Shown piece after piece: positions 1-64,000 of a stretch of 64,000 nucleotides of DNA. The number at the start of each line of letters is the position of its first letter. The stretch's first letter is position 1. A program made the translations under genes and the position numbers. Source of the DNA: Ditylenchus dipsaci (Eukaryota > Nematoda > Chromadorea > Rhabditida > Anguinidae); contig SADC01000394.1 of NCBI GenBank assembly GCA_004194705.1, positions 1-64,000 on the forward strand, in the 5' to 3' direction. The notes below the pieces were generated by a model, which saw nothing but the letters and a program-made list of their open reading frames with translations, was not told where the DNA came from and did no database searches.

Positions 1-2904
1 AATTCTGGTAAGTCACCGGTAAGTCACCGGTGACTTACCGGTAAGTCACCAAAATATCGGTGACTTATCCCAAAGCAAAAAGTCTGTTCAAAATTTTTAT
101 CGACAAAAGCTTTATTGACACCAAACAAAATGCTGCAATCACACATACCGGAACAGATTCAATCAACATCATCCATAAATATTTCTTCATTAGAAGAATT
201 TCTTTCATCTTCGGCTTCCGATTCTTCTTCCTCCACATCGGGGCTCGACACGCTCATTTTCTTGAACAGGCCGGCGTATTCCAATAGTAGATTGTGCTTG
301 ATGAAGACAGCTTGGCTTGCGGTGTTGACCTTCATTCTAAATCAACAATACCATTATGTGTTTTTGCAAAGAGATTGAAAACGACCATACCGATTTCGAA
401 TCTTTGTGTGGATTCCGCCCGGAGAGACCAATTTCTTTCTGTCGGCGCCGCAGAGATCGGAACGTTGTGGAGCATTTCAAAGTATTCAAAAGCATTCGAA
501 GTATCCGAAAACCAAGCCTTCCACCAGGTGTGCGCATCCAAGTTTCCACAGCGTTCTAAGCGTAGTTCCTCTTGTCGATAGCAAAGATGCCAGTACCAGC
601 AAGTCAGTGAGCCCATTCAGTCATAACCTAAAATAAACATTTATTTACGCAACTTTTTCATTTTTTGAAACTCCACCTCTGCTTCTCTGCCTACAAACAA
701 TGGATTTTTGAGGCACTTGTTGGCCAGTAGCTCAATCCCCTTCTGCTTTTTTTACTGCACAGCGACTGTCCCTTGTCCGACGGCTCAAGCAAGTCCAGTA
801 AGAAAGCGACGTCGCTTTTCCCAAATTCCTCCCGATCCTCAAGTATCTAAACAACAGAATAGCTACTACTATCAACACGATTCGCGCAAAATGATATACC
901 TGTGTGAGTTCCTCCTTCACATATTCCATGAATCCACTTTGCTCAATCGCAGCTATGGACAAAAAAAAGGCCTTTCGAATCTTCTTGTAACACCTGAATA
1001 AGCAGTTCAAATAAGACGTCCGAAGATTATTAATGCTACCTCCGTCAATTAACTTCATTGCCCTCGATTGCTGTGATCACATCGGCTAGAGGAGCAAGCA
1101 CTTTTTCCACATCCTTCACGTCTATCCAAAACTCCTCACTGTCACATAGCTTCTTTCGCAGCTGAGCAGCTTCATTCTTCAGAGTGGTATCTTTCTGGAT
1201 GCCAGGAGCCCAGAGTGCCGATTTGATTGCTTCTTCGTTGGGGATATCGACGAAACCAGCCTAGCCCATGTTCCCAATGAGTCTTGATTGGCGCTTGCAA
1301 AATAGTAGAAGAACCGCGTTGCTCAAGTTGAATTTTCGAGAGGATAAGCTCTGGAGTTTTTTTCCTAAAACGGTGGATTAGAAACGTGTTATTGGTAGAG
1401 CACATACATTACCCAAAGAACTTTGCGATTTCGGCGCAATGTTTCAGAATATCGGCAAAGGAAGTCTTCTCACCAATGTCCTTTGCCCCCAAGTTGACCA
1501 TATGTGCTTTGCATCCCTCAAATAGAATCCACGGAAAGACTTTACGTCTGTACTTCTTGATTGGATCATTCACGTCCGGATCGTTCCCAGCCAGCTTCTT
1601 TCAAGCACATCTCATGTTTGCGGCGTGATCGATTACGACAGCGACGATCTTATGCTTCCCTAATTTAATTATTTGCTCGGCAAGGAGATTGGCGATGTAG
1701 TTTCCTGAAGCAAACAATGAAATGTGAATCCAAAGTAAGTGAGAATTTACCACTATGCTCAGTTCTTTGGATCTCCCCATCTACTTCAGAAGAGGTTGCA
1801 TCGATGGTGTCGAACAGAAAAGGCCTCGGAGCATGCACCACAACGTTGATGAGAGAGTTGTTGCGCACATCCGTCCACCCATCTGATGACATCGCACGAA
1901 AATCAGCCCTAAGGTAAATAGCAATAATAACCAAGCTCAAATTGTTACAAAGGCAAACCTTGTTTGTCGCTTCCTACAAATTTATCTTGACTCGATTGTA
2001 CTCAGCAGGCACGAGAACTTTCGGAAACTTGTATTCTCTGGATGGAAGTTTGTACGACGGACGGAGCTTAGCCACAAATTGCTGGAAGACGGGATTGTCG
2101 AGAAAATTTGGAGCGATGTTACCGGTGGTGAATGCCTGTAAAGTAACTATCAGATGGTTATCAGGGTGAAAGAACATTTCAAAGACCAACCCTGGTGAGA
2201 AGAATATCTGTTTCATCTTGATCCTCCTACTGATGTTATCGAAAAAGCCCTTGATCGATGGTGTGCTCGGACGCGCGCTGTGCTCCTCGGACTCTTTGGC
2301 TACTTTCTTCAGAGGTTCTCCACTCGCTTTCTTTGACAATCGATCGATATGCACCCTTGTTTCAGCGCCAACCTTTTTGCAACTCTAAAATTCAGCACAG
2401 TGCCTAAAATTCAGTTGATCATTGATGATAAACCTGCAGATGTTTCTCCGGTCTGCCAGCGTTGTCCACATAGCGCCCAGCTTGCGAAACGGCACAGTTC
2501 GGATTGCAGAATTGACAGTAGCCAACTATCTTCTTTTTGCCATCGATTGTTTCATCCCTCTTTGTGAAATAGTTCCAGCTCCAGGTGAATGATTTTGGCA
2601 TGATCTTTCTTTCTAAAACAGGAAAGATTAGGAGGTTGCCTACTAGCGAAACCAGTCAGAAATCTTCGAGTGGACGGAACATGCAAGCAAAAAAGGAAGC
2701 GATAAAGACAGAAAATAAGGCGCTGCAAGATTAAAAAATTCTTAACAAAAAAACACAGCCAAAAATCCTTTTTCAATAGCGATGAAAATTTTTAAAAATA
2801 AGTCACCGACTTTAAGTGACTCTTGGAAGCCTTGGTAAGTCACCGGTGACTTACTGGTGACTTACTGGTGACTTACCACGGTGACTTACCATTTCACAAC
2901 CCTA
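1..2904 (-). mobile_element. hAT DNA transposon, left end cut by the window
   Basis: The right end reads TTTCACAACCCTA (2892-2904), the reverse complement of the common hAT terminus TAGGGTTGTGAAA. Both ends carry arrays of the palindromic word GGTGACTTACC (about 8-70 and 2837-2891), in direct and inverted orientation. A hAT transposase is encoded between them on the minus strand. The left terminus and its 8-bp target duplication would lie just outside the window, so the boundary cannot be confirmed. GC and codon use are more gene-like than the flanks, suggesting a fairly young copy. Confidence 0.85.
159..2601 (-). pseudogene. hAT transposase with BED zinc finger, intron-split, with apparent frameshifts
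   Basis: DNA-binding and DDE transposase of the hAT superfamily, acting on the ends of its own element. Start chosen: ATG at 2601, opening a BED finger exon with CQFC and a HLQVYH zinc-binding pair (2601-2419). The next exon (about 2385-1974) contains the hAT signature NPVFQQFVAKLRPSYKLPS. Then come SSDGWTD with the conserved Asp (near 1885), VVIDHAANM (near 1630), CKAHMVNL (near 1500), a helical stretch (1260-1060), and the C-terminal dimerisation motif APTERNWSL (near 450). An acidic tail runs to the stop at 159-161. At least two reading-frame breaks are seen: near 1260 after PIKTHWEHG, and near 415 after ERNWSL. They could be decay or sequencing error. The superfamily call is firm; activity is doubtful. 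Confidence 0.82.
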
Positions 2905-3238
2905 ACTTAAACGACCCAAACTTTTGCTGGATTTTTAGAAATGACTGAACTTCGAATGAGACCACACTAGAAATTTCGATAAATCAAAGTAACAAAGTTT
3001 ATGTTAAGTGATCTAAAATTACAGAAACGGCTTCCAAATTGCTCATTTTTCATGAATTCTTTCATTTCAAAATTCATTAAAACCCTAAAACGTCATGTAA
3101 TAACAATTGTCAGATGAAAATACGCATTATGTAGAATAGGTATTTTAATTTGAACTATCTTTTTTTATTTTGAAAGGTTTTTAATTTTTATTCTTAATAA
3201 TAATATTCTAATGTTGCCACAAGTATGATAAAATAAGT
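2905..3238. other. intergenic, no feature seen
   Basis: AT-rich sequence between the hAT element and the first pogo-like MITE. No open frame, RNA gene or repeat boundary was recognised. Confidence 0.5.
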
Positions 3239-3240
3239 TA

Positions 3241-3471
3241 CCGTATTTCTCTAATTAGGCGGCCCCGTCGACTTTGAGCACCTATATCTCAGCCCAGAGA
3301 AATTTTTCGCAAGTCTGTTTATTGCATTTTCTTAACACCCACGACTCTACCGATTCCGCTTTTTAAATTTTGAATTTTCACACAAAAATCTTGAGATCGA
3401 CCCCGAATTTTTCCGATTTTTTGGGCATCCAAAAATAAGGCGGCCGGCCCCCTTATTGAAAGAAAATACGG
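3241..3471. mobile_element. pogo-like MITE, word AGGCGGCC
   Basis: Starts CCGTATTTCTCTAATTAGG and ends AAGAAAATACGG, bracketed by TA target duplications (3239-3240, 3472-3473). Its body (CTCAGCCCAGAG, TTGAGATCGACCCC) is shared with the copies at 20547, 25898, 33558, 42471, 59207 and 62153. The word AAGGCGGCC occurs at the left end and again near the right end as a palindrome. Confidence 0.85.
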
Positions 3472-3528
3472 TAAACCATAAAAATGTGAAATTGCAGTAA
3501 TTGTACAGTCGGCATTTTAACTAGTTCA

Positions 3529-4932
3529 TTATAAATAAAGTTTTGTTGTGCCTGGACAGTAAACTCTCGAAATTATTATTCAGACTGTCACTATTCACAC
3601 TGTAGAGACCTTGAAATTCAAATTTTAGCAATTTTCGAAACTATTTTGGATTTATACACCGATTTTTTCAGTATAACTAGTTTAGCAAAAAAATCGCAAT
3701 ATTTTTGCAATATAATATTTTCTAGCCATAAGCTTGCAAAGCAAGCAAAAGAACAAAACTAGGCACTTTCAGTCGAAACTAGGCAGATTTGATAGTTTTC
3801 TATATTTTGTTGTGAACGGCGAATATAATTTATTTTTTTTCAAAATTAAAGCTCTTGAATTTTATTATATTTAAATTTTCAGCAAACGTATTCAAAAAGT
3901 TGAAATGCCGACAAATTATTTTCTAGCTGTTTCAATTATGTTTGCCTGTTTGAACTCAGTTCATGGCAAGCCTGATAAAAAGATTTTAAAAGCAATTGAA
4001 GATTTCAAAGAACAAGTAAATATGATCATATTGAACATTTAGGTGTGCCAAAGCTTTTTGAGGAATTCAGCAAAATTTACAAACCAAAGACTGGAAACTT
4101 TGATATGAACCAAAACGGAATATCAGGAAGAATTGCAGCTATAGCACATTTGGAGAAAGTAAATGGAAAATATTTAAATACGCTCGTTCAACTTCCAAAC
4201 CTTATGTTCAGCCTATAATGAAAGCAATACTTTCTTCGCCGCTAAAGAAGTTCCAGCAAATAAAAAGATGCTAATTTTAATTTTTTTATGATCAGTTCAA
4301 AAAAATTTATGAAATATATCAAAATTTGTGAAAACATTTCAACATCTTTCAGGTTGTTATTAAAACTTTTTAATTAACAAGGTCTAATTTTAGTGTTGAA
4401 AAATTTTTAATCGATTTTTTTCCAATAAAAAATGTTTGCAAGAAGTAATTTTTTTGAATATGCTTTATTTATTGTTTTCTAAATTCAAATCTTTTATACA
4501 AAACGGTTTTATTTTATTTGCGACCATTTGCTTTGCTTATTTTATTAGCTTTTTGACTTAACGAAAAAATGATTTCCATTTATTCGATAGCTAATGTTAT
4601 GTGATTTCATATGAAAAAAAAATTATCTACATATAGTATTTTTGTCGGAATCTTAGCCAACATTTTCATGTCACCATGATTAACCAAAATCAGTTTTTTC
4701 AGAATCTCACCGACATGATTGATTTTTCAAAGGGCTTACACGTTAGTTTTGTTCTTTTGCTTGCTTTTGCAAGCTTATTGGCTAGAAAATATTATATTGC
4801 AATATATTGCGATCTTTTTTGCTCACTTGCTAAAATTTGAATTTCAATGTCTCTACAGTGTGAATAGTGACAGTCTGAATAATAATTTCGAGAGTTCACT
4901 TTCCAGGCACAACAAAACTTTATTTATAATGA
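3529..4932. repeat. ~200 bp inverted repeat pair flanking the small secreted gene
   Basis: The left arm begins ATTATAAATAAAGTTTTGTT (3529) and runs to about 3765. The right arm is its reverse complement (about 4740-4932) and contains the same CAAAGCAAGCAAAAGAACAAAA block. Arms differ by scattered substitutions and small indels. No clear target duplication was found outside them. Confidence 0.75.
3905..4218 (+). CDS. small secreted protein, two exons, 91 aa
   Basis: Exon 1 (3905-4015) starts at the ATG in TTGAAATGCCG and encodes a signal peptide: MPTNYFLAVSIMFACLNSVH, with likely cleavage near HG/KP. A 38-bp intron (4016-4053, GTAAAT...AAG) is needed to keep the frame. Exon 2 (4054-4218) gives LFEEFSKIY, a segment reading NFDMNQNGISG that loosely resembles a calcium-binding loop, and ends LPNLMFSL-stop. 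AATAAA lies 41 nt past the stop (4259-4264). The family is not recognised. The loop resemblance is weak because the acidic positions are incomplete. The gene lies between long inverted repeats (3529-3765 and 4740-4932), so it may be cargo of a mobile or duplicated unit. Confidence rests on the signal peptide, small intron and poly(A) signal. Confidence 0.55.
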
Positions 4933-5221
4933 AGAAATCGAGAGTGATGAATATTGCTCAAAGTCAATTTTTTATGCATTTTATCTACAGTCTGTTTTCA
5001 TGAATTTTCAAAAGAACAGACGTGTGATCTCGAGAAAAATAAAGATGGTTGGTTTGGGCTGTCAAAGAACCTAGATTTTGGGCAAATTTTCGTGAAAGAG
5101 CCATGCACCATCGCAGGTACAAGACTGAAAATAAAATAGATTTTAGAGATGCAGCAAAAATGTAGCTTTGTTGATTTATGAAGACATGCAAGAATTTGGC
5201 GTGCTGTGCACATAGTGGGGC

Positions 5222-5490
5222 GCCCTCCTACGGGCCGGCCCCGTCCCCGTCCCGTCCTGACGGTCTAGCAATTGACCCAGCGAATCTGGACGGTCTTCTT
5301 TTAAGACATGAACTACCATGTTTTTGTGCAAAAACCAAAGCGACGTTCCATGGTTGTCCACTTTTTCCAGTCGACCGGCCGCGACCGTCCTAAAAAGGTG
5401 TTTTTATGAAAATGACAATTTTTGGGACGGTGGCGGCCGGTCGATTGAAAAAGGTGGACGGGCACGGACGGTCGTTGTGTTTTTTGCACT
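5222..5490. repeat. GC-rich word island, CGACCGTCC type
   Basis: Repeated and inverted occurrences of CGACCGTCC / GGACGGTCG, GTCCCCGTCCCGTCC and CGACCGGCCG / CGGCCGGTCG around a short AT-rich centre. Its base composition contrasts with the flanks. It resembles the terminal-word arrays of other foldback elements here, but no outer TIR was defined. Confidence 0.5.
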
Positions 5491-5599
5491 TAAACATTAT
5501 AGTTCATGTTTTTGCAGTAACCAGTGTTTATGGCGCTCACACGATTGACATGTTACGCAGGCCAGTGTGCAAAATGGTGATTGTGTGCTAAAGTCAAAG

Positions 5600-6130
5600 C
5601 AATGACCAGTGATCAGGTGGAGGAGATAACATCATATTCGTGTTTCTCGACCCCGATTTCATAAAGAAGCCGGCTGTTTTTTTTGATTCTGAGAAAAAAA
5701 ATTTTCGATCCACAGGGGGGCGGGTATCATGGTTTTTTATCCAAAATTTCGAAAATTTGAATTGGCGCCTTTTGAATTTTAAAGGGATGTATAGGGAGGG
5801 AAAGGGAATAAAAGGGGCCATTAATCATATAAGTGCCACTAAAGAGAAGATGTTGAACATAGTTTTGAAAACTGGGGCTACCGCATAAAGAAACTCTGGT
5901 ATGCATGCTTTTTTATGCATCAGAATCACTTTCGAGTGATTTGTGTCTAAGGTATGTGGGTGTGCGCATCTCAACTCCCATAAAGGGTGCGCATGGGGCT
6001 TGAGAGTTAGAGATGCGCGCACGCACTTACCTTAGACATGATTCCGAGAAGTACTCTTGACCATAAATGCATATGGAGTCTATTTTTGCCACGACAGAAA
6101 ACATGGTAGACAGTCGAAGAATGCAAACAT
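5600..6130. repeat. dispersed repeat, copy 1 (GTGTTTCTCGACCCC family)
   Basis: About 500 bp matching 10580-11272 in the same orientation: GTGTTTCTCGACCCC, GGGTATCATGGTTTTTT, TTGAATTGGCGCCTT, GATTTGTGTCTAAGGTATGT, ACTTACCTTAGACATGATTC. Internal inverted pieces (TATGTGGGTGTGCGCATCTC against GAGATGCGCGCACGCACTTA) suggest a foldback core. Fragments recur at 15060-15130, 15640-15740 and 48250-48320. Confidence 0.65.
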
Positions 6131-6352
6131 TTACTTTTTTAACGTTCTGCCATAAAAGTGGGGTAGGGGGAGGTCAATGGGTAATATGGCTGAGGTGTGA
6201 CGACTATATCTAGAAAAAAGGCGTAAATTTGACAAAAGCGGTCAGTAACTGTAAATTGGATGATTATTGTTCGTGGCGCGCAGTTCTTATTGTTGTTTAA
6301 AGAAAATCAGCTTTTTCTCTTATTTTAGACCTCTTTCTTCCATATCTACATA

Positions 6353-6421
6353 TCAAACCTCGATTTAACGGCCCCTTAGGGTTGGTTCTAAGAGGGGTCA
6401 TTAGATCGAGGGTTTACTGTA
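6353..6421. mobile_element. short CTCGAT-type MITE
   Basis: Left end TCAAACCTCGATTTAACGGC and right end GATCGAGGGTTTACTGTA are imperfect inverted repeats in a 69-bp unit. Same end type as the 15352, 18409, 23094, 24200 and 41624 elements. Such ends are typical of pogo/Tigger-like MITEs in invertebrates. Confidence 0.55.
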
Positions 6422-6429
6422 CCATTATT

Positions 6430-7410
6430 TTACCTGATCCCACTTTTTAAATTTGCTTAAGCACCCCAAAATTTCAAAATCGACCTCAAAATTTTAAAAA
6501 TTCATTTCGAAGTTTTAATTATATCATCTAGATCATTATAATTAAATTATTTTCAATGACTAGACTTCCTTTTATCTAAATAAATTTATTTATTTTCAAC
6601 ACTTTATCTAAAGACTAGAGTTATCATCCGAAACCCCCAAATACCCGACCATTTCGAAATTTTTTAGTGAATACTAGATCACAAAACCAAATGCATGACT
6701 GTTATAACGGGTGTCCCAAAAGCTGCCGGTCAGCTATCAAGCTCGTTATCGAAGATAAAACGATTTCTATAAGAAATTTTAAACGCAGGTTTTGTAGCTC
6801 CACTCACCCTCTTCCGAGTAGTATATTAAGTTTTATTGTTATACACCGTTTTTAAAAAATCCATTTCTTTCAGGATTTATCAAATCCAAGTATTTCCAAA
6901 AAATTTTTGGATTTTCGTCCTTTTTGAAAGAAATTTTTTTTGAAGTCTTACATTTCAACACTCAGATTTTTCGAATTTTTAAATGAAATAAGTTTTGTAG
7001 CTCTTCAATACTGAAATTCGACGGGTTCCTCTGTTTAGCTTATGCTTGTCGACTTTTCAACGAAACTTTTTTCTGACAATATACCAAAATGCTCAGCGTG
7101 AAAAATGAACAGAACTAGTGTAAAGATTACCAAGACAATAATCTTATATATCCATATTCAAGCTAAACAATTTAACTTCAAAAGCATACTAAAAACCAGG
7201 GGTTTTTGGATGTACAGTGGTTATGGTTCAATTTAGTAATGTTGCATATGACCAACCAGGTACCCTTAAAATTTCAGTACCAAGGAGACAGCTGGTTTTA
7301 TCTGTTCTCCTCAAACTTCAAAATGAATTCTGATAAACTTTTGTGTTGATTTTCTGCCTATTTCGTAACTCTATAATTACCATACAAGTATTTACCAAGC
7401 ATTGAGCAGT
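6430..7410. other. intergenic, no gene seen
   Basis: AT-rich DNA without a supportable gene. GGGTGTCCCAAAA near 6710 resembles a mariner-type end, but no partner was found. Confidence 0.4.
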
Positions 7411-7412
7411 TA

Positions 7413-8573
7413 CCGTATTACTCTAATGAGAGCACAGGGCTTTTATTTTTCAATCTCCCTCCAAGGGGGGCTCTCATTAGGACATGGGCTCTAAATAGGA
7501 CATGGGCCCTTATTTTTCAATCTCTCGGTGCCGAAGAAATTTTTATGCCATATTATCAAACCAAACAAATATATTCAAATTTTCTAACAATCAAATATGG
7601 TAAAATTCTTTGTTAACATCATTGATATCACATAATTTATATAACATCATTTTCAAAGATCAAAAATTCATCGCTCACGCACCCCTTTTCTTCGTCTTCG
7701 TCACTGTCGAATTTTACTGATTCAGCCATCGCCTGTCGAATTAACTAGCGTGCCTCCATCAGCTAAAACGGTCTATCAGGAATCGGAACGCGCTCCTTGA
7801 AGCAATGCACTTGGTCGTCCTCGCTTCCGTCATGGCATATCGTAATCATGCAAGTTTGGAAAGAAAAAGGCTTGCTTAGCAAAGAAAAGGATTAGCAACC
7901 CTTAAAGGACTTTTCAATTGCTTCTGTTGGCAATGAATCCCACGCGTCCACGATCCACTGCAGATAGATATCCATCAAGGGCGCCTTTGGATTGCTGCCA
8001 GTTGTCCACTCTTTCTGCGCATCATTTGACATCCATCGCTCGTAGCTTTTCTTGATCTGCGCTCTGAATGGGCATTCCACGAGACATCTGGACCTAAACT
8101 ACTTTTAAGTAAACTGAAACAAAATTCAAAGTGTAAACCCTGGATGAACATTGTGCATTTGCCTGTAACCACTTGCTTTCGATCAACTCCGAAGTTGACG
8201 GCGGCTTTCGCTTTATCGTTGTCCTTTGCAAACTTTACGACCTTCAGTTTGAATTCCGCAAAGTAAGACTTTTGCTTTCGTGGTGCTTTGCCCTACTCGT
8301 TTTCGCCTTCGTAGCCAATCCTGACTTGTTCGCTTTCCTCTTCAGAACCACTTCCGTAGTTTGCGATACACTCAGATTACACGAAAATTACACCAAAAAA
8401 TTACGACAAGAAACATTGCGATCAGCGAAAAAGCCAGCAAAAAAATACAGTTTTCATGAAAGGGGGGGGGCTCTTATTAGGACATGGGCTCTTATTTTTA
8501 ACCTCCCTCCAGAGGGGCTCTTATTAGGACATGGGCTCTTAACAAGACATGGCTCGCATTAGAGGTAATACGG
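7413..8573 (-). mobile_element. pogo-like transposon with transposase remnant, word GAGAGC / GGGCTCT
   Basis: The left end CCGTATTACTCTAATGAGAG and right end CATTAGAGGTAATACGG are inverted, with TA on both sides (7411-7412, 8574-8575). The phrase TAGGACATGGGCTCT and relatives are repeated several times inside each end. The interior encodes the C-terminal part of a pogo/Tigger-type transposase on the minus strand. It is one of two coding copies of the family here. Confidence 0.85.
7700..8080 (-). pseudogene. pogo/Tigger-like transposase, C-terminal remnant
   Basis: Minus-strand reading from 8080 begins CPFRAQIKKSYERWM, continues WIVDAWDSLPTEAIEKSFKG (to 7892), and after a short intron-like break resumes as DGSEDDQVHCFKERVPIPD (about 7840-7780). 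The order matches the end of pogo DDE transposases: W(I/V)xxAWxxxPxExIxKSFKxC followed by DGxEDD. The DNA-binding half and most of the DDE core are missing or too degraded to read, so it is not functional as it stands. Confidence 0.75.
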
Positions 8574-8575
8574 TA

Positions 8576-9058
8576 TACGCAGCTGTGACATGATTTCGAA
8601 CAGCGTTGAGTATAAATTAACGTGGTCAGAAAAGGGTGTATTAGTACGTTGTATGCTAGTTGTCCAAGACATATGGCAGCTAACATGCACTCAATGGAAA
8701 GAGCAGATAATAATGGTTATTGTGAAATATTACAGTCATAGATGTAGTCTGCAGATAATTAGTGTCTGCACCTTGGGAGGGATACGATAGAATATGAAGT
8801 GCACCCCCTTGAAGGGCACCCCCTTAAGTGCGAGAAGATTCTTTTACTCACCGGTCAGCTTTCTCGTGTTAAAAAAATCATTGTCTTTTCCTTTCATGGC
8901 AATTTCAAAGGTTTGAATGCGCGCTGCACCACACACATTTGTCAGTAATACTTTCAAATCTTTTTTGTTTGCATTTCAAATTAAAAACTTTATGTTCAAT
9001 TCTATATAAGTCAATAATTTAACAGTGAAAGTTGTGGTGTCTTGAAAGTACGCCATGT
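8576..9058. other. intergenic, no gene seen
   Basis: No supportable gene. A short CACCCCCTTGAAGGGCACCCCC repeat (about 8802-8825) is the only local structure noticed. Confidence 0.4.
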
Positions 9059-9059
9059 G

Positions 9060-9970
9060 CCATCTGACAATGTCAATCAACGTTGGGCTCGACTAGCGAA
9101 TGGTTCAAAATTTGAACAAATTTGCTATTTATCATCTAAACAATAAATTCAAGAAAAAATAATTCCAACCCATAATTGACAAAATGTCTGTGGTCTCTTA
9201 TTCAAACCTTTGAGATTACCATGATAAGTAAGAAACAGGTGCTTTTACTTCTAAATTTCAAAATTTTAATCACCAAGAACAGTTATTTTTCAGCACAAAA
9301 ATTTTTAGAATGATTAGAAAATCCATCCGCAAATTGTAGACAAAGTAAGTGATTTAATTTTTCTTGCAAATTAAGAAGGCAATCTTATAATTTTTCCATA
9401 AAAAATTAAATAGTTAGATCCATGTTTTGCATTTATGCAACCAAAATGCAGAAAATTTTCATAAATAATGTCTTTTGTTTGAAACTTTGTAACATCTTGA
9501 CCAAATAAACCGTTTGGCAACATTTTGCCTAGTCTATAAAATGTGTTGGTATTCTCACCCAATAGGTGTGCTGCGTATAAGTTGGGCAGTTTATGGACTC
9601 TATCTGTACTGCATCAACGCCTTGACTCACCAAGTGATAAGATCTGCGAGTCTTCAGTTTAAAAACGGTATCACCTTTTTATTTCTTTGTCTTTAAGACT
9701 TTTACTTATTTCGAGGAATCTACGCCTCTCTTATAATATTAAATTTTGCTTTAAACATATCTCTATTTGGACATTTTTTTTGTATTTCGAAAAAAATTAT
9801 TTGTCTTGATTGGAAAGTCACAGTTTTTACTATGTAAATAAATATTAAAATATTTTTGGCTCAAGAATCTACTTTGTGTATTTAGGATGCCAAAAAAACA
9901 CTAAAAGTATCAAATTTACGCCTAATCCAGACATGTAAACGGCCCAAATTTTCGTAGTCTGATTGATGTT
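9060..9970. repeat. long dispersed repeat (CAACGTTGGGCTCGACTA family), uninterrupted copy
   Basis: Shares long blocks with 19270-19770, 33320-34231 plus 36219-36455, and in part 53980-54115. Diagnostic blocks: CAACGTTGGGCTCGACTA, CATTTTGCCTAGTCTATAAA, GGTGTGCTGCGTATAAGTTG, CATCAACGCCTTGACTCACC, AAATAAATATTAAAATAT. This copy lacks the 34232-36218 insertion and so serves as its empty site near 9745. No coding frame was recognised, and the repeat class is unknown. Confidence 0.75.
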
Positions 9971-10540
9971 TGAAAATTTATGACCGTCAGACTTAAGCTT
10001 CGTCAGATATTAAGTCTGAAACCTTTTCGTGAAATTTTTTAAAAAATAATCGTGCACATGTTTTAATTTGACAATAGGTTTGAGGAAGGTTTTTTTGGGT
10101 GCGGACATACACAGAGCTAAGCGTTCCAACTCCAAGAAAGCCAAGAAACCTTACTAAATGATCTTTATATGTGTCAAAAAGTAACTTTTTAATAAAAGCT
10201 TTAACTGAGCAAATTTTTTATATTTTGTTAATTTTCATTCGGAAAAGTTTGTTTTGCGAGTTTTCTGCGCCATTAAAGTCCAAAATCAAAGTTAAAAATG
10301 GTAGGTCGGCGCTAATCATGGGGCGTATTCATTTCTCTCTTATGATATTTTTTTCTGCCAATGAGATCATTTCGCCGATGATATGTTTTCGCTAAAAGTT
10401 TCTTTTCTCAAGTTTAGTATTCCCTTGTCAGGCAAATTATCATTCATTTTGTAGACACTGAGATGAGCTGCAAATAAGTGGAAACTTGCAAAGAAAACAA
10501 AGAAATAATAATATTTGACTTTACTTTACCCCCCCCCCTC
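9971..10540. other. intergenic, no gene seen
   Basis: AT-rich. Short open frames here have no recognisable domain. Confidence 0.4.
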
Positions 10541-10579
10541 CCCTCCCACTGCTGACCCACTTTTGAGGAGAATTTTATG

Positions 10580-11272
10580 AAACCGATTGCATATACGTGT
10601 TTCTCGACCCTTATTTTTACGGAAAATGATCATCAGATTCTGTATACTTTCAAAGGGGTAACACATTACCCATAACACACCAACCCCCCCCCCCCCTCAC
10701 GGCTGACCCACTTTTGATGTGAATTTTTAAAAATCGATTGCATATTCGTGTTTCTCGACCCCAATTTAGGCGCGCATTGACCAATCGTTTACGGGAAACT
10801 GAAATTTTTTTTCAAAAACACCGGGGGTATCATGGTTTTTTTAGCCAAAATTTGAATTGGCGCCTTGTGAATTTAAAGGGATTAAGAGCTGTATAGGAAG
10901 TGGAAGGTATAAAAGGAAGCCACTAATGACACAAGGTCAATAACAAGAAGATGTTGAAGATAGTTTTAAATTTTGCGGCCTACTTCATAAATAAACTCTG
11001 GTACTCATGCGTTTTTATGCATCCAGAGTCGCTTTCGAGTGGATTTGTGTCTAAGATATGTGGGTGTTCGCATCTCAACTCCAAGCCTCCAACCCCAAAG
11101 CTCCCAAGCCCCTGCGCCCCCGAAGGGGCGCAGGGGCCTGAGAGTTAGAGATGCGCGCATTCACTTACCTTAGACATGATTCCGAGAATTACTCTTGATC
11201 AAAAAATGCGTATAGAGTCTTTTTTTGCCACGGCCCAAGTTGAAAAACACGGTAAGACAGTCAAAGAATGTA
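10580..11272. repeat. dispersed repeat, copy 2 (GTGTTTCTCGACCCC family)
   Basis: Second copy of the 5600-6130 repeat, in the same order and orientation. Two tandem starts are seen (GTGTTTCTCGACCC at about 10599 and 10747), each near a C-rich run. The central palindrome GCCCCTGCGCCCCCGAAGGGGC (about 11109-11130) is more GC-rich than in copy 1. Confidence 0.65.
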
Positions 11273-11400
11273 CCGTATTTCCTCTAATAGAAGCCCCGGG
11301 CTTCTATTTTTGGATGCCCTCTAGGGGGGCTTATATTAGAGGGGGGGGCTTGTATTAGAGGGGGTCTTTATTTTTTGAACTCGCCGCGCCGAAGGCACGG
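11273..11400. mobile_element. pogo-like element, left end only, word AGAAGCCCC
   Basis: TA then CCGTATTTCCTCTAATAGAAG, followed by GCCCCGGGCTTCTATTTTTG and further TTATATTAGAGG repeats. The word AGAAGCCCC / GGGGCTTCT is copy-specific. No matching right end was found downstream, so the copy is truncated or rearranged. Confidence 0.65.
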
Positions 11401-14150
11401 AAAAAATTCTGGGTCATAATGTTATTACGTCAACCTCCGATCACTTCTAATTTTTAACATTAATAAAACAGCGTTTTAACATCAAAACCACTGTTTTTCT
11501 ATAGACACCGTTTACCAGTTCACCCCTCTACCAAGTTTCTCTTGGAGGCGTTCTTCCTGCATTTTTTTGGCGTATTGGAAATTTGCAGCATATTATCTTT
11601 ATTTGAATAAAGTGATGCTCATGGGTAGTAGTGGCCTGGGAGCGTACGCAAAATGGAAGGTAAAGCTTGGTGTTCAAGCTTTTACCTTTTCGGTCCATTT
11701 GACAAACCTTATTATAAACTGTGATCGCAGTGCTATACGATGGTGTCTATTTATTTACTTTCAAAAAAAGTCCGAAAATCTAAAAGAAAAAGACGAAACA
11801 AGAAATTGCCGCGAAATACCGTTACAATTTATTTCCTGGTTCCTTAAACGTAAACCGACGTCACTATTTATCGTTTATTCTTGATTTTCTGCTGATGATT
11901 ACTGCTTAGGCAAAGATTGGTCAACCTATGTTAGGGGAACCTGAAACTATCTAAAATGTTCGAGTCCCTCCTACTAAGGCCAAACAGACACTTTACTGGG
12001 TTGTATGGCTATCTACTTTTGAGGAAAAAAATCAAGAAATAAAGTTACATTTATGTTTTTTTACATTTTTCTACATGGAGCACTTGAACTTGATCAAAGG
12101 CACCACCACCCCTCCTTTTTCACCCTCAGCTATATCAGCTTGAGCTACCGAGACAAAATTTATTTAATTTTTCATACCGGTAACTTAAATAATTTTTTTC
12201 GGTCAGAATTTTAGTCAAAAAAATTAAAAATGAAAACGCTCAAAGAAAGAAGTTAAAACTCAGATTTGCCATATTAAGGCGTCAAGAGACAAAAATGTCA
12301 AAAATAGGCCAAAATTTTTTCAAAAAAATTAGGTCCACTATTGCGCTAGTGCTCCTCGCAAAATAAAATATAATCGAGCAATTTCAGTGGAATTAATAGC
12401 CTTTAAAAAATGTCATCGGATAGTGGGGCACAAAATTTTTTTTGTCGTGTCTATGGGCCGCCACAAGCAAATATTAGCCAAAATCACCGAAAATGGTAAT
12501 TTTTAGTCATTTTAGCAGTTTTTTTTACAAAACATTTCCCCCAGGGCTGTAATTTACAGTTTCAGTTGATGGAAGCGAATGAAAGCAAAGTTTTAGCCAT
12601 ATGTGAAGCTTGATGATTTTATTTCATAAATAATAAATAAATATTTATTACTAGGTTAGAAATCAATATTCAAACTAAAAGTTTGAGAGATTTCTTTCCG
12701 CCAATTTCCCGTCGTCAAATTTTCCCGCCACTAAATCATCTCCGCACCTAATTCCAAAACCGATCTCTTCCTACACCAATTTGATTTGATTTATCACAAC
12801 TTTGTTAATTTGATTGATTTTTTTTTGAAAAGCAGTTACTATATTTTAAAATAATTTTGTTGTTTTCTGCATTTTTCTAAACCTTGTCCATTTTTACCAG
12901 CTGCAAAGCATCTTAACTTTATCATAAAATGCTGATTCATAAACAAATGTTTTATGCACTTTCTTGTTCAGAATCTCTTTCTTTTAAAATGCTCCCCACT
13001 TTTGCATCTATATAGAATAATAATCAAGTATGAATTAATTTGACCCTCGGAAAATTTGATCATTCAGTTGACTGTGCAGCGAATATCAATTTTGAATTTA
13101 ATCCTAATGTGCTGAATGCTTTTGCACATTACTCTAAGTCTTTTATCTGGACCCTCGTAAAATTCGATCATTCAGTCTTGTACTTTTTTCTTTAGATAAA
13201 AAGTTTTCAGATTGCGTCACAGGGGCTGAAGCATAAAATTTGCTAAAAACCATAGTTCTCGAATTTTCTAACTGTAGAAATTCTTATTTTTGCAAAAATG
13301 TCTATATTTCACTAGAAAGAAACAGTTGCTGGGTGTAGGCAGTTCTAGTTGTCAATTATTTAAATTAGAGAGGCTATCTTGCGGTAGAGATATGGTGGTA
13401 CATTTGGTATGTTAAAGTGAGGGAGCAGCTATTTTCAAAACGAAATTTGATGGCAAATACGAATTTGTCATTTTGTTACGTAGCAATGAGAATTAAAAAC
13501 GCAATTCAAGTCTAATGACTTGGACAGCTAAGTAGTAACGTGCTGACCTTGCACGAACCTGGCGGGTTCGTTCCAAAATGACCCTTACCTTTTCACAAAA
13601 TTCATTTGAAAATAGTCATTGTTTGAATAAACTGGTTCTCGTCTTTTGCACATTTAAAATTGCATTTGTAACGCGCTGGTATGCCCTTTAAGTGTAGCTG
13701 AAAAATTCGTGGGTTTTCAAGATTTTGTCCGTGAAAAATTTTCTAAAAAGATGTCGGCTTTTGATTATTTTCAAGCAATAAAATTTTCAAATATATGGCG
13801 CCTATATGTCGCCGTTCGAATGGGTTTAGAAACTAAAAATGCTTACAGACATTTTAGAAGGCCATGACTCACGGCTAGTGATCAGGAAATCTTTAATGAA
13901 GTATTGCCTTTGAGCGATTTTCAGCTCTTTTTAAATAAACATAACCAGGCTCCTAAATAGCCTATTTTTGCCGACATGCCTTAAAACGTCTTTGCGTTCA
14001 GCAAATTTCCTTTTTCCCAAACTTTGAATTTGGAGCCCTGACAGAGCTGATTTTCATATTGCTTAGTTTCAGTCATTAAAAACTTGTTTTTATTTCTTAG
14101 TCATTGAAAATCGTGTATGTCAAAAACTGTGTGTAAATATTCGGTTATTA
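11401..14150. other. long intergenic region, no supportable gene
   Basis: 2.7 kb of AT-rich DNA. The 105-codon frame at 11567-11884 has no signal peptide, domain or codon bias I trust. The only other structure noted is the tRNA-like segment at 13515-13585. Confidence 0.4.
13515..13585 (+). other. tRNA-derived (SINE-like) remnant
   Basis: Contains TAGTAACGTGCTGACCTTGC followed by GGCGGGTTCGTTCC, which fits a degenerate tRNA anticodon arm plus a B-box-like T arm (consensus GGTTCGANTCC). A similar GTAACGCGCTGGTATGCCC recurs at about 13668. Acceptor-stem pairing is not evident, so a SINE head or tRNA pseudogene is more likely than a working tRNA. Confidence 0.35.
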
Positions 14151-14156
14151 ATATCA

Positions 14157-14573
14157 GCAGTCCACCCAAAATGAACCAAAATAATGTTTTATCAATGTTT
14201 CAAAGCTTTTAACGTGTAGAAAACACGTTTTAGGTGGGGGACGAACATTTGCGAGAATTTTTTTTTTGATCAAAAATCGACTTTTGGCCTCGGGGACCAA
14301 GTCAGTCAACCTGGAAGAGTATCCAGATACCCTAAAAAAGAGATTGTAGTATGGTATTCTACTCTGTGTTTTGACTAGAGTTGGGCAAAAAAGCTTCTTT
14401 ATGCTTTTTTCATCAGGAGTCTTGTTCGGAATCATGTCTACGCGGAGTAAGTGCGATCACCTCCAACCAACCGAGCCTCTTGGGCCCTTTAAATGCTCTT
14501 ACAGCGCTAAACGGTGTTTTCTACACGTTGAAAGCTTCAAAACAGAAAAAAATACCATTTTAGGTGGGCTGCT
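14157..14573. mobile_element. foldback element copy A (AGCAGTCCACC ends)
   Basis: The left arm begins AGCAGTCCACCCAAAATGAA (14157) and the right arm ends TTTTAGGTGGGCTGCT (14573), inverted to each other. Both carry the ACGTGTAGAAAACACG hairpin motif. Copy B occupies 14835-16027. Each copy ends about 33 bp before a copy of the duplicated exon pair, so element and exons were duplicated together. GACCAAGG motifs link it loosely to elements at 42745, 52809 and 59525. Confidence 0.7.
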
Positions 14574-14606
14574 AAAAATGCATTTTAGCCATATTGTGTT
14601 TTCTAG

Positions 14607-16241
14607 AGTCATGATTTTCTCTACTGCTGAGAATGATGCAATCTACAAGTATAGCAGGTAAAAAAGTTTTCAAAATCAGAACGAATTTATCTAATCTTTT
14701 GCAGCAATAACACTGACTGGGCCCAATTCAAGCTGCAGAATCCATGGGCCGCCAATGTATCTGAGGAAACTCTGAGGAAGCAGTAAGTCATTAGATTTTC
14801 CAGAGCATGGCTTCAGAATAACTTTATCATCATCAGCAGTCCACCCAAAATGAACCAAAATAATGTTTTATCAATGTTTCAAGCTTTTAACGTGTAGAAA
14901 TACGTTTTTAGGTAGGAGACGAACATTTGCGGAAAAAAATTTTTTTTTGCTGAAAATCGACTTTTGTTTGGGGGACCAAGGTGAACTAACCTGGAAGAGT
15001 ATCCAGATACCCTGAAAAGAGAATTGAAGTATGGTTCTCTACTCCGTTTTTGACTAGAGTTGGGCAAAAAAGCTTCTTTATGCATTTTTTACCAAGAGTC
15101 TTGTTCGGAATCATGTCTACGGGGAGTAAGTGCCATCACGTCTAACCAACCGAGCCCCTTGAGCCCGGCTAGTGGAAGATTGCCAAAAACGGAAATTGCC
15201 ATAAACGAAAAATTGCCAAAACGACGATTGCCAAAACGAAAATTGCCAAAACGAAAATTGCCATGACAAATGAAAGCTTAGTGAATACGAACATATACCA
15301 CTCAGTTTCACATAACGTACCCTTCATTTATCCATTCGTCTCAAATGACTCAAGTCAAACCTCGATATAGTGACACCTACAATATAGTGACACCTCAGAT
15401 TCAGTCAGTTTGGTTTTGGCTAAAGGAAAATGATTAAAGTGACACTCCAATATAGTGACACTCTAGTATAGTGATACTCCGAGGCCGGTCCCAAGGGGTG
15501 TCGCTATATCGAGCGAACAAGACAAATGTGGTTTTGGCAATTTTCGTTTTGGCAATCTTCGTTTGGCAAAACATACGTTTGGCAATTTTCGATTTTGGCA
15601 ATCTTCCTCTAGCCTTGAGCCTCCTTTGGGGCGCAAGGAACATAGTTGCTTATGATTGAGATGCGCACACCCACATAGCTTAGACATAAATCACTCCAAA
15701 GGGACTCTGGATGCATGAAAAATTTATGCATACCAGAGGACTACAGTTGGGAAAATGCTCGAGCAGATTGATTTAGAGCATATGCTCGAGCATTTGTCTT
15801 TTTCGAGAATATTCGATCATATGCTCGACATATTCTAACCGTTAACTGTGGCCGTACAGTTAACTGAATAGTTGAGAGTTTACATTAGTTTACCTTGGTC
15901 CCCCAAAACAAAATGTCGATTTTCAGTCAACATTTTTTTTCGCAAATGCTCTCACCCACTTCAAAACGTGTTTTCTACACGTCAAATGTTTCAAAACAGA
16001 AAAAAACATTATTTTTGGTGGACTGCTAATAATTAATTTCAGCCATATTGTGTTTTCTAGAGTCATGATTTTCTCTACTGCCCAAGATGATGCAATCTAC
16101 GAGTATGGCAGGTAAAATGGTTTTTTTATTTAAATCAGGACGAATTTATCCAATCTTTTGCAGCGAAAACACAGACTGGACCCGATTCAAGTTGCAGAAT
16201 CCATGGGCCGCCAATGTATCTGAGGAGACTCTGAGGAAGCG
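14607..16241 (+). CDS. tandemly duplicated exon pair of an unidentified gene (partial)
   Basis: Unit 1: exon 14607-14657 (VMIFSTAENDAIYKYS) and exon 14705-14782 (NNTDWAQFKLQNPWAANVSE...). Unit 2: exons 16061-16111 (VMIFSTAQDDAIYEYG) and 16164-16241 (ENTDWTRFKLQNPWAANVSE...). All four have acceptor TAG or CAG and donor GTAAAA or GTAAGT. Each unit is 51 + 78 = 129 nt and starts and ends in the same codon phase, so the two could be joined in frame as a 43-residue tandem repeat. Amino-acid identity is high with conservative changes, suggesting selection. Introns have diverged more. No start, stop or further exons were found, and the family is not recognised. It may be part of a larger gene or an abandoned duplication. 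Confidence 0.6.
15167..15614. mobile_element. GGCTAG-type foldback element, word ATTGCCAAAACGAAA
   Basis: The ends GGCTAGTGGAAGATTGCC and, inverted, GGCTAGAGGAAGATTGCC lie inside an 8-bp target duplication with one mismatch (TTGAGCCC 15159-15166, TTGAGCCT 15615-15622). Each arm holds a tandem array of ATTGCCAAAACGAAA (15177-15265) or its complement (15533-15605). The interior contains a second MITE (15352-15520). Confidence 0.8.
15352..15520. mobile_element. CTCGATATAGTGACAC MITE (nested)
   Basis: CAAACCTCGATATAGTGACACC at the left and GTGTCGCTATATCGAG at the right, with TATAGTGACACC repeated several times. The core GTTTGGTTTTGGCTAAAGG is shared with 41624-41779 and, more distantly, 18409-18573, which carry partly different end words. 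Confidence 0.65.
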
Positions 16242-16244
16242 GTA

Positions 16245-16862
16245 AGTCATTCGATTTTCCAGACCATAGCTTCGGAATAACTTTATTTAAACGTGGACAG
16301 ACTTTTAGGGGGGGGGGGGATTTTTACTGGAAAAGCAAAAATACCGACCCTTAGTTAGTTTGATTTTTATTTTTGCCACCTTATTTTTTTACAGCAAACG
16401 ATTAAACTGTGAATTAACCCGACGAAAAAAAATATTAGATCACAATTTTATGCTTGAATTGATGTCAGTGAGCACCGCTGCGTTCGAGTATTTAATTATT
16501 TATGCCTCATTATTCAAACTGATGTTAAACATCTTTATTTTTTTGCCATTGGGTTACCTTGAATGCCTTCGAACTGGCCCCTATTTTGTTCATTCCCTCC
16601 ATATCAAGCATTTTGTCCCTCTTCGAATTGCTTCGTGTGTTTAGCACAATGCACTAAATAGAATCGCATTTCTTGCCAAACTATAATAAAAGCTCTTCAT
16701 TGTAAGCATACATAAGTCCAGAAATCTATTTTAGACTGTAGCATAAGAATTAAAAATATTTTTGTAGTTGTGCCCAATTGAACAGAGTGCGCGAACCACT
16801 GACGTCTTGACTGTGCCATGGACAGAAAGGATCCTGATGCTCCGATGCCTGATTCTCCACCA
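16245..16862. other. no gene recognised
   Basis: Contains a G-run (about 16311) and open frames without recognisable domains. Part may be intron or flank of the duplicated exon gene. Confidence 0.35.
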
Positions 16863-16870
16863 TCCTCAAC

Positions 16871-17048
16871 CGTGGTGCGCAGAACAGATACAATTATCTG
16901 AACCGATAAATTCATCTATCAGATGAATTTGAAATTATTTTTATCTGACAGATAAAAGTTATTTAAAAATTTATTTTAAAAATAATTTGAATTTTATCTG
17001 ATAGATAAATTTATCGGTTCAGATAATTTATTTGTTCTGCGCACCACG
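16871..17048. mobile_element. palindromic MITE, word TTATCTGATAGATAAA
   Basis: 178-bp foldback with ends CGTGGTGCGCAGAACAGATA and inverted TGTTCTGCGCACCACG. The 8-bp target duplication has one mismatch (TCCTCAAC 16863-16870, TTCTCAAC 17049-17056), which fits a hAT-type MITE. The arms repeat TTATCTG / CAGATAA and TCTATCAGAT. Confidence 0.8.
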
Positions 17049-17056
17049 TTCTCAAC

Positions 17057-18170
17057 TAACCAGCCAGAAAATTAAAAACACTTCTTGAAGACATTATTTT
17101 TTTGTTCGGATTCTTGCTGTAATCATCTGTCGTAGATCTGTTTGATTTCTTCCTAAAATAAACTCATTTTGAGCTAAATTTGTGCTGAATTTAATTAGCA
17201 TGTTGGGGCTACTAATGAACGTAGGGTTCCTGTACAATGCGTCTAAAAAAAGCGTGGACCAGCAATTTTTTCAAAAAATTTTTTTTCTACTCGTTTTGCA
17301 TGTAATTCAGTATGGATAATACTTTTTCTCACCGCAAATACACTGCAAATGCACCGCAAAATACTTTTTTCTCATGCTGAACACGACGGTTCCAGCAGCT
17401 TTTGAATTTGAGATTCAAAATTTTCAGCCGAGCTCCTTTAAAATTTCAACTATATATTGTAATGCAGTAAATTTGTTTATATTTTTAGAAGTTTCATGAA
17501 ATTTAGTTTTAATTATGAAAACTTAAATACGACTCTTTATCCACATTTCAAACTCGTTCTTGTGTTTTAAACCATTTTTTCTATACAAAGTGCGACGAGA
17601 CTATGGGGTGATGATTAAAAAAAATTTTAATCACGATTTTCGCATTTTGAATGAATGCTGCATCCATCAATTCTTCTTTCACTAGTATTTAAAGTCATAT
17701 TGTTATACATCCTGTCAAAATAAATCAATTTCTTGAAAAAATGACCAAAACCCAAGTTTTCCAAGTTTTTTTTTGGATTTTCGTCATTTTTGAAAGAAAT
17801 TGATTTTTTTTAAATCCACATCTCAACCGTCAGATTTTTAAACAATTTTCTTCAAAAAAAGTTGGGTAGCTCTTGAACTGCACTGTAACATAGTAACAAA
17901 TCCAAAAAATTTGGAAGAACTTAGATCTTGGTAATTTCTGAACGAAACGTATTTTTTTAAGGTCTGTCAACTCTCAGATTTGCAAAAATTATTGTGTAAA
18001 ATGAGTTGTGTGACTTTTGATATGTGCTAAAGCATTATTGTATGATATTGCTGTAACCCTCAATTTTTAATAAATATTTTGACCAGTTAAAATCATGAAA
18101 ATGCCTTTAAGATCTTGTTAAGAGCCAAATAATGACTTATCTGATATATTCCGATTTAACTTTATAGTCT
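17057..18170. other. no gene; isolated foldback end at about 17310-17400
   Basis: GGATAATACTTTTTCTCACCGC with two further CACCGCAAA words (17313-17375) is one end of the Mutator-like foldback family whose complete relative is at 40876-41494. The rest of its body is missing here. No gene is seen in the remainder. Confidence 0.5.
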
Positions 18171-18273
18171 GCAGTCAAACCTGTTAAAACAACACCATCC
18201 CAAGGGACCGACTTTTAGACCGACTCCCAGACCGATTCTCGGTAATGTTGTATCGAGGGTTCACTAGACTTAA

Positions 18274-18753
18274 AGGGGCATGCTTGTCGCCGATAGCAAT
18301 GTTTCGAAAGGCGGGTACCAGGTCAATTCAAAAAAGAAATATTTTAAAATAAAAATTTGTCAAGTACTCTCACGGCAATATATATTCTTAAAGAGGTTGT
18401 ACAGTCGACTCTCGATATAACCCGACTTCCATATAACGCACTCTCGATAAAACACCTCCCATAAATAGATCGATTTGGTCAGCTTTGACTAAAATTTAGT
18501 CAAGTGATCCCTCGAAATAACGCTACTTTGGGCCGGTCCTCAGGGGTGGCATTATATCAAGAGTTGACTGCATGCCTAACAGCATAGGTGGCTCAGTGGT
18601 AAAGCGTTAGTGTACTGAGGAAATCCATTGGATTCCGATTGGAAGCAAAATTTTCATTGGCTTGTGCTGAAATACGACATTTTAATTCTCGTTCGAATTC
18701 CTTTGGTACCCGCCTTTCTAAATATTTCCATCGGCGGCGAGCATGCCCCTTTA
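18274..18753. mobile_element. AAAGGGGCATGC inverted-repeat element with nested MITE
   Basis: About 50-bp arms: AAAGGGGCATGCTTGTCGCC ... AAAGGCGGGTACCAG (18274-18321) and the inverted copy at 18703-18753. The MITE at 18409-18573 lies inside. Between them is a tRNA A-box-like TGGCTCAGTGGTAAAGC (18590-18606), which may be a SINE-like relic, since no good B box follows at tRNA distance. Confidence 0.6.
18409..18573. mobile_element. CTCGATATAAC-type MITE, word TATAACGC
   Basis: TACAGTCGACTCTCGATATA at the left and GAGTTGACTGCA at the right. Inside are the words TATAACGC, AATAACGC and GCATTATATC. The core TTTGGTCAGCTTTGACTAAA is homologous to the 15352 and 41624 MITEs, although their terminal words are GTGACACC. 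Confidence 0.65.
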
Positions 18754-18779
18754 AAAGGGTTCGAGGGTTCACTTGACTT

Positions 18780-19830
18780 CACTTTTGACGCTACTCTACT
18801 CTCGGGGGTGTTATATTGGGAGGTGTTATATTGGGGAGGTGTTGTATCCAGGTTCGACTGTAGTGAAAAAATGATAAATAGAGCTACAAAAGCTGCGGTT
18901 TGAAAATTTCTTATAGAAATCTTTTTACTTTCAAACATGAGCTTAAAAGTCGAGATGGAAATTTGACATTTTCGGGACGGGACAGATTTTGAATCTTTTT
19001 TTTTCGGGACAGGACAGTCGGGACAGGAATTATACTGGGACGCGATACCGAGACGGAAAAAAACTTCGGAACGGGATCGAAAATTTTGAAAAAGTCTGCA
19101 AATTTAAATTATTGATGATAGATTGACAAGTGAACAGTTAAAAAAGGTAGGCGGAAGATAATAATGAAGAGTATGAGGGAACTACAAAGGTTTTTGTGTT
19201 AGAACAATTGCGGTGGTTGGCAGATTTTTCGTCTCAAGACAAATAAGATTCAGTCACTTGGGATGCTGTCAGCAACGTTGGGCTCGACTACTGAATAGTT
19301 CAAAATTTTGAACATATTTACCATTTTTTTCTAAACAATAAAGTCAAGCAAAAAATAATTCGAAAGCATTATTGACAAAATCTATGTAACCCCGCGCGCA
19401 TTCAAACCTTTAAAATTGCCATGATCAGGAAGTGACAAATCCTTTAACTGTAAATTCAGATGGACGGATGGTTATTTTTCAGCATAAAAAGTTAAAAAAA
19501 AACACCATTTAAAAATTGCAGGAGAAGTATATAGTATAATTTTTTTGAAAGCAGACAAGGTAATCCTACATTTTTTTCATAAAATGGTGGTAAAGATGGT
19601 TGGATACTTGTTCTGTAGTTTTACAGCCAAAATGCAAATAGTTTCATAAATAATGTCTTTTGTTTGAAACTTTGTAACATCTTGGCCAAAAAAAAATAAT
19701 TCATGAAAATTTTCATTTTGTTTCGATCCACCGCATTTTTCTAATAAAAAATTCTGGTTGCCGTTTTGTGTTTTGGACGTTGGTTGACCAAGTTTCAGCA
19801 TACAGTTGCAACTCACATATACTTATTCAA
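18780..19830. repeat. dispersed repeat block paralogous to 32845-33990
   Basis: Begins with tandem GGTGTTATATTGGGGA words (18806-18850). It then shares nearly colinear sequence with 32845-33990: AATAGAGCTACAAAA, TTTCTTATAGAAATCTTTTT, CGGGACAGGACAGTCGGGAC, and the family of 9060. It has a deletion relative to the 9060 copy between AACATCTTGGCCAAA and TTCATGAAAATTTTC, and extends to GATCCACCGCATTTT as at 36455-36495. Confidence 0.7.
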
Positions 19831-20514
19831 AAGAGCAGATTCTCACGATCATTTTGACATATAACAGTCACAAATGTGTCTTGCAATAATTTTTTTTGTA
19901 CATTTCAAGAAGATGTCCTGGGATGTCGTCATTTATGAAAAATTTAAGCTGCATTTTTCTCGGCCTTTTCTGTCGGTCAGGAGAAAACGACCGGCACTAA
20001 AAGAATCAGCATGAAAAACTGTGCTAGAATAAACAGAAGTCACGAACGGCCTTTCTAGTGTTAATTACAATTGTAATTCCAGTTTTAAGGTAGTATTTGT
20101 GATTTCAAAGGCTGTACGAACTTTCGTAACAAGACAATTTCGTAAGAAAGATTTCCGTAAGAGCAAATTTTCGTAAGAAAGATTTTCGTAACAGCGAATT
20201 TTCGTAACGAATTTCTTTCGTAAGAGGAAATAATCTAAATTTTTTTCACTTTTAATCAATTTTTCTAATTCAGGATTTCATCTGATTCATTTGTTTTGGC
20301 CTTTCTGTCACTGTTTGACGCTTCGAACAGTTAATTATATGACTATTAACTGTATGAGCACAAAAGTTGGTAAGCATAGGTCATATGACTGAAAATTTTG
20401 ATAATTAGTTGACCCCCAGATTTTTCATCCATTAGGAGACCAGCAGAAATACCCAAAAGCATGGTGAAAAACTCCGAGCTAGAATTCATATATTATATAC
20501 TACACAAAGCTATT

Positions 20515-20866
20515 TCCCATTAGTGGCATTTATGGTGCAGTAGGTACCGTATTTACTGTATTAAGTCCCCACCCTCTAATAACTCACCACCCTCTAATAA
20601 GTCCCCACCCTACGGACCTTATATCTCAGCCTAGAGCGAACATTTCGCAAATCTGTTTTTTGCGTTTTCTTAGTTGCCGCGAGTTTACCTGATTACACTT
20701 TTCAGATTTTGGTTGAGCACCCAAAAATCTCAAATCGAAATATTTTTTTTTCGATTTTTTAAGGGTTGAAAAATAACTCCCCATGGGGACTTAATACAGT
20801 AAATACGGTAAGTTGATGGATGAACTTTTTTCACCGGTGGTTCGATTCCACCCTCTGACTGTTTCA
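20515..20866 (+). other. tRNA-like sequence interrupted by a MITE
   Basis: An A-box-like TGGTGCAGTAGGTA (20533-20546) and a clear T-arm/B-box GGTGGTTCGATTCCACC (20845-20861) are separated by the pogo-like MITE 20547-20808. With the MITE and one TA removed they would be about tRNA distance apart. The acceptor stem does not pair well, so this is probably a tRNA pseudogene or SINE head. Confidence 0.5.
20547..20808. mobile_element. pogo-like MITE, word AAGTCCCC
   Basis: CCGTATTTACTGTATTAAGT to TTAATACAGTAAATACGG, with TA at 20545-20546 and 20809-20810. The word AAGTCCCC(AC) appears three times at the left and as CTCCCCATGGGGACTTAA at the right. The body is as in the 3241 copy. Confidence 0.88.
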
Positions 20867-21029
20867 TTTTTTTCTTGACCATTTTTGGTCAAAACATCAC
20901 AGAAGCTATAAGAAACATCAAAGGAGGATCAAAAAGCAAAAAAAAGCAACTTAACATATCACTAATGTTACTGAAAACCGCGTTACGAAAATTCGTACAG
21001 CCATTTCAAATACCATATTTTTTGTATTT

Positions 21030-21600
21030 AACGGGCCACAGTGTGTCAAATACAAAAACATGCAAACTCGTGATTTTCATGTCGTGACAAAAAGTGTTCA
21101 TTTGATTTCTTAACCGTTTTTACAGATTTTGACGATTTTTGTTCAATCAATTAATATTCTTTATGACTTTGGTTATTCTTGGTCGTTTAACAGAAATTTT
21201 CATACCATTGAACAGCTTAGATTTTGTTCTATCAATTTGAAAAAAAATCACGCAACTTCATTGGAAATACGGAATGTTTTGCCAAGAAGAAGTTTGAATT
21301 CTCGTTTGGCAGAGCCCACCTGTCAACTTCAAATCGTTTTATCTATGAATAAGTTTCTTAGGAAAAAGATCTGGCCGGTAGAAATGCAGCAGTTTTTCTC
21401 CAGCTTTCTTTTGGTGTATTAAGTTTTAAGTTTCGCCGTCGATTTTTAAATTAACCTAGTGGTTTTGGTTAATTGTGGCCATGTACCCTAACCAGTCATG
21501 GCTGGATGCCATGAATGCTTCTGTCAACGCTCACTTTGTACCACAATAATTCTCAGGAGTTAGCACGCCTATGACAAACTTAACCTCGGTCGATGCGCTC
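21030..21600. repeat. dispersed repeat, inverted partner of 29590-30295
   Basis: Blocks GGGCCACAGTGTGTCAAA, ACATGCAAACTCGTGATTTT, GGTTAATTGTGGCCATGT and ATGGCTGGATGCCATGAATG recur as reverse complements at 29590-29760 and 30250-30295. No coding frame was recognised. Confidence 0.6.
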
Positions 21601-22029
21601 GACTGGACTGGGCTAGATCCTTGGAAGATGTTTAAGTAAAGTATTCAGCTTAGGATTAAATCCAACTGGACTTTGGTTAGTTACTCAGAAAATCTCTAGT
21701 CAATCGTCAATTTTTTTGTTTTTTTTTCTTTCAAAGCCTATTTAAATGTATTTGGAGAATTTAAAACAAAATTTTGTTTTCACAAAATTTCGGATTTTGT
21801 AACCACGTGGTACCCCTTAAGGGTCAAAATGACCAAATTTGGGGGTCGATTTCGAAATTTTTTTCAAATGTGGTCTAAATTGAGCTATTGCAAATTTTAT
21901 CTAATAAATAACATAAAAAGCAAAAATTTAAAGAAAGCGACAATTTTTCACAGAGCAATAAGAAAAAAAAATAAAATTTTGTTCAAAACAGAATGCCACA
22001 GCCAGTTTGCGACTTTTGAAGTTTGACAC

Positions 22030-22263
22030 ACTGCGGGGCAGGCCCATTTATTTTTCAACCCTTCGATAATCGGAAAATTTTAAGATCGATCTCGAGATTT
22101 TCGGCTGCGTAACTAAAATCTGAAAAGTGGAATCGGTAGAACTAATAGAAGTTGAGAAAACGCAATAAACAGCTTTGAAAAATATTTATTCTGGGCCGAG
22201 ATATGAGTGCTCAAAGTCAAAGCCATTAGTTATAGAGGGCCGGTTTGCTAGAGAAATTACGGT
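22030..22263. mobile_element. degenerate pogo-like MITE
   Basis: Body in the family order (TTTTTCAACCC, CGATCTCGAGATTTTC, AAAAGTGGAATCGGTAGA, GAGTGCTCAAAG) with a right end GAGAAATTACGG. The left terminus is lost and the words (GGGCAGGCCC / GGGCCGG) are poorly kept. Confidence 0.65.
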
Positions 22264-22308
22264 GATAGTCCTTTTATTCATAGTCACCATAAACAATAGG
22301 TGAAATAA

Positions 22309-25300
22309 TCAGAGACAGAAAAGAGATCTGATACGGGACATTGACCAAAATTTGGACCGAGGAACTGGTCTAGTTTTGTCATTATCTCTAACTATCAGTT
22401 TCACTTTGTTGTACATCAATTTATACCATGGGCTATTTTCAATTGACCGAATTCCTCCTTTTTCTTCACTACCAATGCGCTCACTTGGTTTCACTTTTAT
22501 TAACCCTTCTATTATATCTTTCAATTCCACAGAATATATTTTTCCAACTCGATTTGTGTCATATTGCCGTGTGAGCTTAATATTATTTTGTAAAAAGTTA
22601 CTAATATTATTTGCGAAAAACCCACATATTCAAGTATTTCTGATGAAACTGATGTATTTTTTAGTTTGGCTAATTCTAGCGCTTCATCACCAAATACCAT
22701 TTCGTGTAGAATCACTCCTAATGAGTACAAGTCTGAATTTTTACTCGCTCTATCCTAAACAAATATTTCTGTAATACAGTCAAAATTTCAGTACCCGGCA
22801 CGGCACTAATGTTGTTGGTCCCAGCACACTATTTCTTGGTAGTCTGGACAGAAATGTATTAGAGCAGCAGTCTCGGCAGAACTCTTTCTGTTTTTTGACT
22901 ATATTATTTTTTACTTTCTAATTCAAACTAATATCATTACTTTTATTACTATAAAATTTTAGGTCAAAATGGAAGAACTGCGCAATTCCAAGGCCCAGAT
23001 ATAGTTTTACATTTATGGTCTCAAATATCAGCATTGTGTTAATGATGATTTCTAAACAATTGTTTTTTGTTGCTGCCTTCTTTGTTCTATGATACAGCTG
23101 AGTCCCGCTTTACCTCAAAAGTTCGTTCCCACCGTGGGTCCGGCACTTTTTTACCTCAAATTTTGAAGTCTTTTTTGAATCCTGATTCGACAGTCTAGTC
23201 CGAAATATCGTAAAGATTCCGATTTGCCGGTCGTTTTTTAAAAAAAACCCCAACTTATCCATTTAGACCAGCAAGTCCCACTTTAGTGTACACCTTTTTA
23301 CAATTCAGGTTTACACTGGGACTTGCGGGTCAAAATGTGGGATTTACGAGTCAAAATGGATAAGTTGTTGCTTTTTTCAGAAATGATCGGCAAAATCGAA
23401 ATCCTTACGATATTTCGGATAGACTGTCGAATCAGAATTTACAAAAGACTTCAAAATCTGAGGTAAAAAAAGTATCGGACCCAAGGTGGAAACAAACTTT
23501 GGGGTTTACACTAAAGCGGGACTCGACTGTATAAATATTGCTTTTTTGTTGTGTATTAAAAAAACGCAAAAAGAGTCTTACCAAGACTACTACTCTAATA
23601 AAGTTTTGGCCAGACTACTAAGAAATAGGGTGCTGGGACCAACCACATAAAGTACCCTCGGCAGCCTTGGGGACCGCTTACAGGTGCCGGGAAATTTTTC
23701 AGGATGGATTGGCATAATAAAAGTGGTAAAAATTTTAAAAAAATTGTGATTACCCAATTTTATTGCTTATACAGGCTGTCTGAAAACTATTGTGCTTCTT
23801 CATGAATTTGAGTATAGTCAAACGTGTTAGCTCGTTAAAGGGCCTGACCTCTTCCTACTCGGTGGTCCCCCGCCAATTCAAAAATTTCCATTGATCATTG
23901 GACTTCTGTACGGATTTTTCCGCCACGTTTCTAACAAAACTAGGCCTGAAATCAAATTTTAGGCTTAGTTTTGTTAGAAACCTAGCGGAAAAATCCGTAC
24001 AGAAGTCCAATGATCAAGGGAAAATTTTTGAATTGGCGGGGACCACCGAGTAGGAAGAGGTCAGGCCCTTTCAGCATACAAGCTTCTTCACAAACCCAGT
24101 GTTTGGCATAAGAGAGAAAAGAGTGTGAGGTCAGTCGGGTAATTGATCGCTAGATTATTGCTAGATTAGTGGAATGGAATTTTGGTTTTTTTCCAATCAC
24201 AATCGACTCTCGATATAACGCCACCCCTCAAGTTCGTTCCCACCTAGGGTACGACACTTTTTTTTAACTCTGTTTTTGAAACCTTTTTCTGAACCTGATT
24301 CGGCAGTCTAGAATAGAAATATCGTAGAATTAGAAATATCGTGTAGACTCCGATTCTGCCAATCGTTTCTGAAAAAGTTGAAACTTTTGCCAGTAAGATC
24401 CGCGCCTCTCGATATAACTCTCGATATATAATCAAAAAATCAGCGGCGTTTGATCGAAAGGCGCGGGTCTTACTGGAGAAGGTTTAAACTTTTTCAGAAA
24501 CAATTGGGAGAGTCGGAATCTGTACGATATTTCTGATAAGACTGCCGAATCAGGTTCAGCAAAAGTTTTCAAAAATAGAGTTTAAAAAAAGTGTCGGTCA
24601 CTAGGCGGGAACGAACTTGAAGGGGTGGCGTTATATCGAGCAAGGACTGTATGTTATGTGGAGATTTACGAAAAAAATCGGAAATAGGCCGGACAAGAGG
24701 CTACGCACTCATAATTTTCGAAAAATACGAATCTGTGTTACACTATTACCGAAAATTGGTATTTGACTTGTAAACAAACATGTGGTATGTTTTTGGAAAA
24801 ACTGCATCATAGTGTGCGCATTAAAGGGTTATGTTTCGGCTCAAATCGAAAACACCCGTCAAAATCATTAAATATCCCGTCAAATTTTTAAAAATTCTCC
24901 TCTCAGTGTATACTTTTCAACTTTTTCATTTTTTTGCATTAGCATGTAGCCCTGAATCTCTAGTATTAGATAAGCCATTTACTAACTTGATACATTTTGA
25001 AAAACGGGAGAAAATTGAGTTTTTCAAAACTACACCTTTTTTTAAATGAATTGTTCTCCCACTTTTCAAAATTGTATCGACCTAGTTCATAGCTTATCAG
25101 AAACTAGAAATTCAGGGCTACATCCTCACGCAAAACAATTAAAAATTTAAAAATTATACACTGAGAAAGAGAATTTTTAAAAATTTGAAGGGTATTTAAT
25201 GATTTTGACAGGTGTTTTCAGGTACAGCCAAAAGTTTCAGGTTTTGAGGGCGTGATTAAAATTTATCCTTGTTACCACGTACTATTGTTGTGAAAATCAT

Positions 25301-27451
25301 AATTAGGAAACTTTGTGATCTACCTTTGGGCATAAATGTTGAACTAACCTCTGGAGCCATGTACCTCGGTGTACCACAACGGCCAGAAATACAAGCAGAT
25401 GGCTTCGACAACCCAAAATCTGCTAGCTAAAAAATTACTCGCTTAAAATTTATGTAAATTCATTTTTTGTAAAGATATGAGTAAATTTTCAGCTTTTTAG
25501 ATATATACCCTGTTCATCAAAGCCGACTTTTCAGGAGTGGTCGAAATTCATTTTGACACTCGAACATGGATGCACAATTTCACGCTGAACTTGTGTTCAA
25601 AAAACACCTACGATGGTCTTTTCGGTGTTTAAAACTTTCGTAAAAAAGTGTCGCTAGAGTCCTTTGAAAATTTTAGGTTTTTCAATTGTTTTCTGAAAGC
25701 ATGAAAAATATCAATAACTTTTTATATGGTGTAGATTTTTAGAAGCCGTGAAATACATTTTGTAGAAGAGAAGTGAGGCTATGTTTTGTATAGTTGTCAT
25801 GAAAATTTACTGCCGCGAAATCCCAAAATTTATAGTATCAACTATTAAGGATAAGGACTCGTTTTCAAATAGCTAAAACTTTTATTACAAACGAATACCG
25901 TATTCTCTCTATTAGTTCCACATGTGGGATTATTTTCAATCGTCCGAAAATCGGAAAAATTTGGGGTCGATCTCGAGATTTTCGGGTGCTCAACCGAAAT
26001 CTAAAAAGGGGAATCAGTGGAACTCGTGGGAGTTAAGAAAATGCAATAAACCGCTTTGTTAAATTTTTTCTCTGAGCTGAGTTACAGGTTCTCAAAGTTG
26101 GGGGTGTGGGTTTAATAGAGAGTGTGGAACTAATAGAGAGAATACGGTAATTGAGTGCAGACAGGGTACCATCTTCTCTCCAATCCCAGAAATCACACAT
26201 ATTTTGAATTCCACTCAAGGCAACAAATATTTTTTCTGAAACTTTTACTCAAAAAGAGTTTTAACTTTTTGTTGTCTCGAGTGCAATTCGAAATATGAGT
26301 AATTTTTAAGATAGAACAGCATTTATAAGCAAAGCGACCATGATACAAATATGGTGTCGGAAATTTGGAATTGCAAAGCAAACATACAAATAAAAATTCT
26401 GCCGAATTGACACCCCCCACTTCGAAAACTAATCAAACATTTTTGGTGGTTTTTTCCTTTTCCGTTTCAATTTTTAGGGCATTTTTGTAGGAATTTTGCA
26501 ATTTTGATATTAATGATGTTAATCCAACTTTTGATTTTACGAAATAAAAAATATAGCTAAAGGACATTTTTGAGAAAAAATAACGCAATTCGATACCTCA
26601 AATATAGATTAGGACCTGATAATTTCCAATCTTCAATTTTTTTTATTAAATAGCCCTACTTTGAGTATGCCACCTGCACCGATAAGAATATTCGCTGGTT
26701 TCAAGTCCAAATATGCAATTTGTAGTTCATGATCATGTAAATACTTGACCATTTGTATTATTTGAAAAAAATATATCCAAGCGTTTTCTTCCGTTAATAT
26801 TTTAGCTTCTTGTAGATATGCACGTAAATCACCGTTCGGCGCATACTCCAGCACTTGAAAATATTCACATTCTTGTGGGGCAAAGCAATTTGTTAATATA
26901 TTATTACTAACACAACTTTTAAAAAATTCGTACATCTTAATAATGTAAGGAGAATTTAGATTTCTCATTATAGCAACTTCGTTCAAGAAATATTCTTTTT
27001 GGGTGGTTTTCTTCAAAGCGTATTCCTTATTATCTTTTTGACTTGTAACAAGAAAAACTTCACTGAAACCACCTTTTCCAAGATCTTTTGTTTTAGTGTA
27101 AATTTTGTCATAATTCTTTATATGTTTCACTTTTAGATTTTTCCTCATTTTCTCAAAAACTTTTTTGGCCTTTTTTCTCAACTTAGCTTCTTTATTATCA
27201 TGAGAGCTGATGAGTGCTGCTTGTCGATTTGTGGTAATACTTGAATTGTTTTCGGAATTTGTCCTTTCACTCTTTGGGAAAGAGTAAAATCGGTCGCTTG
27301 ATTTTGAAAAAGAAAAAAATTGGTCGCTTGATTTAGAATTTTGGCTGTGGACGCTCTGAATTTCAGGCTCATTTTCAAAACCTGCATTTAAAGCTGGGAC
27401 AGTAAATCTTATAAGCACAAGTAGTAATAATAATTTCAAAGCACATCTCAT
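22309..27451 (-). CDS. secretory-pathway protein kinase, 4 exons, ~421 aa
   Basis: Exons (minus strand): 27451-26660, 25426-25349, 22754-22626, 22575-22309. All are in phase 0 with GT-AG introns. The start ATG opens a signal sequence, MRCALKLLLLLVLIRF (residues 1-24), then a Ser/Asn-rich linker to about residue 100. Kinase landmarks: glycine loop GKGGFSEV (125-132), ALKK with Lys147, Glu158 in NEVAIMRNL, catalytic loop YLDLKPANIL with Asp249, Lys251 and Asn254, DFG at 267-269, GTPRYMAPE ending at 290, SDLYSLGVILHEM, and Arg366 in PSERIG. ATP and catalytic residues are all present, so activity is plausible. The usual HRD is YLD, so this is a non-RD kinase. A poly(A) signal on the minus strand (22273-22278) lies about 31 nt past the stop. 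Introns 1 and 2 are packed with MITEs (23094, 23838, 24200, 24829, 25898). Group is probably Ser/Thr; substrate unknown. The signal sequence implies secretion or luminal/membrane location, which is unusual for this fold. Confidence 0.85.
23094..23530. mobile_element. palindromic element, end word AGTCCCGCTTTA
   Basis: Left end TACAGCTGAGTCCCGCTTTA and right end TAAAGCGGGACTCGACTGTA, inverted. Both arms hold AAGTTCGTTCCCACC-like and GACAGTCTAGTCCGAAATAT blocks shared with 24200-24650. The word AGTCCCACTTTAGTGTACAC recurs at the centre (about 23275). Lies in kinase intron 2. Confidence 0.75.
23838..24075. mobile_element. near-perfect hairpin MITE
   Basis: About 110-bp arms: AAAGGGCCTGACCTCTTCCT ... 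TCCGCCACGTTTCTAACAAA, and the reverse complement ending GGTCAGGCCCTTT. The loop is only a few tens of bases. Lies in kinase intron 2. Confidence 0.75.
24200..24650. mobile_element. palindromic element, end word CTCGATATAACGCC
   Basis: Left end CGACTCTCGATATAACGCCA and right end GGCGTTATATCGAGCAAGG. Arms are homologous to 23094-23530 (GTTCGTTCCCACC, CCTGATTCGGCAGTCTAGAA). CTCTCGATATAACTCTCGAT recurs at the centre (about 24416), where the sister element has its own end word. Lies in kinase intron 2. Confidence 0.75.
24829..25225. mobile_element. palindromic element, CACCCGTCAAAATCATTAAA arms
   Basis: The left arm (GAAAACACCCGTCAAAATCA ... GTAGCCCTGAATCTCTAGTA) and the right arm (TAGAAATTCAGGGCTACATC ... 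TTTGACAGGTGTTTTC) are inverted. No TIR word array and no clear target duplication. Lies in kinase intron 2. Confidence 0.65.
25898..26147. mobile_element. pogo-like MITE, word AGTTCCACA
   Basis: CCGTATTCTCTCTATTAGTT to AACTAATAGAGAGAATACGG with TA on both sides. AGTTCCACATGTGGGATTA forms a palindrome at the left, and GTGTGGAACTAATAG repeats the word at the right. Body as in the 3241 copy. Lies in kinase intron 1. Confidence 0.9.
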
Positions 27452-28895
27452 TATGTTTCTGAATTTTTAATAGTCGACAATACACTAAAAATAGTTTTTT
27501 TTATATGCAAAAAAGTTTGGTTCTACATGTGTTCGCCTCTCTCCCAAGAAAATCATCCTTGCCTGTTTCTCTTGTTGTTTTTCGCAAAAAAAATTCATTT
27601 AAGTTTTAATAACAATTATACATGATTTTAAATCCTTTTATGCAAATTTTTTGTTGAATACATATCTTAAAAAATATTTTGTGTTGGTCTTTAAAGATGA
27701 TTCTTTTTCTTAAATATCACAAATACATAAATTTAGGGTTAGGTTATAGCAAAGGTAGGTAAACGTATTTTAGAACTGACTAGAACATCTTCTTTGACGC
27801 TTTGAAAAATGGTTAAATAAATCGTTTTGGACATCTTTTAAAAAAAAATTCCGCATAAAAAACAACAGGAGGATCATAGCAAGTTTTATTTTGGAAGGGT
27901 CCGAACATACATACAAGCCAAAAAAAGTTTCAATTAATTAAGTCAATGAAGCATACTAACAGGTTGAAATCTCATTCAAAATGCACTTAACTTTGAAGTT
28001 TTGGAGCTAGTTTACTTTAAGGTGGTCAACAGGCGTTCGAAATTTTTACTTCAACTGTCTTAAGTTAGCAATTTTTTAACTTATATGTCTAATTTTCGCA
28101 CCTGAAATTGTTTTTATCGAATACTTTATGATTTTTTAGTCCGAAAACGATAATTCCGAAAAAAATTGCGCTATTGACCGCCGTGAAGTACACTAGCTCC
28201 GAAGTTTTCAAAAACTGTGAAAAATCAGCAAAGAATTCATAGAAATTCTTTGCTGATGAGGTTTTTGAATGAAAAAAGCAGGTAACAAGTATGTTCGAAA
28301 AATGTAAAAAAATCTGCGTACACCGATATATTTTTCAATAGGGTAGTTCTTCAACCGAATTTTCTTCATCCGGGTTGTTCTTTCATGCTTTTGGGTGACA
28401 CTGTAGTAATTTCTCGGTAGTATCTTACTCAGCATGGTGGAAAGTCGCTTGAAAAGACCATCGCATTTATATTTCGGTCAAAACATATTGAAAAATTTAT
28501 AGGTCAAAAAATATATCCGTAATTTTATCACTTACTTGGATCATTTACTTAATGCCCTCGGCTCTCTTCTCTGTTGATGCTGTCATCCCTCGCTTTGGCC
28601 TTAGGTATCTTCTCTCTTTTGTTCCTTTTTTTCAGCTCTTGGTTTAAACCGAGATTCTAATTAAATCCTAAAAGCCATCGGTTAAAAAAAATTTGCCGAG
28701 GGCATTAAGGGTAATTCTAGGGGATCTATGGTGGTTTGCGGTGCGGCTCGGATAAATTTATTTTGATCCTTTTAAGGCCTACTACTGTTCTGCATAATAC
28801 AAGGCTTTTTTCGTCTCTTTGATCACATAAATTCAGTTGAAGAATATAACACGCCTCGAAACAAAAATTTTGTCCATCTAGGCCAATCGAGGGAG
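27452..28895. other. upstream of the kinase gene; two short inverted-repeat units
   Basis: Foldback at 27985-28215: CTTTGAAGTTTTGGAGCTAG against its reverse-complement relative CTAGCTCCGAAGTTTTC. A second inverted pair, ACTTAATGCCCTCGGC / GCCGAGGGCATTAAG, lies at 28545-28716. GAGGATCATAGCAAG near 27872 is a single end like those of the 42745 element. No promoter motif could be assigned. Confidence 0.45.
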
Positions 28896-28899
28896 GTAA

Positions 28900-29139
28900 A
28901 TGAAATGTTTTGCTGAGGTCATCCTAGCTGTGCCACTTTTGCTGGGATACTTTGCTGTAAAATTTTGCCCTAAAAGACATGCAAATAGCCTTAAAAGGCT
29001 AATTGATTGGCATAATTTAATTTTGCCTGGTTTTGGGGCGAAATTCCACAGCCAAAATGCTAGGGGAAAAAGGCCCAGTCTCGATACTCGAAAATTTTGT
29101 GCGGAGGCATGTTATATGTTTAAGAAAGCTCGAGAATAA
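28900..29139 (+). CDS. possible small secreted protein, 79 aa (weak)
   Basis: ATG at 28900 followed by KCFAEVILAVPLLLGYFAVK, a plausible signal peptide or membrane segment, then a basic region with four cysteines and a stop at 29139. No family recognised, no intron or poly(A) evidence, and the flanks are repeats. It may be a chance frame. Confidence 0.2.
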   Translation: MKCFAEVILAVPLLLGYFAVKFCPKRHANSLKRLIDWHNLILPGFGAKFHSQNARGKRPSLDTRKFCAEACYMFKKARE

Positions 29140-29589
29140 CCCATTTTTTAATACATAGAGAACAATCCAATTGCAGAATAACTTGTTTGAAGAACTTACC
29201 TATTAAAGAGTATTGTGGTCGAGAATTTGGTGGTTGAGAACTGTAGGTTAAAGGAAAAAGATAGGGCCGTCAATCGAAAAAAAAGTCGAAGATGTACAAA
29301 TTTAAAAAAAAAAGACATTCAAATCTCAAAAAAAATAGGCTACACAAAATATAAACTTTATATAGATGAAACCTATTGTCTAATAAAAGCACGAAAAAAC
29401 TTAATACCAAGGGAAAACTCAACAAAATAAAAAATAAAAATTCACACACAAAATATTATTTGAATAAATCAATAATAAATTCAACCATTTGGGGTCTTTT
29501 AGGCTATATACTGAGGTGAACAATCGATATTCGATCTTTTTTATTTTTTCTAGATTTGTAGCTCAAACCTATTCAAAAAATAATATTCG

Positions 29590-30295
29590 AGGATGATTTC
29601 GGTGCAAAGTGAGTGTCGAAAGAAGCATTCATGGCATCCAGCCATCACTGGTTAGGGCACATGGCCACAATTAACCAAAAAGGAAATTTTATAAAACCGC
29701 TAGGTTAAAAACTGAAAACCAAAGGCATCATGAGAAAGCTGAGGAAAAACAGCTACACTTGTACCGGCCAGAATTTTTTTTTCGGACTTAACTTGGAGAT
29801 AAAGCTATTTAAAGTTGGCTAGTCGACTCTGCCAACAGCCAATTTGAATTTCTTCTATATCAAACTTTTGCATTCTGAACAAAATTGCGTGAAGTTTTGT
29901 TTCAAATCAGTAGTCCAAAATCTAAGGTTTATAATAGTAAAAAAATATTGCAAAAATGACTTGCAGAAATAAAAACCATGAAAAAAAAAACAAAAATTGA
30001 CGAACAAAAATTGACATTGAAAATTAAAAGTTAGTGAAAAGAATAGGGTTGTACAATTCTCCGGAATTTCGGAGAATTCTCCGGAGAAATCTCCGAATTC
30101 TCCGGAATTTACAGTTTTTCTTTATTAAATCCTCCATATACTCGAGAGAATTCTCGGATAATTCACCGGAGAATTCTCCGATTTTTATTTTTTCGTAGAA
30201 TTATACAACCTTAGAAAAGAACAAAAAATATTTGGCGAATAACGAAATAAATAAAATCACGAGTTTGCATGTTTTTCGACTTTGACACACTGTGG
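29590..30295. repeat. dispersed repeat, inverted partner of 21030-21600, with MITE inserted
   Basis: Reverse complement of the 21030-21600 family (CATTCATGGCATCCAGCCAT, ACATGGCCACAATTAACC, ACGAGTTTGCATGTTTTT, GACACACTGTGGCC). Interrupted by the hAT-type MITE at 30044-30213. Confidence 0.6.
30044..30213. mobile_element. hAT-type MITE, word GAATTCTCCGGA
   Basis: TAGGGTTGTACAATTCTCCG to AATTATACAACCTTA with a perfect 8-bp duplication GAAAAGAA (30036-30043, 30214-30221). GAATTCTCCGGA and its inversions fill both arms. The terminus matches that of the hAT transposon at 2904 (TAGGGTTGTGAAA), although the inner word differs. Confidence 0.85.
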
Positions 30296-30496
30296 CCTAG
30301 TAAAACAAGGATTAAAAACTCTTTAAAAGGATTCTTGTAAAAAGAATCTTTTAAACTTTGTTATTATTGCTTTGGTAACCTGGATGTATGGAGCTGGAGC
30401 TTTGAAAACGCTTACCGTATATCTTCTAATAAGGCCCCACCTTCTATTAAGAGCCAACATTCTAACAATAACCCACTTTCTCACAATAAATCACAT

Positions 30497-31560
30497 TCAA
30501 AGTACATCTATAACACAATTTATTGGACAAAACAGGCACAATTCAATCTTCAAACAAAAAATATCATTTTCATTAAAATCTCCTGATTCTGCTTCAGCCT
30601 GTTTTTCGTCAAAGCCAGCTTCCTCGAAGTTATTTCGCATATCTTGCGCCTTCTCTTGATCTCTGGTTTTACGAAAAACCTTGAGTCCTTTCACACCGAT
30701 GGACCCCCCAGGTTAAAGCACGTTATTTTTTCATCCTCCGTTCCATCAGTAGAAGTAACTAGAGCACATGCTAAAAGGGAAGAAAAAGAAATCACCAGAA
30801 AGAAAAACGAAAAAAAAACCAACCTTCGAAAGATTTGATGATGGTCTCCTTAGAGATTTTCAACCAAGCTCGGTAGATCCAGCCCAAAACCACCTCGAGA
30901 GCAGGAGCCTTCGAATTCCCGGCCGGAGTAAACTGCTTATGAGAATCATTTGTCATCCATATCGTATAGTGTTCTCTGATATGCCCTTGAACGGCTTGTT
31001 CCAGCTGACGTCAGGTGCTTAAAAATGTGATTTTTAAAGCTCAGAGTTCAAAAATCTTACCTGGATGAATTTTTACAACCGCCGGGGATGAATGCTATTT
31101 GAATGCCTAGTTCCTTAAGCACTGCCATTATTTTCACGCTTTTGTGCAAAAACATCGTACAACAAGATTCGCTTGCCAGAGAAAATGCAGCCAGCCTTGT
31201 TCACATTGCACAAGAAATCTTCAGTAGTCGAGTCGTCCATCCAAATGAAGCCATTTCACTCCACGATCAGTTTGCCTTTGAATTCATTTTTAATCTTCGG
31301 CGCAGATCGTTTCCTGTTCACGAGCACATGCGGCAAGAGCTTTGTTTCATCACTTCGAGCAGCTAGGCAGACTGCCCCCCTCACTTTTTAATGGCCCGTT
31401 GTCACGACAGTCACCTAGAACCAAAACTAGATCTAATCCTGGGTTGCTTCTGCTGGGAATTCTTTTTCCAGAACCACTGAGAGATCACGACCATATTGCA
31501 TCAAAGCCAGATTTTCCGGAACTAAGAGAAAAGCTTCTGCTGCTGCGCGCAAACTGTTAG
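30497..31560 (-). pseudogene. pogo/Tigger-like transposase, degenerate
   Basis: Minus-strand fragments in order: NRKRSAPKIKNEFKGKLIV, FIWMDDSTTEDFLCNVNKAG and FSGKRILLYDVFAQK (31320-31130, DDE core); then WMTNDSHKQFTPAGNSKAP, VVLGWIYRAWLKIS and KETIIKSFEG (31000-30835); then TDGTEDEKITCFN (about 30760); then an acidic tail EAGFDEKQAEAESGDFNEND (30615-30560). The first and second fragments are in different frames with stops between, so it cannot encode an active protein as read. Confidence 0.75.
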
Positions 31561-31596
31561 CTGGCCAATTGCTCATTTTTACTGAAAACAGACAAT

Positions 31597-31599
<3 letters not shown>

Positions 31600-31637
<38 letters not shown>
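31600..31637. repeat. (AG)n microsatellite
   Basis: About 18 AG units inside the 30415-31877 element. Confidence 0.95.
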
Positions 31638-31641
<4 letters not shown>

Positions 31642-32161
31642 TCAAGTAACTTCACAGGCGGCCAAGAAAATCAAAATTCTATTTTATTTTCATGCTTTTC
31701 AAGACTTTTACTTTTTCAAATTATATATGTCATTTGAAAAAAGGATATTTTTTTGTCATTTTTATATTGAAAAATAAGGCCCCACCTTCCAATAAGGCCC
31801 CACCTTCTAATAAGGCCCCACCTCCGAAGAGCGGTTGAAAAATAAGGCCCCATGGGTCCTTATTAGAAGATATACGGTATGTTACATAAATATTTTTTTT
31901 CTGCGGACGGCTTCATTTTTTGAATTAACTATTCGTTGGAAAGTTTAGCATATAACGATATAAACCAAATATTAATTGGTTAACCCATTTTTGCCCGAAT
32001 TAATTTTTGAAAAATTAAAAACTTTTTCTAAGCTGGAATGGTCTTATGTAGGGGTAAAATGGTCGTTTTATTATAAAAATGAGGTTAAACAGTGGTCATG
32101 ATTGCTGAAATTTCGAGATTTTGACAATTTTTGAAAATTGGTTATTTTGGTCCTTGGTTAA

Positions 32162-32830
32162 CTATTTTTGAATCGTTGAACTACTGTTCGCATAATATCT
32201 GACCAAGACACCACTAAAAATGTAGCATATTGTATCAGCTATCTTTTGATTAAAATCGTTTTTGAGCGTCATTCCTTTCACCCGGCAAAAGGAATTATTT
32301 ATTCCATTGGCAGTTTTGTCAATCAAATCTATCCAACTCAAAGTTTTTTTACTGCTAAAGTGTCTGTAAAGACGTTGCTTGACTCTTCGAATTGCCAGTT
32401 CTGCCATTCCTGCTTTGATTACTGAGGCTGAGGAGGTACACTTGTGGATCCCTTCTGATAAAAAGTAGGCCTTTATTTGCTTGCTTTCAAACTCAAGCCC
32501 TCTGTCGCTGAAGATACGTTATGGAAGCTGAGGCATTGTTTCAAATAAACATTCAAATGCTTCTTTCATTGGCTCTGTTGATTTGCTCTTTGTAGAAGCC
32601 AAAAACACACGACAAGACATCTATTGCAACCAGCAGATACCGGTGTCCCTTATTGTGCTTGGCTAATCTTTGAAAATCGCCCAAACGCCACTTGGCAATC
32701 TGTCATATATCCAGCTGCGATATATGATTCTCGCTTGTAAGTCAAGCAAATAGGCTTGTGCAAAGTGTATATCAAGTTTGCTTGTAAAAATTTCTCAACA
32801 TCTGTGCGTTTAATTTTAGGATTTTCTTTT
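32162..32830 (-). pseudogene. integrase pseudogene (Polinton-like or retroelement-derived)
   Basis: Minus-strand fragments in order: VEKFLQANLIYTLHKP; DFQRLAKHNKGHRYLLVAID (first catalytic Asp); FLASTKSKSTEPMKEAF; IFSDRGLEFESKQIKAYF (second Asp); then MAELAIRRVKQRLYRHF (Glu, 34 residues after the second Asp) and LIDKTANGINNS to 32162. This is the DD(35)E integrase layout and resembles the integrase-like proteins common in nematode and insect genomes. A frame change near 32640 and an in-frame TAA at about 32519-32521 show that it is broken. No LTR, protease, capsid or polymerase is seen nearby. Confidence 0.75.
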
Positions 32831-33557
32831 TTGCTGGATGCAATATCGGGGTGGTGTTATATTGGGGAGGTGCTATATTGGGGAGGTGCTATATTGGGGA
32901 GGTGTTGTATTCAGGTTGGACTGTAGTAAAAAAAAGGTAAATAGAGCTACAAAACTTGTCTTTTGAAAGTTTCTTATAGAAATCTTTTTACTTTCAAACA
33001 TGACCTTAAAAGTAGAGATGGAAATTTGACATTTTCGGGACGGGACAGATTTTGAATTCTCTTTTTCGGGACGGCACAGTCGGGACAGGAATTATACAGG
33101 GATGGGAAAAATCTTCGGAACGGGATCGAAATTTTTGAAAAAGTCTGCAAATTCAAATTATTGATGATAGATTTTTTAGTGAACAGTTAAAAAAGGTAGG
33201 CGGAAGATAATAATGAAGAGTATGAGGGAACTACAAAGGTTTTTGTGTTAGAACAATTGCGGTGGTTGGCAGATTTTTCGTCTCAAGACCAATGAGATTC
33301 GGTCACTTGGGATGCTGTCAGCAACCTTGGGATCGACTACTGAATAGTTCAAAATTTTGAACATATTTACCATTTTTTTCTAAACAATAAAGTCAAGCAA
33401 AAAATAATTCGAAAGCATTATTGACAAAATCTATGTAAGCCCGCGCGCATTCAAACCTTTCAAATTGCCATGAACAGGAAGTGACAAAATCCTTTAACTG
33501 TAAATTAAAATGGACGGATGGTTATTTTTCAGCACAAAAAGTTAAAAACAAACATTA

Positions 33558-33807
33558 CCGTATTTCCTCTGATAACTCACCCGGGTGAGTTATTTTTTGG
33601 GTCGCTGAAAATTGGAAAAATTTGAGGTCGATCTCGAGATTTTTGGGTGATAATATAAAATTTAAAAACTGGAATCGGTAGAGCTCGTGGGAATTAAGAA
33701 AACGCAATAAACAGCTTTGCAAAATATTTGTTCCGAGCTGAGATATAGGCCCTCAAAGTTGAGGGGGTGAGTTATTAGAGCAGGGTGAGTTATTAGAGGA
33801 AATACGG
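33558..33807. mobile_element. pogo-like MITE, word AACTCACCC
   Basis: CCGTATTTCCTCTGATAACT to TATTAGAGGAAATACGG with TA on both sides. AACTCACCCGGGTGAGTT is a perfect palindrome at the left, and GGGTGAGTTATTAGAG occurs twice at the right. Confidence 0.9.
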
Positions 33808-35120
33808 TATTTAAAAATTGCAGGAGAAGTGTATAATATAATTTTTGCAAGCAAACAAGGTAATCCTACATTTTTTTCATAAAATGGTGGTAAAGATGGT
33901 TGGATACTTGTTTTGTAGTTTTACAGCCAAAATGCAAAAAGTTTCATACAAAATATCTTTATTTTAAAATTTTTTAACATCTTGGCCAAAAAAACTGTTT
34001 GGCAACATTTTAACTAGTCTATAAATGTGTTGGTATTCTCACCCAATAAATGTGCTGCGTATAAGTTGGGCAGTTTATAGACTCTATCTGTACTGCATCA
34101 ACGCCTTGACTCACCAAATGATAAGATCTGCGAGTTTTTAGTTTAAAAACGGTATCACCTTTTCATTTTCTTTGTCTTCAAGACTTTTACTTATTTCGAG
34201 GAATCTACGTCTCTCTTTTAATATTAAGTTTGGGTAATATTTAATTCTGCCCCCTAATCTGTGAAAAATGCCCCCTAATTTCGGGAAAAATGCCCCCTAA
34301 TTTGAATTGCCCCTAATTACTGAAAAATGCCCCTAATTTTCTGAAAATGCCCCCTAATTTTTTTCTCGTCATTTTTAGTCAAAATTTTGCGGGAATTCAA
34401 ATTTTCTAGTCAGAAAATAACTTGGATTGGTCAGAATCCCACCGCGGAATGGCCAGAAGCGCCTGAAAGTTGGTTTTTTGGGGTTTACTAAAGGGGGGGT
34501 ATACTTTTTGTGAAAATTCGATTAAGCACATCAGAATTCCAATCCGATAGGCTGAATCACTCAGAAATCCAGGTTTATGGTGGTTTTTAAATTTTTTAGT
34601 CTGAACCAACCAAACCAAGGGGTCGTCCACTTGGATCAAAAATTTTTTTACGTTTTTCATGGTCCAAAACCTGTTTTCTAGATCAACTCGGGCATGCTGA
34701 AGATGGTTTGACAGTGGTAAAATGGCGTTTTCTCGAGTATTTTTTGAGTTTTGGCAAATAAATGATTTCACCAAAATCAATTATTCCTCAAAACTCAAAA
34801 AGTACTCGAGAAAACGGCATTTTACTACTGTCAAACCATCTTCAGCATGCCCAAGTTGATCTAGAAAACAGGCTTTGGACCATGAAAAACGTAAAAAATT
34901 TTTGATCCAAGTGGACGACCACTTGGTTTGGTTGGTTCAGACTAAAAAATTTAAAAACCACCGTAAGCCTGGAATTCTGAGCGATTAAGCCCATCGGACC
35001 CGAAATCTGATCAGCTCAATCGATTTTTCGCAAAAAGTAAAACCCCCCCCTATTTAGTAAACCCCAAAAAACCAACTTTCAGGGACTTCTGGCCATTCCG
35101 CGGTGGGATTCTGACCAATT

Positions 35121-35978
35121 GGCTAGGGGACATTTTTCAAAAACGACTTTTTTCAAAAACCAATTTTTTTTCAAACGACATTTTTCAAAACGATATTTTT
35201 CCAAAACGACATTTTTCCAAACGATATTTTTCCAAAACGACATTTTTTCAAAACGACACTTTTCTAAACGACTTTTTTTCTAAAACGAAATATTTCCAAG
35301 GGTCTAAGATAGCCAAATTGATAGCTTTTGGTGGATTGATTAACGTTTCTGGTCTGGTCCAGACAAGCACTGCGGCTCAGAAGCGAAAGATCGAGGGAAT
35401 CAAAGAGGCTTTCGCAGCGTTCAATGCGGAGGAGATGGGCAACAGCATGGCCCGAATGGCAAAAGCAATGGACGGGATCAATTTAGAAGATGTGAACATT
35501 GATGGAGTCTGAAATCGTTTTGTCTGAAGTGGAGTATTATTTTTGTTGTCGGTTTCTTTTTTAATGAAGCATGATTGGTGGACGAAATTGGGGTTTATTT
35601 GTGTCCGTTAGATTTCTGTCTGGTTGTATGGGTATAGAATAACGAGGTTCTGTGAAAATTTAAAAATGCCGGTAAAAAAGTAAGGTTTTAGACAGAGGTA
35701 AACTTTAGCGGTTTTACTCTTTGCCAGAGAACATGCATGGAAAAAATGTATAGGATTTTTTGTATAACGCTAAATTTTAACAGGATTTGAAAACTGCTAT
35801 TTCGAGAACTGTCGTTTTGAAGAATTGTCGGATCAATGGAAAAGTGTCGTTTTGGAAAAATGTCGTCTGGAAAAAAGTCGTTTGGAAAAATGTCGTTTGT
35901 AAAAATATCGTTTGGAAAAATGTCGTTTTGAAAAAAACTACATTTGAAAAGTGTCGTTTTTGAAAATGTCCCCTAGCC
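35121..35978. mobile_element. GGCTAG-type element carrying a host-like exon, word GACATTTTTCCAAAAC
   Basis: Ends GGCTAGGGGACATTTTTCAA and inverted GGCTAGGGGACATTTTCAAA lie inside an 8-bp duplication with one mismatch (GACCAATT 35113-35120, GACCAATC 35979-35986). Six to eight GACATTTTTCCAAAAC words fill each arm (35128-35295, 35810-35965). The internal 500 bp is unlike the rest: higher GC, an open frame and normal codon use. Confidence 0.82.
35294..35512 (+). CDS. gene-like C-terminal exon, probably captured
   Basis: An open frame enters from a possible acceptor near 35300 and reads IAKLIAFGGLINVSGLVQ, TSTAAQKRKIEGIKEAFAAF, NAEEMGNSMARMAKAMDG, ending INLEDVNIDGV-stop at 35512. There is no in-frame ATG near the start, so this is the end of a longer protein. 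Alanine-, lysine- and glutamate-rich, probably helical; family not recognised. It lies wholly inside a transposon that lies inside another, so it is best read as a transduplicated fragment; its parent should be elsewhere in the genome. Confidence 0.55.
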   Translation, partial: FQGSKIAKLIAFGGLINVSGLVQTSTAAQKRKIEGIKEAFAAFNAEEMGNSMARMAKAMDGINLEDVNIDGV

Positions 35979-36455
35979 GACCAATCCAAGTTATTTTCTG
36001 ACTAGAAAATTTGAATTCCCGCGAAGTTTTGACTAAAAACGACGAGAAAAAAAATTAGGGGGCATTTTTCAGAAAATTAGGGGCATTTTTCAGTAATTAG
36101 GGGGCAATTCAAATTAGGGGGCATTTTTCCCGAAATTAGGGGCATTTTTCAGTAATTAGGGGGCAATTCGAATTAGGGGGCATTTTTCACAGATTAGGGG
36201 CAGAATTAAATACCACCCATTAAGTTTTGTGTAAAACATATCTCTCTTTGAAAATTTTTTCAGTATTTCGAATATTTATCTTGGTTGAAAAGTCACAGTT
36301 TTTTTACCATCTGAAATAAATATTAAAATATTCGTTAGCCAAGAGTCTACATTGGGTATTTAGGATGACAAAAAACTTTGAAAATATCAAGTTTACGCCT
36401 AACCCATACATGTAAACGGACCAAATTTTTCGTGATCAGCTTGATATTTTAAAAT

Positions 36456-36773
36456 TCATGAAAATTTTCAATTTGTTTCGATCCACCGCATTTCACTTTG
36501 AGATAAGTTGAACAGTTCTGGGGTTATAATTTTTTCAGCAGAATATTTAGACAGGTTACACAACGAAAGTTTTGTAATGCAGACTGAGACACTATCACCC
36601 TTTTTAATTTTCATTTACTTAAACATTTTTTTAGTATGACCACAACGTGACCCAAAAACGGAAATTTTGAAGCGCCCTTTCTAGGGTTAAGTATTGAATC
36701 ACAATTATTTCAGCACAGAAGGCATACACTAAGAGAAGTAGGCCCAGTGATTTCTGAGAAAAAGAGTTTTATC
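36456..36773. other. intergenic, no gene seen
   Basis: Tail of the dispersed repeat followed by AT-rich sequence. Confidence 0.4.
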
Positions 36774-36781
36774 ATGGCAAC

Positions 36782-37289
36782 CAGTGGCGTAACCAGGGGG
36801 GCGGCGTGCCCCCCCCCTCGTCAGATTTTTTTATTGGTGCCCGCCCCCCGTCAGAATGGAAACTTTGACTTTTTTCTTTATTTTTCACCAAAATTAACCA
36901 AAAAAAAATTTCCCTTGTCGACGCCATCTAGGTTTTATAGAATCATTATTTTTCAGATTTTTATCAAGATTTTACTCATTTTTCGAGTAAAAAAATGTGC
37001 TTATTCTTTTTCTTCCAAAATTAACTGAATAATAAATTTTCTTTTAGCATAAAAGGTATTATTTTAAATTTTTCCTTTCCCAATTCTCTGGGACCCTTAA
37101 AAAATTTGCGGCGGCGCCAGCAAGGCGCCGTTGCAAAATTAAGATTTTTTGCCTTATTGGTGCCCCGCTTCAGTTTTTTCTCAAAACGATGTAGGTAAAA
37201 TGACCTCGAAAATTTGAAAAACGGTGTATGTAAAATGGCCTAAAAAGTTATTGTGCCCCCTTTGTCACAAATTTCTGGCTACGCCTCTG
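36782..37289. mobile_element. hAT-type MITE (CAGNGGCGTAGCCAG ends)
   Basis: Left end CAGTGGCGTAACCAGGGGGG, right end CTGGCTACGCCTCTG, perfect 8-bp duplication ATGGCAAC (36774-36781, 37290-37297). This terminus is widespread among non-autonomous hAT-like elements of animals. The frame at 36747-37028 is part of the element, not a gene. Confidence 0.88.
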
Positions 37290-37297
37290 ATGGCAAC

Positions 37298-38250
37298 GTT
37301 TTGAAATACATACATATCAAGTACATAAAAAATTTCGTCACAAGTACACTTGGAGACTTAATGATATCATGTTTTTTTCAGATTTTTTGTAAGCCTTTTG
37401 CCTGCTAGTTTGCAGATTTTTGTTTGCGTAGTAAATGGTCATTAGATGTACAGCATCTAGCAATCTGAGCTGTTTATCTCGGCATAAATCTCTCTCATTG
37501 AGGCCAATAAAGAAATTAGAGTCAACATAAGGCAGGACATGTGTCCTCCTTTTAGATCTTGACATTTTCACATTTGCATACAACAAAGGGAACAGATTTA
37601 GCGACATACAACACTCTCCAAATGACCATCACCACTAATTTATGTGAGGGGTGTTGAAGGTTGATTTGTGGTTAGGGTTCATGTGACAGGACTAATCCAC
37701 TGACTCAAATGTTGTTCGGATTTTTGTAAAACAAGTCCTTTTCAATGTCCGAAAAATCGGCCTTACTAAAAAATCATCTACATTGAGTAATCATTTCTGT
37801 TGTTGATGTAATTTTTTTTTTCTTCATTTTTCAATCAATCCGTATTTTCTTCGACTTTGCAATGAAATTTATACGATAAAACAAAGAATTATCTATTTTT
37901 CTTCAAGTCTTTTTTAAAATATTTTACCAGAGGTCTGACCACAAAGTTCTTGCATAATTTAAAAAAGCATTCCCTCGTGTTCGTTTGACGGGTGAGTTAA
38001 AGTTTTTCGATCGAAAATTGACGGAGTTAAAATTTATTTGACGGGATTTTTTAAACTTTTTACGTGTTAAATTGGCTGAGTCCACAGTCATCGACCCTAG
38101 GAGTCAAAAATTGACCCCTAGGCGTCAACGTTTTTTCAAGTGGGTGTATGATATGTGTTTATCGTTAAAATTTTTGTTTGTTGTCAGCATGGTATAAGAA
38201 AAAATACTAAAAAAACACAGTTAGATCTTTATAATGTCAACAAAATATTG
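37298..38250. other. no gene recognised
   Basis: Includes an 89-codon minus-strand frame (37607-37338) without domains. CGACCCTAGGAGTCAAAAATTGACCCCTAGGCGTCAA (about 38091-38127) is a short local inverted repeat. Confidence 0.35.
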
Positions 38251-38254
38251 AAAA

Positions 38255-38400
38255 AATCTGGTGCTGCGGCGGGTTCCAAAAGCTGGGCGCCGGCGCCGCT
38301 ACATATTTGGCGCCGGCGCTGGCGCCCGAAAGTGGTCAAATTTTGCCTGGCGCCGGCGCCCGTGCAGGTATGCTAATAAGGCTTAAAGGCATATTCTAAT
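38255..38400. repeat. GC-rich word island, GGCGCCGGCGCC type
   Basis: Four near-copies of TGGCGCCGGCGCC within 100 bp of otherwise AT-rich DNA. A related GCCGGCGCCG motif recurs at 49780-49910. Directly followed by a fragment of the AATAAGGCC pogo-like family (38375-38450). Base composition argues for a foreign or TE-end origin rather than a CpG island. Confidence 0.5.
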
Positions 38401-38580
38401 AAAAGCCTCACCTCCAAAGAGAAGTTGAAAAAAAGGACTTATGGCGCCCCCCTTGCCCTAGGGTCATAAACATCAAAATGAAGAAATATGAAGAAAATAT
38501 TGACATTTTTTTAATTTAAGAAAATGTTGACCCTAAATGTTGAAACGACTATGGACAGGGCCATTAAGGCCAAAAATAAA

Positions 38581-39048
38581 GGGTGAGCCTTTTTCTGGGG
38601 CAAATATACTTTTTTCGGAGCAAATTTACATTTTTCGGGGCAAATCCTCTTTGGAGCAAATTTAATTTTTTCTGGGACGAATATACTTTTTTTGGGGCAA
38701 ATATACTTCTTTTTGGGGCAGAAGTACTTTTTTGGGGCAGATGGGCTTAAGGCAGATATACTTTTTTTGGACAAATTTACTTTTTTTTTTGGAGCAAAAA
38801 ATTTTTTCTGAAAAACTTTTCTGGAAAAAATCTGTCCCGAAAAAGAGAAAAATTTGCCCCATAAAAAATAAATTTGACCTATAAAAAATGAATTTGCTCC
38901 AAAAAAAGTAAATTGGCCCTAAAAAAGCATATTTGCCCACAAAGAAAGTATATCTGCCCAAGCCCATCTGACCCAAAAAGTACTTCCGCCTTAAAAAGAA
39001 GTATATTTGCCCGAAAAAAGTATATTCGCCCCAGAAAAAGGATTACCC
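38581..39048. mobile_element. Mutator-like foldback element, word GGGGCAAATATACTTTTTT
   Basis: Ends GGGTGAGCCTTTTTCTGGGG and inverted GGGTAATCCTTTTTCTGGGG, with a 9-bp duplication carrying one mismatch (AAAAATAAA 38572-38580, AAAAATTAA 39049-39057). GGGGCAAATATACTTTTTT-type words are tandem in the left arm (38599-38790) and inverted in the right (38840-39040). The arms are nearly the whole element. Confidence 0.82.
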
Positions 39049-39345
39049 AAAAATTAATAGTCTTGCTCAAAGTTTCATCTTATCATATTTTGGTGTCGTG
39101 GATTACTTCATAAGCCACCCACTGATTACTGAGGCAAATTGTTATAGCTTCGAGATGAAAAAACTGCATGGGTTTTCAAATTAATAATGAAATTAATTAG
39201 AGTCCGGTGCTCTTCTTGCAGTTTTTACGGGGATCTAAGCTGAGCGCGATCAATTTTCTTCCAAATGCGTATTTGTTAAATACTAGTCTTATAAACTATC
39301 TGGAAATCTTCTATCATGACAAAGCATCTAAACTAAAGATGTATA

Positions 39346-39502
39346 CCGTATTTTCTCTATTAATGAACCCCTCTCTAATAATGAACCCCCCTCGATTTTT
39401 TGACTAGGATTTCAGAGTTAGGGCCATTTTTGATTTACAATTTCAACATTTTTGGAGGGTTGAAAAATAATGAACCCGGGTTCATTAATAGAGAAAATAC
39501 GG
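39346..39502. mobile_element. pogo-like MITE, word AATGAACCC
   Basis: CCGTATTTTCTCTATTAATG to CATTAATAGAGAAAATACGG with TA on both sides. TAATGAACCCC occurs twice at the left, and AATGAACCCGGGTTCATT is a perfect palindrome at the right. Shortened body (157 bp). Confidence 0.9.
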
Positions 39503-40860
39503 TAAGTGTCAAGAGTGCCATCCCTCTATTCAAGCACCACTCCATTACCTCTGCTTGAAAAAGGGCAGAAATGATGTTAGCGATAGTAGCCCTAATAAAT
39601 CTCTCACTTAGTTGGATTAACGCTCGAGTCTTTTACTGCATCCCATGCAGCTAGCTAAGGCATATTTGTTTGCATAGCTCCCTAATGGTTCATTCATGTA
39701 GGTTGGAGTGAATTGGATATTGCACAACTTCCTAGCCCGAAACAGACCGAAATTCAACTTTGATTTGCCGAAAGGTGGGTACGTCCCTATTTGCTGGATT
39801 ACCCTTGAATTGCTCCTAATGGACAGTAGTGAGGTAGAAAGAACCAAATAGACGTGGGAAATTTAGTGTTGTGTGCATATTGGCCTTGTTGTTGCCCTCT
39901 CAGGACTCTTATTATTGCTACTTGTGTCCTTGTATTGATGACCGGAGTTTCTTTTGCTTGCCCTCTTCTCATATTTATCCATCTTTTGCCTCATTCACTT
40001 ACTTGCTTAAGAGCAGGAAGTTGAATTGCAGAGTTGAGTATTTTGGGGTATTTTGCTATTACAAGTTGTTGACTTATTGAAAACTTGGCAGGTAGAAAGT
40101 AAAGTGCTGACTAAAATGTGGTCGCAAAACCTTCAGCACATTGAACAAAGCTTATGGCGCCTATGACAGTATAGTCAAGCTTTTTTTTGGTAGAAAAGGA
40201 ATTTTTGGCGCAAAAACTAGCTGGTACAAAAGGACTTATACTTAGCCGAGATCGATTTTTTTAGTGCGATTTGCACCATAAAAAGCTTTGTTCCACCAAT
40301 TTTAGCATAGCACAGCTGGCACATAACTGAGAGTACATTTATATCGAAAGCTGACTTTAATACGAAAACAAATGTAAAATTACGGTGTTTCTTCGGTGCG
40401 AGAGGTGTGCCATATTATTTATTCGAAAAGTTTAAAATGTTCGGATGGGTGTGTGCTAGTCCGTATGATTGGCGAAAAGTTGGTTCTAACATTTGAAATT
40501 CGGCAGTGTAAATAAGCGATTTGAGAGCACATACAACCTAAAGTCATCTAGCCGTGCGAAATTCGTAGGAAGCGGCCGGCACATAACTGAGAGTGCTCCT
40601 CTAAGTGTGATATCGAAAGGTCACTCTAACACGAAAAAATATATATGACACACGCACACCACTCTTCATACGCCGATTTGTGTGCTGTAACTTACGCAGT
40701 CTGTGTGAAACATTTCGATGGGCTGTGGGCCATTCGCACAGTTCAATCCTTGGGAAATTGCCTGATTTTTAGGTGAATAATAATTCTCAAGTTATCGCTC
40801 AATTTTTAGCGCATTTCACCTGTTACAATTAAGTTTTTGTTACAATTTTGTTACAATCAA
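39503..40860. other. no gene recognised
   Basis: Less repeat-dense than its surroundings. AGCTGGCACATAACTGAGAG and CCGGCACATAACTGAGAG (40315, 40578) form a short direct repeat. Open frames have no domain signature. Confidence 0.35.
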
Positions 40861-40875
40861 TTATAATTAATTTAA

Positions 40876-41494
40876 GGATAATATTTTTTTCTCACCGCAA
40901 ATACACTGCGAATGCACCGCAAATTATTTTTTTCTCACCGCAATTTGATCTTCCCGCAAAATACTTTTTCTCACCGCAAAAATACTTTTTTCCCCGCAAA
41001 CCTAATTTCTGTCTAAGACCAACCAAATTTTGCATAATTTTGCAAGAATTTGAATTTTCAGTCAGGAAACAACTTGGATCCCTCAGAATCCCACCCCAGA
41101 ATGGCCAGAAGCCCCTGAAAGTTGGTTTTTTCGGGGTTTACTAAAGGGGGGGGGCGAACTTTTTGCGAAAATTCGATTGAGGGGATCAGATTTCGGGTCC
41201 GATGGGCTTAATCGCTCAAAATTATAGGTTTATGGTGGTTTCGAGTGGTTCAGGGTGGAGTTGTGGGCGATTGAGCCCATCGGACCCGAAATCTGATCCG
41301 CTCAATCGAATTTTCGCAAAAAGTTTACCCCCCTTTAGTAAACCCGAAAAAACCAACTTTCAGGGGCTTCTGGCCATTCTGGGTGGGATTCTGAGGGATC
41401 CAAGTTGTTTCCTGACTGAAAAATTCAAATTGCGTGAGAAAAAATAATTTGCGGTGATTTTCAAGTGTTTTGCGGTGAGAAAAAAATACCATCC
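40876..41494. mobile_element. Mutator-like foldback element, word TTTTTCTCACCGCAAA
   Basis: Ends GGATAATATTTTTTTCTCAC and inverted GGATGGTATTTTTTTCTCAC, perfect 9-bp duplication TTAATTTAA (40867-40875, 41495-41503). CTCACCGCAAA words: five in the left arm, two in the right. The core (TTGGATCCCTCAGAATCCCA, AAGTTGGTTTTTTCGGGG, GGACCCGAAATCTGATCCGC) matches 34232, 48467 and 62765. Confidence 0.87.
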
Positions 41495-41623
41495 TTAATT
41501 TAAGTATTTTGAGTTGAGTATTTTGGAGCATTTTGTTGTTTAAGTTTTCGACTTACTGACAATCTAGTAGGCTGAAAGTGAGCTGATTTATCTTTGTCTG
41601 TGAAATATTCACTTAATGTGACC

Positions 41624-41779
41624 ACAGTAAAACCTCGATATAGTGACACCCCTGAGGGCTGGCCTTGAGGCGTCACTATATTGGAGTGTTAATTTAGTCA
41701 TTTTCTTTTAGCCAAAGCCAAACTAACCAACACCAAGGCGTCACTATATTGGAGTGTCACTACATCGAGTTTTCACTGT
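41624..41779. mobile_element. CTCGATATAGTGACAC MITE
   Basis: ACAGTAAAACCTCGATATAG to CATCGAGTTTTCACTGT. GTGACACC and GGCGTCACTATATTGGAGTG repeat inside. Core homologous to 15352-15520. Confidence 0.7.
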
Positions 41780-42468
41780 AGACGAACAGACGTAAGAAGA
41801 GAAAACTACCAAAACGTCATGCTGAATGGCCGTTCGACGCCTTGATTGTCAAAAGTTAGTTAGGACTTATAAAATAGACTCAGTTGTTTGTCTGCTCAAT
41901 CTAAGCAAAACTAGCTGTTGAAAAGGCACAAATTTAATTTTTTCTTAGCGTTTTAAGTATAACGTGAGTTCTAGAGGGAGGGAGGCTACGAAATTCATGA
42001 ACAACTCAATACAATTGTCTACAGAACTATGAAGCAGGCAGTTTTGTTGTCATTATTCATCTAGACATAGTCTAATGAGCTTTCAACCTGCTATTGAAAC
42101 TGTTATTCATTCTTTCTTACTCATCTAACTGCTTCTGGTGCTAAAAAACTTCTATCATTTTAATCCAATTTGCTTGGGATCTAAAGGGGAGGATTAGCTT
42201 CAAAGAGGATGAGAACTGAAATGACAACAACGAAAAACGATGGATATAAGCAGGTTCCTCACTTTCCTTCCAGCTTTGTACCAATAACAGCTCATCAGCT
42301 ACCAATCCCTTCAGCTTTTCCTCCTACTCCGCTGTAATTTTCTGTTTGTTTTGAGAATAATTCCTCAGACAATTGATTTCGACCCAAAAATATAGACCCA
42401 GGATCCGAAAAAATATGCAACAGATGCAAGTGCTTGAAAAATGCCAGAAGAAATAAAAGAGTTGGCTT
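41780..42468. other. no gene recognised
   Basis: Apparently single-copy sequence within this window; no exon structure could be supported. Confidence 0.35.
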
Positions 42469-42470
42469 TA

Positions 42471-42713
42471 CCGTATATTCTCTATTAGAAGGCCCGGGCC
42501 TTCTATTTTTCAACCCTAAAAAGTCGGAAAAAATTTGGGTCGATTTTGAGATTTTTGCATGCTCAACCAAAATTTTAAAAGTGGAATCAGGTAAGCTCGT
42601 GCTAACTAAGACAACGCGAAAAACAGATTTGCGAAATTCTTTTTCTAGGCTGATATATAGGTGCTCAAGGGGGCCTTCTATTAGAGAGGGGCCTTCTAAT
42701 CGAGAATATACGG
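42471..42713. mobile_element. pogo-like MITE, word AGAAGGCCC
   Basis: CCGTATATTCTCTATTAGAA to TTCTAATCGAGAATATACGG with TA target. AGAAGGCCCGGGCCTTCT is a perfect palindrome at the left; GGCCTTCTATTAGAG and GGCCTTCTAAT occur at the right. Nearly identical to 62153-62395 throughout, including the word. Confidence 0.92.
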
Positions 42714-42744
42714 TATGTGTGTTCCCACACCTACCAAAAAAAAA

Positions 42745-43117
42745 TAGTTGCCTTGGTCACCCTGTTGATTTTTTTTGCAAAATTTTTAAATTTGCATTAG
42801 CTAACACTGTTGTTCCCATGCAAGTTTTTTTACTTTTTATTGCAATTGCCCTTTACCCTGACCCTTTTAACATAGTCCAGCAACCAATATGTTCTTTTTG
42901 CCTAACACAACATTAATCTTGTCCAATGTCCAACAAAATGCTATATCTCCTGCTCTTATTATTTGTGTGACAAACACGGTCAAAACTTTGCTAAAAATAA
43001 AAGTTTTTGAGAACTTTTGTTGTTTATAAAAACTTCTAAGAAACAACAGGGTGTACCAGGGCGAATTTTGAATAATTGCAAAAAAAAATCAACAGGAGGA
43101 CCAAGGCAAATTTTTTT
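42745..43117. mobile_element. foldback element, ACCTTGGTC-type ends
   Basis: The left arm TTGCCTTGGTCACCCTGTTG / ATTTTTTTTGCAAAATTTTT and the right arm TTGCAAAAAAAAATCAACAG / GAGGACCAAGGCAA are inverted. GACCAAGG motifs are shared with 14157, 52809 and 59525 elements. Confidence 0.6.
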
Positions 43118-43342
43118 TTTCGGGTAGAGCCGAAGAGTTATTCCAAGCCTTCTTTACGGCGTGAAATAATCCTAGTTCGCGCCCTGCACCTATGCGCAAC
43201 GCCGAAAAATAACAGGTAGCACCATAATGTGATGTATTTTTGACATTTTTAAAATTCTTTACTGTAGTGAGCAAGTGCTGATAATGTGTCAACAGCGTCA
43301 CAACCTCTAATATATCTTTCTAGCCATAAAACTGAGGCGCTA

Positions 43343-43572
43343 CTGTAGAATAGCCCCCCCCCCATAAATCCGACGTTTTAAAAATGCTGTAGCTACCCTT
43401 GCAAACAACAAGTTTAGGATTAGCCCTTAGGCTTGGGGTAGGCCAGCGCACGGAAGTTGTGACTAATGAAGAGTTTGCGCACATTTTCCGGGTTCTGGGA
43501 CATAAATTTGGGTAATTTTTACTTAAGTTTTAAAAGGTCGGATTTTGGGGGGGGGGTATTCTATAGTAGGGT
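43343..43572. mobile_element. C-run / G-run MITE (CTACTGTAGAATA ends), copy 1
   Basis: CTACTGTAGAATAGCCCCCC at the left and GGGGGGGTATTCTATAGTAG at the right are inverted. The interior (ACAACAAGTTTAGGATTAGC, GGAAGTTGTGACTA) matches 50705-50955 with about 80% similarity by eye. Confidence 0.65.
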
Positions 43573-44900
43573 CAAAACTCATAATCAGTTCCTTGCAACA
43601 TCATAGAGCTGTAACTGTGTTTTCTACCTCCTTGTTTACTGCTTCTACCTACATTTGTATCTTTTTAATTCTGTTAATTATTTCCCTTTCTCCTTGAGCT
43701 CAAAGTGTGCTACCACCACTACCTTCAGCATAATTACTTCTACTGGATTTGAATGTGGTTCAAGATAAGAAAGTGGAGTGGGACAAGAAAGGCGCTCAAC
43801 ACTTCTATTGTGCCACTAGAGGATAATTGCGCAGGAGGAGCTTCCCCTGTTTTCATTCCGGTTCATTATTTTTGTATATAGCTCCCAATTTAGAGGTGCT
43901 GGGACGACAAAACGGTGGATTTGATCCTAGCATTAAAGGAATATACACCTGTTGTATGTGTGTGTCCTTTGCTATTCCTTTACGGGAAAGAGGGCTTTGT
44001 TTAATTGCCGTGTGTGTGACTGGGAGTGCACATTTTTTCTTTTGCTTCTTCTTTTTTTGACCGACAGATAGCCCTTTAATTTTAGCTTACTATGAATATT
44101 ATATCTTTAGGTAGTGAAAGACAAGGTTTTTGTCATTGTTCGATTTCAATTGGATCATTCAAATTGTTATGACCAAATAAAACTAGAGGGGGAAATCAGA
44201 ATTTCGGGACTTCACTTTACACGGCATTATACCTTGTCAGTTGAAAATTTCAGATTCTACATTTATCTAGTAGCTCTTCCAGGCTGTGTTCGCTCGTTCC
44301 TTTTTTCATACAAAAATTGCGACCTATAACCTGAAGTTCCGAAATGGACAAATAGGGATGCCGAAAACCTTAATTTGGGGAGTCAGTGTAGCAGGTCAAA
44401 CTTCAAGAAAAATAAAATAATTTATTTTGGATGCCATAGTAATATTTCACTATTTTAAAATTGATTTATGTCTGAACTTAGAAATGGCAAGATGAGGCTA
44501 TCCTTGACACCGTAATATTTAAAGCACTAGGTGGACTGGCGCCTTACAGGCGCCTAATAACAAAACATTTTTGTATTTACCGCCGAAAATGGATTTGACA
44601 AAATATACTCTATTAAAACATTGGGCATATAACAGCAATATTAACACACAAAAATTATTTTAGGAAGCGGATCATTAGGAAAAACGCTGGGCGCAAAACT
44701 TTGTAACAACTTTATTATGTAAAGATAACGGCAACAACGCCCCCGCACAACAAAAATAACGATAGCGCCCCTGCACAGCGAAGATAACAATAAGGACAAC
44801 ACGCCCCCGCTACGTGCTTGACTCATCCGTGGTTGCGCACTTTTAAAAAACACTTTCAAAAGGTATTTGCCCATAAGTATCAAAAAACCCCTAAAATACC
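43573..44900. other. no gene recognised
   Basis: Several frames of 70-80 codons without domains. A small ACGCCCCCGC repeat lies at 44740-44815. No exon model could be supported. Confidence 0.35.
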
Positions 44901-44902
44901 CT

Positions 44903-45215
44903 GCACGACGAACCTAAAAATTAAGTGACGTCTCAGGGTGTCGGCCAAATGAGCCGTGCGATAACTCAAAATGTAGCTCAGAATTAGCGCTACAACGTAA
45001 CGTTGAGCTTTTCCCGACTTCGGTACAAAAATCCCCGAAAAAAACCCTTACTATTCAAAAAAATGCCCAAAAGGGTCAAAAACCCGTGCACGACGAACCT
45101 TAAAATTAAGTGACGTCTCAGGGGTGTCGGCCAAATGAGCCGTGCGATAGCTTAAAATGTGGCCAAGGATTCGGGCTACAACGTAACGTTGAGCTTTTCC
45201 CGAGTTCTTATCAGA
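44903..45215. repeat. two-copy tandem repeat, period about 185 bp
   Basis: GCACGACGAACC starts at 44903 and again at 45088. Each copy runs through TTAAGTGACGTCTCAGGG, GTCGGCCAAATGAGCCGTGC and CTACAACGTAACGTTGAGCT. Differences are scattered. The third partial unit one would expect in a satellite is absent. Confidence 0.8.
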
Positions 45216-45269
45216 AAACGCGAAAAAAATACAAAAAACCAAAAACGTGACAGACAGAATGACAAACAT

Positions 45270-46380
45270 TGTCCAAATACTATATAGAGATTTTCGTGTT
45301 CTGGGATTTTTGTGTTCGGGTTAATTTTGTGTTTTTATGTCCTGGATCTAGAAACTCGTGGGTTGCTCTTTAGGGTTTTATACATTGGAGTTCTGGTCGA
45401 TTCTTTTTAGCCCCTGACAAGCATAAATTGTTTGTAGCGAAAATAAATTAAAGCTTTTGAGATATTTTTTTAACTAAGCATATAAACATTATTGTTCAAA
45501 ACAATTGTTACAAAAAATGGCTTGTCCTGCGTTTTTGCATATTTGTTCGTTAAGTATTATTGCAAGCCGTCAATGGCACACATAGTAACGATTCGTAGTT
45601 CAGACGTTAATTCAAGAATAAATAGTTAATATGTTGTCTATCTTAATTAGTTATTTCTCAGCTCTGCAAAATAACTAATTCATTTGATGCCCTGACATTG
45701 TGTGACCCAGCAATTTATTTAGTAAAACTTATTTAATATTTATATCCCCGTCCCTATGTTGACCCTGGTATTGTTCTCTTCCCCGCGGCCTATGAGTGGT
45801 CGAAAGCCTGCTTGAAAATGTGCCGCACCACAGTCTCTTCAAAAAAGTTTCTTCAAATATTGCTTTGTCCTTTGCAAACATGAAGACGCGCACAGACTTC
45901 GATTTTGAGTTGGCTTTTATTCCATTGGGTTACCAAGAAAGTTTTTCGGTCGAATGAATTTTTTCTCTGACATATTGATAGGTTTCAAAATTTTTATTCG
46001 TGAAAATTTAACAAAATTTTCACTTGGGTTTCAAAAAAGAAATGTGAAAATAATCAGCTCAGCTGTATTGTTTGACGTGTTTTAAATCCTTAATTTTGCT
46101 CAAATTTCGAAACCTATTAAAGAGATTCAGAATAATTATCATGTTTTAAAATGTTTAGAAATCTATCAACGTGTCGAACAATAAAATAAGTTCAAAACTA
46201 TTTTTTTCTCAAGCTTTTTATAATTATAAGTGAATTGATAGCTAGCAAAACCACTATTGATGAAAATAAATAAAAATAGTGACTGCAAAAAGACCGAAAA
46301 ATCAATGTCGTAGAATATATTTGCTAGTGTCTGACCCGAATCCGCCGTTATTCCCTGTGCAAAATATTTTTTTTGATCCC
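45270..46380. other. no gene recognised
   Basis: AT-rich, no supportable gene or repeat boundary. Confidence 0.35.
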
Positions 46381-46390
46381 CATTCAAAAT

Positions 46391-46463
46391 CAGGGGTGTA
46401 GCCAGGAGGGCTAACTGGGCTTTTGCCAACCCCTCCCTGTCAGAAATTTTGGCTACGCCTACG
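46391..46463. mobile_element. miniature hAT-type relic
   Basis: CAGGGGTGTAGCCAGGAGGG and inverted TTTTGGCTACGCC resemble the ends of 36782-37289. Possible 8-bp duplication with one mismatch (TTCAAAAT / TTCAGAAT). Only 73 bp long. Confidence 0.5.
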
Positions 46464-46471
46464 TTCAGAAT

Positions 46472-47280
46472 ACTTATCTCCATTTTTAACGAAAATTTCT
46501 ATTCTTTGTACATTTCGGTAGCCCGAAAAAATTTCCTAGAAAAAACCCAAAACAGCAGCATATGGTCATTCGCAGATCCAATGAACAACCCAAACACCCC
46601 CAATCCAAAACACATGCATAGATGTGCATAATAACCTTGAGCCGGCCAAACAGCAATTCTTTTCTAGCCTCCCACCAATTGTGATTTACTGCTCTTCAAA
46701 CAACAGAACAAAATGCAAGAGAAGTGTTGAGAACCCAAGAAGTCAAAGGAAAGGACAATAACCTAGGAAAAGAAGGAGTTGGGAGCATGGCTAAAAGGTT
46801 TAACCTGAAATCTCCCTGCTCCCAAATAAGCGTTGTTTGTCTTCTGGTTGGTGTTTTTCTCCTCATGCATGTCTTTTGTGTGTAATAGAAAATAGAAATC
46901 AATCAATTCTCTCCGCCTATTCCCCTCCCATTTATGGGATTTATTGGGCAGAAGGGGGGAGGTGGACAAGTAATGGGTAGGCGGATTCAATCCATCTTCA
47001 TCTCCACCAGCCTTCATAGATGCAGATCAGCAGTAACAGCTCTAGCAAGCAACAAAGGAGTAGAAGAAATAAGCAAAAGCGAGAATTACTCACCCTTTTT
47101 CTTTCTCTTCTGAAAAACTCTTGCTACTGCTGCTCATGCTTAGATTTGGGTTTGGGCTGCACAAAGCTATTATGGAATTGCTCATTTGTCCGTCTGTAAT
47201 TTTACTTGTTTGACAGAAATTTGTTGGACTGAGAAATTTTTTGTTTCTTGTAAATTATTAGTGTCAGTGCCCGTATTCAG
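46472..47280. other. no gene recognised
   Basis: Relatively GC-balanced, apparently single-copy DNA. No exons with clear frames and splice sites were found. Confidence 0.35.
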
Positions 47281-47284
47281 GGCG

Positions 47285-47530
47285 CAAAACGGTGAAAAAT
47301 CGGACCGATTTTGGAACCGATTCTGTTCCATTTTCGGGCCTGTTTTTGGAACAGATCGGTTCCAAAATCGGTCCGATTTTGGAACCGATTTTGTACCGAT
47401 TTTGTAACAGATTTTTTGTACCGCTTGATTTGCCGATTGTTTAATCGTTTGTTGTACCGATGTTTGTACCGTCTTTTGTACCACTTGTTTTATCGTTTCT
47501 TATGCAGCTTGTTTCACCTGCTTTTGTATT
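47285..47530. repeat. word island, GGTTCCAAAATCGG type
   Basis: CGGTCCGATTTTGGAACCGATT and inversions occur at least five times (47297-47405), decaying into TTTTGTACCGATTT repeats up to 47490. Both strands read open because of the repeat, which explains the frames here. Resembles an isolated terminal array; no TIR boundary found. Confidence 0.6.
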
Positions 47531-47809
47531 GATTTTGCCCAACTAGTCTCATACTAACTGAGAATGAGTGAGTGATAAGTGTAGTTTATAACAAATAACT
47601 GTAGAAATGTAGAGGGTTTTACCTTATATTTCTACAGTTAACGACAAGTCTCAGGCAATTGTGCGGGTTGTGGTCCATCCTATCATATGCAAAATGCGAA
47701 AAACCACCCGAAACACCCAAACCAGTTAAAACCACCCAAAACTAGCCAAAAAGCCTCAAGATTAGGTTTGGTCCACACTTTTCAAGTTCGTGCATTTTAA
47801 AAAATTTCG

Positions 47810-48185
47810 CGGGAATAAAGGTATTGAGTCTGAACCATCCAAACCAAGTGGTCGTCCACTTGGATCAATTTTTTTCACATTTTTCATGTTCCAAAACGTG
47901 TTTTCTGGACTAATTCGGGCATGCTGAAGATGGTTTGACAGTGGTAAAATGCCACTTTCTCGAGTATTTTTTTGAGTATTGGGCGATAATTGACTTTGGT
48001 GAAATCAATTTTTGACCAAAAGTCAAAAAATATGTGAGAAAACGGCATTTTACCATTGTCAAACCATCTTCAGCTTGTCCAAATTAGTCCAGAAAACACG
48101 TTTTGGAACATGAAAAACGTAAAATGTTTTTGATCTAAGTGGACGACCGCTTGGTTTGGCTGGTTCAAAGTAACAAATTTAAATT
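47810..48185. mobile_element. palindromic core (GTCGTCCACTTGGATC) without end words
   Basis: GTGGTCGTCCACTTGGATCA, CATGCTGAAGATGGTTTGAC and GTGGTAAAATG are followed by their reverse complements. The same palindrome forms the innermost 350 bp of 34232-36218 (34605-34960), so it is either an independent MITE inserted there or a core fragment here. Confidence 0.65.
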
Positions 48186-48466
48186 CCCACAAATTTGAAT
48201 TTTTCCCATTGGGGACAGAGTGCGAGTGAGAGTGGAAGAGCTCCATTGGAGACTTAGCTTTACCTTAGACATGATTCCGAGGAAGACTTTTGATCAAAAA
48301 TGCATCTAGAAGCTCTTTTCCCTGTTCATGTCAATGCCGTGTTCTTGTATTTCGTGGACAGTGTGATGTGCATTGAATTAAGCATGAAATTCTGTACACC
48401 TAAACGCGAATATGATGTGACACCCACATCTAGCATATAGCCTCAAAATGGTCGAAGACTTGATAA

Positions 48467-49012
48467 GGACAATACTTTTTTTTCCGACTAAAATATTTTT
48501 TTTCCGACTAATTTCATTTCCGACTAAAATACTTTTTTCTCCGACTAAAATACTTTTTTCTCCGACTAATTTTGATTCTCGATACGAAATCAACCATTTT
48601 TAAAAAATTTTGTGTGAAATTCGAGGGTGGGCAAAGACCAGATGGCTGGAGATCCACTCTGGAATGGCCAAAAGGCCAAAATTTTTAGTTTTCTGCGGGT
48701 TTACTAAAGGGGGGAGTAAACTTTTTGAGAAAAATTGATTGAGCGGATCAGATTTCGGGTCCGATCGGCTTAATCGCCCACAACTCCACCCTGAACCACT
48801 CGAAACCACCATAAACCTGGAATTCTGAGCGATTAAGCCGATCGGACCCGAAATCTGATCCGCTCAATCGATTTTTCTCAAAAAGTTTACTCCCCCTTTA
48901 GTAAACCCCCAGAAAACCAATTATTTCGGCCTTTTGGCCATTCCGGAGTGGGTCCTGAGCTATCTGGTCTTCCCTCATCCCTGAATTTCACTCAAAAAAT
49001 TCAAAAATTGTT
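48467..49012. mobile_element. Mutator-like foldback element, word CTCCGACTAAAATACTTTTTT, right arm truncated
   Basis: Begins GGACAATACTTTTTTTTCCG, with five CCGACTAAAAT words to 48570. The core matches 40876 and 62765 (GGTTTACTAAAGGGGG, GATCAGATTTCGGGTCCGAT). The right arm ends in the core without any word copies, so no target duplication can be tested. Confidence 0.7.
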
Positions 49013-49079
49013 GATTTCGTGCGTTTTTTTGGTGGGGTGGGGGGGGTGTATATGACAGTAGGGTCAAGAATTTTTACAA

Positions 49080-49775
49080 AAAGACATAAGTCAAGCTTTA
49101 AGATTTAACGTTAATAAGTTGTAAAATACATAAAAGCATAATTTAAGCAAGAAACCACAAGTTTTTACAAAAAATGTTTATTTGTAATATTCCTCATCAT
49201 CCTTGTCATCCTAGAAACTTATGCAACCTTGCGAAGGGTGTATAAACAACCGCGAACTTATAGAGCAACCCAATTACTTCAAGAAACTTTTAAAACTGTT
49301 CAAATTTATGGGAGGCCTCATAGTGCGGTAGAGCGTCTCTTAAAATTACTTTAACATTTTCGGAAAACCCAGGCAGCATAGCACCATTGCGGTCCGTTTT
49401 TAAAATATTCGAACGACAATTCCCGAAAACATCCCTTATAAAGCCATCCATAACGAGTAATAAAATAATATCGAATAATAAATAATAAAGAAATAGAGAA
49501 AATTTAAATTTGAACAAATAGTGCCAAGTTTAAAAATATCAACGTTATTTTGGAATATAACCTGCTCTTTTTCTTGACAAATTGCATAGTCATGTCCAAC
49601 TTTCATTGTTTCGAATATCCTGAACTTTGTTGACTTTTCAGCCTTGTTACTTGATAATTTGTTCGGTTTTAATAATCTGCAAATGTGAAACTGTTTTTAA
49701 CGCTTGTTCATAATAGTCGGAGTTAAAGAAAATTAAAGGGAATGAATATATTGTAACAATACTTGCACAAGCGTC
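49080..49775. other. no gene recognised
   Basis: AT-rich; GACAGTAGGGTCAAG near 49055 is a single end like those of the 43343 MITE. Confidence 0.35.
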
Positions 49776-50704
49776 GAACGCCAGCCTCGGGCGCTTGTTC
49801 CGGTGCTGTTGCTGATTTTCAGGAATTCCTGGAGCTTACGTCGGCGCTGGCCCTAAATTTTAAAAATGGCCGGCGCCGCCTTTTGGATCATGTGCAAGTA
49901 CGATTGTAAATAATTTTCAACTCGAAGTTCGATTTTTAAGTTTTTGTGCTGTTTTTCAAGAAGACAAATTGAAATAAAAAACGAAACCGTTGTGTCAGAA
50001 TGAAGTAAGTAATGTTATAAAACACCATTTGCTTCAACGCTTATTCCAACTCCGACGATTGTGAACAAGCCATTACACTTATCTGACCTTATAAATACAC
50101 CCTGTTGGTGACCATTTGGCCGTCTATTTACCCATTTTCTCAAATCCATTCTTGTGTATTTATCCAGTGTGTTCAATTACCCGGAAATGAGGGTGTTATT
50201 AAGTTGGGAGGGCCTGCTGTCTTTGCAAACTGTTATTATTACTATGGCAGTCTAGGCATAACAATAGACTTGAAAATAGATGGTTGACTTCGTCTAGATC
50301 CACTTGGGAGCAGCTGAAGTTGGGGCATAGTTCTAGGATTAGACCATTATTTATCGAAGATTTTATAGGATTGTTTTTTACTTATAGTGCACCTATCGAG
50401 ATGTTTGAAAAGTTTGATAGAAACTTTGAGACTTTGATTTCTGATAAACTTTAATATAATCTTCCAATTCATACAAATCTTTTTTTGTGGGTTTCAGGCT
50501 TTTTACGAGATTTTTCCTTGTTTTGAATTTCCAAATCTGAACTTTGTTTTTTGAAACTTTCAGTGAGTTAAAAAAGAGCAATAAGCATTGGATAAAATAG
50601 AAGATTTTAGAAAAATACCCGGAATTGCCCTTATTTTAATCAAATATCATTATTTATGAGAAAAAAATCTGTGAGCCATTGTTTTAGGTTTGATTATTTG
50701 GCGT

Positions 50705-50955
50705 TAGTAGCGAATACAGCTCCCTCCATAAAACTGACCTTTTGAAAATCGATGTAACTGCGTTTCCTAACAACAAGTTCAGGATTAGCATTTAGGCTCA
50801 GGGTTAGGTCAGCGTACGAAAGTTGTGACTATTAAATAGTTTACGCACTTTTTCTGAGGTCTGTGACATGTATTTGAGTACTCTTTACTTAAGTTGAAAA
50901 ATTTATGAGGGAAGGAAGAGGGGGGGGGTGTTGTATTTGCGACTAGGGTCGATTA
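50705..50955. mobile_element. C-run / G-run MITE, copy 2
   Basis: Interior homologous to 43343-43572 (CAACAAGTTCAGGATTAGCA, GAAAGTTGTGACTA). The ends read GTTAGTAGCGAATACAGCTC and GTATTTGCGACTAGGGTCG, so the terminal word (GCGAATAC) differs from copy 1 (TGTAGAATA). Confidence 0.6.
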
Positions 50956-52700
50956 TTTTTTTTAAATTTTCAGCTCTGAAGCCCACTAATTATGACCCAA
51001 ATTTTTTTGAACATCATCAAAAAACTTCAAAAAGTGGTTTTTTCAAGACTTTCCAACGATCCTCGCATTTTCATGCCTGATTTGGTTTAAATTTTATTTG
51101 AAAAAGATTCTCTGTTATTTTTGGGATGTTTTGACTGTGCTGTCCTCTTCTTGTTGGATTCCTTTTTATTCTTCAAATGTGGTTTGAGTGGGATGAAGAA
51201 AGAGTTACGACCTTCAACAAAAAAACATCAAGTTGTCATTTCCGATTTTTTCCCAACAACTTGCTGACCACCAATTCAAATGAACAGCCTTGGGGTGCAA
51301 AAAAGCGGTGTTTTGATGGAATAGTCATGTTTTGCGTTCTTTTTATTAATTTCGTGGTGTTTATCGAATGAAACAAACTTTCAAATCAGAAATTTAACAC
51401 CGAAAAATTCCGATGAGAATGTTAATTTTATGAATTTTTGAGAACCTATTATATTTTTGAAAAAAACCGAGTTTTTTTGCTATTCTTTGTCAGGTGCTTT
51501 TATTTGAGCGCTTCCTAACTAAAAGCACGGTGCACTGATGTCCTGATATATCACAAATCTTCCGATTTTCTGATTCAAGTCCTGATTTTTTTTTCGTCAA
51601 AAGATTAGCATTTTTTGTGTTTCTCCACCAGGGTACACAAAAGTTCTAATTTATTAAAGAATTTCTTGACTTTTTGGTATTATAACTCCTTTTCAAGACA
51701 AAGGACCAAATTTTGCAATTTTCGATCAATGTACCAGGGCTGCATCGGATATGAGAAAATATAGGTTCGAATAACAAATAATAAAAAAATATCGGTTGAT
51801 TATAGGATAACACATTTCAGATATTTTCGAAAAATTTGAAACTGTTTTTGAATTTTCTATTGAAAATTGGCCATTTTTGAATTTATTCGGGTGCCGAAAG
51901 CAAGTTGTCAGATGCAGCCCTCAAGTGCGCGCCGACTGTAAGAGCTTAATTTAAATCGATTTTCAAATACTCGAAACAAAATCATATTCCAGGTCGAAAT
52001 TTTTTCACTATTTGACCCTTACTTTTGAACCCATGAACTTGCAATGATCAAATAGTTTTTAATATACAACAAAGAGAAATTACGCCCCAAATGCTCCGTT
52101 GATCACCCAGAATATTTTCGAAAATTTTTTCAATCCGAGAAGGTGTTCAAATCAATGCGGTTGCCTCTGCGAATTGTAACTCTAAATGTTTTCTTCCAAT
52201 TTGTTTTGAGTTGGAATAGGATTTGTTGTGTGTGAGGGTGAAGAGCGGGTTGAAATGAATGATTGATGTCGACCTCAAAGTAAGGGTGCCCCTTTCCCCT
52301 TATTACCAAATCCCTTCTCTCCTCTTTAAAGTATGCGCAGCGGCAGTATTGCTGCAAGAACAATGGGATGGAAATCTTAGGGTGGAGCACCCGCAAATCC
52401 AAGAACCACCCTTAAATGGAGCGGTTGAACTCAGCTTTACTCTTTTGCTTTACACTTACACACACCAACCATCCCCCACATCAATCTGGGGATAATAAGA
52501 GTGAATGAGGACTTCCCTCTTGAACTCTTTATCCGCTTTTGTCTATGGCAGCTTCTCTTGCTCTCATTTCAGTTATTACTTATCTTCGAAAATTTCAATT
52601 TTAAACATTGTTATAGCTTTTTAGTTCGGTTGCTTAATTATCGTGGTATTTGCGTGTTTGGATCTAAGCTGTTCTTCCTGTTTGATTTTCTATGCTGTAC
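50956..52700. other. no gene recognised
   Basis: 1.7 kb without a supportable exon model. Frames at 52130-52495 overlap on both strands and show no domain. Confidence 0.35.
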
Positions 52701-52808
52701 GGTCAAGTCTTGATATGAGCACACCCAGTTAAATTCGACCCCCATAAGGAGCCAACAATTTTTTACCTCTATTTTAGAAGATTTTTTCAGGTCTAATAAG
52801 ACAATCTA

Positions 52809-53173
52809 TTAGGTTGATCCAAAAGTTGTGAGACCAACCGCGTGAATTTTTTTTTCGAATTTTTTTTTTCATTTAAAAGACTTAGAACTTATTTATTTAC
52901 ACATTTTAATCATTTTTAGACAAATGAAATTTTTTCGGTACAAAAATGTTGAATAATTTTTTTACCTTGGTCCCCCAGGTTGATTTTTTTCATTTATTTT
53001 TAATCAGCTTGGAGGACCAAGGTGAAAATTTTTTTCAACATTTTTATACCAAAAAAATTTTGTTGTCTAAAATGATTAAAATGTGTAAACAAATGAATTC
53101 TAAGTCTTTTGAACGAAAAAAAATTCGAAAAAACATTTACGCGGTTAGTCTTACAACTTTTGGATCAACCTGA
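52809..53173. mobile_element. mariner-type palindromic MITE
   Basis: TTAGGTTGATCCAAAAGTTG to CAACTTTTGGATCAACCTGA with TA on both sides (52807-52808, 53174-53175). The ends match the classic mariner start TTAGGTTG..CAAAAGT. The whole 365 bp folds back; ACCTTGGTCCCCCAGGTTGA and its complement lie at the centre. Confidence 0.85.
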
Positions 53174-53616
53174 TAGTCCAAAGAAAATTGCATTTTGCCA
53201 ATTGTAAAAAAATGTCGCCACTGCAATAACGCCACGCGAGCCAGGCTCTTGGTTGCAAACCCATCACTTTTTTCAAAGTGGCTATTCAAATTTGAAATTT
53301 CATGTCGAGTAAGAAAAACTTGCGTCAAAAAGTATTGCCCAAGGTCAAATTTAAGGGTACATGTTTATATAATGACTCGACTGTCTTGAAAACTCTTCAA
53401 GAATTACAAAATAACTTTTATAGCTTATCTACAACTTGGTACCAACACATTCCATGCGTCGCCTTATCTTCTGCACTGCCTTATTTGCAGGTTAATTTTT
53501 AATCTCTGAAGAATTTAGGAAATGCACCGCCGATTAAAATCGATACGGTGTGCTGCAGGGTGCGGCAAATTAGCCGCTGGATTTGTTTAAATCATAACAT
53601 TCCTGTTTCTTAAACT

Positions 53617-53848
53617 TTCGCAGAGGCAGGCTGGGTTATGGATTGGCGAGTGAATGGAAGCTCAAGTCTATCGAACAAAACCAGCCGACTTCGACAAGCC
53701 CCAGCCAAGAATCCAGCGTGCTTTGAAAATTCCCCGGTTTATGATGAAAAGGTCGATTGAGTCTTCTGAACGCGGTATTCATCATAAACTTCAAAAAAAA
53801 TTGCCGAACAATCCTAAGCCTAAGCAAATGTTAAGTGAAATGAGTTAA
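53617..53848 (+). CDS. possible orphan exon (weak)
   Basis: After acceptor TTTCGCAG (about 53623), two overlapping frames look gene-like: RLGYGLASEWKLKSIEQNQP, ending at about 53734, and from ATG 53654 a basic 64-residue frame MEAQVYRTKPADFDKPQPR... to 53848. Codon use is better than the surroundings but no partner exon or domain was recognised. It could be a captured fragment or relic. Confidence 0.2.
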
Positions 53849-53979
53849 TTTGAATTTTGTGTCTGAAAGTGTCGTTTTTTGTTGTTGTTTTTGTTTGCCC
53901 TTGTTGGATCCTCGTGCTAATGAATGTTGTAATGCATGTTTGGTACAAAGAAATTGTTTAGAATGCCAATGAAACTTAT

Positions 53980-54115
53980 ATCATATCGAAAAATAACGTG
54001 TGAAATTCAAAATGCGGGCAAAAAAATCATTCGAAAACATTATTAAAAAAAAAACTCTGTCGTCCCGTGCGGATTCAAAACTTTGAAATTGCCATGATAA
54101 GGAAGAAACAGGGTT
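53980..54115. repeat. fragment of the 9060 dispersed repeat
   Basis: ATTCGAAAACATTATT, GTGCGGATTCAAAACTTTGA and AATTGCCATGATAAGGAAG match the start of the 9060, 19270 and 33320 copies. Confidence 0.6.
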
Positions 54116-54338
54116 TTTTAAGGAAAAAGCGCCCCGAGAATTTGAAAAAATGAAAAGTTTTTTATTTTAGTGAAGGCGAAAATGTGCCCAGTTTTTGTGA
54201 AAATCGTTTAGACTAACAACAAAGTCGACATACTTTTGGCGACTGTAGGATAGAACATCCACTTGTCGCTGTTTTAGCTTCAAGAAACACGCTTTACCTG
54301 AGGTATGATAAATTTATCAAAGTGTAACTAACAGACTA

Positions 54339-54578
54339 CCGTATATGCTCTATTAATTAGACACCCCCTAAGTTCAAAATCGTGTTTTTGGCATTGTGTT
54401 TTTGACCCACTTTTTGATCACTTCTCCCAGGCAAGTTACAACCCATTTGATAGCTCATCTTTCTAGCTACAAAATGGGTGGTCACTTGCCTGAGAGAAGT
54501 GATCAAAAAGTGGGTCCAAAACACAATGCCAAAAACACGATTTTGAACTTAGGTGTCTAATTAATAGAGCATATACGG
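54339..54578. mobile_element. pogo-like hairpin MITE, word TTAGACACC
   Basis: CCGTATATGCTCTATTAATT to AATTAATAGAGCATATACGG with TA on both sides. Unlike its relatives it is one almost perfect hairpin with ~115-bp arms (GTTCAAAATCGTGTTTTTGG, GATCACTTCTCCCAGGCAAG) and lacks the usual body. Confidence 0.88.
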
Positions 54579-55477
54579 TATAACCTAAGGTTAATGCCGA
54601 TCGAAAAATATTAATAAAGAGAATAAAATTTCACAATGAGTTTTATAAATAAAGTTTTCATACTCCCAATATCACTTGCGAAACTCATCAAGAAATTTTT
54701 ATTCTCTTGTACTAGTTTCAAGATTATTTTCTGGTTTTGTCTGCATCGAAGGTTAGCCAAATTTTTCTCAACTTGTCAATGATTCTCAGAAACCTTCCAC
54801 ATTTTCAGAGAATCTGGCCATATTTTCGAAAAACTGAGACTTTTTCACAAAACCGGTCACATTTTTGCCTTTTTGACTAAGACAAAAAAATTCTGTGCCC
54901 AATCTTGGCGATTTTTCTTTTTTGTCCTATACATAGCGACTTTTCAGGTTGACCTGTACTACGCACATTTTTTACCTCTATCTTGGGAGTCTTTCCATAG
55001 TCTCCTTTAAGTGGTGGAGCGAGGGGATGGCTAACACCGCGCTGCCAGGTTTTTTTTCCGTTGTCTCACAGTTATCGCCTGAATAACTCGGTGTTATGAA
55101 TCTTAAATTTTTCGGTTTCAAAAATCATTCACGTGTTCACGAAATGAAATTCAATTATTTTCTGGCATTTCCTGCAAGATTTCTAAGAAATTTCAGCCCA
55201 TAATGTACAGCAGGCTTAAGGACACTCAAATTTGAAATTTATTTCTATAAATTTTTGTAGATTCTGTTAGCCGTTCTGATTTCGGATCCTTCAATATCAG
55301 AGACCATTGTTAGCAATTAGAGTTTCCAACGGCGTCGGGATTTTCAATAATTTCGGGATTCCAAGCGGATTTAGTCAGGATTGCCATCCCGTTGCCTGAA
55401 GTATATAGCTAAAATATAAAGCAACAACTTTTACTTACAAGCCTAACCAATTTTTATGCAAACTGATATATTTTCAG

Positions 55478-58400
55478 TGTGTTCCGCAGTTGAGTTGACC
55501 TTCAATAGCTACGATCCAGAATATGGCGTTTATATTGGCAAATTCTCTAGTCAGCAGTCCAATGATATTGCCGGCATGCTTTACGCCATCAACGACAGTG
55601 CCATCCAGATCATCAATTTCAGCTGGAGCGGAAGGATACCAGGTAGAAACCTATTTCTAAATAGTGTTGGCAAACTACCAAAATATTCGACTCGAAAAGT
55701 CAACTTGAAAGTCGGAAGCAGTAATTTTCTGACTTTCGACTGAAAACTCGAAAATAAAACATTCAAAATGATAAATTCATATGTAGAATATCACAAAGTT
55801 TCACATCGGTTGCAGTATTTTGCTTTACATGAGTGATATTACTCACGAGTGAATATGTACACTTACACTTGTACATACGTTTTAGTTTGAATTAGAAAAT
55901 ACAAATTATAATAAAAAAATCAAAAATTAGCACTCAAATAGATTTCTACATATCAGACAACTTCTCTTGAAGTGCCAAATATTTTAAGACCCAAGAAGAA
56001 CATAATTTTGCATGGGCTGTGTCAATCAAATTGTTTCTCACCAAAAATTAATTTACATACAGAATAATTCTTACAAAGAAAGGCCTTCTTGTTGTTTTAT
56101 AGGCGGCACGCTTTGTTAATCTGCAAGGAGTCTATTATTTATACGAAACACTACAACCACTAAAGACCATGAAAACAATAGACAAATAAAAGAAAATATA
56201 CTCAATTATTCTTTTACATTTTCGAATTGATTTTCAGACACCTTCTTCTGGCTGGATCCCACAGAAAGGCCGACAAGGAATGGTGTTCGAGTGCCGACCT
56301 TTGAATATGGGTAAGAATATAAACTTACTTAAAATGTTTGATTGATGATTAATGGTTTTAGATTGTCTCCCATAGGAAAATACCCGTCTGATACTCCGAG
56401 AGTTGTGTTGATACTGCCAAATGATCGAAAAATTAGCGAGTTCAAGAGTCTCAGCCTATTTTCACTGCGAGATGATGTAGGTTCCATTTATGGGTTTTTT
56501 TTAATTCAGTTGTGCGCAGCAGCGACACACCAGCTGTTTGACCTATTTAATTTGATCGATTTTTATAAGGTGTTCCAAGTGACCGCATCGTCTTAATATT
56601 TTTATAGTCGTCCTGCATTTTTCGTACTTCTTTTTAATGAATTTTAATGATGCGACGTATCGGTTAGCTTCTTTTGCCTTCACAAACTCACATGAAAATA
56701 TCATGTTCCGAGTATAAATAACCACGTGCTTCCTACTTACTAAAATGTACCTTCCAATACTCAAATCTCAAACCCGATTGACTTACAAGAGCCTAGCCCA
56801 CAACAAGAGCAGTGACGGGTCCGCCCCGCCCCGGGGCGCCTCAAATGTCACCCACACCGTCCCGGGCCGGTGCCAGGGCGGTGACTCAGTTTGCCTTGGG
56901 GCGTGGGGCGGTGCCGGGGCGCGAAAAAAGTAGGCCGGGGCGAAGGTAAAGTGTTCGGCTGGGGCGAAATATGGAATGCTCCGTAGCCTGTTTATTCATC
57001 CTAAACTTTGCAAGAAAGCTTCAATTTTTCAAATTTCAATCAAAATTGGCCTTATGAACCGGCTGAAGCATAATAACAGCTAAAAAAATCACCGGCAATG
57101 CTTCATAACTCTGTGCTGTTTGCCCCGGGGCGCCCCGCCCCAGGGCATGGAGTGGTTCCGGGGCAATACTCTTGCGCCGCCTTGACGCGTGAGGCGGTGC
57201 CGGGGCGGTGGTCTGGTTGCCTCGGGGCGTATGGCGGTGCCGGGGCGAAGTTCTGTTAAAAAATTTTCTAAACGGATTCATTTTTTAATCATGTTTTTGA
57301 TAATGATGACCTTATGCGACTATTAAAAACAGACCGAGAAATTTTATTGATCTGAAAAGTGTGTATTTATCCAGAAAATTAAAGCAGCCATTTTTACAAA
57401 ACTTTTCTTGCTTGCATTGAAAAAGGTCTGAAGTAAACTTGCAGGATCAATTCAAACCTTTCTTTTCAAATTTTAACAGACTAGACTGCTTAGCACTAGT
57501 AGTTTTCGGCGCTATCAACCGGTGGATCCGCCGGTAGGCTACCGGTTGATCACTTTCCTCAACCGGTTGATCAGGCGGAAATCAATTAACCAGTAAACGG
57601 TGGATGTGGCGATTGCTAAAATCCAGGCGTCGACAAGACTAAACACTACTATGGCGCACTGGTATCACCCTTTGAGTTAAAATTCGAATGTGACAGTGTC
57701 CTGTTTCCAACAAATTTACAGCAATTATAGAGTAATTATGGAAGTGTTCAAATCAACGAAAATCTGACGGCCCCCAAAGCTCAGATGTTGCAGGATGAAT
57801 TAATAGGGGTAACTGTTTCAGCTGACACAAATTCCGTATTTAAAAATTAATAAAAATCAAATATCTTTTAGGACCGATTCAAAATATTTGGATTAGTACA
57901 AATATTAGACACACGTACCATCAAAATAATCGCTTTAGTTTCGAGGGCAATAAAGCTCCCGGTAATTTCTTTTGCTATTGAATATGTAGCATATACGTCG
58001 TTTTAGATGGCTATTTCTTTGTGGGCCAAGGTCCTAGTGTAAGCAAAGACAGTGGCGTCAAAGCAATGATTCGTGGAAGAGACACACCTGAACTGTAAGT
58101 TTCTTCAACGAGCTTATAATGGGTTGAGACCTGGTAAGTGAATAAACCTATGCAATCATGAATTTAAAAAATTGCACGCAAAATGTTTTATTTAAAAAAT
58201 TTTAAAATTTTTTTCTCAGATTCACATTTGTAACGCGAAACCTTGAAGAACTTGTAAATAGTTTTTGATAATTTGTAATAACTAACTTTCAATGAGATTA
58301 TTTTGCGCGCAATCTTTGAAGGGCATTAACTACAATAGTTTGAAACCCATCAAAGAGTGTTAGTCACTTTAGTTGTGCACGCAAGAAATTTCCTCAAATT

Positions 58401-61400
58401 GCGGATAATTACAAAAGACATGCAAAAAATTGATAAAAGAGAAAAAGATTCAAATTTACACGATACTTACGTTTTAGCTTTAAAGGGGTTTTTCATCGGT
58501 TTTTCATCAGGTTGACAAACCCATTTCTCAACCCCCCCCCTTTAAATAAATATTTTTCTTATAGACTATAATAAAGCTGTGCTGAATTTCACTCATAAAT
58601 TAGCGTTTTCAGTGAACTTGATGTTTTTCTACCTAAAATGGTTTCGACAAAATTAATTTACACAAAAACTACTTTTAGTAGCAGTCCCTATTTTAATTTT
58701 GCAGGATACTGCCAATGAATGAGAGGTATACTGGCGGAAAAGATGTTTATGTACAACTACCGGTTAGTTTTTTTTCGCTCTTATCATATGTACTCTTTTG
58801 GGAAGCAATCCAAAACTCTGTAGGACCCCTGAAACATGATAATCTAGAAATTCTGGAGAATGGTATCACGTTAAAAATTGATTTGAGCATTCCAAACACT
58901 GGTTTTTGGTGCATTTAGGGAGCCAAATGCTGCCCTGAAAGTGAAAGACCTGAAAAAATGCACACCTGTCCGTAGAACTATTCCTTCCTTAAGTAAAAAT
59001 ATATTTTTTTGCTTAACCAGACTTTTTTGCTAATATTTTTTGTTGCCTTTCCGTCAATTCTCTCTCGACATTGAATTCATTTCCCGCCAAACATAATTTT
59101 GTGATACAAAAGTTATTTTAAAGCAAACGAAAAAAATTTCGACGTGTCTGTTCTTTACAAAGTTATGATGGTTTCATAGATCAAAAAACCTCAACCACAC
59201 GCCCTACCGTATTTTCTTTAATAAGGCTGCCAACCGCCTTATTTTTTGCACGCTCAAAAATCGAAAACTTTGGAATATGATCTCGAGATTTTTAACTGCT
59301 CAATCAAAATATGTAAAGTGCCATCGGTAGAGCTCGTGGGAATTAAGAAAGCGCATAAAAAGCTTTACAGAATATTCACTCTAGGCTCGAATATATGTCT
59401 TCAAAGTTGAGGGGCCGCCTTTTCAGAGGGGGCCACATTATTGGAGGAGGTAAGGTAGTTTACGACCTCATTCAAATTCCATGTAAAAGCTACCTTCCCA
59501 AATCTAGTTAAAAAAATGCTTTGGCTAAAGTATATTATAGCAAGTCATCCAAAATGGGTTTAACTGCTTTTTTGTGTGTTTTAGGGCACGTGTAGAAAAC
59601 ACGTTTTTAGGTGGGCGAGGGCACTTTTTGGAAAAATATTTTTTTTTTGGCCAAATTTTGACTTTTTGCTTTGGGGGACCAAGGTAAACCACTGGATAGG
59701 GTACCTGGATACTGTTTTTATTCAAAATACTCCCTGGAGATCTCACATTTATATAAAGGAACAGACTTTGCGCGGACAATATACCCTCGAAAAGGCTTCC
59801 TATTAATTAGGGTGCCTGCCGAAGGCAGGCAGGTGAAAGAATATTTAAAATAAATAAAAACGGTATCCAGGGACTTTATCAAGGTGGTTTACCTTGGTCC
59901 CCAAAGGCAAAAGTCAAAATTTAGTCAAAAATTTTTTTTTTCAAAAAGTTCCGTCCCCACCTAAAAACATGTTTTGTATACGTTTCAAGCCCTAAAACAC
60001 AAAAAAAGCAGTTACAATCTCTTTATGGGATATTTTGTGTATATTGTTTTGATGTTATGTTTTTATGTTTTGATAGGTCTCACAGCTACGCACTTATAAT
60101 TCATCTTATTCAGGATGATTATGATATTCAGCGGATTGAATTTTTGTCCATCTACTCCGTCAAGTATGACATCAGCTATGCGTCCCTACAGTTAAGGAAT
60201 GTATCTCGCTACAGCATTCCACCATACATCCCACCTCAGAAAAGTGTATGATATTATGCCGTTGTGTTGCGATAGACAACTTTGATTAAATTTTTTTCAG
60301 TACGAAAGTAACCTGATAGGCAATAGCAGAGAGTGGACATGGAATTTGAGCAATTTGATAGGCACACCAGCACAGACTAACTTTACCTTCCACTTGGTCC
60401 GTCAGGAGGAAAGAGGGGTTATCAGGTAATTAAAATAGTTTAGCATAAATTAGCTTAACCATGTCTTCCTGGATTAAGGCAATGCACAAAGTTGCCAGAC
60501 CACCTCAGTATGTTTGGTAAGTTAGTTAGATTTAGTCTCAAACAAGGTTTTTAAAAACTTTTAACATCATTTGCTAGCCCTAAGATTGTAGTGTCATACA
60601 AGATATTACGTCGACGTATTATCTTTGCAAAAATATGGCCGCGAATTTTATGCCTCTTTGACAAAAACAATTAACCCTGGACACTTTTTCACCATCTCTG
60701 CGCACTTTTCCACAAGTTTAGGCATTTCAACGAAATCTTTTTAGAAACGGTATTAGTAGGAAAAGACAATTTTCAATAGCCTTTATGACAACATTGGCTT
60801 TTTGAAAACCATGCAATGCTTTTAACAGTAAATAGTAAGTTTATGACTTGTTAAATTTGTTCGATTGACTTGTTAACCATTGCAGTTACACGAATCTATC
60901 ATCATTGCTAAAGTTGTTCGTAGACCATTTTTTTTCAAAATTGGTAGGAAAATTGAAAATCTAAGAGTGCAATCCTGTTCAGCGTGTCATATCTGTGAAT
61001 TAATCCGTCATACCGAAAATGGTTATCGGCAACCTTACGTTTAATTTTACAAAAAATCACTCTTAACTAACCGATTCCACTTCTGGAGCAAATTTTGCAA
61101 ATAACAAATGTTTTTTCCAAAATTTTGTTACAGGTACGTCAATGGCTACCTAGCCAATCTCTACCTGAAAAGAGGCATCACCTACACATTCATGTAAGCA
61201 TTAATAAATTTGTTTTCTCTAATTTCATTAATTTAAGCCTATATTTAGCGTTGGGGTGGCAAAACACTTCCTCTCCAGAATTCAACAACCCCTCTACCTG
61301 ACCAATGACTCCTATGGTGGCTACTCCAAGCTCACCAAAGCTGAACAAGCATTAGTCAAAACTTATGCACCTGAGAACCCATCAGTTTATTCGGGCAGAT

Positions 61401-63942
61401 TGTGCAGGTGGACAGCCAACAAACATGTAGAGCGTCACTCTTCCGAAAGTGCTTCTGAGGAGTATGAGTCTTTTGCAGATTTCCAGGCAACTCTCAAGGC
61501 AAGCTTTTTGTCTACGATTGTTTTGAGAAAAAATAATTGAATTATAGTTGGCTTGTGAAGAAGGTGATAGTCCAGCAGTTTTTTGAGTTTACACCCACAC
61601 TTGCAACTCCCAACACACTCTATTTTGAGGTAAATTTGCAGTTTTTATGTTATCCGTCGGTTCAATGTTATGTAACCCACGTTCGAACTATATCTTTACG
61701 TTTTTGTTTTTGATTTGATTATTCCGTCTTTTCTGAAAACCTTGAAGTTTTGCCATCAAACCATTGTTATTCAACGAAACACCGCCAATTTTTAAAAGTA
61801 ACCTAAGATCCGCAAATCTCACTGGCAAATATTTAAAATTTTCTAGAAACAGCCAAAATTAAAATCTTCACGCTTCTGCGCAGAAGTCAGAAGCCGTAAT
61901 CCTGGTAACTTTGGATACCGCTAAAAAAAGATCAGTGAAAAGACTTTGAAAACTAAACTAAAATAATTAATATTAATTTAAAAAAATCAAAAATTGATTC
62001 GAGAGGATGCTTTATATAGAGGAGTCAGGCGCTTCTGCAATATACCCCATCCGATTTAGTTTTAGGGACTATCAACTAATGCGAAAAGCTTCCGAACAAT
62101 TTTTTCGAGAAATGGTGGTTTCAGGTGCTCTCCAAAATATTGGATGGAGCTACCGTATATTCTCTATTAGAAGGCCCGGGCCTTCTATTTTTCAACCTAA
62201 AAAAGTCGGAAAAAAAATATTTCGATTTTGAGATTTTTGGGTGCTCAACTAAAATTTTAAAAGTGGAATCAGGTGAGCTCGTGCTAACTAAGAAAACGCG
62301 AAAAACAGATTTGCGAATTTCTTTTTCTATGCTGATATATAGGTCCTCAAGGGAGCCTTCTATTAGAGAGGGGCCTTCTAATCGAGAATATACGGTATAT
62401 TCGAGCAGCGTTTTTTGGGGAGGGGAATATCTTAATTGCGTCACGAGACTTCTACACCACGCTGCGAATAAGGTGTTTCAAGGCTAAATTTTCGAATGGG
62501 CTTCATCTTTCTTGATAAGGTTTGCGTATTAAACCGTAATAATGTAATATACCACCCGCTACCCTCCCCTGATTTTCAAGCACTCTTATAAAAGTCGATT
62601 TTTTAGGGGGGGGGGGGGGGGGGGCGTTATATTACAACAGGTTTTTTAAAGGTGAGTGGTATATGACAGTACTGTCTATTTTTTTGAAGAAGGTTATTTT
62701 AAACCCCCCCCCCCCCCCTCAAAGCTGCTTTGATATAACTGGAACTCAATACGTGAACACACTCGGCTCATACTGATTTGGTTTGCGAAAGGCTGAAATA
62801 TGCCACGAAAAAGATTATTTCTGCCACGAAAAACGACATACCACGAAAAAGCTGAAATGTGCCACGAAAAAGCTGAAATGTACCACGAAAAAGCTGAATT
62901 GTGCCACGAAAAAAATATTTATGCCTTTTTCTGTCCAAGACCAACCAAATTTTGCAATATTTTGCAAGAATTCAAATTTTTTAGTCATGAAATAACTTGG
63001 ATCCCTCAGAATCCCACCCCAGAGTGGCCAGAAGCCCCTGAAAGTTGGTTTTTTGGGGGTTTACTAAAGGGGGAGTAAACTTTTTGCGAAAATTCGATTG
63101 AGCGGATCAGAATCCCGGTCCGATCGACTGAATCACTCAGAATTCCACCCTGAACCACTCAAAACCACCATAAACCTGGGATTCTGAGCGATTAAGCCGA
63201 TTGGACCGGGATTCTGATCCGCTCAATCGAATTTTCGCAAAAAGTTTACTCCCCTTTAGTAAACCCCCAAAAAACCAACTTTCAGGGGCTTCTGGCCATT
63301 CCGGGGTGGGATTCTGAGGGATCCAAGTTATTTCATGACTAAAAAATTTGAATTCTTGCAAAATATTGCAAAATTTGGTTGGTCTTGGACAGAAAAAGCA
63401 TAAATATTTTTTTCGTGGCACAATTCAGCTTTTTCGTGGTACATTTCAGCTTTTTCGTGGCACATTTCAGCTTTTTCGTGGTATGTCGTTTTTCGTGGCA
63501 GAAATAATCTTTTTCGTGGCATATTTCAGCCTTTTCGCAAACAAATCAGTTTATGCCAACACACTCGAGTTAAAGTTAGAATTTGAGTTCAGAACAGAGG
63601 TTTTCACGCAACCAAAAGTTCGAACTACCTCGAACAGTGTGTGCGAGCAATTAGGGTCTCGTGAAAAACGACCGTGACGTCGCTATACTGACGCAGACGT
63701 TCCTCATTTTATTTATTTAGAGCTACAACAACTACCAGATGGGTTCTGCAATTTTTGTTGTGGATGAATTTCCTGGCGATCTAAAGCACATAGTGGAAGA
63801 GCCATTCCAGTACGATGCCAGACAACACCAGACCAATTTGGAGCTCACACGAGAAAATGGTGGATCAAGTCGACAAATTTTCAATTCAGCGGGTATTTTC
63901 ACTTCTCTTGCAGCTATTTTTGTTTTGTTTGCTTTGTTGTGA
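55478..63942 (+). CDS. knickkopf-like protein: DM13-DM13-plastocyanin-like, GPI-type tail
   Basis: Thirteen exons: 55478-55642, 56238-56310, 56362-56476, 57731-57808, 57872-57962, 58008-58094, 58705-58762, 60114-60245, 60301-60425, 61134-61193, 61249-61498 (GC donor), 61548-61629, 63721-63942. DM13 domain 1: MLYAINDSAIQIINFSW, DTFFWLDP, VVLILPNDRKISEFKSLSLF. Linker: NYGSVQINENLTAPK. DM13 domain 2: LVQILDTRTIKI, FSFEGNKAPDGYFF, KDVYVQLP, DIQRIEFLSIYSV, SIPPYIPP. Plastocyanin-like part: YVNGYLANLYLKRGITYTF, QQPLYLTNDSYGGYSK, GRLCRW, then NNYQMGSAIFVVDEFP. The end, SAGIFTSLAAIFVLFALL, is a GPI-signal-type hydrophobic tail. Arthropod Knickkopf is an extracellular GPI-anchored protein protecting and organising cuticle chitin; such a role here is inference. 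No DOMON domain is found: DM13-2 and the C-terminal domain are only one 55-bp intron apart (60246-60300). The signal-peptide exon was not found. Three 1-nt frame breaks (about 57924-57932, 58016-58021, 61579-61584) mean assembly errors or a young pseudogene. Introns hold many MITEs. Confidence 0.85.
56815..57255. repeat. very GC-rich word island (GGCGGTGCCGGGGCG) in an intron of the knickkopf-like gene
   Basis: Two blocks (56815-56945 and 57120-57250) of GCCCCGCCCCGGGGCGCC and GGCGGTGCCGGGGCG words, in both orientations, around about 170 bp of AT-rich DNA. They are far above background GC. Layout matches other foldback elements with terminal word arrays. No target duplication identified. Confidence 0.6.
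57515..57605. repeat. word island, CAACCGGTTGATC type
   Basis: TCAACCGGTGGATCCGCCGG, CTACCGGTTGATCA, TCAACCGGTTGATCA and AACCAGTAAACGGTGGA lie within 90 bp of the same intron. Possibly a solo MITE. Confidence 0.5.
59207..59455. mobile_element. pogo-like MITE, word AAGGC(C)GCC
   Basis: CCGTATTTTCTTTAATAAGG with the family body (ATCTCGAGATTTTT, GGTAGAGCTCGTGGGAATTA). The right end GGAGGAGGTAAGG is degraded. Words: AAGGCTGCCAACCGCCTTAT at the left, GGGGCCGCCTTTT at the right. Lies in an intron of the knickkopf-like gene. Confidence 0.78.
59525..60015. mobile_element. foldback element, relative of the AGCAGTCCACC family
   Basis: The left arm (AACTGCTTTTTTGTGTGTTTTAGGGC, GAAAACACGTTTTTAGGTGG, GGGACCAAGGTAAACCA) and the right arm (TGGTTTACCTTGGTCCCCAA, CCACCTAAAAACATGTTTTG, AAACACAAAAAAAGCAGTT) are inverted. 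Same intron. Confidence 0.65.
62153..62395. mobile_element. pogo-like MITE, word AGAAGGCCC (second copy)
   Basis: Same length, body and word as 42471-42713, with TA on both sides. The two are the closest pair of the family in the window. Lies in the last intron of the knickkopf-like gene. Confidence 0.92.
62535..62720. repeat. G-run / C-run MITE fragments
   Basis: GTAATATACCACCCGCTACC and GGGGGGGCGTTATATTACAA form one inverted pair; GTGGTATATGACAGTACTGT and a C-run at 62705-62718 look like the start of another unit of the 43343 type. Confidence 0.5.
62765..63557. mobile_element. Mutator-like foldback element, word GCCACGAAAAAGCTGAAAT
   Basis: Ends GGCTCATACTGATTTGGTTT and inverted GGCATAAACTGATTTGTTTG, perfect 9-bp duplication AACACACTC (62756-62764, 63558-63566). 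Six GCCACGAAAAAGCTGAAAT-type words at the left and six inverted at the right. The core matches 40876 and 48467. Both strands read as Lys-rich or Phe-rich frames because of the words; they are not genes. Lies in the last intron of the knickkopf-like gene. Confidence 0.88.
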
Positions 63943-64000
63943 CCGAACATTTTTTAAAATATTGTATTATTTTGAGAAATACCATGTTTGTACAAATATT

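Follow-up and report, generated by a model that had tools for sequence, protein, structure and literature searches.

The window analyzed here, a stretch of 64,000 nucleotides from Ditylenchus dipsaci (GenBank assembly GCA_004194705.1, contig SADC01000394.1, positions 1 to 64,000 of the forward strand), holds a set of elements that are best explained as pogo-type DNA transposons and, in most cases, short non-autonomous elements derived from them (MITEs); they insert at TA, and the transposase is known from remnants. Each end has a conserved box (CCGTATTT), a linker and a word of 8–9 bp, and the box is presumably the cleavage end of these pogo-type elements. The linker of this terminal unit reads NYTCTAWT and tends to match the word class. 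One end usually carries one or two extra linker–word units in tandem, and the opposite end usually has the word, a second word placed head-to-head and then TATTTTTCAA; the word is present two to four times per copy near the element ends. The features in the window are as follows.

3239..3473, plus strand: MITE with a B1 body; outer word AGGCGGCC at the tandem end and AAGGGGGCC at the opposite end, where the inner word is AAGGCGGCC
7411..8575, minus strand: internally deleted pogo-type element of 1165 bp with transposase remnants; inner units AAGAGCCC; outer words decayed (GAGAGCAC, GCGAGCCA)
7685..8041, minus strand: transposase C-terminal piece, DDE_1-like, under the Pfam cut-off (E 0.026)
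8167..8277, minus strand: transposase DNA-binding piece, BrkDBD PF09607 (E 3.3e-5, 24.2 bits, cut-off 23.4)
11271..11420, plus strand: lone palindromic end, word AGAAGCCCC; right limit approximate
20545..20810, plus strand: MITE with a B1 body; AAGTCCCC as outer word of either end and as third tandem unit; inner words AACTCACC on the tandem side and AACTCCCC on the palindromic side
22055..22218, minus strand: B1 body relic without readable ends
25896..26149, minus strand: MITE with a B1 body; outer AGTTCCAC at both ends, tandem inner AAACCCAC
30413..31879, minus strand: pogo-type element of 1467 bp with decayed transposase; word AAGGCCCC, right-end outer word AAGGACCC
30822..30977, minus strand: transposase C-terminal piece, DDE_1-like, under the Pfam cut-off (E 0.0051)
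33556..33809, minus strand: MITE with a B1 body; AACTCACC at all four word sites
39344..39504, plus strand: MITE with a B2 body; AATGAACC at all four word sites
42469..42715, minus strand: MITE with a B1 body; AGAAGGCC at all four word sites
54337..54580, unstranded: hairpin MITE with the same box and word AATTAGAC, without the fourfold word; a nearly full-length hairpin, different from the others
59205..59459, minus strand: old MITE with a B1 body; decayed at its tandem end, near 59459; words resembling AAGGCGGCC
62151..62397, minus strand: MITE of the AGAAGGCC subfamily with a B1 body; one of its inner words is AGAAGGCT, and it clusters with L017:4865-5113

The elements and words that a first-pass annotation had listed are present, but several needed redrawing: the end at 7411 pairs with 8575 and that at 30413 with 31879, 11271 is a lone end (a scan found no partner box and linker within about 900 bp), 54337 is a different hairpin and 59205 ends near 59459. 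The relic at 22055 was absent from that list. With at most one mismatch, the box TACCGTATTT is found at 32 places in the window where 4.9 would be expected, a count that none of 100 shuffles equaled, and strict end matches across the genome number 11,502. The short elements show the length (about 90–270 bp), terminal inverted repeats and high copy number of MITEs. When the flanks of 48 elements were joined, a similar stretch spanning the insertion point was recovered for 10; the similar unfilled site has exactly one TA for L036, L052, L053 and L054, and the other sites were one or two letters off or poorly aligned. The element at 33556..33809 has a similar unfilled site within the window itself, at 19446-19569, where CA replaces TA. 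An Rfam search returned no matches. In one element elsewhere in the genome, L006:7260-9030, the word unit has grown into a long tandem array.

The words are alike within a copy and unlike between copies. Among 39 scored elements (48 paired elements, with 9 further AGAACCAC copies left out), comparing the outer word of one end with that of the other gives 0.90 mismatches in 8 positions within a copy and 3.85 between copies, and none of 10,000 permutations was as close. The same holds for inner against inner words (1.15 in 27 elements versus 4.06) and for outer against inner words at the same end (1.48 in 29 elements and 1.29 in 35, versus 4.04 and 3.90), again with 0 of 10,000 permutations in each case. 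A second reading of 15 end pairs among 100 listed ends, which has several elements in common with the first test, gave 0.67 versus 3.65 and 0 of 10,000 permutations. Known parser faults, namely a false pairing at 59205, a shifted inner word in L036 and the lack of a palindrome in L019:5389, lower the measured agreement. Within-copy agreement is partial, four identical words occurring in 7 of the 27 elements with a full set. We agree with the earlier proposal that independent mutation at four sites would not produce words that match within copies and differ between them.

The description of these words as copy-specific is not supported. Seventeen of 54 words recur in at least 2 of 85 elements, and 52 of the 85 elements carry a recurrent word. 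On a tree of 33 homologous B1 bodies, many of them from two contigs and the window, seven outer words are shared by at least two copies, and each of them forms one clade; six of these clades are well supported, and that of AATCCCCC appears in 56% of bootstrap trees. Support is below 80% on 17 of 30 inner branches. The 19 labels require 18 word changes on this tree, which is the minimum (shuffled mean 26.6). This perfect fit applies to exact outer words only, since merging one- and two-letter neighbors gives 15 changes against a minimum of 14. The pattern is thus real but probably inherited by descent rather than rewritten at each jump, with the word marking the subfamily.

Could this be ordinary subfamily divergence, in which words drift like the rest of the element and their match reflects the youth of each subfamily? 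Outer words are fixed per clade, and within-copy mismatch is no greater than post-insertion decay, both as such drift would have it. However, outer words differ by 7% where bodies are 7% apart (21 pairs) and by 50%, the level of unrelated words, where bodies are 21% apart (122 pairs), with the box at 0–7% throughout. Words change at more than double the pace of bodies and yet agree within copies, where four independently drifting sites would come to disagree. We consider purely neutral drift quite improbable. The first-pass annotation had itself named a few old subfamilies, each with a fixed word, as the finding that would reduce the pattern to ordinary divergence. Much of that description applies, in that words recur and outer words are fixed by clade, but the subfamilies are many, their words outpace the bodies and some words sit on more than one body lineage, so plain divergence is insufficient.

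The words also appear to be related by small steps. Twelve of the 17 recurrent words have a one-letter neighbor (shuffled mean 6.1; 14 of 2000 shuffles as high), as stepwise change predicts. Single linkage at one mismatch places most words in two clusters, which take in 38 and 30 of the 100 ends, so the number of word classes depends on the cut. Rapid word turnover beside a conserved box would fit an arms race in which a host repressor or small RNAs recognize the old word, driving its change, and the transposase follows. Against this, 8 bp is short for small-RNA targeting, and we regard host silencing as the driver as highly improbable.

A different class of explanation is that hairpin template switching or palindrome correction re-copies the word between the sites of one copy at each transposition or replication, as the first-pass annotation had suggested with hairpin switching and conversion within an element. 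The head-to-head word is indeed a quasi-palindrome, all four sites carry the same word in 7 of the 27 elements where four words could be read, and the tandem array in L006 shows that local copying does occur. The palindromic end of 20545..20810 speaks against it. Counted as exact genome copies with outer word before inner, this AAGT/AACT arrangement (AAGTCCCC/AACTCCCC) occurs 218 times, AAGT/AAGT 0 times, AACT/AAGT 2 times and AACT/AACT 79 times; the 79 may belong to a subfamily of their own or to a parental one, or may have been corrected towards the inner word. In the one subfamily examined in this way, then, the homogenization of outer and inner words expected of a template-switch palindrome was not found. 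Inner words are also unlike outer words, at both ends, in three of the seven multi-copy B1 subfamilies. A comparable search for the AATCGGCC family, made with a linker not its own, gave no matches and is uninformative. Within copies, outer words differ by 8.6% per site, no more than expected from two sites decaying separately over the median end branch of the body tree (0.059), so copying at each jump is unneeded, and we judge it improbable. Among the 27 four-word elements, matching in two tiers, outer with outer and inner with inner, was better than same-end matching in 6, worse in 2 and tied in 19, making the two-tier arrangement a minority pattern per element. L011 has a changed outer word at one end alone. 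L015:8074 has a B2 body in common with 39344 (95% over 60 bp) and the same inner word but a different outer word; no opposite end was found for it, and a word switch and decay are indistinguishable there.

Ectopic conversion or gap repair could instead swap ends and bodies among elements, a body moving among end pairs that already match. Among the 31 rows of B1 bodies whose ends could be read there are 18 distinct outer-word labels, B2 bodies carry at least four, and AGTAGCCC with the same linker sits on the unrelated bodies of L025 and L032. AACTCCCC is found on two separate B1 lineages, as the inner word in L011 and 20545 and as both outer and inner word in L064, and a single clade is rejected (p-AU 6e-5); forced single clades were not rejected for AACTCACC with AGCTCACC (p-AU 0.20) or AAACGGGC with AAGCGGGC (p-AU 0.35). 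A 10-bp body stretch beside the word (TTAAGGGTTG) accompanies the inner words AACTCCC (7) and AAACGCC (6), and L024 and L034, with outer ATAACCAC and inner AAACCCAC, look like products of an outer/inner crossover, the adjoining L052 having AAACCCAC as one outer word. A precedent is Galileo of Drosophila, a P-element relative with long terminal repeats, in which the article describes copies with two ends from one subfamily and the center from another (PMC3573991). Its subfamilies, like those here, are distinguished by terminal repeats, and tandem growth in the ends is common to both; unlike in Galileo as presented there, no recent whole exchange was caught in the nematode elements. Bodies with different words are at most 85% identical, exact outer words and B1 bodies are concordant on the tree, and in the mixed copies outer and inner words are only 1–3 letters apart. 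We see exchange as a serious but unlikely account.

Larger elements with the same end architecture point to another origin of the match. They carry transposase remnants, and five transposase lineages bear five words, none of which occurs as outer word on the B1 bodies of the tree. A AGAACCAC-type end stood beside the transposase match in all 20 fetched loci, with both ends in 16; the other words are AGACGCACA in L067 and L069, AGACGGGTA in L068, and AAGGCCCC and AAGAGCCC in the window. Identity in the transposase C-terminal part is 40–76% between word classes, and 72–100% to the L006 copy among the fetched AGAACCAC copies. Copies of AGAACCAC that are 72–75% identical keep the word, and the AGACGCACA and AGACGGGTA transposases, 76% identical, differ in it. 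As for the proteins themselves, the BrkDBD match is a 37-aa piece at 8277-8167, just over the cut-off and in one element only. Two window pieces match the DDE_1 profile under its curated cut-off (E 0.005 and 0.026) and two further pieces have no match; among relatives, P0006 and P0015 exceed the cut-off and P0007 has no match, and a 74% identical DDE-1 protein of the free-living nematode Acrobeloides nanus passes it. The six best DDE_1 loci seem to lie outside these families: in five of them the flanks lack a matching box out to 1.5 kb on each side, and L041 has one MITE and a stray box.

Of the three options originally offered, matched site recognition is the best supported. On sequence evidence, we think that each lineage's word is probably the site to which its own pogo-type transposase binds. 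Points against this reading are the uneven relation between transposase identity and word in the AGAACCAC, AGACGCACA and AGACGGGTA copies, the presence of AACTCCCC on two B1 lineages, which also speaks against strict descent, the occurrence of AGTAGCCC on unrelated bodies and of the TTAAGGGTTG stretch beside two inner words, and the one-sided change in L011. Only copies that fit the working transposase would multiply, and when the transposase shifts its specificity, only elements that shift along would continue; a new subfamily would therefore seem to have had its words substituted at several sites, on a body that drifts slowly. Unrelated bodies tracking one transposase would come to have a common word. 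Each copy would inherit matching words from its parent and lose the match by later decay, with no copying between sites needed at each jump, and the outer pair may differ stably from the inner, perhaps because it is used for cutting and changes first.

Several known systems resemble parts of this arrangement. Tc1-like IR/DR, CACTA and hAT elements have family-specific subterminal repeats, and like them the nematode elements combine a conserved tip with a family-specific, here putative, transposase-binding motif repeated near both ends. Unlike in those elements, one tip is common to many word classes here and one homologous MITE body bears many of them. The Passer family of the pogo superfamily has transposases with BrkDBD / HTH_Tnp_Tc5 and DDE_1 domains (PMC7386202), and the elements described here are like it in their TA target duplication, putative DDE_1-like catalytic piece, BrkDBD-type DNA-binding piece and short terminal inverted repeats. 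They differ from Passer as described in that article in having tandem words at one end, head-to-head words at the other, many words per genome and a transposase recovered as remnants. The foldback transposon Tetris, which is linked to a satellite, is described as having transposon parts that grow into tandem arrays, as at L006:7260-9030, in a different element class and host (PMC4079207).

It is an open question how a transposase acquires a new DNA target, given that the protein and several sites per copy have to change in concert. A more ambitious reading, which we hold tentatively and think less likely to be right than wrong, is that these elements are a record of transposase specificity: the B1 lineage would have been carried through many specificities, its words changing at both ends each time and in the outer pair before the inner, with mixed intermediates frozen in hundreds of copies, each burst being a speciation of the transposase–site pair that several MITE lineages tracked in parallel. 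Should the words prove to be binding sites, the genome would offer many related specificities on homologous bodies, intermediates included, from which the order of steps and the accompanying transposase changes could be read, and a MITE lineage would persist by tracking successive transposases.

The elements are pogo-type transposons and their short MITE derivatives, with terminal units made of a box, a linker and an 8–9 bp word. At the tandem (T) end, box, linker (NYTCTAWT) and word are usually followed by one or two more linker–word units, whereas at the palindromic (P) end they are followed by an inverted word and TATTTTTCAA. Between the two ends sits a body of ~165 bp (B1) or ~70 bp (B2). 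The box TACCGTATTT occurs in the window far above chance expectation, and the assembly (227 Mb across 1359 contigs) holds 11,502 matches to a strict 19-base end motif. In the sections of PMC11118728 available to us, the D. dipsaci genome is put at 227.2 Mb with 55.7% repeats, 10.3% being classed as DNA elements; the terms 'MITE' and 'pogo' are absent from the main text there. When the flanks of 48 elements were joined by script and compared with available sequence, the insertion target was TA: a similar stretch spanned the insertion point for 10 of the 48, with exactly one TA in four (L036, L052, L053 and L054, loci from elsewhere in the genome), the remaining matches being off by 1–2 letters or poorly aligned. 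One MITE with the same box (54337–54580) forms a near-perfect hairpin over its full length, predicted at -176 kcal/mol as RNA. Elsewhere, the window holds a kinase-like ORF (89% match to a D. dipsaci protein across 13% of its length) and a predicted tRNA-Asn (47286–47380, anticodon ATT, an unusual 95 bp long) that may be a false call; a separate repeat at L012:1695-7466 has ends TAGCGTAAATCTAGGGAAAATGGTC and forward copies ~2.7 kb apart.

The first-pass annotation had called the words copy-specific yet matched within a copy. We scored 39 of the 48 paired elements after removing nine additional AGAACCAC copies; L021–L040 were picked by paired box and linker matches with words disregarded, and the remainder were taken from 20 arbitrary 10-kb stretches, transposase loci and the window itself. 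Outer words (nearest the box) mismatch at 0.90 of 8 positions inside a copy versus 3.85 between copies, and inner words (the next inward) at 1.15 versus 4.06. Four words could be read in 27 elements; they are all identical in seven of these, and an exact two-tier arrangement, with matching outer words, matching inner words and the two unlike, occurs in three (L024, L032 and L050). The matching is thus real and strong, but the words mark subfamilies and are not rewritten copy by copy. Among 100 ends listed of 7,940 matches (85 elements, first contigs only), 17 of 54 words recur in at least two elements, and linker and word are associated (AGAAGGCC with ATTC in 8/8 ends, for example); among 100 B1 palindromic ends listed of 1,240 matches (again first contigs only), 12 of 31 inner 7-letter words recur, covering 81 ends.

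A tree of 33 B1 bodies, with words outside the alignment and used as labels only (L011 from its P end, L039 from its T end), bears out the fit of words to bodies. A single branch sets off each of the seven outer words with at least two rows; its support is starred for six and only 52/43 for AATCCCCC. All labels together require 18 changes, the fewest possible, where shuffled labels average 26.6; with near-identical words merged the fit is imperfect (15 changes, minimum 14). Bodies sharing a word are 72–99% identical (median 93%, 22 pairs) and those with different words 52–85% (median 71%, 443 pairs). Binned by body difference, in pairs that are not independent, outer words differ by 7.1% at 6.8% (21 pairs), and words by 50% at 21% (122 pairs), 51% at 30% (213 pairs) and 54% at 38% (50 pairs); across all bins the box differs by 0–7% and the linker by 5–29%. 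The two outer words of one copy differ at 8.6% per site (29 copies). Words are therefore stable inside a subfamily and matched inside copies, and between even close subfamilies they are as unlike as unrelated words. Separately, the B2 body at L015:8074 is 95% identical over 60 bp to that at 39344 and shares its inner word; the outer word differs at the single end found, possibly through recent change or decay.

Bodies bearing AACTCCCC, which serves as inner word in L011 and 20545 and as the word of L064, are rejected as a single clade (p-AU 6e-5), and one identical 10-bp stretch adjoins AACTCCC in 7 of 14 cases and AAACGCC in 6 of 14. Both patterns are expected if two MITE lineages followed one transposase, and also if ends were exchanged between elements, the main rival explanation.

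Outer and inner tiers are unlike at both ends in L024/L034 (outer ATAACCAC, inner AAACCCAC, one inner site AAACCCAA), L041/L050 (outer AATCGGCC, inner AAACGGCC) and 20545/L011 (outer AAGTCCCC, inner AACTCCCC, one inner site AACTCACC). This pattern has exceptions: in 20545 the third tandem unit resembles the outer word, and L011 has AAGTCCCC at its P end and AACTCCGA at its T end. Hairpin copying, as the first-pass annotation had proposed, would perfect palindromes within copies. Exact 26-base matches to the 20545-type P end over the whole genome number 218 for outer/inner AAGT/AACT, 79 for AACT/AACT, two for AACT/AAGT and 0 for AAGT/AAGT, which argues against perfecting towards the outer word, as AAGT/AAGT copies would then be expected; correction towards the inner word may occur. 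L052, the copy closest to L024/L034, has one outer word AAACCCAC and the other TAGCCCAC, and these three copies suggest that the outer pair would have changed first while the inner pair lagged.

Two elements with transposase remnants lie in the window:
30413–31879, transposase-bearing element, word AAGGCCCC
7411–8575, transposase-bearing element, AAGAGCCC in its inner units

The first contains a GA microsatellite (31600–31640). In the second, a BrkDBD piece lies upstream of one that is DDE_1-like; BrkDBD and DDE_1 are domains reported in Passer-type pogo transposases in the sections of PMC7386202 available to us. An element at L006, with word AGAACCAC, retains a transposase C-terminus. A search with a 57-aa transposase query (150 hits scored of 633 candidates) found a AGAACCAC-type end beside the hit in 20/20 loci examined, with both ends in 16 and a single end at L047, L050, L055 and L066. 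More divergent copies have ends AGACGCACA (L067 and L069) or AGACGGGTA (L068), and at 72–75% identity the copies in L070–L072 keep AGAACCAC. Ends read on the L006-type, L067/L069, L068, 30413–31879 and 7411–8575 copies thus give five transposase lineages with five words. Inside a AGAACCAC element, at L006:7260-9030, a ~47 bp unit (TTGAAAAATA-word-TCTCTAAT-word-CCCTCAAGGGG) is tandemly repeated over a long array, in which a transposon end is becoming a minisatellite. DDE_1 matches number at least 181 genome-wide, and because the TACCGTA box was not found within 1.5 kb either side at five of six DDE_1 loci examined, further pogo-type lineages probably coexist in this genome.

A mainly title-level survey of the literature on MITE ends, subterminal motifs, transposase specificity and Ditylenchus MITEs, with subscription journals thinly covered, gave no equivalent that we recognised. 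Three features appear to us to be new: how many words one homologous body carries, the tempo of the words, and the fixed difference between outer and inner words. Judged from sequence, each word is a putative binding site of its transposase, and of the causes first offered for the matched words (hairpin template switching, intra-element conversion and matched site recognition), the third is the likely one.
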